Assembly: GCA_030272155.1 (NCBI GenBank)
Contig: CP126196.1
Coordinates: 2,418,001 to 2,482,000, forward strand
DNA: 64,000 nucleotides
Source: Tetradesmus obliquus
Taxonomy: Eukaryota > Chlorophyta > Chlorophyceae > Sphaeropleales > Scenedesmaceae
Direction: 5' to 3'
Below are positions 1 to 64,000 of the stretch, piece after piece. The translations under genes were made by a program, and so were the position numbers. Under the pieces are notes generated by a model that saw only the letters and a list, made by a program, of their open reading frames with translations, did no database searches and had not been told where the DNA came from. Position 1 is the stretch's first letter. Every line of letters begins with the position of its first letter.

Positions 1-12
1 CTGTGCCTGCAG

Positions 13-81
13 GTGTGCAGCAAGACGCTGGAGAAGAGCAAACCCATGAAGTGGCTTGTGCAGCAGTGCGGGGTGGCATAG
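13..81 (+). CDS. 3' terminal exon of an unidentified gene (partial)
   Basis: A CAG acceptor at 10-12 is followed by 22 open codons and a TAG at 79-81. The peptide begins VCSKTLEKSKPMKW and ends QQCGVA. It reads as the last coding exon of a gene whose body lies outside the window to the left. I do not recognise the family; the fragment is short, polar and lysine-rich. Support comes only from the acceptor, the open frame and the position, so it could also be chance. Confidence 0.35.
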   Translation: MCSKTLEKSKPMKWLVQQCGVA

Positions 82-756
82 AACTACATTTGGCATAGTT
101 CCTCGCAATCTATGATACAGTCCCTGCATGTTGAAGCAGTACTTTTTGTCACAAGACGCAGTGCAGCTGTAGACATGCTTAGCTCCTGCCCGGTGATCCA
201 GCCTGGCAGGCTGGGTGCAGGATCAGCAGCAGCGGGTGCAAGGCGCGTGCTGACTCATAATTTTAATCTGTGATCGCTTTGTTGCTGTAATGCGGAAGGA
301 GCCATGTAGCCAGCTGTCATCGCTGTCCCTGATGCTGTCAAATTCTGGTTACACTGTGTGACGCCAGAGAGCGCTTATGATTCAAACGTTGCAGGTCCGC
401 GCGACCTTCACATACATCCTCCAACCATCATCAACACAGTTCAAACTTTAAAGGCGACCGCGCGGGCCTGTACTGCATATTGGGCGGAAGAAACCCTAGC
501 CCTGCCGGAAGTTAGATGCGGCATTAGATGGGGTGCGCAAACGCCCTGTGAAGGTCAGCGTTGTGCTGTTGGCCAATGAACTGCACAACAAAGCGGGCAA
601 AACACACGCCACCAATCCTCTACCACTACTACGCACACTGGCACTGCCAGGCGAACAGCGGCATCTGCGCGAGCGGTGGCACCGCTCTCAGGACGCACTT
701 AATAGTTTTTTTGCTTTGATCGAGTTGAGCTTATCAAAATTAGGCACAGCTTAAGC
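82..756. other. Intergenic region upstream of the kinase gene
   Basis: No exon with a convincing acceptor, donor and family motif was found on either strand. It should contain the 3' end of the gene on the left and the promoter/5' leader of the kinase whose ATG is at 757. The short open frames here overlap one another in different frames and look like noise. Confidence 0.5.
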
Positions 757-3278
757 ATGGGAGCCTGCTTGTCGTGCGGAAGCCACAGAGAGGTGGCACC
801 TGCACCTGAAGCCCCGCACCGAGCTGGGCACAGCGTGTTTGGCAAGGAGACCGAAGATGTACATGCAGTGTAAGCTGCAGCCCGCTTGCTGGTACCTGCA
901 TGGCTGCTTAGCAGGCACAGCTTGCAGGATCATGCGCAGGGGCAGGGCCAGTGAAGAGCAGCCTGCTGCATCCAATGCAATGCTGCGTTGACAGAGGATG
1001 CAGAGGCCAGTCTGGTGCTACGCCTTAGACCACCACTGCAGAATGCATTTACATTTGACGTGTGAAGCCTGAAGTGAGGTTGTGCAATCACACATGCCAC
1101 CAGTTCTAGTGCACAAAGCTGCCCTAACGCATCAGCCCGTTGAATGTGCTGCATGTCTTCTGCTGCTGACTTGCTGCAGCTACGAATTTGGCAAGTTTCT
1201 GGGCAGGGGCCGCTTTGGAAGCACCCGCGTTGTCACTAACACAGCCATAGGCGAGCAGCTGGCCTGCAAGTCCATTGCCAAGCACAAGCTGCTAAAAGAG
1301 CAGGAGCTGCTGCAGGAAATTCAGATCATGCAGCACCTTGCAGGACACCCCAATGTGGTGCAGCTGCGCAGTGTGCATGAAGATGCGGCCAGTGTGCACC
1401 TGGTGATGGAGCTGTGCAGAGGAGGAGAGCTGGCTGATGTCATCCTGCAGCGCAAGCAGCAGTTTGCAGAGAGCGAGGCAGCAGCAATCATGCGGACGAT
1501 CGCTGAGGTGAGCTCAGAGGTCTGAATGAGACGCCGTGGCGTGAGTGTGGCAAGTCTTGGAGGTGGACCGCTTTGCACTTGGATTATTGCAGCTGGAGTG
1601 CATGTTGTTCTTGCACTGCCTGGTGTACTGCATAAAGCACAGCGCATTGTGCTGCACAACACACTGCATGATGTACTGCGAATTGTACTGCGATGTACTG
1701 CACTGCAACTCATACTGCATTGCATGATGTACTGCAGGCTGTCGCACACTGCCACGCCAGCAGTGTCGTCCACAGGGACATCAAGCCCGAGAACTTCCTG
1801 CTCCTCAACAGCAGCGAGCCGGCAGCGCTGCAGCTGGCAGACTTTGGGCTGTCTGCCTTTGTCAGTGAGGGGCAGCGCCTCAGTGACGTGGTGGGCTCGG
1901 ATTACTACATGGCTCCCGAGGTAGGTGCAGGCGCTGATGATGCCACACAACACCTTCATTGATGATAATTGAGCTGACTGTTGCTTGTCCCATTGCACGC
2001 CTTTAGCTAACATGCTAATGGGAGTACTGTTCTTGGATGCCAGCGCCTCAGTGATGTGGTGGGCTCTGATTACTACATGGCTCCTGAGGTAGGCAGCAGC
2101 ATTCTCGACTCAGGAGAGGAGCTAGATTGTGCCACAGCTTGCTATTTATCTGAGAGGAACTCAGTGATGTGGTGGTCTCAGATTACTTCATGGCTCCAGA
2201 GGCAGGTGCAGGCACTGATGATGCCAGACAACACCCCTCCTGATGCAAATGAGCTCACTGACCGTCCCATTGCATGCTGTAAGCATTTGAAATGCTGAAA
2301 ATCATTGTGCTTGGATGCCAGCGCCCTAGTGACGTGGTGGGCTCAGACTACTGCATGGCCCCAGAGGTAGGCAACAGTAATTTCGACGCAGGAGAGGAGC
2401 TTGGTTGGTGCCACAGCATGATATTAATTACCTGAGAGGGGCTAGGAACATCTCTCTGGCCGCGCGCTCGCGGATTGAGAGATGGATTGTCTTGTAAGCC
2501 TGGCCACAGAGATGTCGATGCTGCTCTCTCAACCCTACCCCCAACAGTGCGCTACCGCTGACCACTCTGGCCATTGGTGCACCATCCTGCTGCAGGTGCA
2601 TGCCCGCAGCTATGGCCGTGAGGCAGATATGTGGAGCTGCGGCGTCATTCTGTACCTGCTGCTGAGCGGCTCGCTGCCATTCATTGGCGCTACACAGCAG
2701 GAGGTCAAGGAGGCTGTGAGGGAGGGCGATTATGAGCTGGAGAGAGGAGTGTGGAAGGATGTGTCTGAACATGCCAAGGTGCGGAAAAAACGAGGCGGTT
2801 GGTTGGCACACAGCATGAGATGGAGCCCCCTGAAGATGCACCACTCAGCTTTGCCGTCAGACTTTGGGGGCCTACTGATGAGGCTGCATGTGAGGGGATG
2901 TTGAGAGGGGAAGTGTGCCGCAAAATATGTGTGCCAAGTAGGAGGTGCAGCGTGCACATGTCCAGACAGGCCAGCTAGTTGGCGCTGTGATCTGTCTGCA
3001 CTGCAGCTGCTGCTGCTGCCACTGATTCTGGAGATGTGTGTGAGGATGCTTGCGCGCAACCTCGCCTCAACAACCAAGCAAGCAGCAAAGGCAGTCTGGC
3101 ACACTTCTGATGTTGACTTACAGCCTGTACATGCGCCCTGCGCTGCTTGCAGGACTGTGTGCGCCGCATGCTGCATGTCGATCCTGCGCAGCGTGCTACA
3201 GCGCAGGAGGTGCTGAGCCACCCCTGGCTGCAAGGCATGGCACGGCAACAGTCAGCAGACTGCTGGGTCACGGTGTGA
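757..3278 (+). CDS. CDPK/CaMK-type Ser/Thr protein kinase, putatively N-myristoylated, no EF-hands seen
   Basis: Five exons join in phase: 757-869, 1180-1507, 1738-1920, 2596-2778, 3153-3278 (310 aa). The protein starts MGACLSCGS, a classic N-myristoylation/palmitoylation start, so membrane anchoring is likely. Kinase motifs follow in order: glycine loop LGRGRFG, ATP-binding lysine in ACKSIAKHK, catalytic HRDIKPEN, DFGLS, activation-loop end GSDYYMAPE, subdomain IX DMWSCGVILY, and the closing AQRATAQEVLSHPWL. This is the CDPK/CRK group. Calcium-dependent kinases normally continue into an autoinhibitory helix and EF-hands; here the frame stops about 15 residues after HPWL. The gene is therefore either an EF-hand-less relative or the last exon continues through an intron I missed. 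Introns 1 and 3 carry repeats: TGTACTGC-rich sequence before the exon 3 acceptor, and four copies of the exon 3 end after it. Confidence 0.85.
1889..2440 (+). repeat. Tandem A-B-A-B echoes of kinase exon 3 3' end plus donor
   Basis: The functional exon end encoding VVGSDYYMAPE and its GT donor (about 1880-1925) recurs at about 2044-2095, 2160-2207 and 2322-2372. Following intron sequence shows two types. Copies 1 and 3 are followed by a gcaggcgctgatgatgcc-like stretch, copies 2 and 4 by a caggagaggagct-like stretch. Shared-motif starts are 1891, 2059, 2172 and 2337, so copy 1 to 3 and copy 2 to 4 are both about 280 bp apart. Echo copies have lost coding constraint. All lie downstream of the real exon. 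Confidence 0.85.
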
Positions 3279-3356
3279 CACGTCCCACACCTGTGTGGTG
3301 GCCACACTACCAATGGCCTGCATAGCGCACCGAAACGCATGCAGCACTTGCGCAGC

Positions 3357-3475
3357 TGCTGAGCCACCCCTGGCTCCCAGCTGCAGATGGCCAGCAGTCA
3401 GCAGCAGACTGCTGGGTGGTGGTGTGACCAGGGTGTGGTGGTCACACTGGCTTTGGTTACACTGGCGATGGCAGG
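3357..3475 (+). repeat. Echo of the kinase terminal exon
   Basis: Sequence starting gagccacccctggct at 3359 duplicates the exon 5 segment at 3217, including the following CAGCAGACTGCTGGGT part and the tgtggtggtcacactgg flank (second copy around 3435-3460). It lies downstream of the stop codon and is diverged. Confidence 0.75.
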
Positions 3476-5328
3476 ACTGTCGTGCTGCGTTGGGAGTGCA
3501 GCAAATTGGCGACCAGCGACAGCCAGCCACCACGTAGTGAAGGTCGTGCCAGCAGCAGTAGGACCAGGAGAAAGCAGCCTGCTAAGAAGCAGCAGCCTGC
3601 TCAGGCGGCAGCAGCCTGCCACGCAGCAGCAGCCTGCCGGGCAACAGCTGCATGCTGAGGCGGCCTCAGGCAGCTGCTGAAGCGGCCTCAAACAGCAGCT
3701 GATTGTTGGTGCCTGCAGAGAAGAGCACCCAAGCCACTGGCAAACCGCCTGGCTGTCAGCACACAGGTGAGCTGCGCTGGGCATGCTATTGCGATAAGTC
3801 GTGCGCAGTCACGCATTCATTCTAATGCAGACTGTTGGGCTTGATTACGGTGCTGCACCAGTTGTACAGCAAAAATGGGTGTTGCATGCCCAGGCCTGGT
3901 GCATCCTGCTGGAACATTGTGCTTAGAGCATCACCAGCTCTGAAAAGAGCAGCAGTGTTGAAAGCCCTTGTGCATGAAGAGTCAGGCCAGGCTGGTGCTG
4001 TGCAGCAGCTGCCAGTGCAGTGCAGTGCAGGCCTCGTTCTACAGTGCGCTTTGTCTTATGTGTGGTGCTCCTGTCACTTTGGGTGACAGCCGTTGCTACT
4101 ATCTAGCTTGTGAAACTGTGGCTGACATCGTGCACTGCCGTGCTGTCTTGCCTGCTGCTGCATGTGCTTTCTATCTACCAGGGCAGCAGGCAGCGCTTGC
4201 TGGCTGATGTCCCCAACAGCTGGAGCTGCTTCTTCATGTGTGGCTGCTAGCATGACCAAGCTTGACTGGTGCAAATGCTTTTGACAGGTCGAGCAGGCGT
4301 GTTGCAGTACTGGTGATTGGTGACGGAGACCAACGAATGAGCTGATCAGTACACTTCAAGGTTTGGTTTTGGCTGTCATAACAGCTACAGCAGCAACACA
4401 ACACAAATGGTGACAAACCTTGTACCTGCCTGGCCTTGATGATTTGCATGGAACCTTATCATGCTTGGCGGCTGCCACAAATGCCTGCATTAATTGTTAT
4501 TCTGTACGTACATGTGCACACGTACTTCGCAGCTGCAGCGCTGCTCAAGCAACGATTTGAACCTTGGTTGAGGTGGCCGTTGCAACAACCAATCGGGGCA
4601 ACCAGCTGAACGTGTCATTTGATACTGCCACCAGTGGCAGAGATGAAGAACGATGCACAACACTTTGAAGAATTTGTGTGGTCACAAGCAAGTTACTATC
4701 TAAGGCCTACCAACATCGGCAAGGTTCAAGATATGTGCGATGCGTGCGGTTGATGTGTTGACAGAGAGTTTGCATATGGCATGTAAGCATGTGTGTTGTG
4801 CAGTTATGGCAGACCAAGTTCAGCATTGCCGTGACTCTGCAGTGCAGCACACAGGCCTTGGCACATGTGTCACAGCTACAAAGACCTGTGGCAGACGCCT
4901 GTGGCATGCAGAATCAAGCCACACTTGATGTGTCACACATGAACGAGTCGTTGAGCTGTGCGGTGTGATAATGTCCATACAAACAGGTTACTTTCTGCCA
5001 TGCAACAACCCATACTTTTTGCAACACATGTCACAGCCCACACGCCCATGGCTACCAGCACAGTTTGCTGCCTATGGTACTCGTGCAGCAGTGCACGACG
5101 CAGCCGCTATGACCGCTTTGCATGTCTTGCCGTCTGCATGATGCAATGCCCACAGCAACCACTGCTGCCCTGATCACTGCCAGCACAGCTGCAAGCACAG
5201 CTCGCTGCAAAGGTAGTGCTGTGCCACCACGACCAGTGCAGCAGCCACATAGGAGGCGTTGCCACTCACACCCTGCTGCCAGTATGCACATGACACAACC
5301 CCACAGCAGCCGCTGCGGCCTCTGCTTC

Positions 5329-5333
5329 TTACA
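5329..5333 (-). terminator. Candidate TGTAA poly(A) signal for the VTE6 gene
   Basis: TTACA on the + strand reads TGTAA on the VTE6 strand. It lies just beyond the outermost copy of the VTE6 terminal exon, so the transcript may run through the echo array. A 5-mer alone is weak evidence. Confidence 0.3.
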
Positions 5334-5340
5334 TTGGCCT

Positions 5341-5960
5341 CACAAGTAGTATTTAGCCAGCACGGCAAGCGCAGCAGCCATTGAGATCAGGATGACATTG
5401 ACCAGGTCGTTGTTCAGCCACTGTGCAGCAGACGCTGAGGTCTGCTGCTGGCCTCATGGGATGCCCACCACTGCTGCAAGGCTTCATAGGTAGTACTTGG
5501 CCAGCACGGCAAGCGCAGCCGCCACTGAGATCTGAATAACGTTGACCAGGTCGTTGTTCAGCCATTCCACCTTGCCCTGGATGACGTTGAGCTCAAAACC
5601 CTGTTAAGATGCAATTCTGCAGAGATCGCTGCCACCTCTGCTTCACACACGGCTCACAGCTAGTGATTGGCCAACACAGCCGGCTCAGCCGCCACTGAGA
5701 TCTGCTGTTGCCGTGCTGAACGCCCACAACAACAGCTGCTGCTGCGCCTCACAAGTAGTTTTTAGCCAGCACGGCCAGCGCAGCAGCTACTGAGATCTGA
5801 ATAACGTTGACCAGGTCGTTGTTCAGCCACTCCACCTTGCCCTGGATGACGTGGAGCTTTAACCCTGTTACCCGCACGACGAGATACTATAGAGATCGCC
5901 GCCGTCTCTGCTGCATACATGCACAGGTTGTACTTGGCTACCACGGCAAGCCCAACAGTG
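5341..5960 (-). repeat. Five echoes of the VTE6 terminal exon
   Basis: The C-terminal coding segment (WLNNDLVNV...LAKYYL, real copy 6005-6115) recurs on the same strand at about 5345-5425, 5487-5600, 5658-5705, 5756-5870 and 5925-5955. Identity falls from high (5345, 5487, 5756) to fragmentary (5658, 5925). All lie downstream of the real exon, inside the likely 3' UTR. The copies at 5345 and 5756 still encode most of the C-terminal helix, so alternative last exons cannot be excluded from sequence alone. Confidence 0.85.
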
Positions 5961-6004
5961 TTGTTGCCGTGCTGAACGCCCACAACAACAGCTGTTGCTG
6001 CGCC

Positions 6005-8791
6005 TCACAAGTAGTATTTGGCCAGCACAGCCAGAGCAGCTGCGACTGAGATCTGAATAACGTTGACCAGGTCGTTGTTCAGCCACTCCACCTTGCCCTG
6101 GATGACTGCACCCAGGTAGCTCTCAAACACGTTGGCCAGGAATGCTGCTGCGGTTACCAGCACAGCGTCGCTTGGAGTTGTCTGCGGCAGCAGGACGACA
6201 AGCAACAGCAGCAGGGTCAGCACATGCAGTTACAAAGTGTCCGGCCGAGTGTCCAGGACCAACCAGTGCCCCTTCCCCTCCCGTTATCTTAGCATCTGTC
6301 TGTCAACGCAACAAGGCGTCAACCCACCTTGTAGGCTGCAACCGCACATATCCTGCAAGACATACTTTTGCTTTACCAGTATAAACAAAGACGCATAGCT
6401 CAAGCACCGCCCCGTCACAATGCCATGGCCATGCCACAGCATCTTGACCTGGCCCATGGCTGTCACGACAGCAGCATGCACAGCAGCGCCAACATTCTGG
6501 CGCTCCATAGCCACAGCATCCTTACCTGGCCAATGGCTGTCGCAACGGCGGCGTACGCAGCGGCAGCGCCCAGGCCCGACATCGTGCCCTCCAGGCTCAC
6601 AGCCCCTTCAGTGCCACGTGGCACAAGCTTCAGGTTGGTGATGAGGTACGTGGTCTTGCCATACGCCTGCGGCATGAGTGAAACAAAAACAAGTAAAAAC
6701 AGTCAATGTGAGCAGCCAAACAAGTAAGGGCATTCGCAGTGCTTGCAGTGTTACGCGGCTTGTGTTGTGGTACATAACAGCTGCGCAGCCCCAGCTTGAG
6801 GTTGGTGATGGGGTACATGGTCTTGCCATACGTCTGCGGCATGAATAAGTAAGTGATTAAAAGTCTGATTATGTGTCTGCAATCTTCAATGTGGCTGGTG
6901 TTCTGGTATCTCGTGCAATGCTGCTGTGACATGCAGGCGCGCCAGCTGCTGCGGCTGCACGGTGGTGTGGGAGTATGCGCCTGGGCACAGAGAAAGTGCA
7001 GAGACTCAGCACCCCGCTTTTCTGCACACAGCACTCAGCTTTACAATCTGCAATGCAACAGTGTTCTGTAGCATATGCTTCGACATAGCGCAACACTCCT
7101 TCAGAATTTGGCAACCTCACCTTGCCGATTTCACTTGACACTGTGTCAGACAGCTTGCTGGTGAAGCTCGCCACAAAGCCGATCTGCCACAGGTCAAACT
7201 CGCCAGTTGCCAGCGCAGCAGCTGCACAGAATGCGCCCGCGGCGCCTGACCCCCACACACTGTTCTGCAAGAGGCAACACAAACCGCAGCATAACATTTG
7301 ATAAGCCGCCGATATGTACTGAAGATAGCAAGTATACAAGGCATCTGCAAGCGCGGAACGGCAAATAGATGCCGGTCTGCTGTGGCCAGAGCTGCTGTGC
7401 AAGCTGCTGCTGCATGCACGCCCTGGCACACATGGTGAGACAGGCAGCAGCCATGGCTTGTGCAGCACACACAGCATCGCCTGAATGCAAAGTCGTGCTC
7501 ATTGTCACACCGTCCTCATGCCTCATGCAAACAGCGCTCTGTGTCCAGGCTTCAAGCACGCCACTCACTGGTCCCCTCCTGCCTGAGTTTGCTTCTGCTA
7601 TGCCCTCCTTCTGCTTCTGTTGCAGCTTCACTTTTGTGACCTGCAGCAGAAACAGCAATACTACACATCATCAGCTTGTGATGCAGCTACAACACCCGGT
7701 GGTGGTGCGCTGTTAGGCCATCTGCAGGACTGTGCACTGATGCTGTGTGCTGCTGGTACTGGTGGTGCTGAAGCTGCTGCTGCTGCTGCTGCTGCTGCTG
7801 CGTTGATATCAAGTGCACTTTGCAGCATGCACAGCTGCTACATGTGCCACTCAATGCAGTGCAGTGCAACAGCATGCTAAGTGTGTCTCATGTACAAGCT
7901 GTCTGATGTCAATGCTTTTGCTGCTGATGCTGCTGCTGATGCTGCTGCTGCCACGCAAGGCAGTGTGAAAGCCATCCATCAAACTCTTCCCTACGGACCA
8001 TTCAGCCTCACCGCAGTGCCAAATATGAAATACAGGCACAGCAGAGAGAAGCTGCCGGCCCCAAAGGCCCCATACAGCAGCGTCCCAAGCGCAAATGCAT
8101 TCACTATCCCTGAGGGTGTCAGGCCTTTCTGCAGCACCCGCACGCCTGCTGTCATTACTAGGCCTGTTACTGCTGCACCCGTGGCGAGGCCGGGGTGTGC
8201 TGCTCCTGCTGATTCAACCAAGGCCTGCAGAACGCACAGAAGTTGATGAGGCAGGGTGTTTGGATGGTTACTGCAGGTTGTAAGGGTCAGTACCGAGTGG
8301 CAGTGTTTAGTCGTTGGGTTGATGGGCTTTGCCTGCAATGCATGTTGGTCAGGCACGTCATTGACGATGAACCACAGCACATGGGACAGTGACAGACAGC
8401 TGAGTAGAAGAGAAGCTGGCGACTGACGGCTAAGTTGCAGCGCATGCTTCGCATGCGTACCCACTCTTTGCACATGAATGCAGCAACTACATGTGTAAGC
8501 AGGCGGTTTGTGCACAGCCATATGCTTGCGCGGTACTGCTGAGGTGCTTGCTGTCCTTGCACAACTGCTGGAACGGTAAGCAGAGCATATGCTGCGCGCT
8601 GTATGTGGTCAATGCTGTCATTTCAGTTGTCACACCTGTAAGCCATCTGGCACCGCTACTGCTTGAGCAGTGTGCTGTGGTTGTCTTCTGCTGCGTGCCC
8701 TCTGTGCTAGTTGCAGCTGAGGGGGTGGTACTGAAACTGCTCGAGAGCAGCTGCGACTCCCAAGCTGCGCATTAGGTCTACACTGAAGCAT
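6005..8791 (-). CDS. VTE6: Phytyl-phosphate kinase-like protein (DUF92/TMEM19 family, VTE6)
   Basis: Six exons on the minus strand: 8791-8636, 8224-8012, 7640-7569, 7264-7121, 6666-6526, 6181-6005 (300 aa, all phase 0). Exon 1 is Arg/Ser/Gln-rich and reads as a plastid transit peptide. The body is hydrophobic and carries family landmarks: LTPSGIVNAFALG, VTKVKLQQK, GRRGP, SVWGSGAAGA, SDTVSSEIGK, PRGTEGAVSLEGT, ESYLGAVIQG and WLNNDLVN. In plants VTE6 phosphorylates phytyl phosphate to phytyl diphosphate in the chloroplast envelope, linking chlorophyll breakdown to tocopherol and phylloquinone synthesis. Length matches the family (about 300-330 aa). A GTG at 8824 is in frame upstream, but ATG 8791 is the sensible start. 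The gene diverges from the rhodanese gene. Confidence 0.9.
6426..6482 (-). repeat. Downstream echo of VTE6 exon 5 3' end
   Basis: Reads AAVHAAVVTAMGQ followed by a GTCAAG donor remnant on the minus strand, matching AAAYAAVATAIGQ plus GTAAGG at the end of exon 5 (6526-6666). It lies downstream of the exon in transcript direction. Confidence 0.75.
6783..6842 (-). repeat. Upstream echo of VTE6 exon 5 5' end
   Basis: Acceptor-like sequence plus TYGKTMYPITNLKLG on the minus strand matches the start of exon 5 (AYGKTTYLITNLKLV). It lies upstream in transcript direction, so this exon has a 5' echo before it and a 3' echo after it. Confidence 0.8.
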
Positions 8792-9129
8792 TGTTGTGAC
8801 TTGCACAGCCTTGCAGATCAACACGTGAACCTTGATCGAAGAGAGTTTTCACAGCACCGGTCAGAAGCAACTGCTGATCTCCGGTGTGTGTGCAATATGC
8901 AGCCTGCGTTATACAGTCAGCGATCTTAGAAACAAGTCTGACAGCATTGAAGCCGCTCAATCGTTGAGAGAGGTTGCCCCGGAACTCTGTGACTAAGTGG
9001 GGTTTGGCGTGACAAGTGCTGCGTGCAGTTCGGTGCCCCAGAACAAAGATCCCTGGCAGATAAGCATTTTCGTGTTGTGTGTCAAGCGTTTGGCCATTTT
9101 CATACAGCCGGTCCGCTCCGTTTGACACC
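8792..9129. promoter_or_regulatory. Short divergent promoter between VTE6 and the rhodanese gene
   Basis: Only 338 bp separate the two start codons (VTE6 ATG at 8791 on minus, rhodanese ATG at 9130 on plus). Both products are predicted plastid proteins, so a shared bidirectional promoter is plausible. I see no clear TATA box or known element. Confidence 0.5.
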
Positions 9130-12100
9130 ATGCAGACAGCAGTTCGTCACCACACAAACACTCGGCTGCGGAGTGCAAGCCAGCCGAGCCATGGCGCTGC
9201 AAGGCCGGTGTCTGTGCGTCCTACGGTGTCTAGGGCCCGCAAGCAGCAGCTGCATGTGACCTGTGCCCTGGATCCTGCTGCTGTGCAGACTGGCACATAC
9301 TGGGCACTGGGCGCAGCAGGTTTGTAGCCAATCTGTCGGTCTCGCAGCCTTCCTAACATGAAACAGTAATATTATTCGCAGCAGCAGCGATCACAAGTGC
9401 ATCTGCTGCAGTGACTGCCAGATATTTGTCTCAACTGCCAGTGAGCCAGAGATATGCACCGAGTGCACAGTGTGCACAGGCTTGCCACATGCAGACCAGT
9501 TGCATGTGACCTGCGCCAGCATCTTTGTACAGCATCATATCTGGTGCGACGTGGTCTCTTATATGTTGGCTCCCCAGCAGCTGCATGCGCAGAAAGCTAG
9601 CGCCAGCTGTAGCCATTCTGCAGGGTGGCGTGATAGTGTGGCCAATGCGCAAGCAATGCGCTTTGCCCGTGACACGCTGCCATGCCTGGCTGCATTCTAT
9701 GCTCCGCAGCTAGCACCTTTGTTTTTTGACCATTAAATATATTCACTTTCTTTTCCGCTCCTTTTGCCCTGCCGCAGGCGCCAGCTTTGTGGGCACCTTC
9801 TGTATCATCCCGCGCTTCAAAAATGCCCACTGCCTGTGACACTGTGCTGTTTGACCAAGCCTGGCTGCGCCCTTTGGCATGCACCTTGTTTCCCCTTTTT
9901 TCCTGCTGCAGGCGCCAGCTTTGTGGGCACCTTCTTTGTCATCCCGCGCTTCAAGGACAGCTTCAAGGAGGACCTGGAGTGGCGCGACATCTATGAGGCA
10001 CTCAGCAGCACAGGCGTTAAGCAGCTGGAACCCAAGGAGGCATACGCCAAGTGCAAGAGGTGAGGCTTTTGTTTGGTCTCAAGAGTAGAGTAGCACGATG
10101 CAGCATCCAGCGAGTCAGGTGTGAACCAGCTGGGGTCCCATTAGGAGGCATACACAAACAGCAACAGTTGAAACAAAGTGCATGCTATGGCCCAGGCTGG
10201 CAGATGGTGGCATGAACAGGCCTGGGGGAGGCAGTGGGAATGGCGTGACAGCAGTGCAGCAGCTTTCAAATTGTTAACAGCTTAAGCGGCCAGGGGGCTA
10301 AGACTGCCTACGCCACATGCTGGCGGTGAGCAACAGCAGCTGTTGCAGTGTTATCATGCACATCTCCAGGGGCTATTGTGTAGAGTCAGTCATGCTGGAG
10401 CCCGCAGGGCTGACCAAAGTAATGTAGTGAATGTTGGAGGATGTGTGTGGGGTGTGCCCTTCATGTGTGGCGGCCCCCGGAAATGTGCGTCGCCCGTGCT
10501 TGAGGGTCATGGAGGCATCCTGCATGGGTGTCTTCGAAAGCTGCAACACACCAGGTGTCTGTACACCTGTGGTTTTTCAGTCGTCTGCCACTCTCTCTCT
10601 CTCTCTCTCCCTCGCCTCGCCTGCCTTCACCTATGCAGCGGGTCAGCAGTGCTGCGGGCTGTGCGCCTTAGCAACAAGTTCGAGGCCTCTCACATATCAG
10701 GCACCAGCTGTCATGCACTGATCCCTGCTTTCCCAATATACGCTTTGTTTCACAAATGCAGCGGGTCAGCGGTGCTGCTGGATGTGCGCTTGGGCAACAA
10801 GTTTGAGGCCTCTCGCGCGGCATGCTCCCTCAGCGCGCCGCTGTAAACCCTGTAAAATTTTGCACAATGCATGCATTCGTGTCATAGCAGGATCCTGCCT
10901 GGGTGTCTCTGGGAAGCTGCCAACGGCACCAGGTGTCTTTACACATGTGGTTTTTCAGTCGTCTGCCACTTCTCCCTTCCTCGCCTGCCTTTCCATTTGC
11001 AGTGGGTCAGCGGCGCTGCTGGATGTGCCCTTGGCAACAAGTTGAAGAACTCTCACATATCAGGCAAACGCTGTCATGCACAAATCCCTGCTTTCCAATC
11101 CACGCTTTGTTCCGCAAAGTGCAGTGGGTCAGCGGTGCTGCTGGATGTGCGCCTAGGCAACAAGTATGAGGCCTCTCACGCGGCTATTTCCGTCAGCACG
11201 CCGCTGTACAACCCCATCCAGAAGTGGGACCTGCCCTCCACGCTGCGCCGCGCTGGCTTTGCTTTCTTCGGCATCTATGGCACAGGTGTGTGTTTTACTG
11301 CCTGGGTTGTGATCGATGTGATGCTTTGCTGTTGAAGTGGGACCTGCCCTCCACGCTGCGCCGCGCTGGCTTTGCTTTCTTCGGCATTTACGGCACATGT
11401 GGGTTTTAGGGCACACATGTTTGATGCTCTTGGTGGATTCGTATGTGTTGAAAGTTGGACCTGCCCTCCACGCTGCGCCGTGCCGGGTTTGCTCTCTTCG
11501 GCATCTACGGCACAGGTGGGCTGGGTCTTACAGTTCTGTAATACATTTTGTTATCTTCTTGGAAGTGGGACGTACCCTCTACGCTGCGCCGCGCTGGCTT
11601 TGCTTTCTTCGGCATCTATGGTACAGGTAGGTTTCAGGGCACACAGGCTTGATGCTCTTGGTGGATCTTGTAAGTGTTGGAGGTGGGACCTGCCCTCCAC
11701 GCTGCGACGCGCTGGGTTCGCTTTTTTCGACTGTTATGGCACAGGTGGGGCTGGGTATTACAGTTTGAAATACATAATGATTTGCTATCTCATTGGAGGT
11801 GGGACCTGCCCACCACGCTGGGCCGCGCTGGATTTGCTTTCCTCGGCATCTATGGGACAGGTGGGTTTCAGGGCACACAGGTTTGATGCTGGTGCTTTTG
11901 TTGTTGACGTGGGACCTGTTCTCCAGGCTGCGCCGTGCCGGCTTTGCCTTTTTCGGCATTTATGGCACAGGTGTGTGTGAGGCCTAGTTGTTTTGTCTGG
12001 AAATTGAGCTAACACCAGCATGGCAGCAGGCGTCAGTAACAACAGGCCGGCTTTGCCTTCTCAGCATCTTCTACAGCACATGTGGAGGTGCAGCGCCTCT

Positions 12101-13248
12101 AATAGTTGATTCACAGCAAACTGTCAGCAACAGCAGGCGGGTTGTCGCGTGTGGGTCTGGCCTTGCGCGTTGGCTGCAGCAGCTGCTGCATATTGCGCAG
12201 GTGTAATCAGTCCTGGATGATCTGTGATCATTCCAGGTCAGGTTGTGGATGCTGCGGCATGGCTGGTGGTTTCTGTACTGAGCAATGCCATGTATGCGCA
12301 CCCTGCATGCGATTCCTTTGTTGCTCTGCATGGCCAAAGCAACTTGATGCATTCTGCTGCTGCTGCTGCTGCTGCTGCTGCCGCTGCAGAGCTGAACACC
12401 AACTTTGGAGATGATGTGCTGAGCCGAGTGCCCAAGGGTGAGCGCACAACTTGCACACACATGCATGCCCTTTTGCTGCAGTGTTCGCCCCAAAGCTAGC
12501 TTGCTGCGTGGTTTGGAGCTGCTTTGAGCGGCTGGCCTGCAATGCACGCCTATCAAAAAGGCCAGAACACCAGCATATGTTAGAAGAGTTTGTGCAGCCT
12601 TGAATTAGTGAAGTACAGACGGTATACGTGTGTGTTTCTCTGTGCCGCAGGCAAGCAGCTGGTGGTCATGTGTGAGAATGGCGGCAGCTTGGAGAACAAG
12701 TCAGGCACCAAGTACGGCTTCCAGTCACGGTGAGCAGCCACACATGCAAGCGACAAGCAACCAGCAACAGACATATGCACATACACGTGGAAACTGGCAA
12801 AAAGGAACAAGCAGCAAAGAGCGATATGCTGAGCGACTGGTGCCAAATCAGCCACGGCATGCATTGTGTGTCAAAGCTGCGCAGCTGTAGCGCCTGTTGC
12901 CCATGGTGTGAGGCCAAGCCACTCTGGCCAGGTGCAGCGTACTGCACTGTTCAGTGCAGTCTTTGGATGAGGAGTTGTCAAATGGCGCCAAGAAACATTT
13001 CTAAATAGGACGATTCTAGGCATGGTAAAAGCATAACTGTGCACCTTCAAGCAATGCTGGTCCAGAAGCCCCCCGCCCTAGGGCTCCTGGCGCTCCGAGT
13101 GGGCAACATTTCTGTTGCATAGCCCGCCATGGCTGAGGCCTGTTGGCAGTGCCGCTGCTTGCCTTGCAACAGCTCTCTTGCCTCTAACAGCTGCGGCTGC
13201 CAGCACTGTCGCTCCTGACGCTTGGAACCACCTTGCTGCTGCGGCTTG

Positions 13249-13281
<33 letters not shown>

Positions 13282-13533
13282 AGGTCGCTGAAGGCTGTCT
13301 ATTTCCTGCAGCAGGTAGGCTTCAAGAATATTGCATACGTCAGCGGCGGAATTGCGGAGTGGCGCCGTGAGCAGCTGCCGATGGCCCAGGGGCCTGAGGA
13401 TCCAGCAGCAGTACCAGGCCTGAGCAGCAGCAGCAGCAGCAGCAGGGATGAGGATGACGATGATGACATGTCTGGCGGTTTCAGGGTGGGGGGCCTGCGG
13501 CTGCCACAGCTGGCGTCCGTGTTTTCGCGCTGA
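9130..13533 (+). CDS. Chloroplast rhodanese-like domain protein (STR14-like)
   Basis: Six exons: 9130-9319, 9912-10059, 11125-11285, 12390-12437, 12651-12729, 13284-13533. Lengths total 876 nt, giving 291 aa with consistent phases. The N-terminus (about 45 aa, Arg/Ser/Ala/Gln-rich) looks like a transit peptide. The rhodanese fold is seen from VLLDVRLGNKYEASH (CH2A-type motif), through RRAGFAFFGIYGTE, typical of the plant STR14/STR10 group, to the active-site loop VVMCENGGS with Cys190, and the closing YVSGGIAEW. The position usually held by a basic residue at the loop end is not Arg here, so sulfurtransferase activity is uncertain. The tail has a serine run and an acidic DEDDDDD stretch. Exon 3 is flanked by long echo arrays, and introns 3 and 5 end in CTG tracts. 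Confidence 0.88.
9777..9830 (+). repeat. Upstream echo of rhodanese exon 2 5' end
   Basis: A CAG acceptor plus GASFVGTFCIIPRFKN-type coding matches the start of exon 2 at 9912 (GASFVGTFFVIPRFKD) for about 45 nt, then diverges. It lies 135 bp upstream of the real exon. Confidence 0.85.
10510..11060 (+). repeat. A-B-A-B echo array of rhodanese exon 3 5' end with its intron
   Basis: Copies of the acceptor plus SGSAVLLDVRLGNK coding start at about 10637, 10759 and 11001, before the real exon at 11125. Preceding intron sequence alternates. Type A (grgtgtctttacac...tttttcagtcgtctgccac) precedes copies 1 and 3. Type B (cacatatcaggca...atccctgctttcc) precedes copy 2 and the real exon. The A+B period is about 365 bp. 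The type A intron of the first unit also carries a (CT)n run near 10592-10610. Copy 2 (10759) retains the open frame longest. Confidence 0.88.
11336..12085 (+). repeat. Seven-fold echo array of rhodanese exon 3 3' end plus donor
   Basis: The segment encoding WDLPSTLRRAGFAFFGIYGT and its donor (real copy about 11224-11287) recurs at about 11336, 11454, 11566, 11682, 11799 and 11909, with a fragment at 12047. Spacing is 110-118 bp. The intron pieces between copies alternate: one type shares cagggcacacaggtttgatgc (after copies 2, 4, 6), the other shares ctgggtattacagtt (after copies 3, 5). All six keep the frame open and nearly all keep a GT donor. The unit up to the donor is 61-62 nt, so inclusion as a cassette would shift the frame. 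Confidence 0.9.
12356..12389 (+). repeat. CTG tract forming the end of rhodanese intron 3
   Basis: (CTG)8-9 with one CCG leads straight into the CAG acceptor of exon 4 at 12390. A similar tract at 13252-13283 leads into exon 6. Confidence 0.9.
12990..13070 (+). repeat. Dispersed repeat, copy 1 (partner at 62805-62900)
   Basis: The stretch ctaggcatg...aaaa...ctgtgcaccttca.gca.tgctgg.ccag.ag.ccccc is shared, with mismatches, with 62830-62900. It sits in the rhodanese intron before exon 6. No coding capacity or terminal repeats seen. Confidence 0.6.
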
Positions 13534-14041
13534 TGATACAATCGGATGTCGCGCTGATTTATGCAACCGGAGTAAAAGTAGATTCAGTTGTGTGTGAGGG
13601 TCACCTGCAGTGTTCAGACACTGCGCTGGTTGGCCTGTGTATCTGCTTCTGAGCTGAGTGTTGACTTTGATGCAGAGGAAGCAGGACCACCACCAGAATG
13701 CAACAGCATTGGGTTGCAGTTGTGTGTCGGGGTGAGTGAGAGTGGCAGTGTTGCGGCTGTGATGGATTTTGTGAATGGCTGTGAGTGCTGAGTCAGGTGT
13801 CAAGTGTAGTGCTGTGCTGATCTTCTGCTGCTCGCTGGTCTGTTGAGTGCATGCAGTGCTGTGCTGTCAAGCGCAGGCGGTGCTGTGCTGATGAGCGCAT
13901 CTCATGCTGTTCTGGTACTCGCATTTGCTGCGCAGCTGACTCTACGCGGATGGGTGTCAGCAGCACTGGCGGTGCCGCAAGGCTTGCTACTGAGCGGTGC
14001 ACTCGCAGTCGGAGCTGCGCTGATGATAACAGAAGCCGCAC

Positions 14042-14046
14042 TGTAA
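14042..14046 (+). terminator. Candidate TGTAA poly(A) signal for the rhodanese gene
   Basis: First TGTAA I noticed downstream of the stop at 13533, about 510 nt away. Consistent with green-algal usage but only five bases long. Confidence 0.3.
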
Positions 14047-14504
14047 CATGGTGTTATGGGTGAGCGGGGTCCGTGCCTGGCAGCTGGTGTTCATGACGCA
14101 AGTGTGCTACGAAGGGCTTGCAGGACGCTGAGTCAATCTTGAACAGGTGCAAAAATGAACAATACAAGTTGGGTGCTGGTTTCAGGCAGGCGTTGAGTGC
14201 ATTGTGCGTGTGTTGCGAGTGGGGTGGATTGCAGTTCAGACTGCGACTTTGTGCAGTATGTTGCACAGCATGGTGCTGTGGAATGGCTGCTGTGCTGCGT
14301 ACGCGTTGCTGCGGTTTTGTTGGTGGGCGGCAGGCATGGCATTTGCTCAGCATGCAAGCTCGTGTTGTAGCATAGCATGCGCTAGATCCCAGCTTGGAGC
14401 TTTTCAGTTGTCACCGACAACCTGTGGTTGTCAAAATTATTGTTGGGTTCAGCCCGACACGTTGTCAATGTGTTGCTGGGAGTTTCAGGTTGTTCTCGGC
14501 ATCA

Positions 14505-14548
14505 GTGCCATCATCATGTTACCCATCAAGCCATAGCGTCAGTGCCAT
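14505..14548. repeat. Dispersed CATCATCATGTTACC repeat, copy 1
   Basis: Core catcatcatgttaccc followed by atcaagccatagc and gtgcca. Similar cores occur at 51955-52000 and 59060-59105. This copy has small differences (ACCCATCAAG instead of ACCATTTAAG). Confidence 0.7.
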
Positions 14549-14883
14549 ATGCTGCTACGCAGTGCTGATCGCAACCGGCAGCTGCAGTCCGAACCGCTAT
14601 TTGTGCCTGTACACGCCAGGGCTGTGGCAGCAGCAACTCCGTCAGCACGTCCAGGGTTACACAGAGCAGTAGCTCTGTGCCTTGTCTCTGCATGCACTGG
14701 GTGGTCATGGTGCCGCATCCGCAGCAGGAGAGTGCTGAACATGTTGTCTGCACCGATGATGCGCCGCGCTGTGATGTAACGACCCAAGTGCTGATGTTAC
14801 TGCCACGTGCGCCTTGTGGCGAAACACTATAGTAAAGTCGTACATAGTCAAACGGTGCTCTCTCGGTGCGCCAAGTCCCACAT

Positions 14884-14888
14884 TTACA
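14884..14888 (-). terminator. Candidate TGTAA poly(A) signal for the mitochondrial carrier gene
   Basis: TTACA on the + strand is TGTAA on the carrier strand, about 355 nt past its stop at 15240. It lies near the switch in strand composition described for this region. Confidence 0.3.
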
Positions 14889-15239
14889 ATCTTGCTCTGA
14901 GGCATATCCAAGTGCTGCTGCTGACTTATGCAAGATCATGATGCATCAGATGCCAGCACAGAAAAAAAAGGGCACACAGCTTAAGCTGCAGGTCTTATAC
15001 TCAAGCAATCACATGGGGGTTTAGATACATGCAGTGCAACAATGACCGCGTGACTCAAAACCACCCCAATGGCAACACACCAGCTCCCACACAGCAGGGA
15101 ACTTAGATTGAGGCACTGCGTTTAGCAGCTCACTGCGCCCCAGCCGAAGGAATCCAAAGTGCCCGCCCGCTCCAGTAGGTTTCAACCGTTGACTGGCAAA
15201 TCGTGAACCCTGGCAGCAGGGGTCAAGTGCAACCACTAC

Positions 15240-17575
15240 TTAGACTGCCTCCAGTCCTGCGGCCTTCCTGAGAGCCTCAAAGCTGAGGAAGGTGATGACG
15301 GTGTGCGGCCTGCAGCAGGCGAACAGCAGGCAGCAAACACACACGTATTCTGACTGAGCATCCAGGCAGCGTGTGAGGATGCCTTGCCAGCGTTGACGGA
15401 CACTGGCTGTTGCCAAGCTGCAGCCTCAAGACAGGCTGCAAGCAGCTGCTGTATCCAGCTCTCCTACAATGTTTCGTCAGAGGAACCAGACAGGACGTGT
15501 GATGACGGCAACTCAACAGTCAAACCTGGTCGAACCTGGTCAAACATTTCAAAAACTGACAGCTGGAGCCTCACCCGATGCGCAGCCAGTTGGGCAGCCA
15601 TCCCTTGTACAGCCCGCGCAGCCCCTCCGCCCGCAGCGTCTTCATCAGGCAGTCAGCCACGCCGCTGTAGCGCAGACCCTTGCCCGTCACCTGCGGCAGC
15701 AGCAGCACACACGGCAATCAACGTGCCACAGACAGATAGTTGCGGCACCAATGCAGCGAGGTCGTTGCGCGGTCACCGTGCTGCTGTAGCGCAGCCCATT
15801 GCGAGTGTTGCAGCAGCAACACCCGTCATCAACTGAGTAAACAAACTCAGACATGCTGTTGCACTTGCAGCATGCACGTCGGTCAACCACACACTGACAA
15901 AGGCAAATCCTCACCTTTTCCACCTCACTCCCAACGACTGCCCCTGCACCCACTTTGTTGAACTCCTGGTTCAGTAGCGTGGCAGGGGCTTCCAAAAAGG
16001 GTTGGTGGTGGTGGCCAGCCCATCAACCTGACACGCAAACATCATCGCTCATATGCTACTGCACTTCAACGCCTGAATAACCTAAACACACCTTGTTGAA
16101 GTCCTGGTAGCGCGACTTGACCAGGTCTAGGGAGTTGGTGGTGGTGGCCACAGCCAGGCCATCAACCTAAGCCCCACAACATCCAAACCCTTATGCTGAT
16201 CGACTCGCAACCCCTGCAACACCCCTAAACCCAGCTTGTCAAACTCCTGGTTCATGTAGCGCGACTGGACCAGGTCCAGGGGGTTGTTGGTGGTGGCCAC
16301 AGGAGGCCCTGAACCATCAATTACACCCCAAACCCTACAACATCAAATCCTCAACGCTTGCCTCACATTGTCAAACTCCTGGTTCATGTAGCGCGACTTG
16401 ACCAGGTCCAGGGGGCTGGTGGTGGTGGCCACAGCCAGGCCACCACGCCAACCTACGACCCAAACATATAAACAATAATGCTAATCAACCCGCAACCCCT
16501 TAAAAACCCCTGAACCCACATTGTCAAACTCCTGGTTCATGTAGCGCGACTTGACCACGTCCAGGGGGCTGGTGGCGGTGGCCACAGCCAGGCCACCACG
16601 CCAACCTACGACCCAAACATAAACATATAAACAATAATGCTAATCAACCCGCAACCCCTTAAAACCCCCTAAACCCACCTTGTCAAACTCCTGGTTCATG
16701 TAGCGGGACTTGACCAGGTCCAGGGGGTTGGTGGTGGTGGCCACAGCCAGGCCAGCAGTGATGCTGGAAGCAATGTGTGCTCCCACGCCCTCCTCTAACA
16801 AGCCGTTGCCTATCAGCAGGTACTTGACCTCATCTGCAGCACAACATGTCACATAACATGTTATGACAGACTGTAGTTGTGGTTGTCAGGGGCAGTGATG
16901 CTGGAGGCGATGTGTGCACCCACGCCCTCCTCCAATAAGCCATTGCCTATCAGCAGGTACTTGACCTCATCTGCAACACAACATGATACATAACTTGTAA
17001 TATGACAGATTTACTTGTTATGGCAGACTGTGGTTGTGGTGTCAGGGGCAGTGATGCTGGAAGCAATGTGTGCGCCCACACCCTCCTTTAATAAGCCGTT
17101 GCCTACCAGCAGGTACTTGACCTCATCTGCAGCAGACATGCCACACAGCATGTTAAGTAACATGTGACATAAAACAGAGGTTGTAGCCGAACATCAACTT
17201 CAAGATGTAAAAACCATCACCAATAAGATGGCTGTACTGCATAGCATGTCATTGCTGCTGCTTGTGCTGGCACAAATGAAGCAGCAGAGCAGGTGCCTTT
17301 GTGCAATGATGCTGGCTCTCACCATACGTCGCAAACTGGGTTGCTGTCAGCACCATTGCTCGCTGCACGGTAGGCACCACACCCCTGCAGCGGAAGGCGG
17401 ACACAATATGCAGGGAACAGCGTACAGGAACGTGTCAGAACATAAGGCATTACTACAGATACTATTCCTGGCATTGCTCAGGCAGACAGCAGAGACACTA
17501 GCTGGTATCAATCAAGCGCTTTGCAAGGATGAATCCAAGTCGCAACTCATTGCCTTGCCAACCAGAGCAGCAGGC

Positions 17576-17654
<79 letters not shown>

Positions 17655-17736
17655 ATGGCTCACCTGTACATGCCTGCGATGCCTCCTTCTGTGTGGTAGA
17701 TGATACACCAAGCAGCGACCCCATCAAGGACAGACT

Positions 17737-17772
<36 letters not shown>

Positions 17773-19656
17773 GCCCACCTGTACATGCCTGCGATGCCAC
17801 CCTCTGTGCGATAGACGATACACAAAGCAGCAGCCCCATCAGAAACAGACTCAGAAGCAGCAGCAGCAGCAGCAGCAGCAGGCTCACCTGTACATGCCTG
17901 CAATGCCTCCTTCTGTGCGGTAGATGATGCCCAGTGCTGCCCAGGGGCTGGGGTAGCTGTAGAAGGGCCGGCCCGTGGCGGGGTTCAGCGCCTGGGCACG
18001 GATCTTCACCAGATCTGTGTTATAAGGCAGCGTTACATGTCCGCCACTGCGTTGCCATTTGTGTCTTCGGGTTCTGACTTGGCAAGTAGCGATTGTCTGA
18101 CAGCAGCGCTGAGCACTGGCTGCCCCCAGCTCACCAAATCAATTGCTAGCCATGCTGGTGTTAAATGAAAGACAGAATGAGCCTGAAGCACAGTCGCGAC
18201 CACAACCCCTCACAGACCTCTGACAGCAGGTGAGACTGTTACAAAAGATAAATGACATGCATGGGGCTGGCCCTCAGCGGACATCGCCTCACCTGTGGGG
18301 CTGGCTATTGCTGCGCCGATGCAGCCTGAGATGCCGCCAGCCACAATCTTCTTCCACAAGGGGAAGCTGTAGCGGTCATCACCATGGACTGATGGAGCAG
18401 AGCAGCAGGCAGTTGCAGAAGCACTGGTGCAGCCTCAGTGACAGCAATGATGGTGTGTTGAAAGCAGATATGTGAGCTGTGATGATGCGTATGGTCAGCA
18501 CACGAGCTGCAGCGCTGCTGCGGCACGTTCAGCACTCGCTGCCTCTGCTGCAGCTGACACCAGCATCTGCTGCAGGACAGCGCAAGTTCTAAGGCAGACG
18601 CTGTGCTGCACTGTTGAACACGGTCTGTTGCGGGGTCTGCATAAACTGCATTTTGAGCAGAGCTGCAAATGACCTGCCTCACCAGCCAGCAGCTCTTTGA
18701 CCTCATCGTACAGCCCCATACGGATGGCGCTGTAGCTCAGCTCACGCATAGCAGATGCCTGCAAGCATTACATAACATACCATATAACATCCCACATGAA
18801 AGGCAACATGGGGGCGTCTCAGAAACCAAAATCGCAATAGGTTCTCGCAGCAGGACTAAGCATGATGCCAATCAGGTAAATGCTGCAGCAGAGAGCTGAG
18901 TTGCTGACAGCAGGCAAAGCCCCTCCTCCTGCTGCCGCTGCTGCCGCCGCTGCTGCTGCTGCTATTGCTGCTGCTGCTGCTGCTGCTGCTATTGCTGCTG
19001 CTGCTGCTGCTGCTGCTGCCGAGGCATGCAAACGTGTACCGTCCCGCACTCACGATGCAACCTACTCGGTGGAAGCAGCACCCAGCTAGCCCTAAGAAAC
19101 CTCATCTAGAGGTGATGTATATGTACTGGCTCGATTGCGCTGTTACAGGTCTGCAGCTGTGTCTGTGCCGGCTCACCTGCCAGCCATACATCAGTGCAGC
19201 AGGCCCCTCCGCGTTCACAACCTTCTTCAGCATCTGCAGCAGCCCTAGCTGCGGCCGTACTGCTGCTGCTGCTGCTGCCGGCCCTGCTGCTTGCCTGCCT
19301 GCTGCTGCGCCAAGTTCATTCTGCATCTGCAGCCGTACTTTGAGCACATCAGCAGGGTTGGTGCCGAGCCCTGCTTGCAGGACAGCAGCAGCCAGCAGAC
19401 AAGCAGGGTGACACTCAGCAGACAGATGCAACACCGCAGCTGTGAAGCAGCCTTGAGAGCAGCTGCATTCACAGCATGCAGTTCCCAGTTACAAAACACA
19501 GCAGCTGAGCCACTTCTACGTAAGCATGCTGTGCCCAGCTGCCACTGCATGTCAGGCCCCCAGGAAAATCGTGGCAAGCAGCGTCACCAGCTAGCTCAGC
19601 AGCAACTGCAGCAGCAGGATTTACTGCAGCTAACTGGCTGATGTTTGCAAGTAGAC

Positions 19657-19687
<31 letters not shown>

Positions 19688-20100
19688 CGGACCTCCAAGT
19701 GCATTGGCCATGCCTCCATACAGGAACTTCTCCCTGCAAGGACAGCAGCAGGCGAGATGACACAGCGTATACCTATCATTACTGATATGTATAAGAGAGC
19801 ATGCAAAGGAGCAGTGGTGATGCTGAGCGACAAGGTGGTGCAATTGCTTGTGGTTCTGCCTGATTGTATGAGAGTTGCAGTTGCTGCGCGTGACTGGCTG
19901 ACAACTCTGCCAGTCTGCCACTGCCAGCTGTCACACTTAGGATTGCTGGCCGCACACAAATGCTATCTCTGCTTGCAGTTGTCAGCCGACACATGCAATT
20001 TCACTAAGCATGCATTGACCATGCATTTGCATTAGATGCTGACGCAGCACTGCTCTCTGCTGTCTGGAGCTCACCCAGGGAAGGGGTCCCTCTTGGCCAT
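15240..20100 (-). CDS. Mitochondrial carrier protein, UCP/dicarboxylate-carrier-like
   Basis: Ten exons on minus: 20100-20075, 19733-19693, 19370-19177, 18758-18683, 18388-18293, 18014-17888, 17384-17323, 16833-16679, 15690-15575, 15309-15240. They total 963 nt (320 aa). Three mitochondrial-carrier repeats carry the signature PxDxxKxR: NPADVLKVR (about residue 28), SPTDLVKIR (about 143) and NPLDLVKSR (about 244). Other landmarks are FLYGGMANALG, RGVVPTVQRAMVL, FDK and YKGWLPNWLRIGPH. Inner-membrane solute transport is expected. The MNQ after the third signature and the overall pattern resemble UCP4/5 and dicarboxylate carriers, but the substrate cannot be read from sequence. Exon 1 is only 26 nt. 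The donor of exon 2 is uncertain: GTCCGC at 19692 or GTCTAC after a polyalanine run, both in phase. Exons 6 and 8 are embedded in echo arrays. Confidence 0.88.
15985..16610 (-). repeat. Echo array of carrier exon 8 3' end plus donor
   Basis: The segment encoding NPLDLVKSRYMNQEFDK plus donor (real copy about 16676-16755) recurs on the same strand at about 16518-16603, 16366-16450, 16232-16306, 16091-16170 and a degraded copy near 15985-16030. Spacing is 134-158 bp. Intron remnants between copies, such as the sequence near aacaataatgctaatcaaccc, are near-identical for the two copies closest to the exon, so those are the youngest. All copies are downstream in transcript sense. Confidence 0.9.
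16880..17140 (-). repeat. Echo array of carrier exon 8 5' end with acceptor
   Basis: Two copies (about 16886-16975 and 17045-17135) of the acceptor plus DEVKYLLIGNGLLEEGVGAH coding lie upstream in transcript sense of the real exon start at 16833. The spacing is about 150 bp. The intron linker contains a palindrome-like acataacatgttatga stretch. Together with the downstream array, exon 8 is the junction between a 5'-end array and a 3'-end array. Confidence 0.88.
17578..17654. repeat. (CAG)25 microsatellite in carrier intron 6
   Basis: About 25 uninterrupted CAG triplets on the + strand (CTG on the transcript). It is the longest pure triplet run in the window and directly follows, in transcript direction, the last echo of exon 6. 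Very likely length-polymorphic. Confidence 0.95.
17655..17880 (-). repeat. Two echoes of carrier exon 6 3' end, each with donor and CTG tract
   Basis: The segment encoding IIYRTEGGIAGMY and its GTGAGC donor (real copy ending 17888) recurs at about 17775-17822 and 17658-17705. Each donor is followed by a CTG tract on the transcript strand. The unit is about 115 bp, and the last unit ends in the (CAG)25 tract. Confidence 0.88.
18940..19022. repeat. Interrupted CTG tract in carrier intron 3
   Basis: Runs of CTG with CCG and ATT interruptions on the + strand (CAG on the transcript). Unlike most tracts in the window it is not next to an acceptor. Confidence 0.9.
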
Positions 20101-20297
20101 GGTGCTGTTGCGGCTGCTGCTGCTGCGACCACACAATACTGCCGCCTTCCGTGCAGCAGCCTGCTTTAGTTATAGCTACACAAGGCAAAGCAAACATGGG
20201 GCGGCTTCGTACCCATGATGAGAGTCGAAGCAATCTACTGAGGTGGTGCTGCTGGTGATGGTGTTGTTGCTAGTGCTGGTGCTGTTGCTGGTGCTGG

Positions 20298-20333
<36 letters not shown>

Positions 20334-20987
20334 GATACTTGTAGTATGCCTCGCAGCTAGCATGCACAGATATAACAGTGGCTTACATGCCGGTTGGCGA
20401 TTACGGTCGTGCTGAGCGTGGCATTCTACCACGGTCTCATAATTCGAACAGAGTAACTGCTGATGTGGCACTTGCTTATGTACCAAACATGTAAGATAAA
20501 CAATGCAAAACTATAAAGTAAGTAAAGCTATCGTTAAAGCTGTTGATCACAGTGGGAATGGCGAGATCATGTGCTGCTAGGACCAGGCGCGGGCAAACCT
20601 GGCAAATGATCGTGTATCGCAATCATCTCACAGTCCCTCTGTTTCATCTAGAAATGAGAGATAGCACACCTCCTCTACTGCTGTTTAGCGCTGGTCATAA
20701 TGCACTGACTGCAGTGACTGCTTGCTTTTGACATGACAGTTTCCTGCAAATGAGCTTGGATGCCCAATTCTGTGCATCTTGCTGCAGCGACAAACTCACT
20801 CTTTGTTTGTGAAGGATCAAACAGGCCAGAGCTTGCACCTTTGAACTTACCCGCCAGCTGTGAACCAGTGCATCTCACTTGAGCGAAATTTCTGCAGAGC
20901 CTGCTACATCAACGTGTCGAAAGCGAGGATCAATTGATCTTAGCTGTTGGGATCCCCTTCGAGCACTGTACTGGTCGCTGCACACGA
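20101..20987. promoter_or_regulatory. Divergent region between carrier and ATP/ADP translocase genes
   Basis: 887 bp separate the two start codons. It contains a CTG tract with CTGGTG variants (about 20250-20333) near the carrier side. The region from 20400 to 20700 is more A/T-rich than its surroundings. No exon with a family motif was seen. Confidence 0.45.
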
Positions 20988-23900
20988 ATGCAGTGCGCTG
21001 CGGGCCCTGCACAGCTGGGCCGAGCAGCCTTCAACACCCCTGCTTTTAGACAGACTCCTGGTAGACCCGCATCAGCAGCCGTACTCGGTCTAGGCAGCCG
21101 CTCGCTGCACTCAGGTGAGGAGCAGTGTGTCGGACAAACTTTGGGTTTGTTTGGCAGCCGCTGTCTCCCTTACTTGGACTAAAAGCATTTTACGTATGGT
21201 TACGGCATGTCACAGCTAAGCGTGCAGCGTTCTGAACAGGGTTGCTGCCTTGTGCATGCTGCTGCAGTGTCAGGCACATCGCGCCCACTTTCGCAGCTGC
21301 CAGGCCTGACGCAATGGAGCGGCCTCAGACGGCAAGTGCTGCCGAAAGCTGCTGCACAGCCAGGCGGCTCTGCTGGCAGCAACAGCGAGCAGGACAAGCA
21401 GCGGCAGGCATCGAACAACAGCAGCAGCAGCAGCCAGGGCTCGCATGACAACCCTGCGCTGGAGTTCCCGCTGCTGCTGGCGTCCAGCCTGTCGCATGTC
21501 AACAGGCAGTACATCAAGATGCGCAGGAGGAGGAAGTGGTGGAACAAGCTGGGGGGCTACCCCAAGGTGGGTTTACATGTCTGGCACTGTACAGTGCACC
21601 TTTACTTGAAAACTGGCACTGTAGTTTGACCGTGATGATGGTGTGTGCCAGCATCGTGTGAAGTTTGTTATGGCGACATTCAGGCAGGTGTTTGCGAGCC
21701 ATCACGGGGAGCGACAACTGCATGAGCTGGCATCTTCTGTGCACCTAGGGATGTGTTCCTGCAAGCAACTGGTGTGTGGTGTGGGCAACAAGTGGAAGTG
21801 GTGGAACAAGCTGGGGGGCTACCCCAAGGTGGGCGACATTCGGCATGGTGCTGGCACCTTGAGTTGACCGTGCAGCTGGAAGTCTTTTTGCAGATGCTAG
21901 TGTGTACCAGCACCGTGTGAGCTTGCCAAAGACGAACAACAGGGGCGACCCCAAGGTGGGGTAGGAAATGTTTACATCAGCTGTTGCACTGGGCCTGGCA
22001 GGGCTCTTGTGCCGAGTGCTGGTGTGCAGCGTGTGGCGCGTGCAGCATGTTATTGCTGTGTTCACATATCTGCAATACGTGCCAGCTGCTGGATGTATGA
22101 CGCTACGCTCTAGGTGCTGAGGCACACAGCAGCGACGGGTGCTCACCGCTGACGCTTGTTCACATCACATGTGGTGCTGCTGCTGCTGGGCAACCACCAC
22201 GATTGCCTGCTCCGACCATACCAGCTCATTCAATTGTCCTCTTAATGTCTGCTGTTTGGTATTCACACGCTGCGGCTTCGTGCGTTGTGGTTTAATCATC
22301 ACATGTTGTTATGTTTGCAGGTGCCGAGTGAAAACATGGACCACCTGCCGGAGCCTGCTGTGGAGCTGTGGCAGAAGGTGCTGCCGCTGGGCATGATCTT
22401 CTTCTGCGCCAGCTTCAACCTCACCATCCTGCAGGTGCGTGAAGTGAAATGATAATATGAATATGAGAGTGGAGAAGAGACGAAGGCCTGGTGCAGCAGC
22501 AGCAGCAGCAGCAGTGTGTTGAGCAGCGGCAGTGACTTTCATTCTTCTGCGCCAGCTTCAAGCTGACTATACTGCAGGTGCGAGAAGTGAAATGATAATA
22601 TGAATATGAGAATGGAGAAGAGACGGATGGCCTGGTGAAGCAGCAGCAGCAGCAGCAGTGTGTTGAGCAGCGGCAGTGACCTTCATTCTTCTGCGCCAGC
22701 TTCAACCTGACCATCCTGCAGGTGTGTGGAAGGAGTGCAGGAAATTGACACATTGAAGCAGAGAGTGCAGCATCAGCAACAGCAGCAGCAGGGCAGTGTT
22801 GTGCAGTGGCAGTGGTTAGGCGTGCGCGGCAGACTCTGTCTGCTGTGCTCAGCTGGATCGAGCCAGTTTGCTCAAGTGTGCAGCAGCAGCGTGCTTCAGT
22901 GCATGGAGCAGCAGCAGCAGCCGCAGCAGCAGCAGCAGCCGTCAAGCACTGCTGCTTGAGCCTCATAATGCTGCAGGCATTTTTGCACATCACAAGCAGC
23001 CCCTGTTGCGCAACACACATCCACAGCGCATGATTGCTTGCCTGGCCACATGTCGTGTTACAACACCCAATCCAACAATAACATAACATGTCATAACTTG
23101 TCACAACATGTTATTTGCTGCAGAGCCTGAAGGACTCCATCATGGTGACAGCTGGCGGCGCGGAGGTGCTGCCCTTCCTGGCCTCATGCTGCGTGCTGCC
23201 GGCTTCGGTGGCCTTCTTCGTGTTGTACGGCAAGCTGGTGCGTTGGCTGATCACAGAATTTAGAGCCAGTTGCGGCAGCAGCAACAGCAACGGCATGCCT
23301 TATGCACAGTGCTGCCGGCATCAGTGGCCTTCTTTGTGCTGTACGGCAAGCTGGTGCGTGTGGTTCGCCAACTGAGCTGGTTGTGCTTGTGTTGACTGTG
23401 CCAGCAGCAAGCAAGTCACAGCAGCAGCAGCAGCAAGCCCCTTTGATATGCTACCGGCTTCGGTGGCCCTCTTTGTGCTGTACGGCAAGCTGGTGCGTTT
23501 GGGTTGCAGCAGCAAAGAAGTAGACATACAGCAGATGTACCGGAACAGCAGCAGCAGCAAGCCTGATCTTGCTGTATGACAAGCTGGTGTGTGGCGACTG
23601 CGGCAGCAACTGCAATGGCAGCAGCAGTGGCAGACATAGGCTCCACAATTGTGTCGGCTTCAGCGCCAGCTGCGCCAGCAGCAACAGCAGCAGCAGGCCC
23701 CTGCAATGCTTTACAGTCGGTGACCTGCATTGTGCTGTAAGGCAAACTGGCGCGTCTGCAGCGCCACCTTTCAACTGCAGGGATGCAGCAGCAGCAGCTG
23801 CAACAACAAGCCTGGTGTGTGCTGTACTGTGTATGTCTGTCTTCCGCACACGCAGGTGGCCCACCTGCCAGAAAAGGCCGTTTTCTACGCGGTCTCCCAC

Positions 23901-24916
23901 TTCTGCTCCGCTAATTGCCGCAACCACGTTTGCTGTTCTCTGCCTTGTAATGCGCCGTGCAGGTGGCCCACCTGCCAGAGAAGGCCGTGTTCTATGCGGC
24001 AGTAACCCCGCTGCTGGGTTATTACGCACTGTTTGCGGCAGCCATCTACCCCATTGCTGGCAGCCTGCACCCGCTGGAGCTCATGGCAAAGATAGCTCCC
24101 AGCGTGCCAGTGGGGCTGCATGGCTTGCTGAAAGTTGTGGGCAACTGGACCTACAGCCTGTTCTTCTGCATGGCGGAGCTGTGGGGCGCAGTCGTGATCA
24201 GCGTGCTGTTCTGGTGAGCCGATCAGGTTCTTTGACGGCTTCCGTGGTGTGTTTGGTGTGTTTAGTGGTGTGTGATCCTGGAATTGTTGCCGGCAGCCTG
24301 CACTTGCTGGAGCTGATGGCCAGGGTTGGCCTGGTGTGCCTGTGGGGCTGTTGCGGCTGCATGGCCTGCTCAAGGTGGTGGGCAACTGGACCTACAGCCT
24401 GTTCTTCTGCATGGCGGAGCTGTGGGGCGCTGTCGTCATCAGCGTGCTGTTCTGGTGAGTTGAAACAGCTTCAAAGATTGTGCAAAGCTAGCGTGCCCGC
24501 ATGTTGTTCCGTTGCTCGCAGGTAGCTGTGCATGCATGCACGTACCTCTTTGGTGCAGTTGACCCGGAGCACCCAACAATCATGCCGGTGATGTGCAGCG
24601 CATCGCACCACTCAGCACTGACATGTCATTTTACATTTGCCGCAGGTCGCTGGCGAACGAGGTGTGCACAGTGGACGAAGCAAAAGCGGTGTACCCTTTC
24701 ATGGCCATTGGGACCGACATGCGCTGACATGTCACTTTCCATGTTGTCGCACTGTTTTGTTTGCTGCAGGTCGCTGGCAAACGAGGTGTGCACCGTGGAT
24801 GAGGCCAAAGCAGTGTACCCCTTCATGGCCATTGGGGCCAACATCGCGCTGGTGGCTGCAGGCTGCTACATCCGCCTGGTGAACCACACGCTGTCAACCA
24901 CTGTGGCAGGTGTGAT

Positions 24917-24966
<50 letters not shown>

Positions 24967-27900
24967 GCCCGTGTACATATGCGTTTGGGCTGTAGCCGGC
25001 TTCAATTGCAGGCAGCTCTGTACCTGTCAGCTCATACATGCAGCACGCACAGGTCAGCAGGCAAGCATACCAACACGGCTGCAACAGCATTGCAAGGTGC
25101 ATGCTGACGCCTGCTTGTTGCCACTGCCGCCACTGCTGCTGCCACCACTGTTGCTGCTGCTGCTGCAGGCGACACGCAGCTGCTCAGCCTGCGCGTGCTC
25201 ATCGGCACCGTCATGGCCATGACAGGCGCCATGTTTGCTGCCAAGGCCTTCATAGACGCAAAGGTGCTGCAGCCTGCTCTGAAATCAGCCGACGGTGCAG
25301 CAGCAGCAGCAGCAGGTGGTGGTGCTGCCAAGCCGGCTGGCAAGAAAAAGAAGAGCAAGGGCAGCTTTGGTGAGGGCATTGCGGTGCTGAAGAAGAGCCC
25401 CAAGATCCGCAACCTGGCGCTGCTGGTGATGAGCTACGGCGTGGGACACAGGTGAATCAAGGTGGTTAGTTTTATGCAAAGGGCTACCAATCAGCCCTCG
25501 CTGATGTAGCAACATACACCGGCATGCTATGCTTGTGCATGCTGCTTTGCGCAGGCTGTTTCTTTATGCATGGAAGGTCTCACTGCAACTGTTGTATCCG
25601 GACCGTGCCCCACTTATGCTCTGTACGCTGCCTCCACCCTGCTGCTCCTCTCACTCCTGCGTCGGCTGGTTGAGTTTGTGTAGAAGGGCCAGCTGCTGTA
25701 CCCCACCGTGCTCAACTGTGCCGTACTGACGCTGTTTCCGCTGCTGCTTTCCCTGCGCCTGCTCCTGCTCCTCAATCTGCAGGCTGTTTGAGTTTGCCTG
25801 GAAGGGCCAGCTGCGGCTGCTGTACCCCACCGTGCAGGGCTACCAGTCAGTCCTCGCAGATGTAGCAACATACACCGGCATGCTCACACTTGCGAGCATG
25901 GTTGTGAGCCGCTTAGTCTTCCAGCATGCGGGCTGGGGCGTGGCAGCATCTGTCACGCCGGCCGTGATGGGTGTCGCCGGCACGATGTTCTTTGCGGGCA
26001 CGCTGCTGGCAGGCCTGCCGAGTTTGTCGCCGGAGATGGCAGCGACGATTGCGGGCATTGGAGCTACGGCCGGCGTGGTGACGCAGGTGGGTTGTGTGCA
26101 TTCATGTCGCGCGTGGCGGCAGACATAGCAGTACTGATAGCGGTAGCAACGAGTATTGCGGGCATCGGGGCCACCGCTGAAAGTTTATAGTAGTAGTGGC
26201 TGGGTGTAGCAAGCACGATGTTTTTGATTTGCGGGAAAGTGGTGGCATGCCTGCCGAGCCTGTCGCCGGAGATGGGAGCGACAGTTGGTGGTGTGGGCGC
26301 CACAGCCGGGTTGGTGACACAGGTGGGTTGCAGGGCGTCAGTCGTGGTGGGCCGTGTGACGCATTGGGGCGTAGGGCATGAGTTTTGCCCTGTAGTAGTT
26401 TTGTAAGCACACCTTGTGCACTGTGTGCTTCACTGTGTGGAGCAGGCACTATACAAGATGCATTGACAGAATTACAGGCTGTATGACTGGGACACAGATG
26501 TATTGTGGCTATGCCTAGGCTATAGCTGCAGCCCCCACAGCAGTCACAGCTTCACGCCGTACAAGCTCATGTATGCACGGCAGCCCATCGTACCTTGAGC
26601 AGTGAGACGCAGCATCAGCCCGCCGTCACATTTAATGCTGGTGCTTGTGATTGCCAGCACGCGGCGCACGTGCCTATACGCTGCGGGCGCGCACGGCAAC
26701 GGTGATGCACCAGTTGCGTTGCTGATCCCCGCCTTGCTGACCATCGCCGTCGCCGCTGCTGCTGCTGCTGCTGCAGGTGTTTGCCCGCGCCAGCAAGTAC
26801 TCGCTGTTCGACCCAGCCAAGGAGATGGTGAGCCAGCAGCAACTAGCCGTTGGTATCGGCGCTCCATAGATGCTTGAATGTGGCAACAGGCTGCTTTCAA
26901 ACAAATCACACAGCCCGATATGGCTCTGGATTGCCACAAGGGCTTTTAGCAACAGCCACTGTCCGTATCTCTCAGTGTGCTGTATGTTTATGCGCCAGCT
27001 CAGCACCCCGTGAGCTACCTCAGATCACTTGCTCGCACCCTGCGTGCTGCCTCCATCGCTGCTGCTGCTGCTGCTGCTGCTGCTTCCAGGTGTACATCGA
27101 GATGGATGCTGACGAGAAGAAGCAGGGCAAGGCAGCAGTGGACCTCGTGGGCAGCCAGGTGGGTGCCGTGTGTTCTGGGCCTGGCGCATGATGCTGCTGC
27201 GGTTGCTGCTGCCACACTGGGTGCCAAATTATGCTTCTGCCAGGGATCTACATTACTCACAGGCGCATTAGTGTGTCCTTTTGCGGCTGCGCAACCAGGT
27301 TCTTGCAGCAGATATAGCTCCTCACAGCACTGGCTGGCACCAAGGCACAGTGATGCACAGTAATTGCATTTGCGCTCATTCTCATCTCTTTACAAACCTA
27401 TCTGCTGCTGCAGATCGGCAAGTCTGGCGCCAGCTGGATCACGCAGGCCTTATTAATAGTCATACGCACATTCTCGTGTGTTGGTGTGACTCACCACTGA
27501 GGTTGTTTCTCCTACGCCTTTTTATGCCTGCAGATCGGCAAGTCTGGCGCCAGCTGGATCACGCAGGCCTTCCTAATAGCATAGGGACATTCCCGTGTGT
27601 TGGTGTCACTGACCTCTCGGGTTGTGTCTTCTATGCGTCTTTATGCCTGCAGATCGGCAAGTCTGGCGCCAGCTGGATCACGCAGGCGTTCCTGCTGGGC
27701 TGCGGCAGCATCGCAGCAGCCATGCCCTTCACGTGCGTTATTTTCGCCGGCGTGATCATCACCTGGATTAAGGCCACACTGGGCCTGCACAGCCAGATGC
27801 AGGAGGTTGAGAAAGCCCGGCTAGCCCAGCAGCAGCAGCAGCAGGCTGCGGCGGCTGCGGCGTTGGGCGCCGGCGGCGCTGCTGCTGCTGCGGTGGGTGT

Positions 27901-28354
27901 GGCTGTGGGTGCGGCTGGCGTGCCAGCTGCTGCTGCTGCTGGAGGCGAGTTTACAGAGCCAGATGAGGAGAGCGACAGCAGCAACAGCAGCAGCAGGGTT
28001 GGGTCGCCTTCTGATCAAGCAGCTTCTGAGTCATCCGAAGATGCGTCAGGGCATGGGGCAGCTTATAGCAGCCATGCAGTGGCAGCTGCAAGCAGCCACG
28101 TCAATGGCAGCAGCAGCAGCAGCAGCAGCAGCCATGGCGTTCATGCTAGCAGCAGCAGCGGCAGCCTGGAGTCATATGTGGCTGCTGCTGTGAACGGCCA
28201 GCTGCAGCAGAGTGGCAAGGCTGGCAGTGCCAGCAGCGTGAACGGCGGCAGCGGTGCGCAATTCAACGTGAACGGGCATGGTGTGAACGGCTCGGACGAT
28301 GGCCAGCAGTTGAATGGAGCAGCAAAGGAGCTGAGCAAGGTGAAGCTGCAGTGA
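20988..28354 (+). CDS. NTT: Plastid envelope ATP/ADP translocase (NTT family)
   Basis: Eleven exons: 20988-21114, 21268-21566, 22321-22434, 23124-23237, 23963-24213, 24770-24909, 25169-25451, 25783-26086, 26777-26827, 27090-27158, 27653-28354 (2454 nt, 817 aa). The N-terminal ~140 residues are transit-peptide-like, then Gln/Ser/Asn-rich. The transporter core is clear: LPLGMIFFCASFNLTILQ, SLKDSIMVTAGGAEVLPFL, EKAVFYAAVTP, NWTYSLFFCMAELWGAVV, SLANEVCTVDEAKAVYPF, KNLT-like segment replaced by LALLVMSYGVGHRLFEF, and GKSGASWITQAFLLG. These match bacterial/plastid NTT carriers with about 12 membrane spans, which import ATP into plastids in exchange for ADP. The last ~130 residues are a low-complexity Ala/Gln/Ser/Gly tail, longer than usual. 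Nearly every exon border is echoed in the adjacent intron. Confidence 0.93.
21790..21965 (+). repeat. Echoes of translocase exon 2 3' end
   Basis: The coding segment KWWNKLGGYPK plus GTGGG donor (real 21534-21570) recurs at about 21794-21835, with a remnant (gaccccaaggtgggg) at 21945-21962. Flanking intron motifs such as the accgtg.gatg..gtgtgccagca.cgtgtga stretch are shared too, so the unit included the intron start. Confidence 0.85.
22540..22740 (+). repeat. Two echoes of translocase exon 3 3' end
   Basis: The segment encoding FFCASFNLTILQ plus donor (real 22400-22440) recurs at about 22544-22582 and 22687-22728. Linkers containing tgaaatgataatatgaat and a CAG tract are nearly identical between the first two units, implying a recent duplication. 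Period is about 142 bp. Confidence 0.9.
23300..23760 (+). repeat. Echoes of translocase exon 4 3' end
   Basis: The segment encoding LPASVAFFVLYGKL plus GTGCGT donor (real 23195-23243) recurs at about 23310-23358 and 23450-23496. Shorter remnants lie near 23567-23590 and 23735-23755 (ctgta.ggcaa.ctgg). Linkers are rich in CAG/AGC triplets. Confidence 0.85.
23850..23900 (+). repeat. Upstream echo of translocase exon 5 5' end
   Basis: CAG acceptor plus VAHLPEKAVFYA-like coding (about 23852-23892) lies about 110 bp before the real exon start at 23963 and matches its first ~40 nt. Confidence 0.85.
24285..24460 (+). repeat. Downstream echo of translocase exon 5 3' end
   Basis: About 165 nt matching the exon 5 end (GSLH.LELMA..., then GLLKVVGNWTYSLFFCMAEL, donor GTGAGT) repeats the real 24050-24215 segment after it. 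The last 100 nt are almost unchanged, so this copy is young. Confidence 0.9.
24642..24722 (+). repeat. Upstream echo of translocase exon 6 5' end
   Basis: CAG acceptor plus SLANEVCTVDEAKAVYPFM coding, about 75 nt, lies 125 bp before the real exon at 24770. The preceding gacatgtca linker is also duplicated. Confidence 0.9.
25480..25740 (+). repeat. Upstream echoes of translocase exon 8 5' part
   Basis: A piece matching GYQSVLADVATYTGM coding (about 25487-25530), an acceptor plus LF..AWK copy (about 25550-25605) and a LFEF-K-GQLLYPTVL-like copy (about 25668-25720) lie before the real exon at 25783. All carry parts of the first ~105 nt of exon 8. Confidence 0.8.
26145..26340 (+). repeat. Downstream echoes of translocase exon 8 3' end
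   Basis: A short remnant (gcgggcatcgg.gcc, 26157-26180) and a longer copy (about 26212-26335) of the segment encoding LPSLSPEMAATIAGIGATAG plus VTQ and donor follow the real exon end at 26086. Confidence 0.85.
27410..27580 (+). repeat. Two near-identical upstream echoes of translocase exon 11 5' end
   Basis: Acceptor plus IGKSGASWITQAF coding occurs at about 27413-27453 and 27533-27573 before the real exon at 27653. The period is a regular 120 bp and the exonic 40 nt are almost identical in all three, so this is one of the youngest arrays. Confidence 0.92.
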
Positions 28355-31300
28355 GAACTTCACAGCAGGGACTTTCCTTGCTGCTGCAAACAGGCAGGCT
28401 GTGTAGTCGAGTTGCCAGCGGGATTTTGCAGTACGATGAGGTGCATTGGGAGCTTTCTTGCGGGTGTGCTTTATCAACTGTGCACTTCGCTGATGTTGTG
28501 GTAGTTGTGCAGAAGTAGTCGTGTGTTGGCTTCGTGCGTACAGGTCGCAGAAAAGCAGGTCCGTGTGTTCTGCTTTGTACTCAGAATTTGGGCCAGCGGG
28601 TGCTGGCCTCTTGGTATCACAACAGTTGATATGCAGTTGGTGAAGTTGACATGATTGGGTGTGGTGCTTGGGTGTAGTACTACCAGGCCGCAGAGTGGAA
28701 GTGCATTGTGTCTGGCCTCTGGCTGTTGTGCTGTGTGCCATGTTTCTTTATCTGCGTGTGTGCGTTGTATGGTCGCACTGCAGTCACTCAGTCAGTATGC
28801 ATGGCTGTATGTGCGGTGTGCGTGGTGTTGTCCGTACTGTTGTGCTGCGGCTCATTTGAGCTGTTGTATGCAGCAGACACCAAGCAGTTTGTCACCGCAG
28901 CCTCAGTTGCAACGTGTGTTTATCACAACATGCTCAGCCAGGCAAGCAGGGCCTGAGCAGTGACATGGAAAAGTGTGCATTTTGTCAGCACAGCGGCAGG
29001 TGTGTGCTGCGCCTTTCTTTGCTGGAGGTGTGCAGCATCTATGTATGATAACACTGCAGCAGCTTGCGGTGGATTTGGTAACCCGTTGTGACTCACTGCA
29101 CTGTTTTGGTGCCAGCTGCCTGTTCCTGGCACAGCTGCTGTGAGGAGGCCGGGTTGTTAGACGCGTAGAGTCTTTATTGCTGGCATTGCTTGTGACTTGC
29201 GTGGTTGCATGCTGCAGCGATGGCTGTTGCACTGTTGATCGCAGGTTGCTGCTGCATGGCATGTCAGATCTCACTCGTGTGAGGTGTCCTGATGAAGCAG
29301 CCTCATCCTTGGCAGTATGGCTCTGACCATCAGGGGCATGTTTTGTCAGATGGTCAGTTGTTGTGTGTTACGCATGTTGTACTGGCAGCGGTGCTGCTGC
29401 CTGTGGCGTGTACTTGGCAGCTGTCGCATATGTATGTGTTTGATGGCACCAACTGGCAGTTCTGTGCCCTGCCCTGTGGCTGCTGTTATTCTGCTCTGCA
29501 AACCGGGTGTACGTGCGTGGCTGCGCGCGTGCTTACAGCAGCTAAGACGGGGACATAGCTTGCAGTCTGAGGCGGCGGGTGTGCGCCAACCTCTTGGACA
29601 CTTTTTTTGCCTTGTTAGGGTTGATTCCATTGTGGGCTCACATGGGTATGAAGAGAGTGCTTGGCGTGCACCCTGCTGCAGCGGCTGCGTTTGCATGTAG
29701 GAGCATGGCGCATGGAGCATGGCGCATGTACAATCTATGTAAACACTCTGTGCACTTTGATGGCAGCTGCGCCGTTAGTTGCATACTGCTCTTGCCGATG
29801 GCTAACGGGCTGCTGTCAAATCACGCTGGGGTAAAGCTGATGTTTCCCTGGGCAGCAGCGAGAGTGTGTTGTGTTTTTGTGTGTACTTGTGTACTTGATC
29901 ACATACCACTGTGTGCCTGCTGCTGGCCACTACAGGGCTACGCGCTGCTTGCGCACATGCCCATATGCGCACAAAGTTGAACCTGATTTGCCAGCATGGA
30001 CATGCAACGTTTAGTCTGTGGTGGCTGCAGGTGGCTGCTCGTGCAGGTGTCACTAGTGTGCTGTGCATTAGTGGTAGGAAGCGCCTCACTGGTTGTTAGA
30101 GAGGCGTGCCGTGTGCCGTGTCTTTGTCCGTCACCCGTGCTGTTCCGCTGCTGATGTGTTTATTACTAACCTAGGTTGGAAAGCTCCAGCATCACACATC
30201 AAGGGGGCAACATTCAGCAGGCAGCAGTTTCTGAGAGCATGGTAGCAGGCAAAGCAAGGGGTGCACTGCTAGTGGTACTGCCGCGATGTGTGTGTATTGT
30301 CAGGATGTGGTGGGTAGTGATGACAGCGCCTGTTGTCGAGGCCTTGCTGCACATCATCATCAGGCGAGGTAGCTGCATACTGCTGTTTCTCTTATGCAGG
30401 TGCTCGTGTTAGTGTCTATGGTGATGTATCTGGCAGATGATGTGAAGTAGCGCAGCAGGTGGCAGCAGTAGTTTTGTGAGGAGCAAAGAAAGGCAGCATC
30501 ACTCAGCTGCAGTGCGAGCAGTGGCAGTGTTGTATGGCAATGCGTCTCGAGTGGTGCCTTCAATCCCGCCAGCTGCATGTGGGTGTCAATGATGGCAGCC
30601 TGAGCTGCCTGAGCTGAATTATTGTTTTTGCCCGGCGTTATCATGTATTTTGTTCTACTGACTGGTACGGCTAGCCGCATTTTGCAAGCAACACCACCGC
30701 AACAACACAGGAAACTTTGGAGCTGCGCTGCACTATGTAGTGGTTTTGTGCACACAGCGCACGCCGCCTCTTGTTGCATCCCTGTATGATTGGCTGCGCA
30801 TAATGCACTGACAGTTGCGCCAGGTCATGTGCATTTCTGCTCGTACTATGCACTGGCAGATGCGTGCTGTCCCAACACTGACAGGTGCATGCGAAAGTCC
30901 AGCTGGCACTGCAATTATGCAACTTGGTAAAGTGGTTTGGATGAGGCAACCTTGGATGCGTAGCCGTGCAGTCTCCTCGCAATGTTGCAAGGAGGTTGAC
31001 CTCCGTCGCAGTAGCTGAAGAGCCAGCGAGTGCAGTTCTGTTGGTATGGAATTGCATATCCCGGAAGATGTACTTTAAGGCATCATGTTCAACATGACAA
31101 GTTGTCAGTCAGGAAGGGCTGTTGAGCTGCCATGACGTTTGTAATACAAGTATGTCATTCTATCCTTGGGGTGCTTCGAAAAAGCAGTTGATGCTATGAC
31201 GTTTTGCTGCCGATACATCACTGGTGACCAGAGCCGCCTCATTCCTGCTCAGCAGCTCAGTTGATCAGCACTTGCACGAAGCATGTTACACAGCACAAAC

Positions 31301-31474
31301 AACACAACAGTGCCATCAAGGCCTCGTCAAGATGTTTGTGGAGAGGAACGTTGCATGCAACACCAGGCCAGCCACAGGCCTGTGAATGCCGCTAGGCATT
31401 CAACGAACCTGCTGTAGAAGCTCAGCCCCTACTCCGGCAAGTTTTGCCGGTGGAGTTCACAAGCTGCTGCTGCG
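28355..31474. other. Convergent 3' region between translocase and Notchless genes
   Basis: About 3.1 kb without a supported exon. The + strand is strongly T/G-rich to about 30.6 kb and more A/C-rich beyond. This suggests a long 3' UTR or read-through region of the rightward gene. A TGTAA occurs at 29738-29742. Open frames here lack acceptor/donor pairs and family motifs. Confidence 0.5.
31286..31290 (-). terminator. Candidate TGTAA poly(A) signal for the Notchless gene
   Basis: TTACA on the + strand gives TGTAA on the gene strand, about 185 nt beyond the stop codon at 31475. Confidence 0.4.
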
Positions 31475-31627
31475 CTAGTGCCGCCACAGCTTCAGCACTT
31501 TGTCCTTGCCCCCTGAAGCCACACCGCTGCCGTCAGGGCTCCAGTCCACCGCAAAAACTTCGTCAGCGTGGCCCGGCAGGTCCACCATCATCTTGCGCGT
31601 GCGCACATCCCACACCTGCAATGCGGG

Positions 31628-31664
<37 letters not shown>

Positions 31665-32577
31665 TTGGTGAATGGCAAGCCTTGTCAGCTTCTATGCCGA
31701 CAGAACAACACTTGTAACAAGGCGTGTCCAGACCATCGCACCCGTTCGCTGGTTTAACCCCTGATAGCGAAGCGAACAGCTGCTGTTGACACATAATGCT
31801 CAGCAGCATAAACAGTAATTGTTTGACTATGATGTGGGAGCTGAATGCATGCAGTGGCATGACACACAAACCAGGCCTGCCCCGCACCTTGAGTGTGCTG
31901 TCTTTGCTGCCGCTGACAAACAGCCTGCTGTCACTGCTCCACGCCACCTGCAGCAGCAGCAGCAGTGCAAATCATATCATATAACGAAAGATGACTGTGG
32001 CAGCAGCTGCACGACATGCGTTGCATCCATGTTTGGTGGGCACTAGTGTAATCGTCATTTGAAGCAGACAACACTGCTGGAGCTGGCAGGTTCAGCACAT
32101 CCCATGACAGCAGTAAGGCCTGCGTGCAGCAAGTTCCATGCAACACGTGCAACGTGCACTGTAAGCATCCACCCAGGAAACAAACGTCCCGCTCAGACAA
32201 GCCGACAAATGAGCGACAGTTGCTGGCACAAGGTTGCATGGCTTGAGACAAGCACAGCAGCCACAGGATTGCAAGAATGCAACTGACCTGGAAAACTGGC
32301 CCCACACGGTTCCTAAACGTTGCCTCAAAGCTGCCCTTGATGCCATTCCACAGTTAGTGACAGATGCTGGCATATGTGCATAGCTCACAGGAAAGCAGCA
32401 GCCAGCGCCACAGTATCAGATCAGATGATCGATTGACTGACCTGGAAAACCGGCCCCACGTGGTTCCTGAATGTTGCCACAAAGGTGCCCTTGACGCCGT
32501 CCCACAGCTTTATGCTCTTGTCAAAGCTGGCAGACAGCACCCAGCGGCCGTCAGGACTGAACGTCACCTGGAGCAGC

Positions 32578-32611
<34 letters not shown>

Positions 32612-33197
32612 GCAGCAGCAGCAGCAGCAGCAGCAGCGGCAGCAGCAGCAGCAGCAGCAGCAGCGGCAGCGGCAGCAGCGGCAGCAGCAGCAGGCAAAAA
32701 TGCATGCGGTGTTACTGCCAAAGCTGATTGTCAGCCACCAAAGGGCCGCACAAACAGCTTCAGCTTGGGCAACAGCAGCCGCATGCACGCACTCCAGATG
32801 AGTGCCTTTCGCTGCAAGCTGCGCAGCACGCAACCAGGTGTGTAATGCTGCCTGTGCAAGCGCTGGTCATGATCAGCAGCGATGCTACACGGAGCTAAGC
32901 CCAGTGGTCATATACCATTATAATAGTCTTCTGGTAAGCCATACCTTGTCATCGGCATCAGCAATCGCGTCACCTACCAGTAGCAGCTGAGGCCTGAAAA
33001 TGTACCTCCTTTTCCCTCACCTGGTTGATGAGCTGCACGTGCCCGGTCATGCGCGCGATGTGGCTCTTGCTGGCTGCAGGGGTCCACAGGAACATGGTGT
33101 GGTCGTCGCTGCCACTGACCAGCCGCTCAGGCTGACCCTTCACCACTGCATCGTAGCGCTGCTGCGCTACCTGCAAGGAGGAAGACACCAACATGCA

Positions 33198-33229
<32 letters not shown>

Positions 33230-36200
33230 CAGGCAGGCACGCGAGATGAACATCTCACAAGCCGCTCAGGCTGCGCTTCCATCACTGCATTGCAGCGGTG
33301 CTGGGCAGCTGCGGCTGGGCACAAGCATGTGCTATGACACAGCACTGCATGTGTGGGAGAAGATATTCTGCCGGCATGTGCCACACGCATATATGCAGGC
33401 TGCACCAGCAGCCACCAAAAACATTTGTACACTGCTGCAGCAGCTGCTTGCAGAAGCACTGCCTCTTGCAGGTCCTTGTGCATTGATTTGTCTGCCAAGT
33501 GCATCTGTAAGCAGCGTAATCCGCAGCAAAAGTCAATGCTGCTGCACTCAATTACTCTGCACGCACCTGCATTCCCTCCTGTGGGTCCTTGGGTGCCTTG
33601 CCAGTGTGGTCGTGTGCCCCGGTGCGCAGCACGTGCTCATAGCATACAAGCTAGCATACACTGCTGCTGCTGCTGCTGCTGCTGCAGCTGCAGTGACAAG
33701 TTCACCCACCTGCATGCCCTCCTGTGGGTCCTTGGGCGCCTTGCCAGTGTGGTCATGGGCCCCGGTGCGCAGCACGTGCTCCGTTGACAGCGCCAGCGTG
33801 TTGACCCAGTGCCCGTGGCCCTTGAGGCTGCGCACCAGCTTGCCTTCGGCTGCAGCAGCAGGAGCAGCAGCAGCAGCAGCAGCGGCAGCGGCAGTAGCAG
33901 GAAGTCAGTCCTGTGGCCCTTGAGGCTGCGCACCAGCTGCGTGAGGAGTTTGTCAGATCAAAACCTGGTGGTGGTGACACTGTAGGTACCATGGTAGTCA
34001 GAAGCTGTTCTTTTCTGCATGATGGAAGCTGCGACAGCAGCAGCAAGAATCGCAGCAAGCCATACAGCCTGTCATTGCTTGTGCAGATACTTCAATACAC
34101 ATTTGTGTGGCTGTGTTACATGTCTCCAGGACACAATCTTAGCAACCCCCACACACCTGCGTCCCACACGTTGATGCTGGTGTCCCTGCTGCTGCTGTAG
34201 ATGAGCCCCTCGCCTCCCCAGCGCACGCAGGTGACCACCATGGTGTGCGTCCCCAGGCTGTAGATGCAGCGCCGCGTGTTGGCGTCCCACACGCGCAGCG
34301 TGCAGTCGCGGCTGCCGCTGACAAAGCGGCGGCTAGGCAGCGCCTTGTGGGCCGGCTCCCAGGCCTAGATTAGGGGCATGTCAATGTGCAGCAGCAGCAA
34401 TAACAAGAAGAAGCAGTAGTTTGTTGGGTTTGTCATGACAAAGCGGCGGCTGGGCAGCGCCTTGTGGGCAGGCTCCCAGGCCTAGCCGCAGACGTACAAC
34501 AGCAGCGCAGCAAAAACCATCAGACAGCAGAAGTACAGTTTTATTGTGTTGATTTGTGCATGGCAGTGGTAGTGCGACATCCAGCTGACGGGGTAGAAAA
34601 AGCAGCTGCTCGTCGGCTGAGCAGAATGTGTTGTTCCCAAGACTGGCACCAGCCACACCGCTGTAGCTGCCAGTTGCATGTTAAATTTCAAATGTTGTTA
34701 CTTTGCAAAATAACGCTCTCTTGTGCCGCACCAGTGACGTGATCCACTTGCTGTGGCCCTTGCACTGCCCCAGTGGCTTGCCAGTAGCTGCCTCCCACAG
34801 CCAAATGTCGCCGTTCATGTCACCCGTTGCGATCATGGTCGCATCCGGAGACCATGAGACACACAGCACCCAGTTGCGGTGGCCCTGGCATGGCAAAACA
34901 AGCACAGCAGCCGGGATCGCAGATGTCAGAATACACCAATGCGTGAGCAGTCTGCATTTGGTTGGAACAGCATGTTGACAAGGCCAGTACCACTGATAAA
35001 CCCCCTCATGATAGTAAGCAAGCGGTACACAAAACAAGTGGCAGAAGCTAGCTGGTAGCCACGGTGGCAACTGTGCCGCTGCAACCCAACAAACATGCGC
35101 GGGAGGCTGCACCCTATGGGCAGCACCCTTGCCTACCTTGCACTCGTGCTGCGGCAGCTGTGCGCTCAAGTCCCACAGGCGCAGCGTGGTGTCACCCGAG
35201 CCGCTGGCCAGGCGCCTGCCGTCAGGGCTGAACGCCACCGCCAGCACAGACTCCGCGTGGCCTGCAGGACATAACACATGTTATAACAGTAACAGTTGTT
35301 ACAACGGTTGCTGCAGAAAATTTGAGCAGAACAAAGTGCATTGTTTGTGGGGTGTGCAGTATGAAGGTGGATGAAAAAGGTTTACTTGCATTGCAATGCG
35401 CCGTATGCTGCTGTAGTTGCTTGAGACATCCATTTCAAAACATCTGATGCTTGTCAGACGCAAGCCAGCACCACCCACCTGGCATCGAGGCTGTGCAGCA
35501 CGCCCGGAACACTGCCTGGGGCATGTACACAATGCGCCGCACAATAGCCCGCAGCACCATGCACCATACCACACACTAATCGACCGCATCACCACCCACC
35601 TGGCATTGATGCTGTGCAGCGCGCCACGGGCCGCACCCTGAACACCGCCTGGGGCATGTAAACGATGCGTAGGCTCTGCTCCACTGACACCTTCTGTTTC
35701 TTGAGGTGCTCCCCAAGCTCCCCTGCCAGCTCCTGCAAGCAGTGTTGTGGTGTTGTGTTGTAATGTAAAGGACAGCAGGGTCAATAGGTACAGATGCAGC
35801 CAGGATTGCTGGAATCTGAGCCAGTAAATTGTTGACCCAAACGCAGCACAGGGATTGCTGCCACTGCTGCAAGCTCCTGCAACAGAGCGACACGAGACAG
35901 CCGTGCCTGCCCGCTGCCCCAGCACTGTTGTACGTCATTGCCGCATCTGCAACACTTTGGCCATCAGCCTGAAGCCAGATGCTGTGTCATCCTGCCCCTG
36001 CTGCAACTTGAAGCTGGCTCAAGCCACCTGTGTACAGCCTGCAGCTGCAGCTTCAGCTCCAACATCAGCACTATGCACAGCAGCAGCAGCTGCTGCTGCT
36101 GCTGCTGCTGCTGCGTGTTGAGCCCCACCTGCCCCTCAACGTAGAAGGAGTAGGGAGTCTTCTCCTCATTTTGTAGCAGCCCATTCAGCAGCACTTCCAG

Positions 36201-36533
36201 CTGCTGTGGTGTCACACTATGTGGCACATCCAGTGCTGGGCCTGAACACACATGCAGCAACAGACAGACAGCACGGGCAAAGCGTTGCTGTGTCTGATGA
36301 ACTGAAACCACATGACTGATTGCTTTGCATCATCTGCTGCATCATGCAAAGTAAACATCTGATGGCAGCAGCAGCTGACAGCAGCGGCGGCAGCAGCAGC
36401 AGCAGCAGCAGTGACCATGCGATGTAGCACCTGCTTGTTGCCCTTCTGCAGACTCCAGCTGTATAATGACATTTGCGGCTTCTGCCTCCGGGTCTAGCCG
36501 TGGCTGCTTGGCAGGCCTGTCTTCTGCTGCCAT
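31475..36533 (-). CDS. NLE1: Notchless homolog (NLE1/Rsa4), WD40 ribosome assembly factor
   Basis: Eleven exons on minus: 36533-36431, 36241-36129, 35732-35600, 35261-35137, 34884-34732, 34364-34157, 33849-33710, 33170-33021, 32567-32442, 31947-31888, 31615-31475. They total 1452 nt (483 aa; known homologs are about 485). The N-terminal NLE/ubiquitin-like domain reads NVIIQLESAEG, VTPQQLEVLLNGLL and FRVRPVARCTASMPGH. It is followed by eight WD40 blades, for example VAFSPDGRRLASGSGDTTLR, VSGSDDHTMFLW and LSASFDKSIKLWDG. In yeast and animals Rsa4/NLE1 binds pre-60S particles and uses its N-terminal domain to contact the MIDAS of the AAA+ protein Rea1/midasin. Nuclear location is expected. Six exon echoes lie in its introns, and CTG tracts (transcript strand) precede the acceptors of exons 7 to 11. 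Confidence 0.94.
31628..31664. repeat. (CAG)11-12 tract before Notchless exon 11
   Basis: CTG on the transcript strand, ending about 13 nt before the exon 11 acceptor. Confidence 0.9.
32284..32350 (-). repeat. Downstream echo of Notchless exon 9 3' end
   Basis: About 62 nt matching the exon 9 end (GVKGTFVATFRNHVGPVFQ, real copy 32442-32505) with about ten mismatches. It lies downstream in transcript sense. Confidence 0.85.
32571..32695. repeat. Interrupted CAG/CGG triplet tract forming the end of Notchless intron 8
   Basis: About 120 bp of CAG triplets with regularly spaced CGG interruptions (CTG/CCG on the transcript) run straight into the exon 9 acceptor at 32568. Confidence 0.92.
33250..33305 (-). 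repeat. Upstream echo of Notchless exon 8 5' end
   Basis: Matches the start of exon 8 (VAQQRYDAVVKGQPERL, real 33120-33170) with several substitutions. It lies upstream in transcript sense. Confidence 0.8.
33560..33642 (-). repeat. Downstream echo of Notchless exon 7 3' end
   Basis: About 80 nt matching EHVLRTGAHDHTGKAPKDP (real copy 33710-33790), with donor, lies downstream in transcript sense. Confidence 0.88.
33905..33946 (-). repeat. Upstream echo of Notchless exon 7 5' end
   Basis: About 32 nt matching LVRSLKGH coding (real 33812-33840) lies upstream in transcript sense. Confidence 0.75.
34432..34486 (-). repeat. Upstream echo of Notchless exon 6 5' end
   Basis: Acceptor ctag plus coding for AWEPAHKALPSRRFV (real 34315-34368) is almost unchanged over about 48 nt. 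It lies 118 bp upstream in transcript sense. The echo keeps the TAG-type acceptor, so it could compete with the real one. Confidence 0.9.
35478..35535 (-). repeat. Downstream echo of Notchless exon 3 3' end
   Basis: Matches PQAVFR and CTASMP coding plus GTGGGT donor (real 35600-35665) with a deletion inside. It lies downstream in transcript sense. Confidence 0.82.
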
Positions 36534-37626
36534 GGCTGCACGGCCTGCCCGTATGCCGGTTCAGTGACTGTTGACAGGTTTCTTGTCGAGAATATCTATT
36601 AAGAAGTTTGAATTATGGTTTTCAAGAGCGTGTCGAAAGCTGCGCTCAAGCTGAGAGGGTGCAGTGATACGGTGGCAAGGTCGTAAGGCTTAAGCATACC
36701 GCATATCACACGCAGATCGATACCTGAGTTCAATCAAATTTATTTCTGAGTCAAGTCGACGTGCTAGCGCATGTGGAGCTGTTTAGGGCTTGTTACTTTG
36801 TTCCGTCAGCAGTACGGGCTCTTTCACACCAACTTGATCCTCATTGCTGCGTGTCTGGGGTTGAATTCATCGGTTGAACACAAAGGGTGACGGTATGCTG
36901 CCAGCACAGCGGAGTATGGCTAGCTAGGAGCTGATAAGACCTGTCAAGTGCTTCAAGCTCTTGCTCAGGGAGTCCCTGCAAACTGATACACTGCACCGGC
37001 ACAGCCTGCTGCCACTGCCACCCACAGGCGTCAACCTTCCCCAGTCGTACAGGGGATATGGAAGCAGGAATTCTTTTTGAATCTCCTAGCCGCACAGGTT
37101 TCATAGAACATCACAACGGAGTCTTAGAGCGAGCCGTCACTCGTGGACAGCACCCTGTGACGGTCTGACAGGTGTGTTTCTAGACAGGTGGACGTCTGGA
37201 GTCAAAAGCCGGATACAACTAGACATAGAAGCTTGAATGAGTTCACCCCTTGCTGCAAACCCTTGGCAGGCCAGAATTGCAGTGACCTTCTGTCAACCTG
37301 GCGGCATGTCATCTAAGCATGGTTGGTGAGTGCTGCATTATCACAGGATTAGTCAAGTGTTAAAGCACGAAGTAGGACGCCTTCTGCCCTTATTGTAACA
37401 TCAAAGATAAAAGTATCAACTCAGGGTCTTTGTGGACACACGGAGGAGCGTCGAAACGTCCCTGTAGACTGTGAGGAGACGCTTGCTCAGGAAGTAACAC
37501 ACGAAACTGGGTTGGAACCATATACGCACAGCTTGCACCACCAAGAAAGGTCAAAGTCCTGCTCAACATTCATCTCAGCAGCTCTATCCCGCAGTGTTTT
37601 ATCGGCCTTCCACAACATACACCACC
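36534..37626. promoter_or_regulatory. Divergent region between Notchless and NEET genes
   Basis: 1.09 kb separate the start codons. The sequence is more A/T-rich and lacks the CTG tracts typical of introns. No exon was identified. It should hold both promoters and 5' leaders. Confidence 0.5.
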
Positions 37627-38574
37627 ATGGCTCTCTCCGTGCGCTCTGCCACCACTGCAATCTCTCGCGTCGCAACAGCAACTCGCCCTTCCCAGCGTCA
37701 AATGAGCGTTGTTGTGAGGGCTGGTCAGATCAACGCGGAGATCAAGAAGGATGTGGACAAGGTACAACAGCAGCAGCGGCAGCTCGTGGCTAGGGCTCTT
37801 TTGCGAGCCACGCACGCTCATTGGTGGTTTAGAGGGCTATTGAAACACCTTTGCAAGTTCGTGATGCGAATGACAGTCAGCCCTGGGCGTTGGGGCAGTG
37901 GTGTACTCCGTGTCAGCCTGCTCACTGCTGCTGCAGTTGTCTGCAGCACCAGCACTCCCAGACAGCTAGAAGTGCATGGCCCCAGCAGTACCTCTGCTTC
38001 CTCGCAAATGATAATTTCAATAATACCAACCTTACACTAAATACAAACTCGTGCAGGTGGTGGACATGCTGAAGGCCGAGGACCTGCCCAAGAAGGCCGT
38101 GTTCTGCCGCTGCTGGAAGAGCAAGAAGTTCCCCTACTGCGACGGCGCCCACGCCAAGCACAACACCGTGAGCAGCAGGGCGCACATACATGTGCATAGC
38201 ACACCGTCACACATGCATTAGCTCTTGTGACAGCTGCTGTGAAGGGGTCACAGCAGCTTTTGGCAACGCCTTATGCTCAGCAGACGAGTCCGAACACTTG
38301 TTTGCTGGCTGCGCATGCATATGCAGCCGAACTATACTCTTGCAGGCACGATGTGCAGCACAAGGCCATAACATGCTGCTGTGCATCCAGCAGGCTAGCA
38401 TCTTGGACGTTTACCACGTGCCACCAGACTTGACTGCTTGCCTGCCTGCCAGCACAGGCCATCGCAGTGCTGCACATCTGCTCACCGTGCATGGGCATAC
38501 CTCACCTGCTGCTGCTGCTGCTGCAGGAGACTGGTGACAATGTGGGCCCGCTCATCGTGGAGAAGGCAGCCTAA
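37627..38574 (+). CDS. CDGSH iron-sulfur domain (NEET) protein
   Basis: Three exons: 37627-37761, 38057-38167, 38527-38574 (97 aa, all phase 0). The first ~35 residues, rich in Ser/Thr/Arg with no acids, look like an organelle targeting peptide. The CDGSH motif [16 protein letters not shown] supplies the 3Cys-1His ligands of a labile [2Fe-2S] cluster: Cys62, Cys64, Cys73 and His77. The plant homolog At-NEET works in chloroplasts and mitochondria in iron and ROS homeostasis and can pass its cluster to acceptors. Length is close to plant homologs (about 108 aa). ATG 37627 lies in a good context (accaccATGG) and no upstream in-frame ATG is needed. Intron 2 ends in a CTG tract leading to the acceptor. 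Confidence 0.93.
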
Positions 38575-39400
38575 AGAAACAAATGCTGAAGCACATGCAC
38601 AGCTGCTGCTGAGGAGGAAGACTGCAGCAGCAGTAGCAGCAGCAGCAGCAACAGCGACATGGCGGCATGTGACAGCTGCTGATGTCAGTTGTTGTATATG
38701 GGCTAGTCGGCGCTGGGCATGCACTGTACAGGTGCGCTGCTGCGGCACCCGGCAGCAGCAGCGCATTGTGTTGATGCGAATGTCATGTCTTGAGGACAGT
38801 TAAATTTTATATGATGCAAAACAAGAATTGTGCAGGTGTGGTTGCTGGCCTAAACGCAGCATGACTCCATTGTGTACAGCAGGTGACCATGGAATTAATT
38901 TCAGCAAGTGTTGTTCTGTGTACCAGTGCTGCACCGGAGCAAGTCATCTTAAAATGCTGGTGCAACCAACAATGTAACATGTTCTCTTTGAGAGATTAGT
39001 GTGGGACATCAGTCAGTCTGCTCCTAAGCGACCTGATGTTAGCAGCTATGGACATTCGGCTGCCATGCTAAAGCTGCGCTGTAGCTACCAAGGCACCTCA
39101 GCTCAGCACAACGTTATTTCAAAGTGTGCGGCAAGCGCCACAACGTTCTACGCACGTGCAGGGCTGCTGCCGCACCGGCCTGTGAGGCCGCCATGTGCAA
39201 CAATCAACACAGCCCACACCTAGCAGTGCACTGAGGTGTTAGACATCCTGTCCGACAGACAAGGCTTACGGATCACGCAATACAAGCATGCTGAAGGTAC
39301 CCGATCGATGAGATGTCTCAATCTGCTGCCGCCTAGGCTTGTGAGGCCGCCATGTGCAAAATTCAACTCGACCAATTCAGGCCATCAAAGTGCACATGCT
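38575..39400. other. Convergent 3' region between NEET and TTL-like genes
   Basis: No supported exon. Two similar stretches, about 39161-39195 and 39328-39358, share the ctgctgccgc...ct.gtgaggccgccatgtgcaa motif and form a 165-bp-spaced local duplication. Confidence 0.5.
38973..38977 (+). terminator. Candidate TGTAA poly(A) signal for the NEET gene
   Basis: TGTAA about 400 nt after the stop at 38574; first one noticed on the gene strand. Confidence 0.35.
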
Positions 39401-39924
39401 TCAGGCCACCTCCACAAAGCCACCAGGCTCAGGCGGCACCCCATCAGCAACAGGCAGCACCATCAAACGCACAAGATCACCAACCAGCCTCGTGAACACT
39501 GCAGCATTCACCCCACTCATAATCCCCCTTGCAATAGCAGGGTAGCTGTTCACTTCAAGCAGCACAACACAGCCCTCGGCATCCACCATGCAGTCAAACC
39601 CAAAAAGGTGGTACAGTTCAACGCCCGGGTGCACTGCAGGCGGCAATAGCAGATGAGAAACAGCATGTATGCACTGCACAGCCAACCTCTGTAGCTGCTG
39701 CCAGATGCTGTGCTGTAGGTGACTTGGCAGCTGGCTGTGTGCTAGCAGTACAGGCGGCGGGTGCTGCCTGCCCCTGCTGCTGATGTGTACTGCTGAGTCA
39801 TCACATGCTGGATCGTACTGCTTGGCATGCTGCAGTACAATGACATCTTCATGAACAAACACACGTACAGCTCCTGCTGCTGCTGCTGCTGCTGCTGCTT
39901 CTACTGTTGCTGGATCACCGCATA

Positions 39925-39956
<32 letters not shown>

Positions 39957-41212
39957 GCGAGCTGCGGCACCACCAGCACATGCCCCCTCAGCACAAACTT
40001 GCAGCCCTGCAGCAGCATTGGAGGCACCTCCTGCTGCACCACAAAGTCCCTGCTGCTGCCCTTCAGGCGCTGCTGAAGCTGCAGCAGCTGCTGCACAGTC
40101 CTGGCAACATACACCGCTTGGCCCTTCACGCCTCGCCTGTGCTTCACAAACGCACTGCCACCAGGCAGTGGAACAGCACTGCTGCTGCTGCTGGTGCTGC
40201 TGTTGCTGCTGTTGCTTGCTGTGGCAGCCGCCTGGCCCTGCACGTCGCCGCTGCCACCAGCTGCTGCTGCCAGTGCGCAGTGCGGCGGCTGCTGCAGGCC
40301 TTGCAGCTGTTGCTGCTGCTGCTGCTGCTGCTGGGTTTGCTGCGGCTCGTCCACCTGTTGTTGGTGCTGCACCTGTTCTGGACCCTGCTTCTGCTGCTGC
40401 TGTATTTGCTGTACAGCAAGGAACTCCTCAATGCTATCCCAGCAAGGTGGCATCAAGTACTGCAGGCCTGCTGCTGTCAGGTGCTGCGCCATGCTGCGCT
40501 TGTCATCCAAGCAAGCGGTGTGTGCATGCGGCAGCTGCCTCACCAGCGGCAAGCCGGGACTGTCAGCTGGGTAGTTGGCACCTAGACCCCACAGCAGCAG
40601 CAGCAGCAGCAGCAGGAGCAGCGGCAGCAGCAGCGGCAGCGGCAACAGTACCAGCAGCAGGAATATTTGGATATATGCACGGTAGTGTGGATGGCCCTCC
40701 TCTTGCTACCGGCATGTCTGGTTGTGTTATTAAAATGCAAGGTCTGCATATGGCTGCACGGATCCTTGAATAGCGGGAACACACGATACCAACTGGCCAC
40801 AGAGGTTGGTGGCAATGTGCGCACCTTTCCTTGTCGTGAAGGCAAATATGGGCACACAAGCCACGTCATTTGCCACCTGCAGAACAAAACATCAATGCTG
40901 GGAACGCAAGTGCTGACGGCACTGCCAGGCGATTGCGTTACGATGCATCTGCTGGTCACAAACACAGCATTTCCCTGCTCAAACCCCTATGAAGGGCTTC
41001 CAAGGGCTACTGTTGAATGCCGCAGCTGCCACTGTCTTGATGCGCAGCACGCTACAGTCAGCAGCATCACCTGCGCCCAGCCCATGGACCGCAGCAACTG
41101 CAGACCCTCTGTGTGTATCTTTGACACAGGGCTGCCCAGTTCAGGGTGAGCAAAATGCCTGCCGATCCAGTACACCTTCTGTGCCATGTACTGCCAGTAT
41201 AGAAGAAAGGTT
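39401..41212 (-). CDS. Tubulin-tyrosine-ligase-like (ATP-grasp) protein, 5' end unresolved
   Basis: Three exons are supported on minus: 41212-41071, 40876-40825 and 40581-39401 (stop 39403-39401). The last exon carries the TTL-type ATP-grasp core: FVKHRRGVKGQAVYV (nucleotide loop), FVVQQEVPPMLLQGCKFVLR and VLVV (as in VIQKYLEHPLLL..KFDIR of TTL), VFVHEDVI, and the metal-binding end LFGFDCMVDAEGCVVLLEVN. TTL/TTLL enzymes add tyrosine or glutamate/glycine to tubulin tails. The substrate here is unknown, and the family also includes non-tubulin ligases. Long Gln, Ala and Ser runs interrupt the domain (around 40150-40400 and 39870-39955). The exon at 41212 starts in phase 2; a first exon could lie near 41335-41455 but two readings compete, so I leave the start open. 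Confidence 0.75.
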
Positions 41213-41969
41213 CTAGGTGCTGCTGCTGCTGCTGTTGCTGCTGCTGCCGTGTCAGGAATGATGCGACACTGCTCAAGACCAGCACGTTGCAAATTCACAT
41301 GCGTCGCTGTGTGTTCGCAGCTTCGTGCTCTTCAACACCTTCTGCACCAGGCCCCAAACCATTGGGACCGAGGCCGATGAACAGAAACCCTAACCACCAA
41401 AACCCACTGCGGTTGAACTTGAATTTCACGTATGACTATTTTTCGATTCATGCCACGAACTCTGAACTTCGACACGCATTAAACTCCTGCGTCGTTTGCT
41501 GTGAATCGCAACCGTCCAGTGCTTGAATTGCGGACTTCTGCACGGGAAGCCCATCTCAGCAGGCCAGCAGATTATCGTGGCACCAAACAAATTGTAGTTA
41601 CAAAAGTGTTTTTGCATCAACGATGTGGCGTGCCAGCACCAGCAACAAAGCCAAAAAGCAGCAGCAACAACAGCAACCGAATGGCTTGCTGTCACTGTCG
41701 CTGGTGGGCTACACGCTTCCAAGCTTACTGCAATAAATTTAAATTTAGGCTATCATTGTGTATCATTTGCTTTGCTTCTGCTCCTGCAGCTGGGCAACGC
41801 GACAAGTGCATGGCACAGCAACGTCACCGCTCTCACCCCTAACACGCAACATCAGCAGCAGTCATGGACACCCAGGTGTGCAAGGCTGTACGTTTGTAAC
41901 ATGCTCAAAGCACCATATTTTGCCCTTTTACAGCCAACCTTTAGTTAACATCCACCTTCTTCAGCAAAA
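41213..41969. other. Region between the TTL-like 5' part and the armadillo gene
   Basis: Probably holds the first exon of the leftward TTL-like gene plus the divergent promoter. On the minus strand an ATG near 41370 opens MVWGLVQKVLKSTKL, and another near 41450 gives a frame ending in phase 2 at a GTGTTG donor. Neither can be confirmed. A two-residue-longer alternative start for the armadillo gene, ATG 41864, also lies here. Confidence 0.4.
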
Positions 41970-44900
41970 ATGGCGCATGACAAGCCTTGGCATTTCGCTT
42001 GCAGGACTGGCCGCACTGGTGCAACCACTGGCAGCGCCAGCTGCAGCGGCAGGGATGACACGGCGCTGCACGAGCTGCTGTCACAGCATGAGCAGGTACT
42101 CCAGGCACTGGGTGGGAGGGTGGTTGAGCTGCAAGACAAGCTGGAGCAGCTGCATGAAGGTGCGGGGACAGATGGGATTGTTGCTGCATACAGTGCTGTT
42201 GCTGCTACTCTGCTGCAGGGCTGTACAGCAACAACGCTGCTGGTAGAGCTGGTCCTGCAGCAGCTATTTGATTTGTTACAAGCGGCACCCAGCATCGTAA
42301 GGTCTTGAGCTTGCATGCGTGTTAGCGCATTTGTCTGGTCATGTCGCATCGTCATATACATGACTCATGGCGAGCGCATGCCTACCGATCAAGCAAGCTG
42401 CTGCTGCTGCTGCTGTTGTGTGTTCCTATGACGTCACACGACATGCTGCAGATGTGGGCCCTGCCCTGAGGCTGGTTGCTGCTGTGCGGGAGGCAGCCGT
42501 GAAGCAGCAGCTGCAAGATACAGGTGGGCTAGCGGTGGTGGAAGTGCTGCTGCTGCTGCCTGTCTGGAACGCAGAGCAACATGTGTGTCATGGTGTGACG
42601 CACGTTTTTTCTTTTCTGCACATGGTGTGGCAGTTGCTGTCAGCAAGTGTTTGACCAATCTTGCGCATCCGGCAAATGTCACGCTGAGTCCTTGCCATTT
42701 CATTTCCTGCTTGCAGGAAACAGAGACCAGGAGTTGCCAGACAGTCCAACACGCCAGAGAAAGGACCAGCAGCCAGTTGACCTCGCAGCTGCAGCAGCAG
42801 CAGCAACAACAACAGCATGCAATGTGTCAGGCACTATGGCAGATACCAAGACGGCTGCAGCACAACATCATACAGTGCCTACAGCAGAAGCATTTTGCAG
42901 GATGCTTGCTGACTTGGCTGGCCTGTCAACTCCCACAGCAGCCAAGCAGCAAGAGGACCAGCAGCAGCTGCCAGGCAGCGTGTTGGGCAGGGATCAAGCA
43001 GCCCCAGGAGGCCTCAGATATGACAGGTAGGCCTGACGCAGGAACGGAGCATGCACAGATCAGCACTGCTGCTGGCATGCATGCACGCCACTTCCACACA
43101 TTTTGCAGGAACATCCCAGCTGCACTGCATTGTCAACATGATGCTTGCCTGCTGAACCCTTCGTCAGCATAGTCACAGCATGGTCCGCTCAGTTTGCATG
43201 TGAACAGCACCTGATGCTGTAAGCTGCATGCTGTACAAACTACGATTGTTTACTGCTTCCGCTGCTGCTGCTGCAGGGATGACTGCGGCAGCGTGCAAAG
43301 CTTCGCCACGTCCATCTCATTTGCATCAACCGCCGTGTCAGGCCCAGCGCTCATGTGTGACCTGCGGCCAGCAGGCAAGGGCCCCAGCAGAGCACCGCAG
43401 CAGCTGCAGCAGCACAGCGCGCCTGCAGCCGTGCCTGGCCTGAACCTGCCGAGCTGCAGCTTGGTTGGAAGGGACAACGCTGCTGCTTCAGCTGCTGCTG
43501 CTGCTGCTGCTGCTGCTGGGGCAAATGGTGGGTGCAGCAGCTGGCCGCTGCAGGCAGGGCTGGAAGAGGAGTGCTCGGCTGAGGAGATACAGCAGATGAT
43601 GGAGCTCGTGACAGGTCAGCAGCAGCAGCAGGCAGATGGAACTGATCCATCAAAACAGCCCGAGCAGCAGCAGCAGCAGCAGCAGCAGCTGTGTGATGCA
43701 CTCAGCTGCCTGGCACTTCAAGCCGAGTGTGACGAGGATGTGCGCCAGCAGCTCTGCAGCAGCCCGCTGCTGCTGCAGCGCCTCATGCAGCTGCTGCTGT
43801 CACCTGAGGTTCACACTGCACAGCTTGCAGCGCACCTGGTGTGGTACATCAGCAGGTCTGAGGGGCTGCGGTCGCTGCTGCAGCAGCAGGAGCAGCTGCT
43901 GGCAGCGCTGCTGGGGCTGCTGGCTGGGCAGGATGTGGCTGCTGCGCGGGCTGCTGCGTTTGCGCTGAATAATTGTGCGCATGAGGCGAGCTTCCGCTTT
44001 GCGATGCTGGAGGCTGGGGCGGTGCCGTGCCTTGTGGAGATGCTGTCTGGCTGTGATGCACTGGGGCAAGAGGTGGGCTGGATGCTATTATGAAAGCTGT
44101 CCATGATGCAGGAACGTGGATTGTAACGAGCACACAGCATGCACCTTGCGAAGCCTGATGTCAACAGCACGCAGCAGCGCTTCGCGCTCAGCATGTCATG
44201 TGTCAGTGAGCACATGAGCTCAATCCACATGCAGCTGAGAGCGTCACTTCTGTGCGCACTGCCACATATGCCACGAATGCTGCACGCCGTGTGTGTACCA
44301 CGCGTTGCTTGCCGTGAATCACACACTGCTGCTATTACTGCTGTGATGGTGCCTGCTGCCCAGGCTGCTGCAGCTGCGCTGATGAACCTTGCCAGTGAAG
44401 AGCGCAACATCAGGAGTGCCATTGTTGCCTGCAATGGCATACAGGCGCTGGTGGTGCTGCTGAAGGTATGGTGGTGTGTGGTTGCTGGCGTGGTGCAACC
44501 CACAGCGCTGATGGCTAGGCAACTTTCAGCAGGCCGTCAGTGCTGTCAGTGATGCTTGTTTGAGGCGCTGCAATTAGCACAGCAACTGGTGCATAGCATA
44601 GCTCATCATGTGTGCATCAACGTTGTACCTGCACAACACAGCAACCAGCGAGCCTGGACAGAATTAATACAGGCGTGTGATCACTTTCAAACTGCTGCTG
44701 CTGCTGCTGCAGTATGGCGGGCCTGCTGCCCAGGAGGCAGCAGCCGCTGCCATCGAGAACCTCTCCCTGGACAGTGACTGCGAGGCAGCACTGGCAGCGG
44801 AGGGAGCCATTGAGGGGCTGCTGCAGGTGCTGAAGGATGGCTCCACAGCAGCACAGGTGAGCCAGGACCAGTCAGTGCTGCGCTTTGTGAAGGTACGTCT

Positions 44901-46666
44901 TGGTTCACTTTGTTTTTGTGGTGCCGGGCAATGAAGTCAGGCATGCTTGCTACTGCACAATCCTGCAGCTGTCCGAAGCCGCCCAGCATGTTCTTGCTGT
45001 GTGTAATCCTGTCTATGCTGCTGCTGAGGGTGTCCTGCAGGCTGCTGCTGCGGGCGCGCTGCGCAACCTGGCTGTGAATGAGGAGCTTGAGGAGCAGCTG
45101 CTGGCTGCAGGCTGCGTGGCGGTGCTGCTGCAGCTGGCTGCACGACCGCAGGAGGACGTGGGGGTGCGCACAGCAGCACTGGAGGGCCTTAGGTGAGGTG
45201 CAGCTTGTGGGATTGTGGTTTGATATGCATGCTTCTGGCTTGGTGACCCAGAGGCTTGCAGCTGGGCAGCAGCATCCTGCCTCGGTGCAGCCCTCACAGT
45301 GTTTGTTTTAGGTGGTGCCAGGTGGCACTGCTGCAAGTAAATAGCTTGGAAGTGTCACCCTTTTATTAACCGCTGCTGCTGTGTGTGCTTGCAGGAATCT
45401 GGCTGCCAGCAGCACACGCTCGGGGGATGCTCTGGTACAGGCCGGGGGAGCTGCAGTGGTGGTGGATGCAGCACGCAGCCTGCCTGCTGCTGCTGCCCGC
45501 TCTGCTGCCTTGGGCACCCTGCTGGTGCTGAGCATGGATGCCACACACAGGCAGGCTATCACAGCAGCAGGTGAGTTGGGACCACTGCTGTAATACTTTT
45601 TTTGGTGTTTGAGCCCACGACTGCCTGCCATGCAACTTGCATCACCGCAACTGTGTTGCTGTGTTGTACGCCTCTAGCCTCAGTCAAGTGTTTGTTGTCG
45701 ATGCGGCCGGCACCAACACATGTACAATTTGGTTAAATCAAAGAGCGCTGCCCCTCACCCGCTGCTGCACTCATGCTGCAGGTGCTGCCAGCGTGCTGGT
45801 ACATGCTGCACTCTCAGGCTCGCTCCTGGCAAAGGAGTATGCGGCCCGGTCGCTGGCAAACCTGGCAGCTACAGAAGCAGCACGAACAGAACTGCTAAGC
45901 GAAGGTGCTGCAACCGTGCTAGCTGCCTTGCTCAAGGCACAGCTTGCGCAGCTAACAGGTGGCAAGGCTGCAGGCGCTGCTGCAGAGCAAGGCGGTGTTG
46001 CTGCATCAGCCAGCTGTGTGCTGGCTGCTGCAAGGGCACTGCAAAACCTGTCCAAGTCCAAGCTGGGCTGCAGGCTGCTGCTGGTGGGTGCAACATACAG
46101 TGAACTGGCTCCGGCTCAATGCGTTTGTACTTGAAAACGGAGAGGCGACACGCTTGGCAGGGCCTTGGGGTGTGGGGGCAGATTGCACCAGCTGCATTGC
46201 GTGCCGGCAGCTTTTGGATTCAGCATCTGCAGGGGGCAAGTAGCCTGATACCTGCACAGCCCGACCTACATGTGAGATCTGCATGCATAAATAGACCGCT
46301 TTAACCCTTCAAACAGTACATTCACCACCCGCACTGGCGCTGCTGTGTATGTATCTCTCCATCTTGCAGGACGCTGGCTGCATTGCCCCGCTTGCTGCTG
46401 CTCTGGCACTGCCTGGCGCGACTGCCACAGCAGCTGCCTCTGCACTGTGCAGCGTCTGCAGCAGCCGCCGGGTGCTGCAGGAGCTTGCCGACTGCAGCGG
46501 CTGCAGCAGGCTTGTGGCAGCAGCAGCGCAGCCCAAGTGGCTGACCCCCAGGGGCCAGCGCAATGCGGTGCGGCTGCTGAGGAGGCTTGTGAGGGCTGTT
46601 GGCAGCTGCAGGGCTGATGTGCAGGAGCAGCTGGCAGCAGCGGGGCTCAAGCTGCACCTGGTCTGA
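41970..46666 (+). CDS. Armadillo (ARM) repeat protein
   Basis: Ten exons: 41970-42159, 42452-42523, 42717-43026, 43277-44072, 44364-44465, 44713-44856, 45041-45192, 45395-45570, 45782-46083, 46370-46666 (2541 nt, 846 aa). The start is tentative; ATG 41970 is in frame with all exons. A short coiled-coil-like segment (VVELQDKLEQLHE) and Ala/Gln-rich linkers are followed by at least eight ARM repeats: AAFALNNCAHEASFRFAMLE, ALMNLASEERNIRSAIV, AIENLSLDSDCEAAL, ALRNLAVNEELEEQLL, NLAASSTRSGDALVQAGG, SLANLAATEAARTELL and ALQNLSKSKLGCRLLL. Such proteins are scaffolds for protein binding in diverse roles, so no specific function is claimed. Several exon borders fall between repeats. Exons at 43277 and 44713 are preceded by CTG tracts. 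A related ggatgac start occurs at 42053 and 43277. Confidence 0.85.
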
Positions 46667-47998
46667 TGGGCCGACAGGTGCTTGCTTATGACAAGTGTGA
46701 AAGCGAATAGCTGCGGTGTAGGGGTGTGGTGATCATGAGTGCGTGGCTGAACTGGTGTAGTGCCATCAGCAGCTGTGGCGTAAGCTGCAGGGGCGGGTCC
46801 CACAACTGCTACTGCTGGGAGCTTGCCAAGGCAACGCAGACTCGCGTGTGTGGTGTGATTGCAGTGCATGCAGCTGTTTCCAACGGATGCGAGCGATGCT
46901 GATGCCGTGCGTGTGATCTGCGTGTGAACTTATGACATGTGTTGAAGGGGCGGCCTGCCACTGAGATGTGGCGCCATGTTAGCGCAGCAGCAGTGGTTGC
47001 ATCGCTAGCGCCAGCCTGAGACATGGCTGCTGGACCAAGCAACCCCGCCAGAGTGTGCCACGGTGGGTGTACATGTGTGTACTTTTTTTCTGCATGACCG
47101 ACATGGGGATGTGGAGTAAGTCACTTGGTTGTGCTTGCAGTGACCGATTGCAGTGACCATTTGCTTGCTTGTTGCGCAGGGAAGGTGCCAGAGACTCTTG
47201 CCTTGGCTGCCGTGAGCATGCACCTGACATTTTGTATCATCAGTACTCCACTATGCAGACTGCAGCTCGTATAGGAGCCCAGGCTAGCCTGTCTATAGGG
47301 GATGTCAGGCATAGAGAGGTAGTTCCATGCTTTACCTTCAAGGTCATATGTTTTGTGTGGACACACAAGAGTGACGATTTGATCAGGTCATGCTGGCTGC
47401 TGCTGGTGCAGCGCAAAGGCTTTGTGAAAGATGCATGTGTAGTCAGCTACATGTGGGGGTGATACATGCGTAGTCAGCTAGGTGTTGTTTGATGTAGTTG
47501 TTCTGTGCAGCTGCACGAATGTATGGGGTCCTGTCAGCCATTGATGTGTGATTGACACTATCATGACAGCATCGATGCTGATCAGCCTGGCTGAGCCTTC
47601 TGATGTGATCACCTGCCAAAGCAATGCCTGTGCTAGATGGCTCGTAGCCATCGGTAAGGTGTAAAGTTCTGCATCATGCACTGCCTCAATTCATGGCAGT
47701 AGGACATGGTATTTTGTGCAGTCAACCAGCGCTTTAGCTGTCCTTGTGCCTGATTGAATGAACTAGGGTTGTGGCGCTAACAACGTTGGTTCAAAGTCCT
47801 CGAGGTATCTTCCACTGTTGCTCGATATAATTTTATTGTTATTATTGAGGCTTGAGCTAGCCCTCATGGCCCTGACAGCCTGGTCGAACGGAGAACCCGC
47901 AACTCTCTACACCTGTGCTCACGGCACCTGCTGAAGCAGCTTGAGACATCAAAAACTGTGTAGTAACAAAAAGCAGTAGATAGTTTTACATTGCAAGA
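46667..47998. other. Intergenic region between armadillo and SCAMP genes
   Basis: Both flanking genes run rightward. The left part is T/G-rich, as expected for 3' UTR, and a TGTAA lies at 47660-47664. The right part (47700-47990) is A/T-richer and probably contains the SCAMP promoter. No exon seen. Confidence 0.45.
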
Positions 47999-50793
47999 AT
48001 GTCGTCAGGTGACTGCAAGCTCAACTTGATGCACATGCGACAGTACTGCTCCTGTACAGCGCACATGCATGTGCAGCGTCCTTCACGCCTTGCTCTCGCA
48101 TGCTCAAACGCACCTAATAAGTAGCTTGAAACCATTTTTTTTATGCATGTCTTCTGCTTGCCATGCATGCACTGCACACAGGTGGCTGGGGAACCAGCTT
48201 CAGCGCCTGGGGCAAGCCCAACAGCAGCAGCGGCAAGCAGCCCAGCTGGGACACAGCAGAACAGGTCCCCATCAACGCAGCTGGCTCTGCATCTAACATG
48301 TCTGAAATCGACCTCGGCGCACACCATGCAGCCAGCAACACAACAGCAGCAGCGGCAGCATCAAACAGGCCAAGCCTGCCATGGCAGATCCCTGCTGGCG
48401 CTCCAGCATACCCAGCAGCAGCAGGAGCTGACTCAGCAGGGATAGCAGCACGAGAGGCAGCGCTGTCCCAGAAAGAGGCGGCACTGAAAGCCAAGGAGAA
48501 GGAGCTGCAGGCGCGTGAGGCAGAGCTGCGCAAGAATGGGGGCCTGGGCCCGCGCAAGAACTGGCCGCTATGCTTCCCCATCATACACCATGACATCGCC
48601 AGAGACATTCCTGCAAGCAGCCAGGGCGCAGTGCGCATGGCATACTGGTGGGCAGCTTGGTGGAGCAGTTGGTTTGAGCATGCCTGCAGCCAGCTGCAGC
48701 AGCAGCATGCTGAGCAGCTTGGCAGGGGCAGCTTGCCATGGCACAGCAGCAGCAGCAGCAGCAGCAGCAGCATTAGAGGCTGCAGGTGTACACCTGTCGC
48801 TGGCTGCAGCCGCAGTACTAACCTGCTGTAGCACTTTTACCGGCAATAGCTGCGCTACCATCTATGTGCGGCGTGCACTGCTAATTATCTGCCCTCTCAC
48901 TCAGTTTGTTATGCCGGCGCTGCCGTGACTTCAACACATCCAATGTGCCTGGGGCAGGCAGCCTTTACCCACAATGTGCCTGCATGCTGCTTGCCGCTCG
49001 CCCCACGCCGCATACCACCTTCCTGCAGGTGCTACCTGGGGCTGGTGGTGTGCCTGCTGTACAACTTTGCTGGCGCGTGTGCCATGGTGGGGCTGGGTGC
49101 GCCCGACCGCATGTCCTCCTGGTTCCTGGCAGCCATCTACCTGATTGCGGGTGTGCCGCTGGGCCTGCTGCTGTGGTACATGAAGCTGTACAACACCGTC
49201 GCGAAGTGAGCTGGGCAGCTGCCGATGTGTATGGCATGCGGTGTGGCAGCTGTAGTGTCACACTGCACGGTGCACCTGTCTTGAGCTTGCCGCTTGGCGT
49301 TGAGTGAACTTATTATGCAATTGGTCGGCAGCAGCGCTCCAGCAGCAGCACTGCAGCAAGATGCATAGGGCAGCCAGGGCTCGGGCCTGCTTCAAACGAA
49401 CTAGCACTCAAGCTGCAATGCATCTGCTGCGGTTGTTAGCACTGCTTGCTCAAGGCAATTGGAGGTGACCATGCATCAGCATCACACACCAACTCTTCAA
49501 AGCGTGCTGTGTGCGGCACGATGTTTCCCAAAGCATTTGCTGTGCATGCTGTGATGTCCTGTGCTGTGTGCTGTGCAGTGATGGCGCTGTGGGCATGCTG
49601 GGCTTCTTCATTGTGTTCATCATCCACGTGGGCTTCTGCACCTGGGCCGCAATAGGTGCGCAGGCAATGCACCTGCTCATTTGCAGCAGAACACGGGTCA
49701 GCAAGCTAAGCATGCAAGGCGCGAAGTGCAAGGTGGAATCAGCCGTGCATGAGATGTCGGTGCAGAGCGTTACATATTCACGTTGGGTGTGAGGGTGTGG
49801 TATACCGCCGTGGTGTGCAACATCTCCTGATCAGTTGCAGGCAACTCACAATCATGCATGATACTCACGTGTAGTGCCTGCCGCCATGCCACGCTGTTGT
49901 ATCTGGTGCGTGCTGCAGCGCCGCCGCTTGCAGGAGAGCGCTGGAGCTTCACCGGCTTTGTTGCTGCGCTGCGGGCCTTTGACGTGTCCAAGGTGAGCTG
50001 CATGCGGCACTGCCCTGAAACATCCACCAGCTGCAGCCGCATGTATCATGATGTCTACGGCACTAGCAAGTGCTGGCTGCCTTGGGCTCGTTCTGACCAA
50101 TGCTGGAGACCTGGCAGGCGCTAGCGAGTGCCTTATGTTGGGTGCTCGACTGCATACTGTTGGTGTGCAAGTGAGCAATGCAAACCTATGACTCTGAGTG
50201 GCGTGTGGCTTGCAGGATCAACCTGAACCACCAAGTCTTCCGGCATGACAGTCAGTGCAAGCACCACTGCTGCTGCTGCTGCTGCTGCTGCTGCTACTGC
50301 TGCGCAGGTTGGCGGTGTGCTGTACATCATTGGCGCCTGCCTGTGGACGCTGGAGGCAGCTGCTAGCTGGTGGTGCCTGAAGATGGTGAGTCACCCAGTG
50401 GCATGCCCGTCGAAGAGAGCAGCATGAGTGATTGCCAATTCTCATCTGCTCCAGAAGCTGCGCTCAGCGCGCGCGGCATGCTCAGATAAGGCTTGTAGAG
50501 TTGTGCCAGGCGTGAGTCAATTGTTGCAACTGCATGAAGTGCTGAGGCATGATGCTGTTTGATATGTTTAGGTCGCATCGTGTCAGCTGCGGTTAGAGCA
50601 ATCGGTTGATGTGCAGGTACTTGAATAAGCTGTGGGGTGCTTGCGTAGAACTGATTGCGCGCCTATCACTGCCAACTGTGTTGTGCTGTTGGTGCAGGTG
50701 TACTTCAACTTCCGGTCAAGCGGCAAGCAGCAGCAGGCACAGGGCCAGATGGCAAACATGGCGTTTGTAGCGGCAATGCAGAACAAGGTTTAG
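47999..50793 (+). CDS. SCAMP: Secretory carrier-associated membrane protein (SCAMP)
   Basis: Seven exons: 47999-48008, 48182-48647, 49029-49205, 49579-49655, 49919-49992, 50308-50385, 50698-50793 (978 nt, 325 aa). The first exon is a 10-nt micro-exon (ATG TCG TCA G) that joins in phase to give MSSGGWGTSFSAWGK; it is inferred. Then come a Ser/Ala/Gln-rich cytosolic region, a charged coiled coil (AALSQKEAALKAKEKELQAR), and the SCAMP hallmark KNWPLCFPIIHHDIARDIP. Four membrane spans follow: LGLVVCLLYNFAGACAMVG, WFLAAIYLIAGVPLGLLLW, GMLGFFIVFIIHVGFCTW and VGGVLYIIGACLWTLEAAA. The tail is VYFNFRSSGKQQQAQGQ. SCAMPs cycle between trans-Golgi, endosomes and plasma membrane and act in vesicle traffic. 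Plant SCAMPs also lack NPF repeats at the N-terminus, as here. Confidence 0.92.
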
Positions 50794-51567
50794 GTCCTGC
50801 TAACCCCACTTGGCTACACAGCGAAGGACCCAGGCATGCACAGCACTGCTGTAAATGGACAGTTTTGGCAGCTGACCTGGCAAGGCCAGACTGGGGTTTT
50901 ATGGTGCCTCTCGGTGATGGTGCGACGGCATACTGCAAAATTATGCTTATTATTTGGTGAAGCGTTTACAACCAGCATTTTACCACAACTTGCTGCGCAG
51001 GACGCGCCTGCCGACATTTGGCGCCAAAATCGTGATGACGCCGCGAGCATCGGTGACTTTACGGGTGGTAACTGCGGTATAATTTGCTTCAAATTTTTCT
51101 GTAATTTACGACACCTGTCCTTGGTGATTTCGCGGCGTTCTGTCACTCGGACCTATTGGAGTGCTGGACAGTGTTGCTAGCTCATGCAAGTTCAATAATA
51201 CTCATGATACCTTTCAATCCTTTATAACACCAGTTCACCATCACCCTTTCGTCATCCGAAGTTGGCGACGTGTAACGATACACCTTGCTGTGACAGCCGG
51301 GCCATCGTAGGCCCCACCCCAGCTTCTCAAGTGTATGGTCTTCAAAACATCAGCATTATCACTTTAATACGAAACATCAGTTGATTTGGTGCTGCTTATG
51401 GTCGCTTTCCTTGGCGGGCGCAATCTGTCCGTCATCACCTGCCAATCAATCGACTGCAATCCTCTGCAGTTCTGGGATGGACCTATGATATAATACTGGT
51501 TTTATTACTTGAAAATTTTTTCAAATTTGGACATTAACAGCTTTGGAAGCATACAGCAGGCCTGGAC
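50794..51567. other. Intergenic region between SCAMP and glyoxal oxidase genes
   Basis: No exon supported. The last 350 bp are A/T-rich (for example aaaattttttcaaatttgg near 51512), in contrast to the flanks, and probably form the promoter of the oxidase gene. Confidence 0.5.
50850..50854 (+). terminator. Candidate TGTAA poly(A) signal for SCAMP
   Basis: TGTAA about 57 nt after the stop codon at 50793, close enough to be a good candidate. Confidence 0.4.
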
Positions 51568-52959
51568 ATGGCGCCAACACGATGCTTTACTGGGCTGCTG
51601 CTCAGCCTTTTAGCCTCAGCAGCTGCAGCACAGGTAGTGAGCACGATCAAGTGCCGTGAAGACGCCTGCATGGCTAGCTACCCTGTACCCGATGATGCAG
51701 CGAAGGCAGTCAGCGGGTACTATGAGCCACTGGGGCAGGCCCCCATTGCAGTGGCACATGCCCTGCAGCTACCCTGTGGAAACAAGTTCCTTGTTATGGT
51801 GGGTGGAGTAAGCTGCTGCTTCCATCTGAAGTATAACAATGCTTGCTGGGTGTGCAACAGATCAGTTGTAGGCCTGATGGGGCGTGGGACTTGACCTCCT
51901 CGCTTGAAGCCGCTTCCAGGCTGGCAGAACAAAGAACTGCAGGCAGCTGCCAGTCATCATCATCATGTTACCATTTAAGCCATAGCAGCGCTGCCAGTGC
52001 AGCAGCAGAGTGAATTTGGATTATCTATGCATCACCAGCATCAAGCGCACAATGCAGGCAGGCTGTTGAGAACGACACAGCTACAAGCACAGATCTTCAA
52101 AGCAGTGATGGTGGGTTAGGAAATAAACAGTGCTGCGCCTGCTCCTTTCACCACACCTGTACGCACACCCAAGTTCAAATATGGTGCTCAGGCAAGAGTG
52201 ACATGTTTGCTGGTTCTGCTGCCCCTGTTTCCTGCAGGAGTTTGGCCCCACAGGCAAAGAGGGTCAGCTCATGCTGCCCCACCCAAGCACTAACCTTGAG
52301 GGCTTCAACATCATGCAGGTGTGCAGCAGCAACAGCAGCAGCCGCAGCACAGCTTGGCTCATGCTCCTTGAGCTGAATGCTGCTGCATCAGCACATTCAT
52401 TGAGCAGGAGCCATAGCAAGTGCGGTGACCTCTTCTGGGAGCTGTTGAGCACATCTACACCTGCCACAGCCATGGATTGAGCTGCCTGTGGGCCAGAACT
52501 GCTGCTGCAGTACAGCAACAGTACCATGTGTACTTCTGCAGCAGCTTGTCAAACCTGTGGCTTGCTTTCCGCTTGCCTCCCACAGGTATATGACAGGGAT
52601 GACGAGACATGGACCAACATCCCAACGAGCGTCAACAGCGTTTGTGGCGGCTGGGCGCGGCTGTCAAACGGCCAGGTCGGGCTGTTTGCTGGACACTACG
52701 GCACGCTGCAGGCCAAACAGGTGAGCTGTTTGCATTTTTTGAATTGATGTGGCGGCTTACAAGCTTAGCAGATCCCAGCAGATTCTTTCCTATATGTTTT
52801 GTCCGCATTGTGTGCCAACCCAACTGTGAAACGGCAACACGACGCGTTACATGACGCTGTGACTCTGGTGCAGCGACAGCTCATGCCACAAGTTGATGCT
52901 GAGGGATTGAGCTTGCTGCAGATGCTCAAAGCAAGGTGTTTTGAAGCCACCTGAAATTA

Positions 52960-53006
<47 letters not shown>

Positions 53007-53445
53007 AGGTGGAGGGCTTCAAGTCTGTGTTTGTGTTTGACCCCACCAGCCTGCGGCTCACGCCCAAGGCCAACCTGACACGCAAGCGCTGGTACCCCAC
53101 CACCGTCACGCTGCCCAACGGGGACATCTATGTGCCAGGTGGGCAGCCACCATCAGCAGTGATTGCAAAACCATGCAGCAAAACAATGCTTTCATATGCC
53201 GGCGGGTGGCTGCCTTTGAGGCCAAACTGGGGTTGTTGCAGCAGTATAGTAAGGGTGGTGTGGTGACACCTGCGGACATCTCATTGGGAGTCAGCTGACT
53301 GAACCTCATACTCCGCCGCTGGTGCTGCTGCTCCTGCTGCCTTCACATTCAACTCAGGTGGCACCAAGCCCCAGATGAGCACTGGCGTGTGGATTGCTGG
53401 TACACACACACCTCTCATGGGCAGTCAGCTGAGTCAACTACGGAT

Positions 53446-53477
<32 letters not shown>

Positions 53478-56400
53478 TGTGTGCTGTGCACAGGTGGCAC
53501 CAAGCCCCAGATGACCAATGGCGTGTGGCCCAAGGCAGAGGCTGCCGACATCTTCAACCACGCACACGACACAGTCACACAGGTGCCCACCAATAGCAAG
53601 CTGCATGAGGCAGGCCTGGGCAACTGGTACCTAGGTGAGGCTGCCGTAAAGTTCGATGCATATGTAATCAAACAGATGACAACGATTGAACTTTGCTTGA
53701 CGCACCTTTGGGATGAGCCGGTTTTATGTGTATTGACTGGTAGCTGCGTGCGTGCTGATGCGCAAGTAACACCCTGCAGTTTGACGGAGGCACTGAGATA
53801 GGCCTGTTACAGGGGCCGCAAGCAATCGGCCGCAGTGAGGCTATGTGTGTCATACAAAACATGCATGGCAGTTGGCAGCTAGTGTGCAGCAAGCGCCGCA
53901 GCCTGCAGGTGACACAACAAGCAGCCATGTCAGCCATGACAGCCATAAATCTTGACCTCATACTTATGACAGTGACAGTGACTTTTGTTTTGCATCCGTG
54001 CTGCTTGCAGGCGCGCTGGTGCTGCCTACCGGCCAGCTTGCCGTGATGAACAAGAACATGATGCAGGTCATAAACCCCTACACTGGAGAGGCGCTGGCAG
54101 AGGCCCCTGCACTGCCAGACAAAGTGAAGGACCTCGTGTGGGAGTGAGCGGCGCTGCTTGTGATGGCAGATGGGCTTGCATGATGTGACGTACATGTTGC
54201 AAGGGCAGCAGGCCCCTTGACAGTGTGACATGCTGGGACACAGTGAAGGACCTTGTGTGGGAGTGAGTGGCGCCACAGCTGCTGCGGAAAGCTCGTGTAG
54301 TGCTATCACAGCACGCCATCCAGCAACATCCAGCATTGTGTGCACGGCCAGCATGAGGCATCATCAGCCGTTTCTGACTGCTGCTGCTAACCCCGCTGCC
54401 ACCACTGCTGCTGCCGCAGGTTCCCCCGTATGGGTCCCCAGGTGCACCTGCGTGCCCCAGTCATGAAGCCAGGCAAAGATGTGCTGCTCGAGTTTGTTGC
54501 CTTCGGCGGCAGTTGGGTCGACTCGAAGCTTGACGAGGATCTGAAGCATTGCAGCCACGTGGGCTGCGATCGAGTGGCGAGTGAGAAAAAGCCGTGTGCG
54601 GATGTCGCGGTTCGAATTGGGCTGAAGGTCACTGCAGGCGGCCAGTACAAGTTCGACGACAGCTGGGAGGTGAGCGGGCAGGGTTTGTTCAAGGCAGGGT
54701 TCACTGCTGGTCCAGGGTTTTCTTCTTGACATGTGATCTTTTGGCTGTGGTAGCTGCAATGTAAGATCAGCTCATTGCGCAAGATAAATCTTGAAGCATT
54801 TGAGATGAGCGCACAACTGCTGCTGCTGCTGCCCATTGCAGGTTGAGACGATGCCAGGTCAGCGCTGCATCTTTGACGGCATCCTGCTGCCCAACGGCCA
54901 CGTGGTGCTCATCGGGGGCCAGAAGGTGAGCAAACAACAAAAACCGAAATACAAACAACAAAATTACCACATATCAGAGGCCGCTGTGGCTGCATCTGCA
55001 GCCAGCATGACTGTCCTGGTCAGATGCTTTGAGCAAAGACAGCCGCTGCCTGCAGCGGCTATGGGCAGGTAGCTCGCCTGATGAGGCGGTTGTGTACTTT
55101 CTGCTGCATGCGTACTGACTGGTGAATGCTGCTGCTGCTGCAGGTGGGCCTGGGCGACCTGACTGACTCCCCAGCGTACAATGGAGGCCACCAGCCCTAC
55201 AACGAGCCCTGGGTGAGTGTCTCAACTGCACCTGCTGCGGCACAGCAATGTTGCTGCATTGCTGCTGCTGCAACCAGCCCTTGCACTATGCTGGACACTC
55301 GTCAAGTGATGGCATTGCGCAGGCTGATGCGGCAAGCACACCAACTTGTGTAGCAAGGGTAGCAACAAGAGCTGACTTGGTGCCAATGGCTTTGTATGCT
55401 GGCTGCAGATCTACAAGCCTGACCAGCCCAACGGCAAGCGCTTCACCAAGACCGGTGCCAAGACCAAGATTGCTCGGCAGTACCACGCCACCTCCATCCT
55501 GACCAAGGACGGTGACATCCTCATCGTGAGTGGTGGTGAAACGCTGCGCAGTAAACCCAGCTAAGAAAAATGCCAGTGACTGTATGCTGCTGTGGGCCAT
55601 GCACGTCTAGAAGTTTGTAGAATGTTGGCTGCTTAGTGTTTGCCTGCATATGTAGCAGGCCTGCACCAGTGCAGGCACTGCTGACTGCGAGTCTGCGACT
55701 TGCCCTCAGTCAGGTGCTGCTTCACACATGTGGGTACTGCAGAATACCTTTTTCCTGCAAGACTTGAGCTCGCTTGCCTGCGTGCTGCATTTGCTGCTGC
55801 AGGGTGGCACCTCCAACGCTGGCTTCTGGCGCAGCAGCAACGAGCAGGAGTTCAGCCGCACACCGCTGGGGGTGAATGAGTACAGGTGCGCACATACAAT
55901 GAGCTTGCGCACATATGCTTGATGCAGTCAGCAGTGCAAGGCACTAATTGAGAACAAGCACTTATCACGGCAGCTTCAGGCTTGAACGAGGCTCAGTGTT
56001 AGAGCAGTGTTTGGAGCAGTGCTATGGCCCCAAGCAGCACAGCATACTAGCCGTCTATTGCGGCACAGCGCAGCCGTGTCGTGTCCAGAGCAAAACTGCA
56101 GGCATGAATTACTAAACAACAGCGCCTGAGACGTGTGCAACTGGCTGTGTCACTGCAGGATGGAAGTGTACCACCCTCCCTACTTGTTCCAAGGCAACCT
56201 GCCGCGCATCACCACACCCCCTCCCACCTTTACGCCCTATGGCAGCACCTTCGAGGTCGGCTATGCCTTTGACAGCCCTGCTGCGATCACTGCAGTGGTG
56301 CTGCACAACGCTGGCGGCGTGACACACAACTATGCAATCGGTGAGTCTCACAGGCACCCTGGCCTGACCTGGCTGCAGCTGCCGCTGCTGCTCTTGGTAG

Positions 56401-56575
56401 ATGACATGACTGTGGATCGACCATTGTGCAACCATAACGCCTAAGCTGCTCAGCATCAGAGGGATTTGGCAAGTGACAGAACCAAACACAACTCTACTGC
56501 GCCTTTGCTTATGATGCTTCTGCTATCAAAGCTTGCTGAACCAGGGCTACTGCTACTGTTTCTGCTACTGCTTCT

Positions 56576-56634
<59 letters not shown>

Positions 56635-57382
56635 AGGCCACCGTTCACAGCAGCTTGAGTTCACCAGCAAGAAGATCAACGCCACACATGGCACACTCAC
56701 AGTGCAGGCCCCAGCTGCTCCAGAGTACGCGCCCCCAGCACATTACAACCTGTTCCTGCTGCGTGGTGATGTGTACTCACAGTCAGCCTGGGTGCAAATG
56801 CGTAAGCCCCTGGGCCAGGTGCCTGTGGATTACCCACAAGATGCACAGCTTATCCCAGAGATGGGCACCACCTTTGAGGCAGGATCCAAGCAGCCTTTCA
56901 AGCTTGGCTTGAGCAACGGCCGCACAGCAACAGCCAAGTTTGCCGCGCCGGCTGCCAGAGGCACTGGGGCGTATGGCGCCCGTGTAACTGTTACTAACGG
57001 TCCGGCGGCGGCTGGCACGATCACGTTGCACAGCGAGGCTGCGCAGCTGAAGGGCGGTACGAGGTGTTACGTGCAGCTGTGGGCACGTGCCAGCGGCAAG
57101 GACAGTACGCTGACTGCGGTGTTCTTCAAGGCAGATGCAGCTGGCACGGTTACGGAGAAGGGGCAGAAGCGTCTGGCTGTGTTTGATGCGGGGAAGCACA
57201 CCAGTGATGGGGCAGTTGTCGAAGACCAGACAATGCATCTGGTGGAGGGTAGCTATTGCCTGAACCTGATGGGTCCTGTGGAAGTAAAGGATGCTGGCAG
57301 TTATGCACTGCAGCTGGATCTGGGAGCTGCAAAGGCTGGCGCTACGATCGACATTGATGATGTTGAGGTGTACTGCGTGTGA
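51568..57382 (+). CDS. Secreted glyoxal-oxidase-like copper radical oxidase with extra C-terminal domain
   Basis: Thirteen exons: 51568-51798, 52238-52318, 52586-52720, 53009-53138, 53494-53634, 54011-54143, 54420-54669, 54842-54925, 55144-55212, 55409-55525, 55803-55885, 56159-56340, 56637-57382 (2382 nt, 793 aa). Residues 1-21 are a signal peptide (LLLSLLASAAAA). The kelch-type propeller and DUF1929 Ig-like domain match glyoxal/galactose oxidases. Active-site residues are in place: Cys124 (SVCGGWARL) for the Cys-Tyr crosslink, Tyr178 (KRWYPTT), Tyr443-His444 (ARQYHAT) and His541 (GGVTHNYAI). Spacing is close to fungal glyoxal oxidase. These enzymes oxidise aldehydes or alcohols with release of H2O2. 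After the DUF1929 region the last ~170 residues form an extra beta-rich, carbohydrate-binding-like domain ending IDIDDVEVYCV, which ordinary glyoxal oxidases lack. Confidence 0.92.
51952..52002. repeat. Dispersed CATCATCATGTTACC repeat, copy 2
   Basis: Core catcatcatgttaccattt plus aagccatagcagcgctgcca in intron 1 of the oxidase gene. About 38 nt match copy 3 with three differences. Confidence 0.8.
52962..53008 (+). repeat. (CTG)15 tract running into glyoxal oxidase exon 4 acceptor
   Basis: About 15 CTG triplets end exactly in the CAG acceptor of exon 4 (53009). Confidence 0.95.
53352..53398 (+). repeat. Upstream echo of oxidase exon 5 5' end
   Basis: CAG-G-TGGCACCAAGCCCCAGATGA followed by GGCGTGTGG matches the start of exon 5 (53494) for about 40 nt, 137 bp upstream. 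Confidence 0.88.
54232..54272 (+). repeat. Downstream echo of oxidase exon 6 3' end
   Basis: gacacagtgaaggacctt.gtgtgggagtgag matches the exon 6 end plus donor (54115-54150), 120 bp downstream of the original. Confidence 0.88.
56578..56636 (+). repeat. (CTG)19-20 tract running into glyoxal oxidase exon 13 acceptor
   Basis: A TTC/CTG-rich lead-in and about 19 CTG triplets end exactly in the CAG acceptor of the last exon (56637). Confidence 0.95.
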
Positions 57383-57460
57383 GGCTGATGGTGTGCGCAG
57401 ATTATATACGGTTGACGCTGATGATGTCGAAGTGTACTGCGTATAGCGCTGATAGTGTGT
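57360..57460 (+). repeat. Echo of the glyoxal oxidase terminal exon
   Basis: The end of the last exon (cattgatgatgttgaggtgtactgcgtgtgag, 57350-57383) recurs at 57417-57450 as cgctgatgatgtcgaagtgtactgcgtatag. It lies downstream, like other terminal-exon echoes. Confidence 0.8.
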
Positions 57461-59734
57461 GAGGTCAGATGAGGAGGAAGGCGCTGCTCCTGCAGCTTTG
57501 GATGTTTTTGTTTTGTCGTCGGCAGCGCGTGATGGATTGGTTAGTCTACAGGTGCTATGAGTGCTTGTTGAGCACAGTGTGCTCCATGCCTGTGGTGTAT
57601 GTTGAGCGTTTCGTGCAGGCACCGTTAGCAGCAGCTGCCTGCATGCAGCCTGAGCTGCCCGAGTTGGTGTGCCTTTGACCTGACCAGTACTTTATCAGCG
57701 GGTTTGAAAAGAACCCTGAAACATCCTTTGTTGATACCTGTGACTCAACCTGACCTTGAACTGAACAGCACTGCAGTTGTGTGACACTGAGTGTGCTTGG
57801 TTTAGCAGCAAGCTGTTGACTGGGCAGCTGACTCACTGCTGCGTTCACAGCTGCTGTGGAGATGTGGCACGATCATGTATGTCGTTTTTACTCTCAGCCA
57901 CTCAGCTGACCTGTGCTGGCTGATGGCCTGTGCCAATGAGCTGGCCTGTGCCAGCGTGCAGGATTATTGTTGATAGCGTGTTGTTCTGCACATGTGCATC
58001 CTTCAACCCTGTTCCTTTGATGCTTTATCAGGCAGGTTTGTCATGCCTCCCAACTATCCTTGCATACCTGCATTGCTTGATTCTGCCTGGGTAAGGCGCG
58101 CATTGATGGTTTGGTTGGTGCTGTGCCATACGTTGGTTGGTGCTGTGCCATACGTTGGTTGGTGCTGTGCCATACGTTGTGCAGCAGTGCACTAGCTCCC
58201 TTCTTGTTTACGCTGCTGCTGCTGCAACATGTAGCATTTATGCGAGGTTGACAGTCCTTGCAGCAGTTCAATCGCAAGTTGCAATGCACCTGTGCATGCA
58301 GCACTGCATGTTTTGGCGCAAGGCCCCTCGCCTGTTGTGCGTTCCTTTGTGTAGGCTTGCGCATGTCGCTTGCAAGTTTTGATGGCGGCAAGATGCTGGG
58401 ATGCGTGTTTGTGTATCCGTGCCTTGAAGCAACGCTCGCGGCGGCGGCACAGAAGCTGCTGTAGTCTTCATCACGCTGTGCAGCTTCGGAGCAGCGTTGA
58501 GGAAACACAATTAGTTTCGAGTTTTGCAGGCTTGCCGGTGCTGACGTGGTTGATTTAGGCTGCATACGGGCCATCCTAGAGCTGTGAGGTTAAATCATGC
58601 GATTGTGCAAGCCGATGACTGCAGGTTGCTGTGGCTGGCGAGCCCATAGGCTACCAACCTTGAACTTGCAGATCAGACACCTGACAGGCGACTAGGAGCC
58701 AGTGGCATTTAAGGCAGTAGTTCTCCAAATTTGTCACAGCGTTGCAAGGCCACATTGCATGACACGCATGCCAGGGATAATCTACTCTCCAACACCCGGC
58801 ACAAGAAGCACATCTGCTACATCCAGATACGTTACGCTGATGGGGCAGCAGCAACAGCAGTGCGCCCGACTGTAACTGGCTATCAACATTTGAAAAGAGG
58901 TAGAGCGCTGTTTGGGCGGATGCAGCTGTCCGCTACAGCACACCTACTTGCAAGCAGGTACTACCTAGTATAGTATGACAGGTTGTCACACCGCAGATAA
59001 CATAAGAACATACGATTGACAAAGAAGCCAGCGAGCACATGGTATCTCCACGTGAGAACCATCGTCATCATCATGTTACCATTTAAGCCATAGCAACGTT
59101 GCCATCGGCCCCGCTCTCCACGTGAGAACCATGTATGAAAGCGCAGCTGCTGCATTTGGCATGCAGCCTTGTGACTGGCTGTCCAGCACAGCACAGCTCT
59201 TCAATCACAGCATCAACTGTGCCGATAACAGCGCACAGGCCCTGCCCATCAGTCAGGCCAGCAGGCCGGGCGGCACCTGCTCAGCTTGCTGCAGTGCATG
59301 CACTTTCCAACAACAAGAATGCCTGCATTGCTTGCCATGACGCAGGCAATGCAAATCACAGCTGCAAGCACCTAGCTGCTTACGATGGTGCCGTGGCCTT
59401 ACGCATGGTGTGGCAGCGCTATCAGGCGACTCCCACAGCACAGCAGTTTTGAAAAGCTGTTCTTTTAGCAGCACAGCCAGCAGCAGGCGCAGTGCCAGCC
59501 AGTGGGCAATAGTGCTGCACCTGTTGCTGCGTTGTGTCCAGCACTGCAGAGAATTGCAGCTGGGCACGCACAACACGCAGCTGCCACAGGCAATGATGGG
59601 CCTGCCTAGCGCTGCTGCATCTGCTGCTGAAGCCGGCAGCAGCAGTCGCAGCAGCAGCAGCACTGGCGCTACTGCAGCAACAGCAGCAGCAGCGACAGCA
59701 TATACACGGCTGATGCTGCTGCTGCTGCTGCTGC
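57383..59734. other. Convergent 3' region between oxidase and small signal-anchored gene
   Basis: No exon is convincingly supported. The + strand is T/G-rich to about 58.7 kb. A 57383-57450 stretch repeats the end of the oxidase coding exon (ttgatgatgttgaggtgtactgcgtgtgaggctgatggtgtg versus gctgatgatgtcgaagtgtactgcgtatagcgctgatagtgtg). A 28-bp motif containing gttggttggtgctgtgccatac is repeated three times at 58108-58185. TGTAA lies at 58871-58875. Confidence 0.5.
59045..59132. repeat. Dispersed CATCATCATGTTACC repeat, copy 3, between 18-bp direct repeats
   Basis: The core catcatcatgttaccattt plus aagccatagcaacgttgcca (about 59063-59105) is enclosed by two identical copies of tctccacgtgagaaccat, at 59045-59062 and 59115-59132. 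The arrangement resembles an insertion with target duplication, or a 70-bp tandem duplication. Confidence 0.85.
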
Positions 59735-60312
59735 TCAGCTGCTGCGTGACGGCACCAGCTCGCATCTGTCCATCTTCACGTCCCCACGCAGGTGCTCCTT
59801 GCGGCCCCTTCCTTTGAATGCGTAGTGCCTGCTGTACTGGTTGCGCTTCTCAGCCTTGGCCTTGGCATCACTGCAGCACACGCAAGAGCAGCAGCAGCAG
59901 CAGCAGCAGTGATACAAGTGCAGCTACTGTAACAATTGAGCTGCTGTGTGTGCCTGGTTACAATCAGGTGATCAGCTGTATGGAGTATGCATTGCTGCAC
60001 CACTGATCTGGCCAGTAGGACGATGTTATGCTTCGCTACATGGCAAGATGTTGCACAAATGCCATACACATGGCCTGGCAATGCTTTGCCACTATGTGAT
60101 AGCCTGGAGCTCTATCTCTTCTTGTCTGCTGATTACAGTGCGGGTTATGCCATTTTGCTGCTGCTGCTGCTGCTGCTACTGCTGCAGCTTGTGTGGGGGC
60201 CTCACCTCGCCTCATCAGCTCCTGGTGCACTAGTCCACCAGACAGCACCAACCAGAGCCAGTGCTACCTTTGCTGCGATACCCAGCCCTCCATCAGGGAA
60301 GGCAATGGCCAT
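59735..60312 (-). CDS. Small signal-anchored protein of unknown function
   Basis: Two exons on minus: 60312-60206 and 59870-59735 (80 aa). The first encodes MAIAFPDGGLGIAAKVALAL then a VGAVWWTSAPGADEA segment, a hydrophobic N-terminal segment with a plausible signal-peptidase site (TSAPGA). The second is strongly basic: DAKAKAEKRNQYSRHYAFK, GRGRKEHLRGDVKMD, ending PSRSS. The splice phase (2/1) and sites GTGAGG and CTGCAG fit. I do not recognise a family. It could be the first part of a longer gene if GTGCCG after CELV is used as a donor, but no further exon was found. Two CTG/CAG tracts lie in the intron. It diverges from the ubiquitin-fold gene. Confidence 0.55.
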
Positions 60313-60780
60313 TGTGGCTGCTGCTGCAATTATCGATGACTAAGGTATTGATGGATCTAGGAAAGAATTTTCAATAGCGGATTATAGGTCAATGCAGCTG
60401 GCTTGGCTTGGATTGACGGCCGGAACGCTATCTATGCGACGTTCAGCAGTGCGTGGATGTCAACAACCTTTGAAACTTGCAGTTTATGTCTCTTAAACGT
60501 GTATGGACAGCTTTGAATGTTTTTGAAGTCGCAGGGCACCAAGCCTAGGCAAGGGTAACAGGACAACACCCCGAAGTCAATTGGACAGGCCAATCAAGAG
60601 TTGAATACTTGCTTCAAGACATTTAAGAACTGGTAAACGCTTTGAGAAGCGATATATGCAACGTCACTGCCGTCGAAGAAAAGCTTGGACACTTGAACGT
60701 CGCCTAGTTGGCGTCGAAATGGCTTTCCTGGACGGTGGTATGGCACTCCTTCTGGGCCAGACGATGTCATATCCACCACG
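60313..60780. promoter_or_regulatory. Divergent promoter region of the small gene and the ubiquitin-fold gene
   Basis: 468 bp between start codons, A/T-richer than flanks, with no repeats and no supported exon. Confidence 0.5.
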
Positions 60781-63585
60781 ATGCTGCGCAAGCTGCTCGG
60801 CAAGAGCAAAAAAACGAAGGAAGGAGAAGAGCGAGACCAGGAAGCAGAGGAGCAGCAGCAACCGCAACAGCAGCAGCAACAGCAAGAGGAGCAACAGCAG
60901 GGATCAGCCATGGCTTTTATCACGGATGGTACTCCGACAACCTGGACGGAGGAAGAGCTCGCTGCGGGCAGGGCAAACTACTCCAGTGACGAGTCGTATG
61001 AGCTGAGCTTTTCCAAGCAGAACCCAACGCCAGGCGAGTGCCTTGCAGCATTCAGTTGCATGCGACCTGACCTGTGACAGCCTGCATAAACATTGTAGTG
61101 AATGTAAACTGCTGGAGCTGTGCAGTTTACCGACAGGCCGCACATCAGAGCTGTGACAGGTGTCGTGGGTCATCCACAGAGTGGTGTGGCTGCTGTCAGT
61201 AGTCCATGCTTGGCAGCGGGACACGCCGTTAGCAACCCTGGCAATCCAGAACTGTACTTCCTAACTTCAATCCCCCTGGGTCCGCCTGCCCTGGAAAACC
61301 CCTGTGCTAAACCTCTCTCCTGCAGGCACTGGCCGCACTGGCTTCATTCCTGTGGCCCCAAACAACTACCCCTTCTACAGCAGCAGCGATGAGCTGTACA
61401 CGCCAGTGCTGCAGAGCGACGGCGGCCAGCTGTCAGGTGAGACCGGTGGGCGGCGGTGGGCTGATGCTGTGGTGTGGTGGGCTGAGGCTGTGGTGTGGTG
61501 GGCTGAGGCTGTGGTGTGGTGGGCTGATGCTGTGGTGTGGTGGGCTGATGCTGTGGTGTGGTGGGCTGATGCTGTGGTGTGATGGGCTGATGCTGTGGTG
61601 TGATGGGCTGATGCTGTGGTGTGGTGGGCTGAGGCCTGGCACCAGTGTGCACAGCTGTGTTGTGGTGCTGGGTGCTGTCTTGCGCCTCAGGTGTGTACAG
61701 CCGTGCGCCTCAGGTGTGTACAGCCGTGCGCCTCAGGTGTGTACAGCCGTGCGCCTCAGGTGTGTACAGCCGTGCGCCTCACGTGTGTACAGCCGTGCGC
61801 CTCAGGTGTGTACAGCCGTGCGCCTCACGTGTGTACAGCCGTGCGCCTCAGGTGTGTACAGCCGTGCGCCTCAGGTGTGTACAGCCGTGCGCCTCACGTG
61901 TGTACAGCCGTGCGCCTCAGGTGTGTACAGCCGTGCGCCTCAGGTGTGTACAGCCGTGCGCCTCAGGTGTGTACAGCCGTGCGCCTCACGTGTGTACAGC
62001 CGTGCGCCTCAGGTGTGTACAGCCGTGCGCCTCAGGTGTGTACAGCCGTGCGCCTCAGGTGTGTACAGCCGTGCGCCTCAGGTGTGTACAGCCGTGCGCC
62101 TCACGTGTGTACAGCCGTGCGCCTCAGGTGTGTACAGCCGTGCGCCTCAGGTGTGTACAGCCGTGCGCCTCACGTGTGTACAGCCGTGCGCCTCAGGTGT
62201 GTACAGCCGTGCGCCTCAGGTGTGTACAGCCGTGCGCCTCAGGTGTGTACAGCCGTGCGCCTCGCAGATTGATCTGGCATGTGTTGTGGGGGTGTTGCTG
62301 TAATGGATGCGGTAGGCTGCGCAGGGGTGCCGTTATACATACGCACCAAAGAACTATGAGGATATATTAGACTCAACAGGCCTGGTGCAGTCTGGAACGT
62401 CTGTTGGTGTCATTGGTGCGCAACAAGTTCGCAAACATGTGACACAGTTTGAAAGTTATCTACGGCAGCTGACTTGTTGCATCCACGCGCTGGTTGCGGC
62501 TCAATTGCAATGATTGTGTCAGAATCCTGCAAGGGGTAAGCGGCACACTTGACGACAGCTGACACAACCTATGGCTGCCTTTAGATCTGCTTGTGCTGCT
62601 GCTGCTGCTGCTTCTTGAGCTCGTGTTTCTGCTGCTTACTCGCTACTGTGAACTGCATGTGCTGCTGCTGCTGCTGCCAGAGTGGCAGCCGATGTACCAG
62701 CCCAGCAGGGAGCAGGCTGAGGCAGACAGGGCGGCAGCATATGAGGCTGGCGTGCCGCACGGTGAGGCTGCGCACACTGCTCGAAAAGCAGTGCTAACAT
62801 GTGCAGTATGGAAAAATGGACAGTCTAGCAAGTCTAGGATGAAAAATTCAAATCTGTGCACCTTCACGCATTGCTGGGCCAGTAGACCCCCTGCTAAAGT
62901 CCCCCCAGCGCTCCTTGTGAGCTGTCCACGCAGGCACGGCAGTCCAGCTGCATGGCACCGTAGCAAAAAGTGATGGTCGCACCCGTAGGCGCAAGGAGGG
63001 TTTATAGGGCAGCAGCAGTGTCAACAAGTATGTACAATCCAGCCTTGCTGAAGTGCGTTACCAAACACAAAGCAACCAGGGCAGCAGTAAGAGGGGCAGA
63101 GGTGCCGGCACTTCCACAGCCATACAAGCCCATGTTCTGATGTGCTGTGTTCCGTTGCCGCTGCTGCCACTGCTGCTGCCGCCGCCATTACTGCTGCTGC
63201 TGCTGCCGCTGCTGCCACTGCTGCTGCTACTGCTGCTGCTGCTGCTGCTGCTGCCAGGCTATGTTGCGCCTGGTGACCGCTTCAAGGGCCTGCCCACCAT
63301 CCAGCTGCAGGTGGTCAGTGAGCTGGTGAGCAGGCAGTGGGCAGGCTAACACCGCGGCTAGCAAGGGAGTGCTTACTACTGGGATGCATTGCACAGCAGC
63401 CTGCCTTGTACCACCAAGCTTCTGTTGTTTCTCCCCGCATATGAGTGTGTGTGTGCTTGCTGCTGTCCCTGGTTTGCATTCTTGCCCAGCCTGCAGCAGC
63501 ATGGCACAGCACATACTGTCCAGGGATCTAGCGGGGCTGCTCCTCACGTCTTCACCTACACAGAACTTCATCCTCTGCGGTTGCT

Positions 63586-63618
<33 letters not shown>

Positions 63619-63914
63619 ATCTTCTGCGCCGTGTCACCACGCTTGTGCAGCACGACGACTCCGAGTACGGCAGTGACGTCGCTGCAGATGGCAGCCACAG
63701 CGGCGGCCCCTTCAGCATCACAGTGTCGGCAAAGATGCGTGTTGAGGAGCTGCGGGCAGTGATCAGAGATGTGGGTGGCATCCTGCCAGCGCTGCAGCGG
63801 CTGTCATATGCCGGCAAGCATTTGGATGATGCACAGCGCACGCTGGAGCAGTATGGTATTGGGTACTGGCACAACAAGTTCCCGCACTGGCCGATCAGGG
63901 TGCGCAGGTTCTGA
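60781..63914 (+). CDS. Ubiquitin-fold domain protein
   Basis: Five exons: 60781-61033, 61326-61436, 62681-62761, 63258-63325, 63651-63914 (777 nt, 258 aa). The N-terminal part is basic then Glu/Gln-rich (EEQQQPQQQQQQQEE), followed by a conserved-looking block PGTGRTGFIPVAPNNYPFYS and MYQPSREQAEADRAAAYEAG. The last exon encodes a ubiquitin-like fold: FSITVSAKMRVEELRAVIRD, then ALQRLSYAGKHLDDAQRTLEQYGI, equivalent to the [21 protein letters not shown] region of ubiquitin. There is no C-terminal GlyGly; the protein ends IRVRRF, so it is a domain fusion, not a conjugated modifier. Exon 1 joins exon 2 only through a GC donor (CCAG|GCGAGT), a rare GC-AG intron. The start could instead be ATG 60910. 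Intron 2 holds two minisatellites; introns 2 to 4 end in or near CTG tracts. Confidence 0.75.
61456..61640 (+). repeat. 21-bp minisatellite in intron 2 of the ubiquitin-fold gene
   Basis: About eight and a half copies of ctgatgctgtggtgtggtggg with G/T and G/A variants (ctgagg..., ...gatggg). It begins 20 bp after the exon 2 donor. Confidence 0.93.
61688..62262 (+). repeat. 23-bp minisatellite, 25 units, with donor-like core
   Basis: Unit gtgtgtacagccgtgcgcctca followed by G or C. Twenty-five units are nearly perfect; the only regular variation is CAG|GTGTGT (19 units) versus CACGTGTGT (6 units, numbers 5, 7, 10, 14, 19 and 22). The G form presents a consensus-like splice junction and the C form creates the palindrome CACGTG. 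Unit length is not a multiple of 3, so all frames stay open by chance. Confidence 0.95.
62805..62905 (+). repeat. Dispersed repeat, copy 2 (partner at 12990-13070)
   Basis: Shares tctagga.tg..aaaa, then ctgtgcaccttca.gca.tgctgg.ccag.ag.cccc with the copy in the rhodanese intron. This copy lies in intron 3 of the ubiquitin-fold gene, same strand relative to the host gene. Confidence 0.6.
63135..63257 (+). repeat. Interrupted CTG/CCG tract before exon 4 of the ubiquitin-fold gene
   Basis: About 110 bp of CTG with CCG, CCA and ACT interruptions end at the CAG acceptor of exon 4 (63258). Confidence 0.92.
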
Positions 63915-63919
63915 GGTGT

Positions 63920-64000
63920 TCAGAATTGGAGGAAGCACCTGGATGGTGTGCAGCGCACGCTGGAGCAGTACGGCATTGTGTACTGGCATAACAAGTCTCC
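63920..64000 (+). repeat. Echo of the ubiquitin-fold terminal exon (runs off window)
   Basis: Sequence from about 63929 matches GKHLDDAQRTLEQYGI and YWHNK coding (63813-63880) with a few changes, immediately after the stop at 63914. The copy continues past the window end. Confidence 0.9.

Follow-up and report, generated by a model that had tools for sequence, protein, structure and literature searches.

The window analysed here, a stretch of 64,000 nucleotides from Tetradesmus obliquus, an assignment with which the rhodanese agrees at 100% identity, raises the question of why ends of its exons recur in tandem within the adjoining introns, and whether the pattern points to a process acting at exon borders. 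We use the term echo for a tandem copy of an exon end in an intron, usually with one splice border, and we extended the sample to 304 kb by adding 240 kb from elsewhere in the genome. Exon models were obtained with an HMM self-trained on the sampled sequence, and real exons were told from echoes by length. The alignments paired an exon end with its donor (or an acceptor with its exon start) to a copy inside the intron, and the copies were arranged as local tandem duplications, being in direct orientation and adjoining their source. In the 304 kb there were 292 direct against 23 inverted HSPs; the window contained 33 direct-repeat clusters other than simple repeats, counting minisatellites, and a single inverted HSP. 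Exon-end direct repeats were indeed present at the genes where a preliminary description of this DNA had placed them (Table 1).

Table 1. Exon-end repeats in the 64-kb window, with window positions.
Gene	Exon	Repeat	Strand	Observation
Kinase	1738-1920 (model)	1873..2439	+	Dimeric array of donor-side echoes on the downstream side (lags 168/113; higher-order 281)
VTE6/DUF92	terminal exon	5311..6106	-	Terminal-exon echoes in 3' flank (by eye)
VTE6/DUF92	6526-6666	6626..6844	-	Acceptor-side echo, lag 167, 92% over 52 bp
Rhodanese	9912-10059 (model)	9760..9954	+	Acceptor-side echo, lag 134
Rhodanese	11125-11285 (model)	10506..11214	+	Three acceptor-side echoes upstream
Rhodanese	11125-11285 (model)	11221..11982	+	Six donor-side echoes downstream; two spacer types alternate, about 230-bp dimer
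Mitochondrial carrier	16675-16833	15941..17155	-	Donor echoes on low-coordinate side, acceptor echoes on high side
Mitochondrial carrier		17599..17928	-	Exon-border array, period about 115
TLC ATP/ADP transporter	21268-21566	21532..21920	+	Donor echo
TLC transporter	22321-22434	22399..22814	+	Donor echoes, unit 93% identical over 183 bp
TLC transporter	23124-23237	23181..23769	+	Donor echoes
TLC transporter	23963-24213	23852..24459	+	Upstream acceptor echo at lag 107 and downstream donor echo
TLC transporter	24770-24909	24636..24851	+	Repeat across acceptor, lag 124; from HSP search, absent from echo list
TLC transporter	25783-26086	25480..26330	+	Acceptor echoes upstream, donor echo downstream
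TLC transporter	from 27653	27408..27693	+	Pair of acceptor echoes with 97-98% identity in the exon part
Notchless-like WD40 gene		32282..35669	-	Separate clusters
Notchless-like		33560-33781, 34319-34485, 35466-35669	-	Border echoes
Notchless-like		32282-32507	-	Script class intron-only; second arm overlaps predicted exon 32442-32567
Notchless-like		33115-33306, 33807-33938	-	Script class exon-internal
Galactose/glyoxal-oxidase-like	53494-53634	53276..53528	+	Acceptor echo
Galactose/glyoxal-oxidase-like	54011-54143	54118..54273	+	Donor echo
Ubiquitin-fold	63651-63899 (predicted)	63816..63996	+	Exon end echoed, lag 117; script class exon-internal

The same description had stated that copies carrying the acceptor always lie upstream of the real exon and copies carrying the donor downstream, a rule that 106 of 108 distinct border-bearing echoes obeyed. 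This count drew on 148 merged rows with exon identity of at least 0.78, leaving aside a tandem-exon-like region (the + strand exons of the C8 block that begin before 9000, with rows on either side); 107 rows complied, 69 as donor-type downstream and 38 as acceptor-type upstream, and 2 violated the rule. In the window alone, with no identity cut, we counted 32 donor-type rows downstream, 16 acceptor-type upstream, one acceptor-type downstream and no donor-type upstream. Four VTE6 rows tallied as donor-type are really terminal-exon echoes, the copies there continuing to the stop and the modelled donor being an artefact. Most rows carried a border, but the assertion that one splice border is always included proved too strong: 39 of the 148 were exon-only, 20 of them overlapping a border echo and 19 marking separate, borderless places (14 downstream, 5 upstream). 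Nor does the rule speak for a mechanism, since tandem duplication forces the side once the exon must stay intact, and therefore no special mechanism is needed. Templated insertion is an unlikely source, given that almost every copy is direct and the side rule holds.

A common unit size was borne out in the larger sample. The smallest lag was 100-170 bp in 64 of 91 clusters, 60-100 in 12 and 170-400 in 15, with a median of 127 and quartiles of 114.5 and 144.5, only lags of 60-400 having been admitted. At the 46 of 59 borders whose nearest lag was at most 180, the splice site divided the unit into an exon part of 41-65 bp and an intron part of 58-85 bp (quartiles), a position that may reflect viability, with room for a branch point. 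Spacing was similar on C1, C2, C6 and C8, and among eight loci that a kinase search alone had brought in, arrays of ~125-bp spacing occurred in L006 and L008, other repeats in L002, L004 and L007, and none in L001, L003 and L005. The like spacing at these places supports the suggestion that one common process has acted at several places in the genome; the preliminary description named repair of breaks near splice borders, R-loops and nucleosomes as candidate mechanisms.

Echoes were found at 63 of the 659 splice borders tested in the whole sample, about one in ten, and their distribution was patchy (overdispersion across 58 bins of 5 kb, p 9e-12). Host exons had a GC3 of 0.80, compared with 0.74 in other exons (p 1e-4), and the excess was seen within blocks (p 0.018 in the window, 0.066 in C1 and 0.011 in C8). 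This excess fits a transcription-linked process only if GC3 marks expression in this alga. A table in PMC5966456 gives a mean intron length of 462 bp for T. obliquus, against 230 for Raphidocelis, 302 for Monoraphidium, 284 for Chromochloris and 270 for Chlamydomonas reinhardtii.

The strongest departure from random duplication lay in the placement of the copies. As had been noted for the window, intron-only copies were scarce: a cruder first pass gave 58 border and 12 intron-only clusters, and a refined pass 70 and 6, together with 10 exon-internal and 5 intergenic clusters. This classification excluded HSPs of simple sequence, the minisatellites between 61.4 and 62.3 kb, and any cluster lacking a lag of 60-400. 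When units of similar size were placed at random with the arrays cut out, 0.30 fell on borders, 0.35 within introns only and 0.17 between genes, that is, 0.69 border per intron-only case, against which the observed 70 and 6 differ with p 4e-21 (the clusters not being fully independent). Since random placement should yield intron-only cases in larger number than border cases, the copies were not placed independently of exons; such independence is our expectation for a random process and lies outside the usual definition of tandem duplication. Detection bias was rejected as the cause, for among simulated duplications of the inferred age 138 of 150 intron-only cases were recovered, along with 146 of 150 at borders. 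Tandem Repeats Finder, which is blind to exons, returned 18 arrays at borders, 2 inside exons and 8 others; on inspection, at least three of these 8 (window 16107, C8 10548 and C8 36488) belong to border arrays. Very young whole-unit duplications numbered 6 at borders, 1 in an intron and 2 between genes, so few that the test of targeting by fresh events is weak. Overall, placement at exon ends was far commoner than random duplication predicts.

Whether the copies are kept for a function was judged from their decay. Of 294 merged rows, 90 entered the codon and decay counts, namely those whose echo carried a border, lay on the side expected, and had a known frame and an exon part of at least 25 bp and at least 0.78 identical, the C2 block and the C8 + strand exons before 9000 being omitted. 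Mismatch rates at codon positions 1, 2 and 3 were 0.076, 0.068 and 0.175, and in the 25 echoes at least 93% identical 39 of 54 mismatches fell at position 3. Changes private to an echo, polarised only where a border had at least two echoes (23 of 52 borders), leaned the same way (74 of 161 at position 3; rates 0.054, 0.029 and 0.077; p 1e-4), which is beyond neutral decay alone, and which unequal echo ages could produce. These figures would fit a function maintained by selection, with the echoes serving as decoy splice sites, as alternative exons or as regulatory RNA. However, 22 of 25 changes that set all echoes apart from the exon were at position 3, so that much of the lean arose because the real exon itself had changed; 28 of the 90 echoes carried frameshifting indels; and silent sites match too closely to be explained by coding constraint, given that the neighbouring spacers are unrelated. 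Among 104 echoes, for which a known frame was not required, splice dinucleotides persisted at about the neutral-decay rate, GT in 58 of 66 donor echoes (0.88 against 0.80 expected, p 0.10) and AG in 30 of 38 acceptor echoes (0.79 against 0.81). The annotated rhodanese P0001 also contains no echo segment. Given the frameshifts, the codon-position data and the near-neutral survival of splice sites, coding selection is unsupported as the main cause; to judge from their sequences the echoes look mostly non-functional, and we consider a selected role improbable. A search of Rfam gave no match at gathering scores.

A related idea, suggested by the kinase array, was that an echo is a mini-exon bounded by AG and GT. 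The splice signals near echoes gave it no support: a donor (score >2) followed within 25 bases of acceptor echoes at a frequency of 0.29, against 0.51 in random intron (p 0.003, n=38), and a wider window gave the same deficit (0.34 against 0.64), as if there were removal of those echoes that could turn into complete exons. At the inner end of donor echoes an acceptor was found at 0.47 against 0.51 (n=66).

Two accounts of the border excess deserve closer weighing, one in which exon ends are duplicated more often and one in which duplication is random and copies containing exon sequence outlast the rest. On the second account, exchange with the conserved exon would refresh the copies and recombinational loss would bring in damaged exon sequence; arrays confined to introns would decay or be deleted. 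Signs of exchange are at hand. Where at least 35 intron bases aligned, spacers were similar (z>3) in 36 of 50 echoes; in 20 of 28 with short intron homology they were unrelated (z<2) beside a similar exon part, a decoupling that duplication followed by decay would not yield by itself and that suggests exchange between copies. In one C8 array, copies 96-97% identical alternate by eye with heavily decayed ones, and dimeric arrays with unrelated spacers were seen. The metagenome ORF P0037 has 87 residues of the rhodanese acceptor array in common with the window and joins the exon to a stretch found in the window only after an echo (at 11620), although its 1,071-base source contig may be misassembled. 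Exon parts were more alike than intron parts in 49 of 60 echoes, as duplication followed by decay would give if constraint holds one of the two exon copies and neither intron copy. Against differential survival, intron-only duplications of the same apparent age as echoes with a still alignable spacer should be visible, as the simulations indicate, yet they are scarce; this argument is not conclusive, because exon-part ages come out too low if exchange refreshes exon parts. Moreover, with known echoes masked, a further match (z>4) lay on the near side of 12 of 68 echo-bearing borders and on the far side of 5. Many echoes therefore look like single events, which weakens long-lived arrays as the sole cause of the excess and leaves survival a possible but doubtful account. 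We favour, at a probability of about 0.5, the reading that the echoes were left behind by repeated local tandem duplications, which form or survive preferentially at exon ends and later undergo exchange or slippage. Each duplication, mostly of 100-170 bp, would comprise one exon end and adjoining intron; the real exon would be kept whole, and the extra half-exon with its one splice site would sit in the intron and drift. Unequal exchange or slippage between copies would afterwards multiply the arrays and mix exon parts with foreign spacers. Duplications would form (or survive) more often where exon GC3 is high, and the border excess would stem from mutation at exon ends, such as the fill-in repair of nicks linked to transcription or splicing. 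The more specific proposal, a transcription- or splicing-coupled process that duplicates about 125 bp across exon ends and lengthens introns with their own exon copies, is advanced only tentatively.

Introners are units of about 100-200 bp linked to introns, and the regular size near 125 bp and the recurrence at exon ends could likewise suggest that units or spacers belong to a mobile element or introner family. Echoes share the size and the intron link, but in the part searched they did not present the same sequence in many introns: the spacers look unique in the 304 kb, where non-exonic cross-locus matches numbered 9, and one 115-base spacer matched only itself in a genome-wide search, which missed a diverged copy present in the window and is thus insensitive to old copies. 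We regard such a family as highly implausible. An artefact of gene models or assembly deserves mention since the exons came from an HMM trained on the same sequence and were divided by length (129 of 681 predicted exons being marked pseudo, i.e. likely copies). It is nonetheless very unlikely: with echo segments left out, seven of eight protein pieces from the window yielded Pfam families (the eighth, the kinase piece, was in the wrong frame), P0001 matches the modelled rhodanese exons, the arrays were found without knowledge of exons, and most copies are diverged rather than identical. In relatives, some ORFs spanning the rhodanese exon (e.g. P0046 and P0047) showed no echo on inspection of the visible flank, a few tens of residues long, and a 214-aa array ORF used as query found nothing at E<=0.001.

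Short tandem duplications from the repair of breaks or paired nicks occur in plants and in cancer, and resemble the echoes in their units of tens to hundreds of bp, their direct orientation and the absence of an element. We know of no exon-end preference in them, whereas exon ends are strongly preferred in the T. obliquus arrays. In tandem exon duplication, which includes mutually exclusive exons, exon sequence is likewise repeated within an intron; echoes differ in having part of an exon and usually one splice site, and the set as a whole lacks the acceptor and donor of such a copy, although single echoes may have both. Intron gain by local tandem duplication was reportedly described by Hellsten and colleagues in 2011. 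The AGGT model of such gain expects the head of the intron to match that of the downstream exon across an AG/GT point. In potato RdRp, according to PMC4974935, tandem duplication copied an existing intron-exon structure. Intron gain of this kind is alike in the local duplication of exon and intron sequence, but there a new intron is gained, whereas in T. obliquus introns already present take up half-exon copies, in many genes and often several of them. PMC11782384 describes direct repeats of 4-30 bp near splice borders, read as insertion footprints; these are also direct and at intron borders, but the echoes have exon parts of about 30-110 bp and a spacing of about 125 bp. In searches of the open-licence PMC literature we saw no description of half-exon tandem arrays of this kind.

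Together, these arrays bear on gene annotation and on intron evolution in T. obliquus. Echoes confuse gene prediction, as the many likely copies among the self-trained exon models illustrate. If survival explains the pattern, a constrained exon can keep its own neutral copies alive by recombination. Should the preference for exon ends instead be mutational, a specific kind of structural mutation would be tied to gene expression or splicing, and introns would have a route by which to grow.

The sample comprised the window (C6:2418001-2482000) and 240 kb of a genome of 17 contigs and 104.7 Mb, namely 100-kb blocks of contigs C1 and C2 and 40 kb of contig C8. Genes were modeled with a small HMM, for which the window and the sampled blocks were themselves the training set. 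The rhodanese protein obtained by joining the window exons showed 100% identity over 98% of its length with the T. obliquus protein P0001, and seven of eight protein pieces of the window (the kinase piece, read in a wrong frame, had no match) fell into the Pfam families DUF92 (VTE6), mitochondrial carrier, TLC ATP/ADP transporter, WD40 (Notchless-like), SCAMP, galactose/glyoxal-oxidase-like and ubiquitin.

Self-alignment revealed non-simple direct-repeat clusters in the window (33) and in the C1 (22), C2 (6) and C8 (37) blocks, together with 1, 7, 4 and 11 inverted HSPs, respectively. Of the 91 clusters with a copy-to-copy lag of 60-400, 70 touched an exon border (any one arm touching it sufficed), 6 were intron-only, 10 were internal to exons and 5 were intergenic. 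The null fractions for these classes were 0.28, 0.41, 0.12 and 0.16, or 0.30, 0.35, 0.14 and 0.17 after the arrays were cut out. The difference between border and intron-only clusters gave p = 4e-21, a value that is too small since clusters of the same gene are not independent. A cruder first pass, with one HSP per cluster, assigned 58 cases to a single border, 9 to whole exons, 8 to exon interiors, 12 to introns and 4 to intergenic DNA; several of the whole-exon rows involved very short predicted exons, and several of the intron rows were echo-to-echo rows of border arrays. In both counts the intron-only deficit was large. When duplications as old as those observed were simulated in C2, a block with few arrays, detection succeeded in 138 of 150 intron-only vs. 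146 of 150 border cases; the ages were taken from the exon parts and would be too low if exchange refreshes these parts. Tandem Repeats Finder placed 18 arrays at borders, 2 inside exons and 8 elsewhere.

The preliminary description held that copies of the acceptor and 5' exon part (acceptor echoes) lie upstream of the real exon and those of the 3' part and donor (donor echoes) downstream, and 106 of the 108 distinct border-bearing echoes kept the expected side. This rule follows from tandem duplication with an intact exon, because a unit spanning the acceptor leaves a whole exon only with the downstream copy, and one spanning the donor only with the upstream copy. The claim that echoes always include one border was too strong, given that 19 exon-only copies without a border (14 downstream, 5 upstream) were found at separate places.

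Echo-bearing borders amounted to 63 of 659 (window, 23/150; C1, 16/215; C2, 2/220; C8, 22/74). Over the 91 clusters with a lag of 60-400, the smallest lag had quartiles of 114.5 and 144.5, and at 46 of 59 borders the nearest lag was at most 180, the unit consisting of 41-65 exon bases plus 58-85 intron bases (quartiles); room for the branch point may set the lower limit of the intron part. GC3 was greater in echo-hosting exons when all blocks were pooled (p = 1e-4) and within the window (p = 0.018), C1 (p = 0.066) and C8 (p = 0.011), C2 having two hosts. Among eight loci chosen solely by their match to a kinase model, two (L006 and L008) carried arrays of about the same spacing, three other repeats and three no repeats. 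CAG/CTG triplet runs were very common across the window; further features are listed in the table.

Features located in the window and in the C8 block
Feature	Location	Details
Kinase matches	window 1181 and 1705	
Rhodanese echo	window 10757-10850	retains exon variant AACSLS, as in the exon of the near relative P0037
Rhodanese exon	window 11125-11285	AAISVS
Dispersed short repeat	window 13006-13104	also in C1 (44191) and C2 (45209), 86-88% identity
Two adjacent minisatellites	window 61455-62263	ubiquitin-fold gene region; 21-bp unit x8.5 and 23-bp unit x25, 97% match
Tandem array	C8 block 7160-8815 (G000:C8:4507160-4508815)	106-bp unit, ~15 copies that are 95% identical; upstream of a predicted exon; highest copy number among arrays of 60-400-bp period (Tandem Repeats Finder)
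Tandem pair	G000:C8:4529846-4530580	371 bp, 100% identical, distant from predicted exons

Across 90 echoes of 42 exons, echo-exon differences at codon positions 1, 2 and 3 were 0.076, 0.068 and 0.175. At the 23 borders with at least two echoes, 22 of the 25 changes common to all echoes against the exon fell at position 3 and all but 2 of the 25 were silent; echo-private changes occurred at rates of 0.054, 0.029 and 0.077 at positions 1, 2 and 3. The position-3 lean of the private changes is not expected for fully neutral copies, and could stem from unequal echo ages, with one echo holding an older exon state. Frameshifts in 28 of the 90 echoes, the near-neutral survival of their splice dinucleotides and the scarcity of donors after acceptor echoes fit functionless half-exons.

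In 28 echoes with fewer than 20 aligned intron bases the exon parts were as similar as elsewhere, yet the intron spacers between copies were unrelated (z<2) in 20 and similar (z>3) in 6; among the 50 echoes with longer intron homology, spacers lacked similarity in 7. Two unrelated spacers alternated in the rhodanese donor array, and in one C8 array near-perfect and decayed copies alternated by eye. Between the metagenome ORF P0037 and the window's rhodanese acceptor array, 87 residues were identical. P0037 also joined the exon to a ten-residue stretch found in the window solely at 11620, behind an echo; the source of this ORF is a 1,071-base contig in which misassembly is possible. We read the decoupled spacers as the outcome of exchange or slippage between copies.

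In relatives' ORFs crossing the same rhodanese exon, P0042 seemingly carried two short repeats after the donor by eye, and P0046 and P0047 showed no echo by eye within their short visible flanks. The available portions of earlier papers treat intron gain via tandem duplication in potato RdRp (PMC4974935) and Drosophila (PMC2891723), direct repeats close to splice sites (PMC11782384) and a genome comparison of Sphaeropleales (PMC5966456), and hold no description of exon-border arrays like the T. obliquus echoes.

An origin of the echoes in tandem duplication followed by decay is well supported, probably together with exchange between copies. Further copies behind echo-bearing borders were few (12 of 68 on the near side vs. 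5 on the far side), which favours fresh events. The placement of echoes at exon ends may reflect either targeted formation or a survival of duplications that is anchored by the exon.
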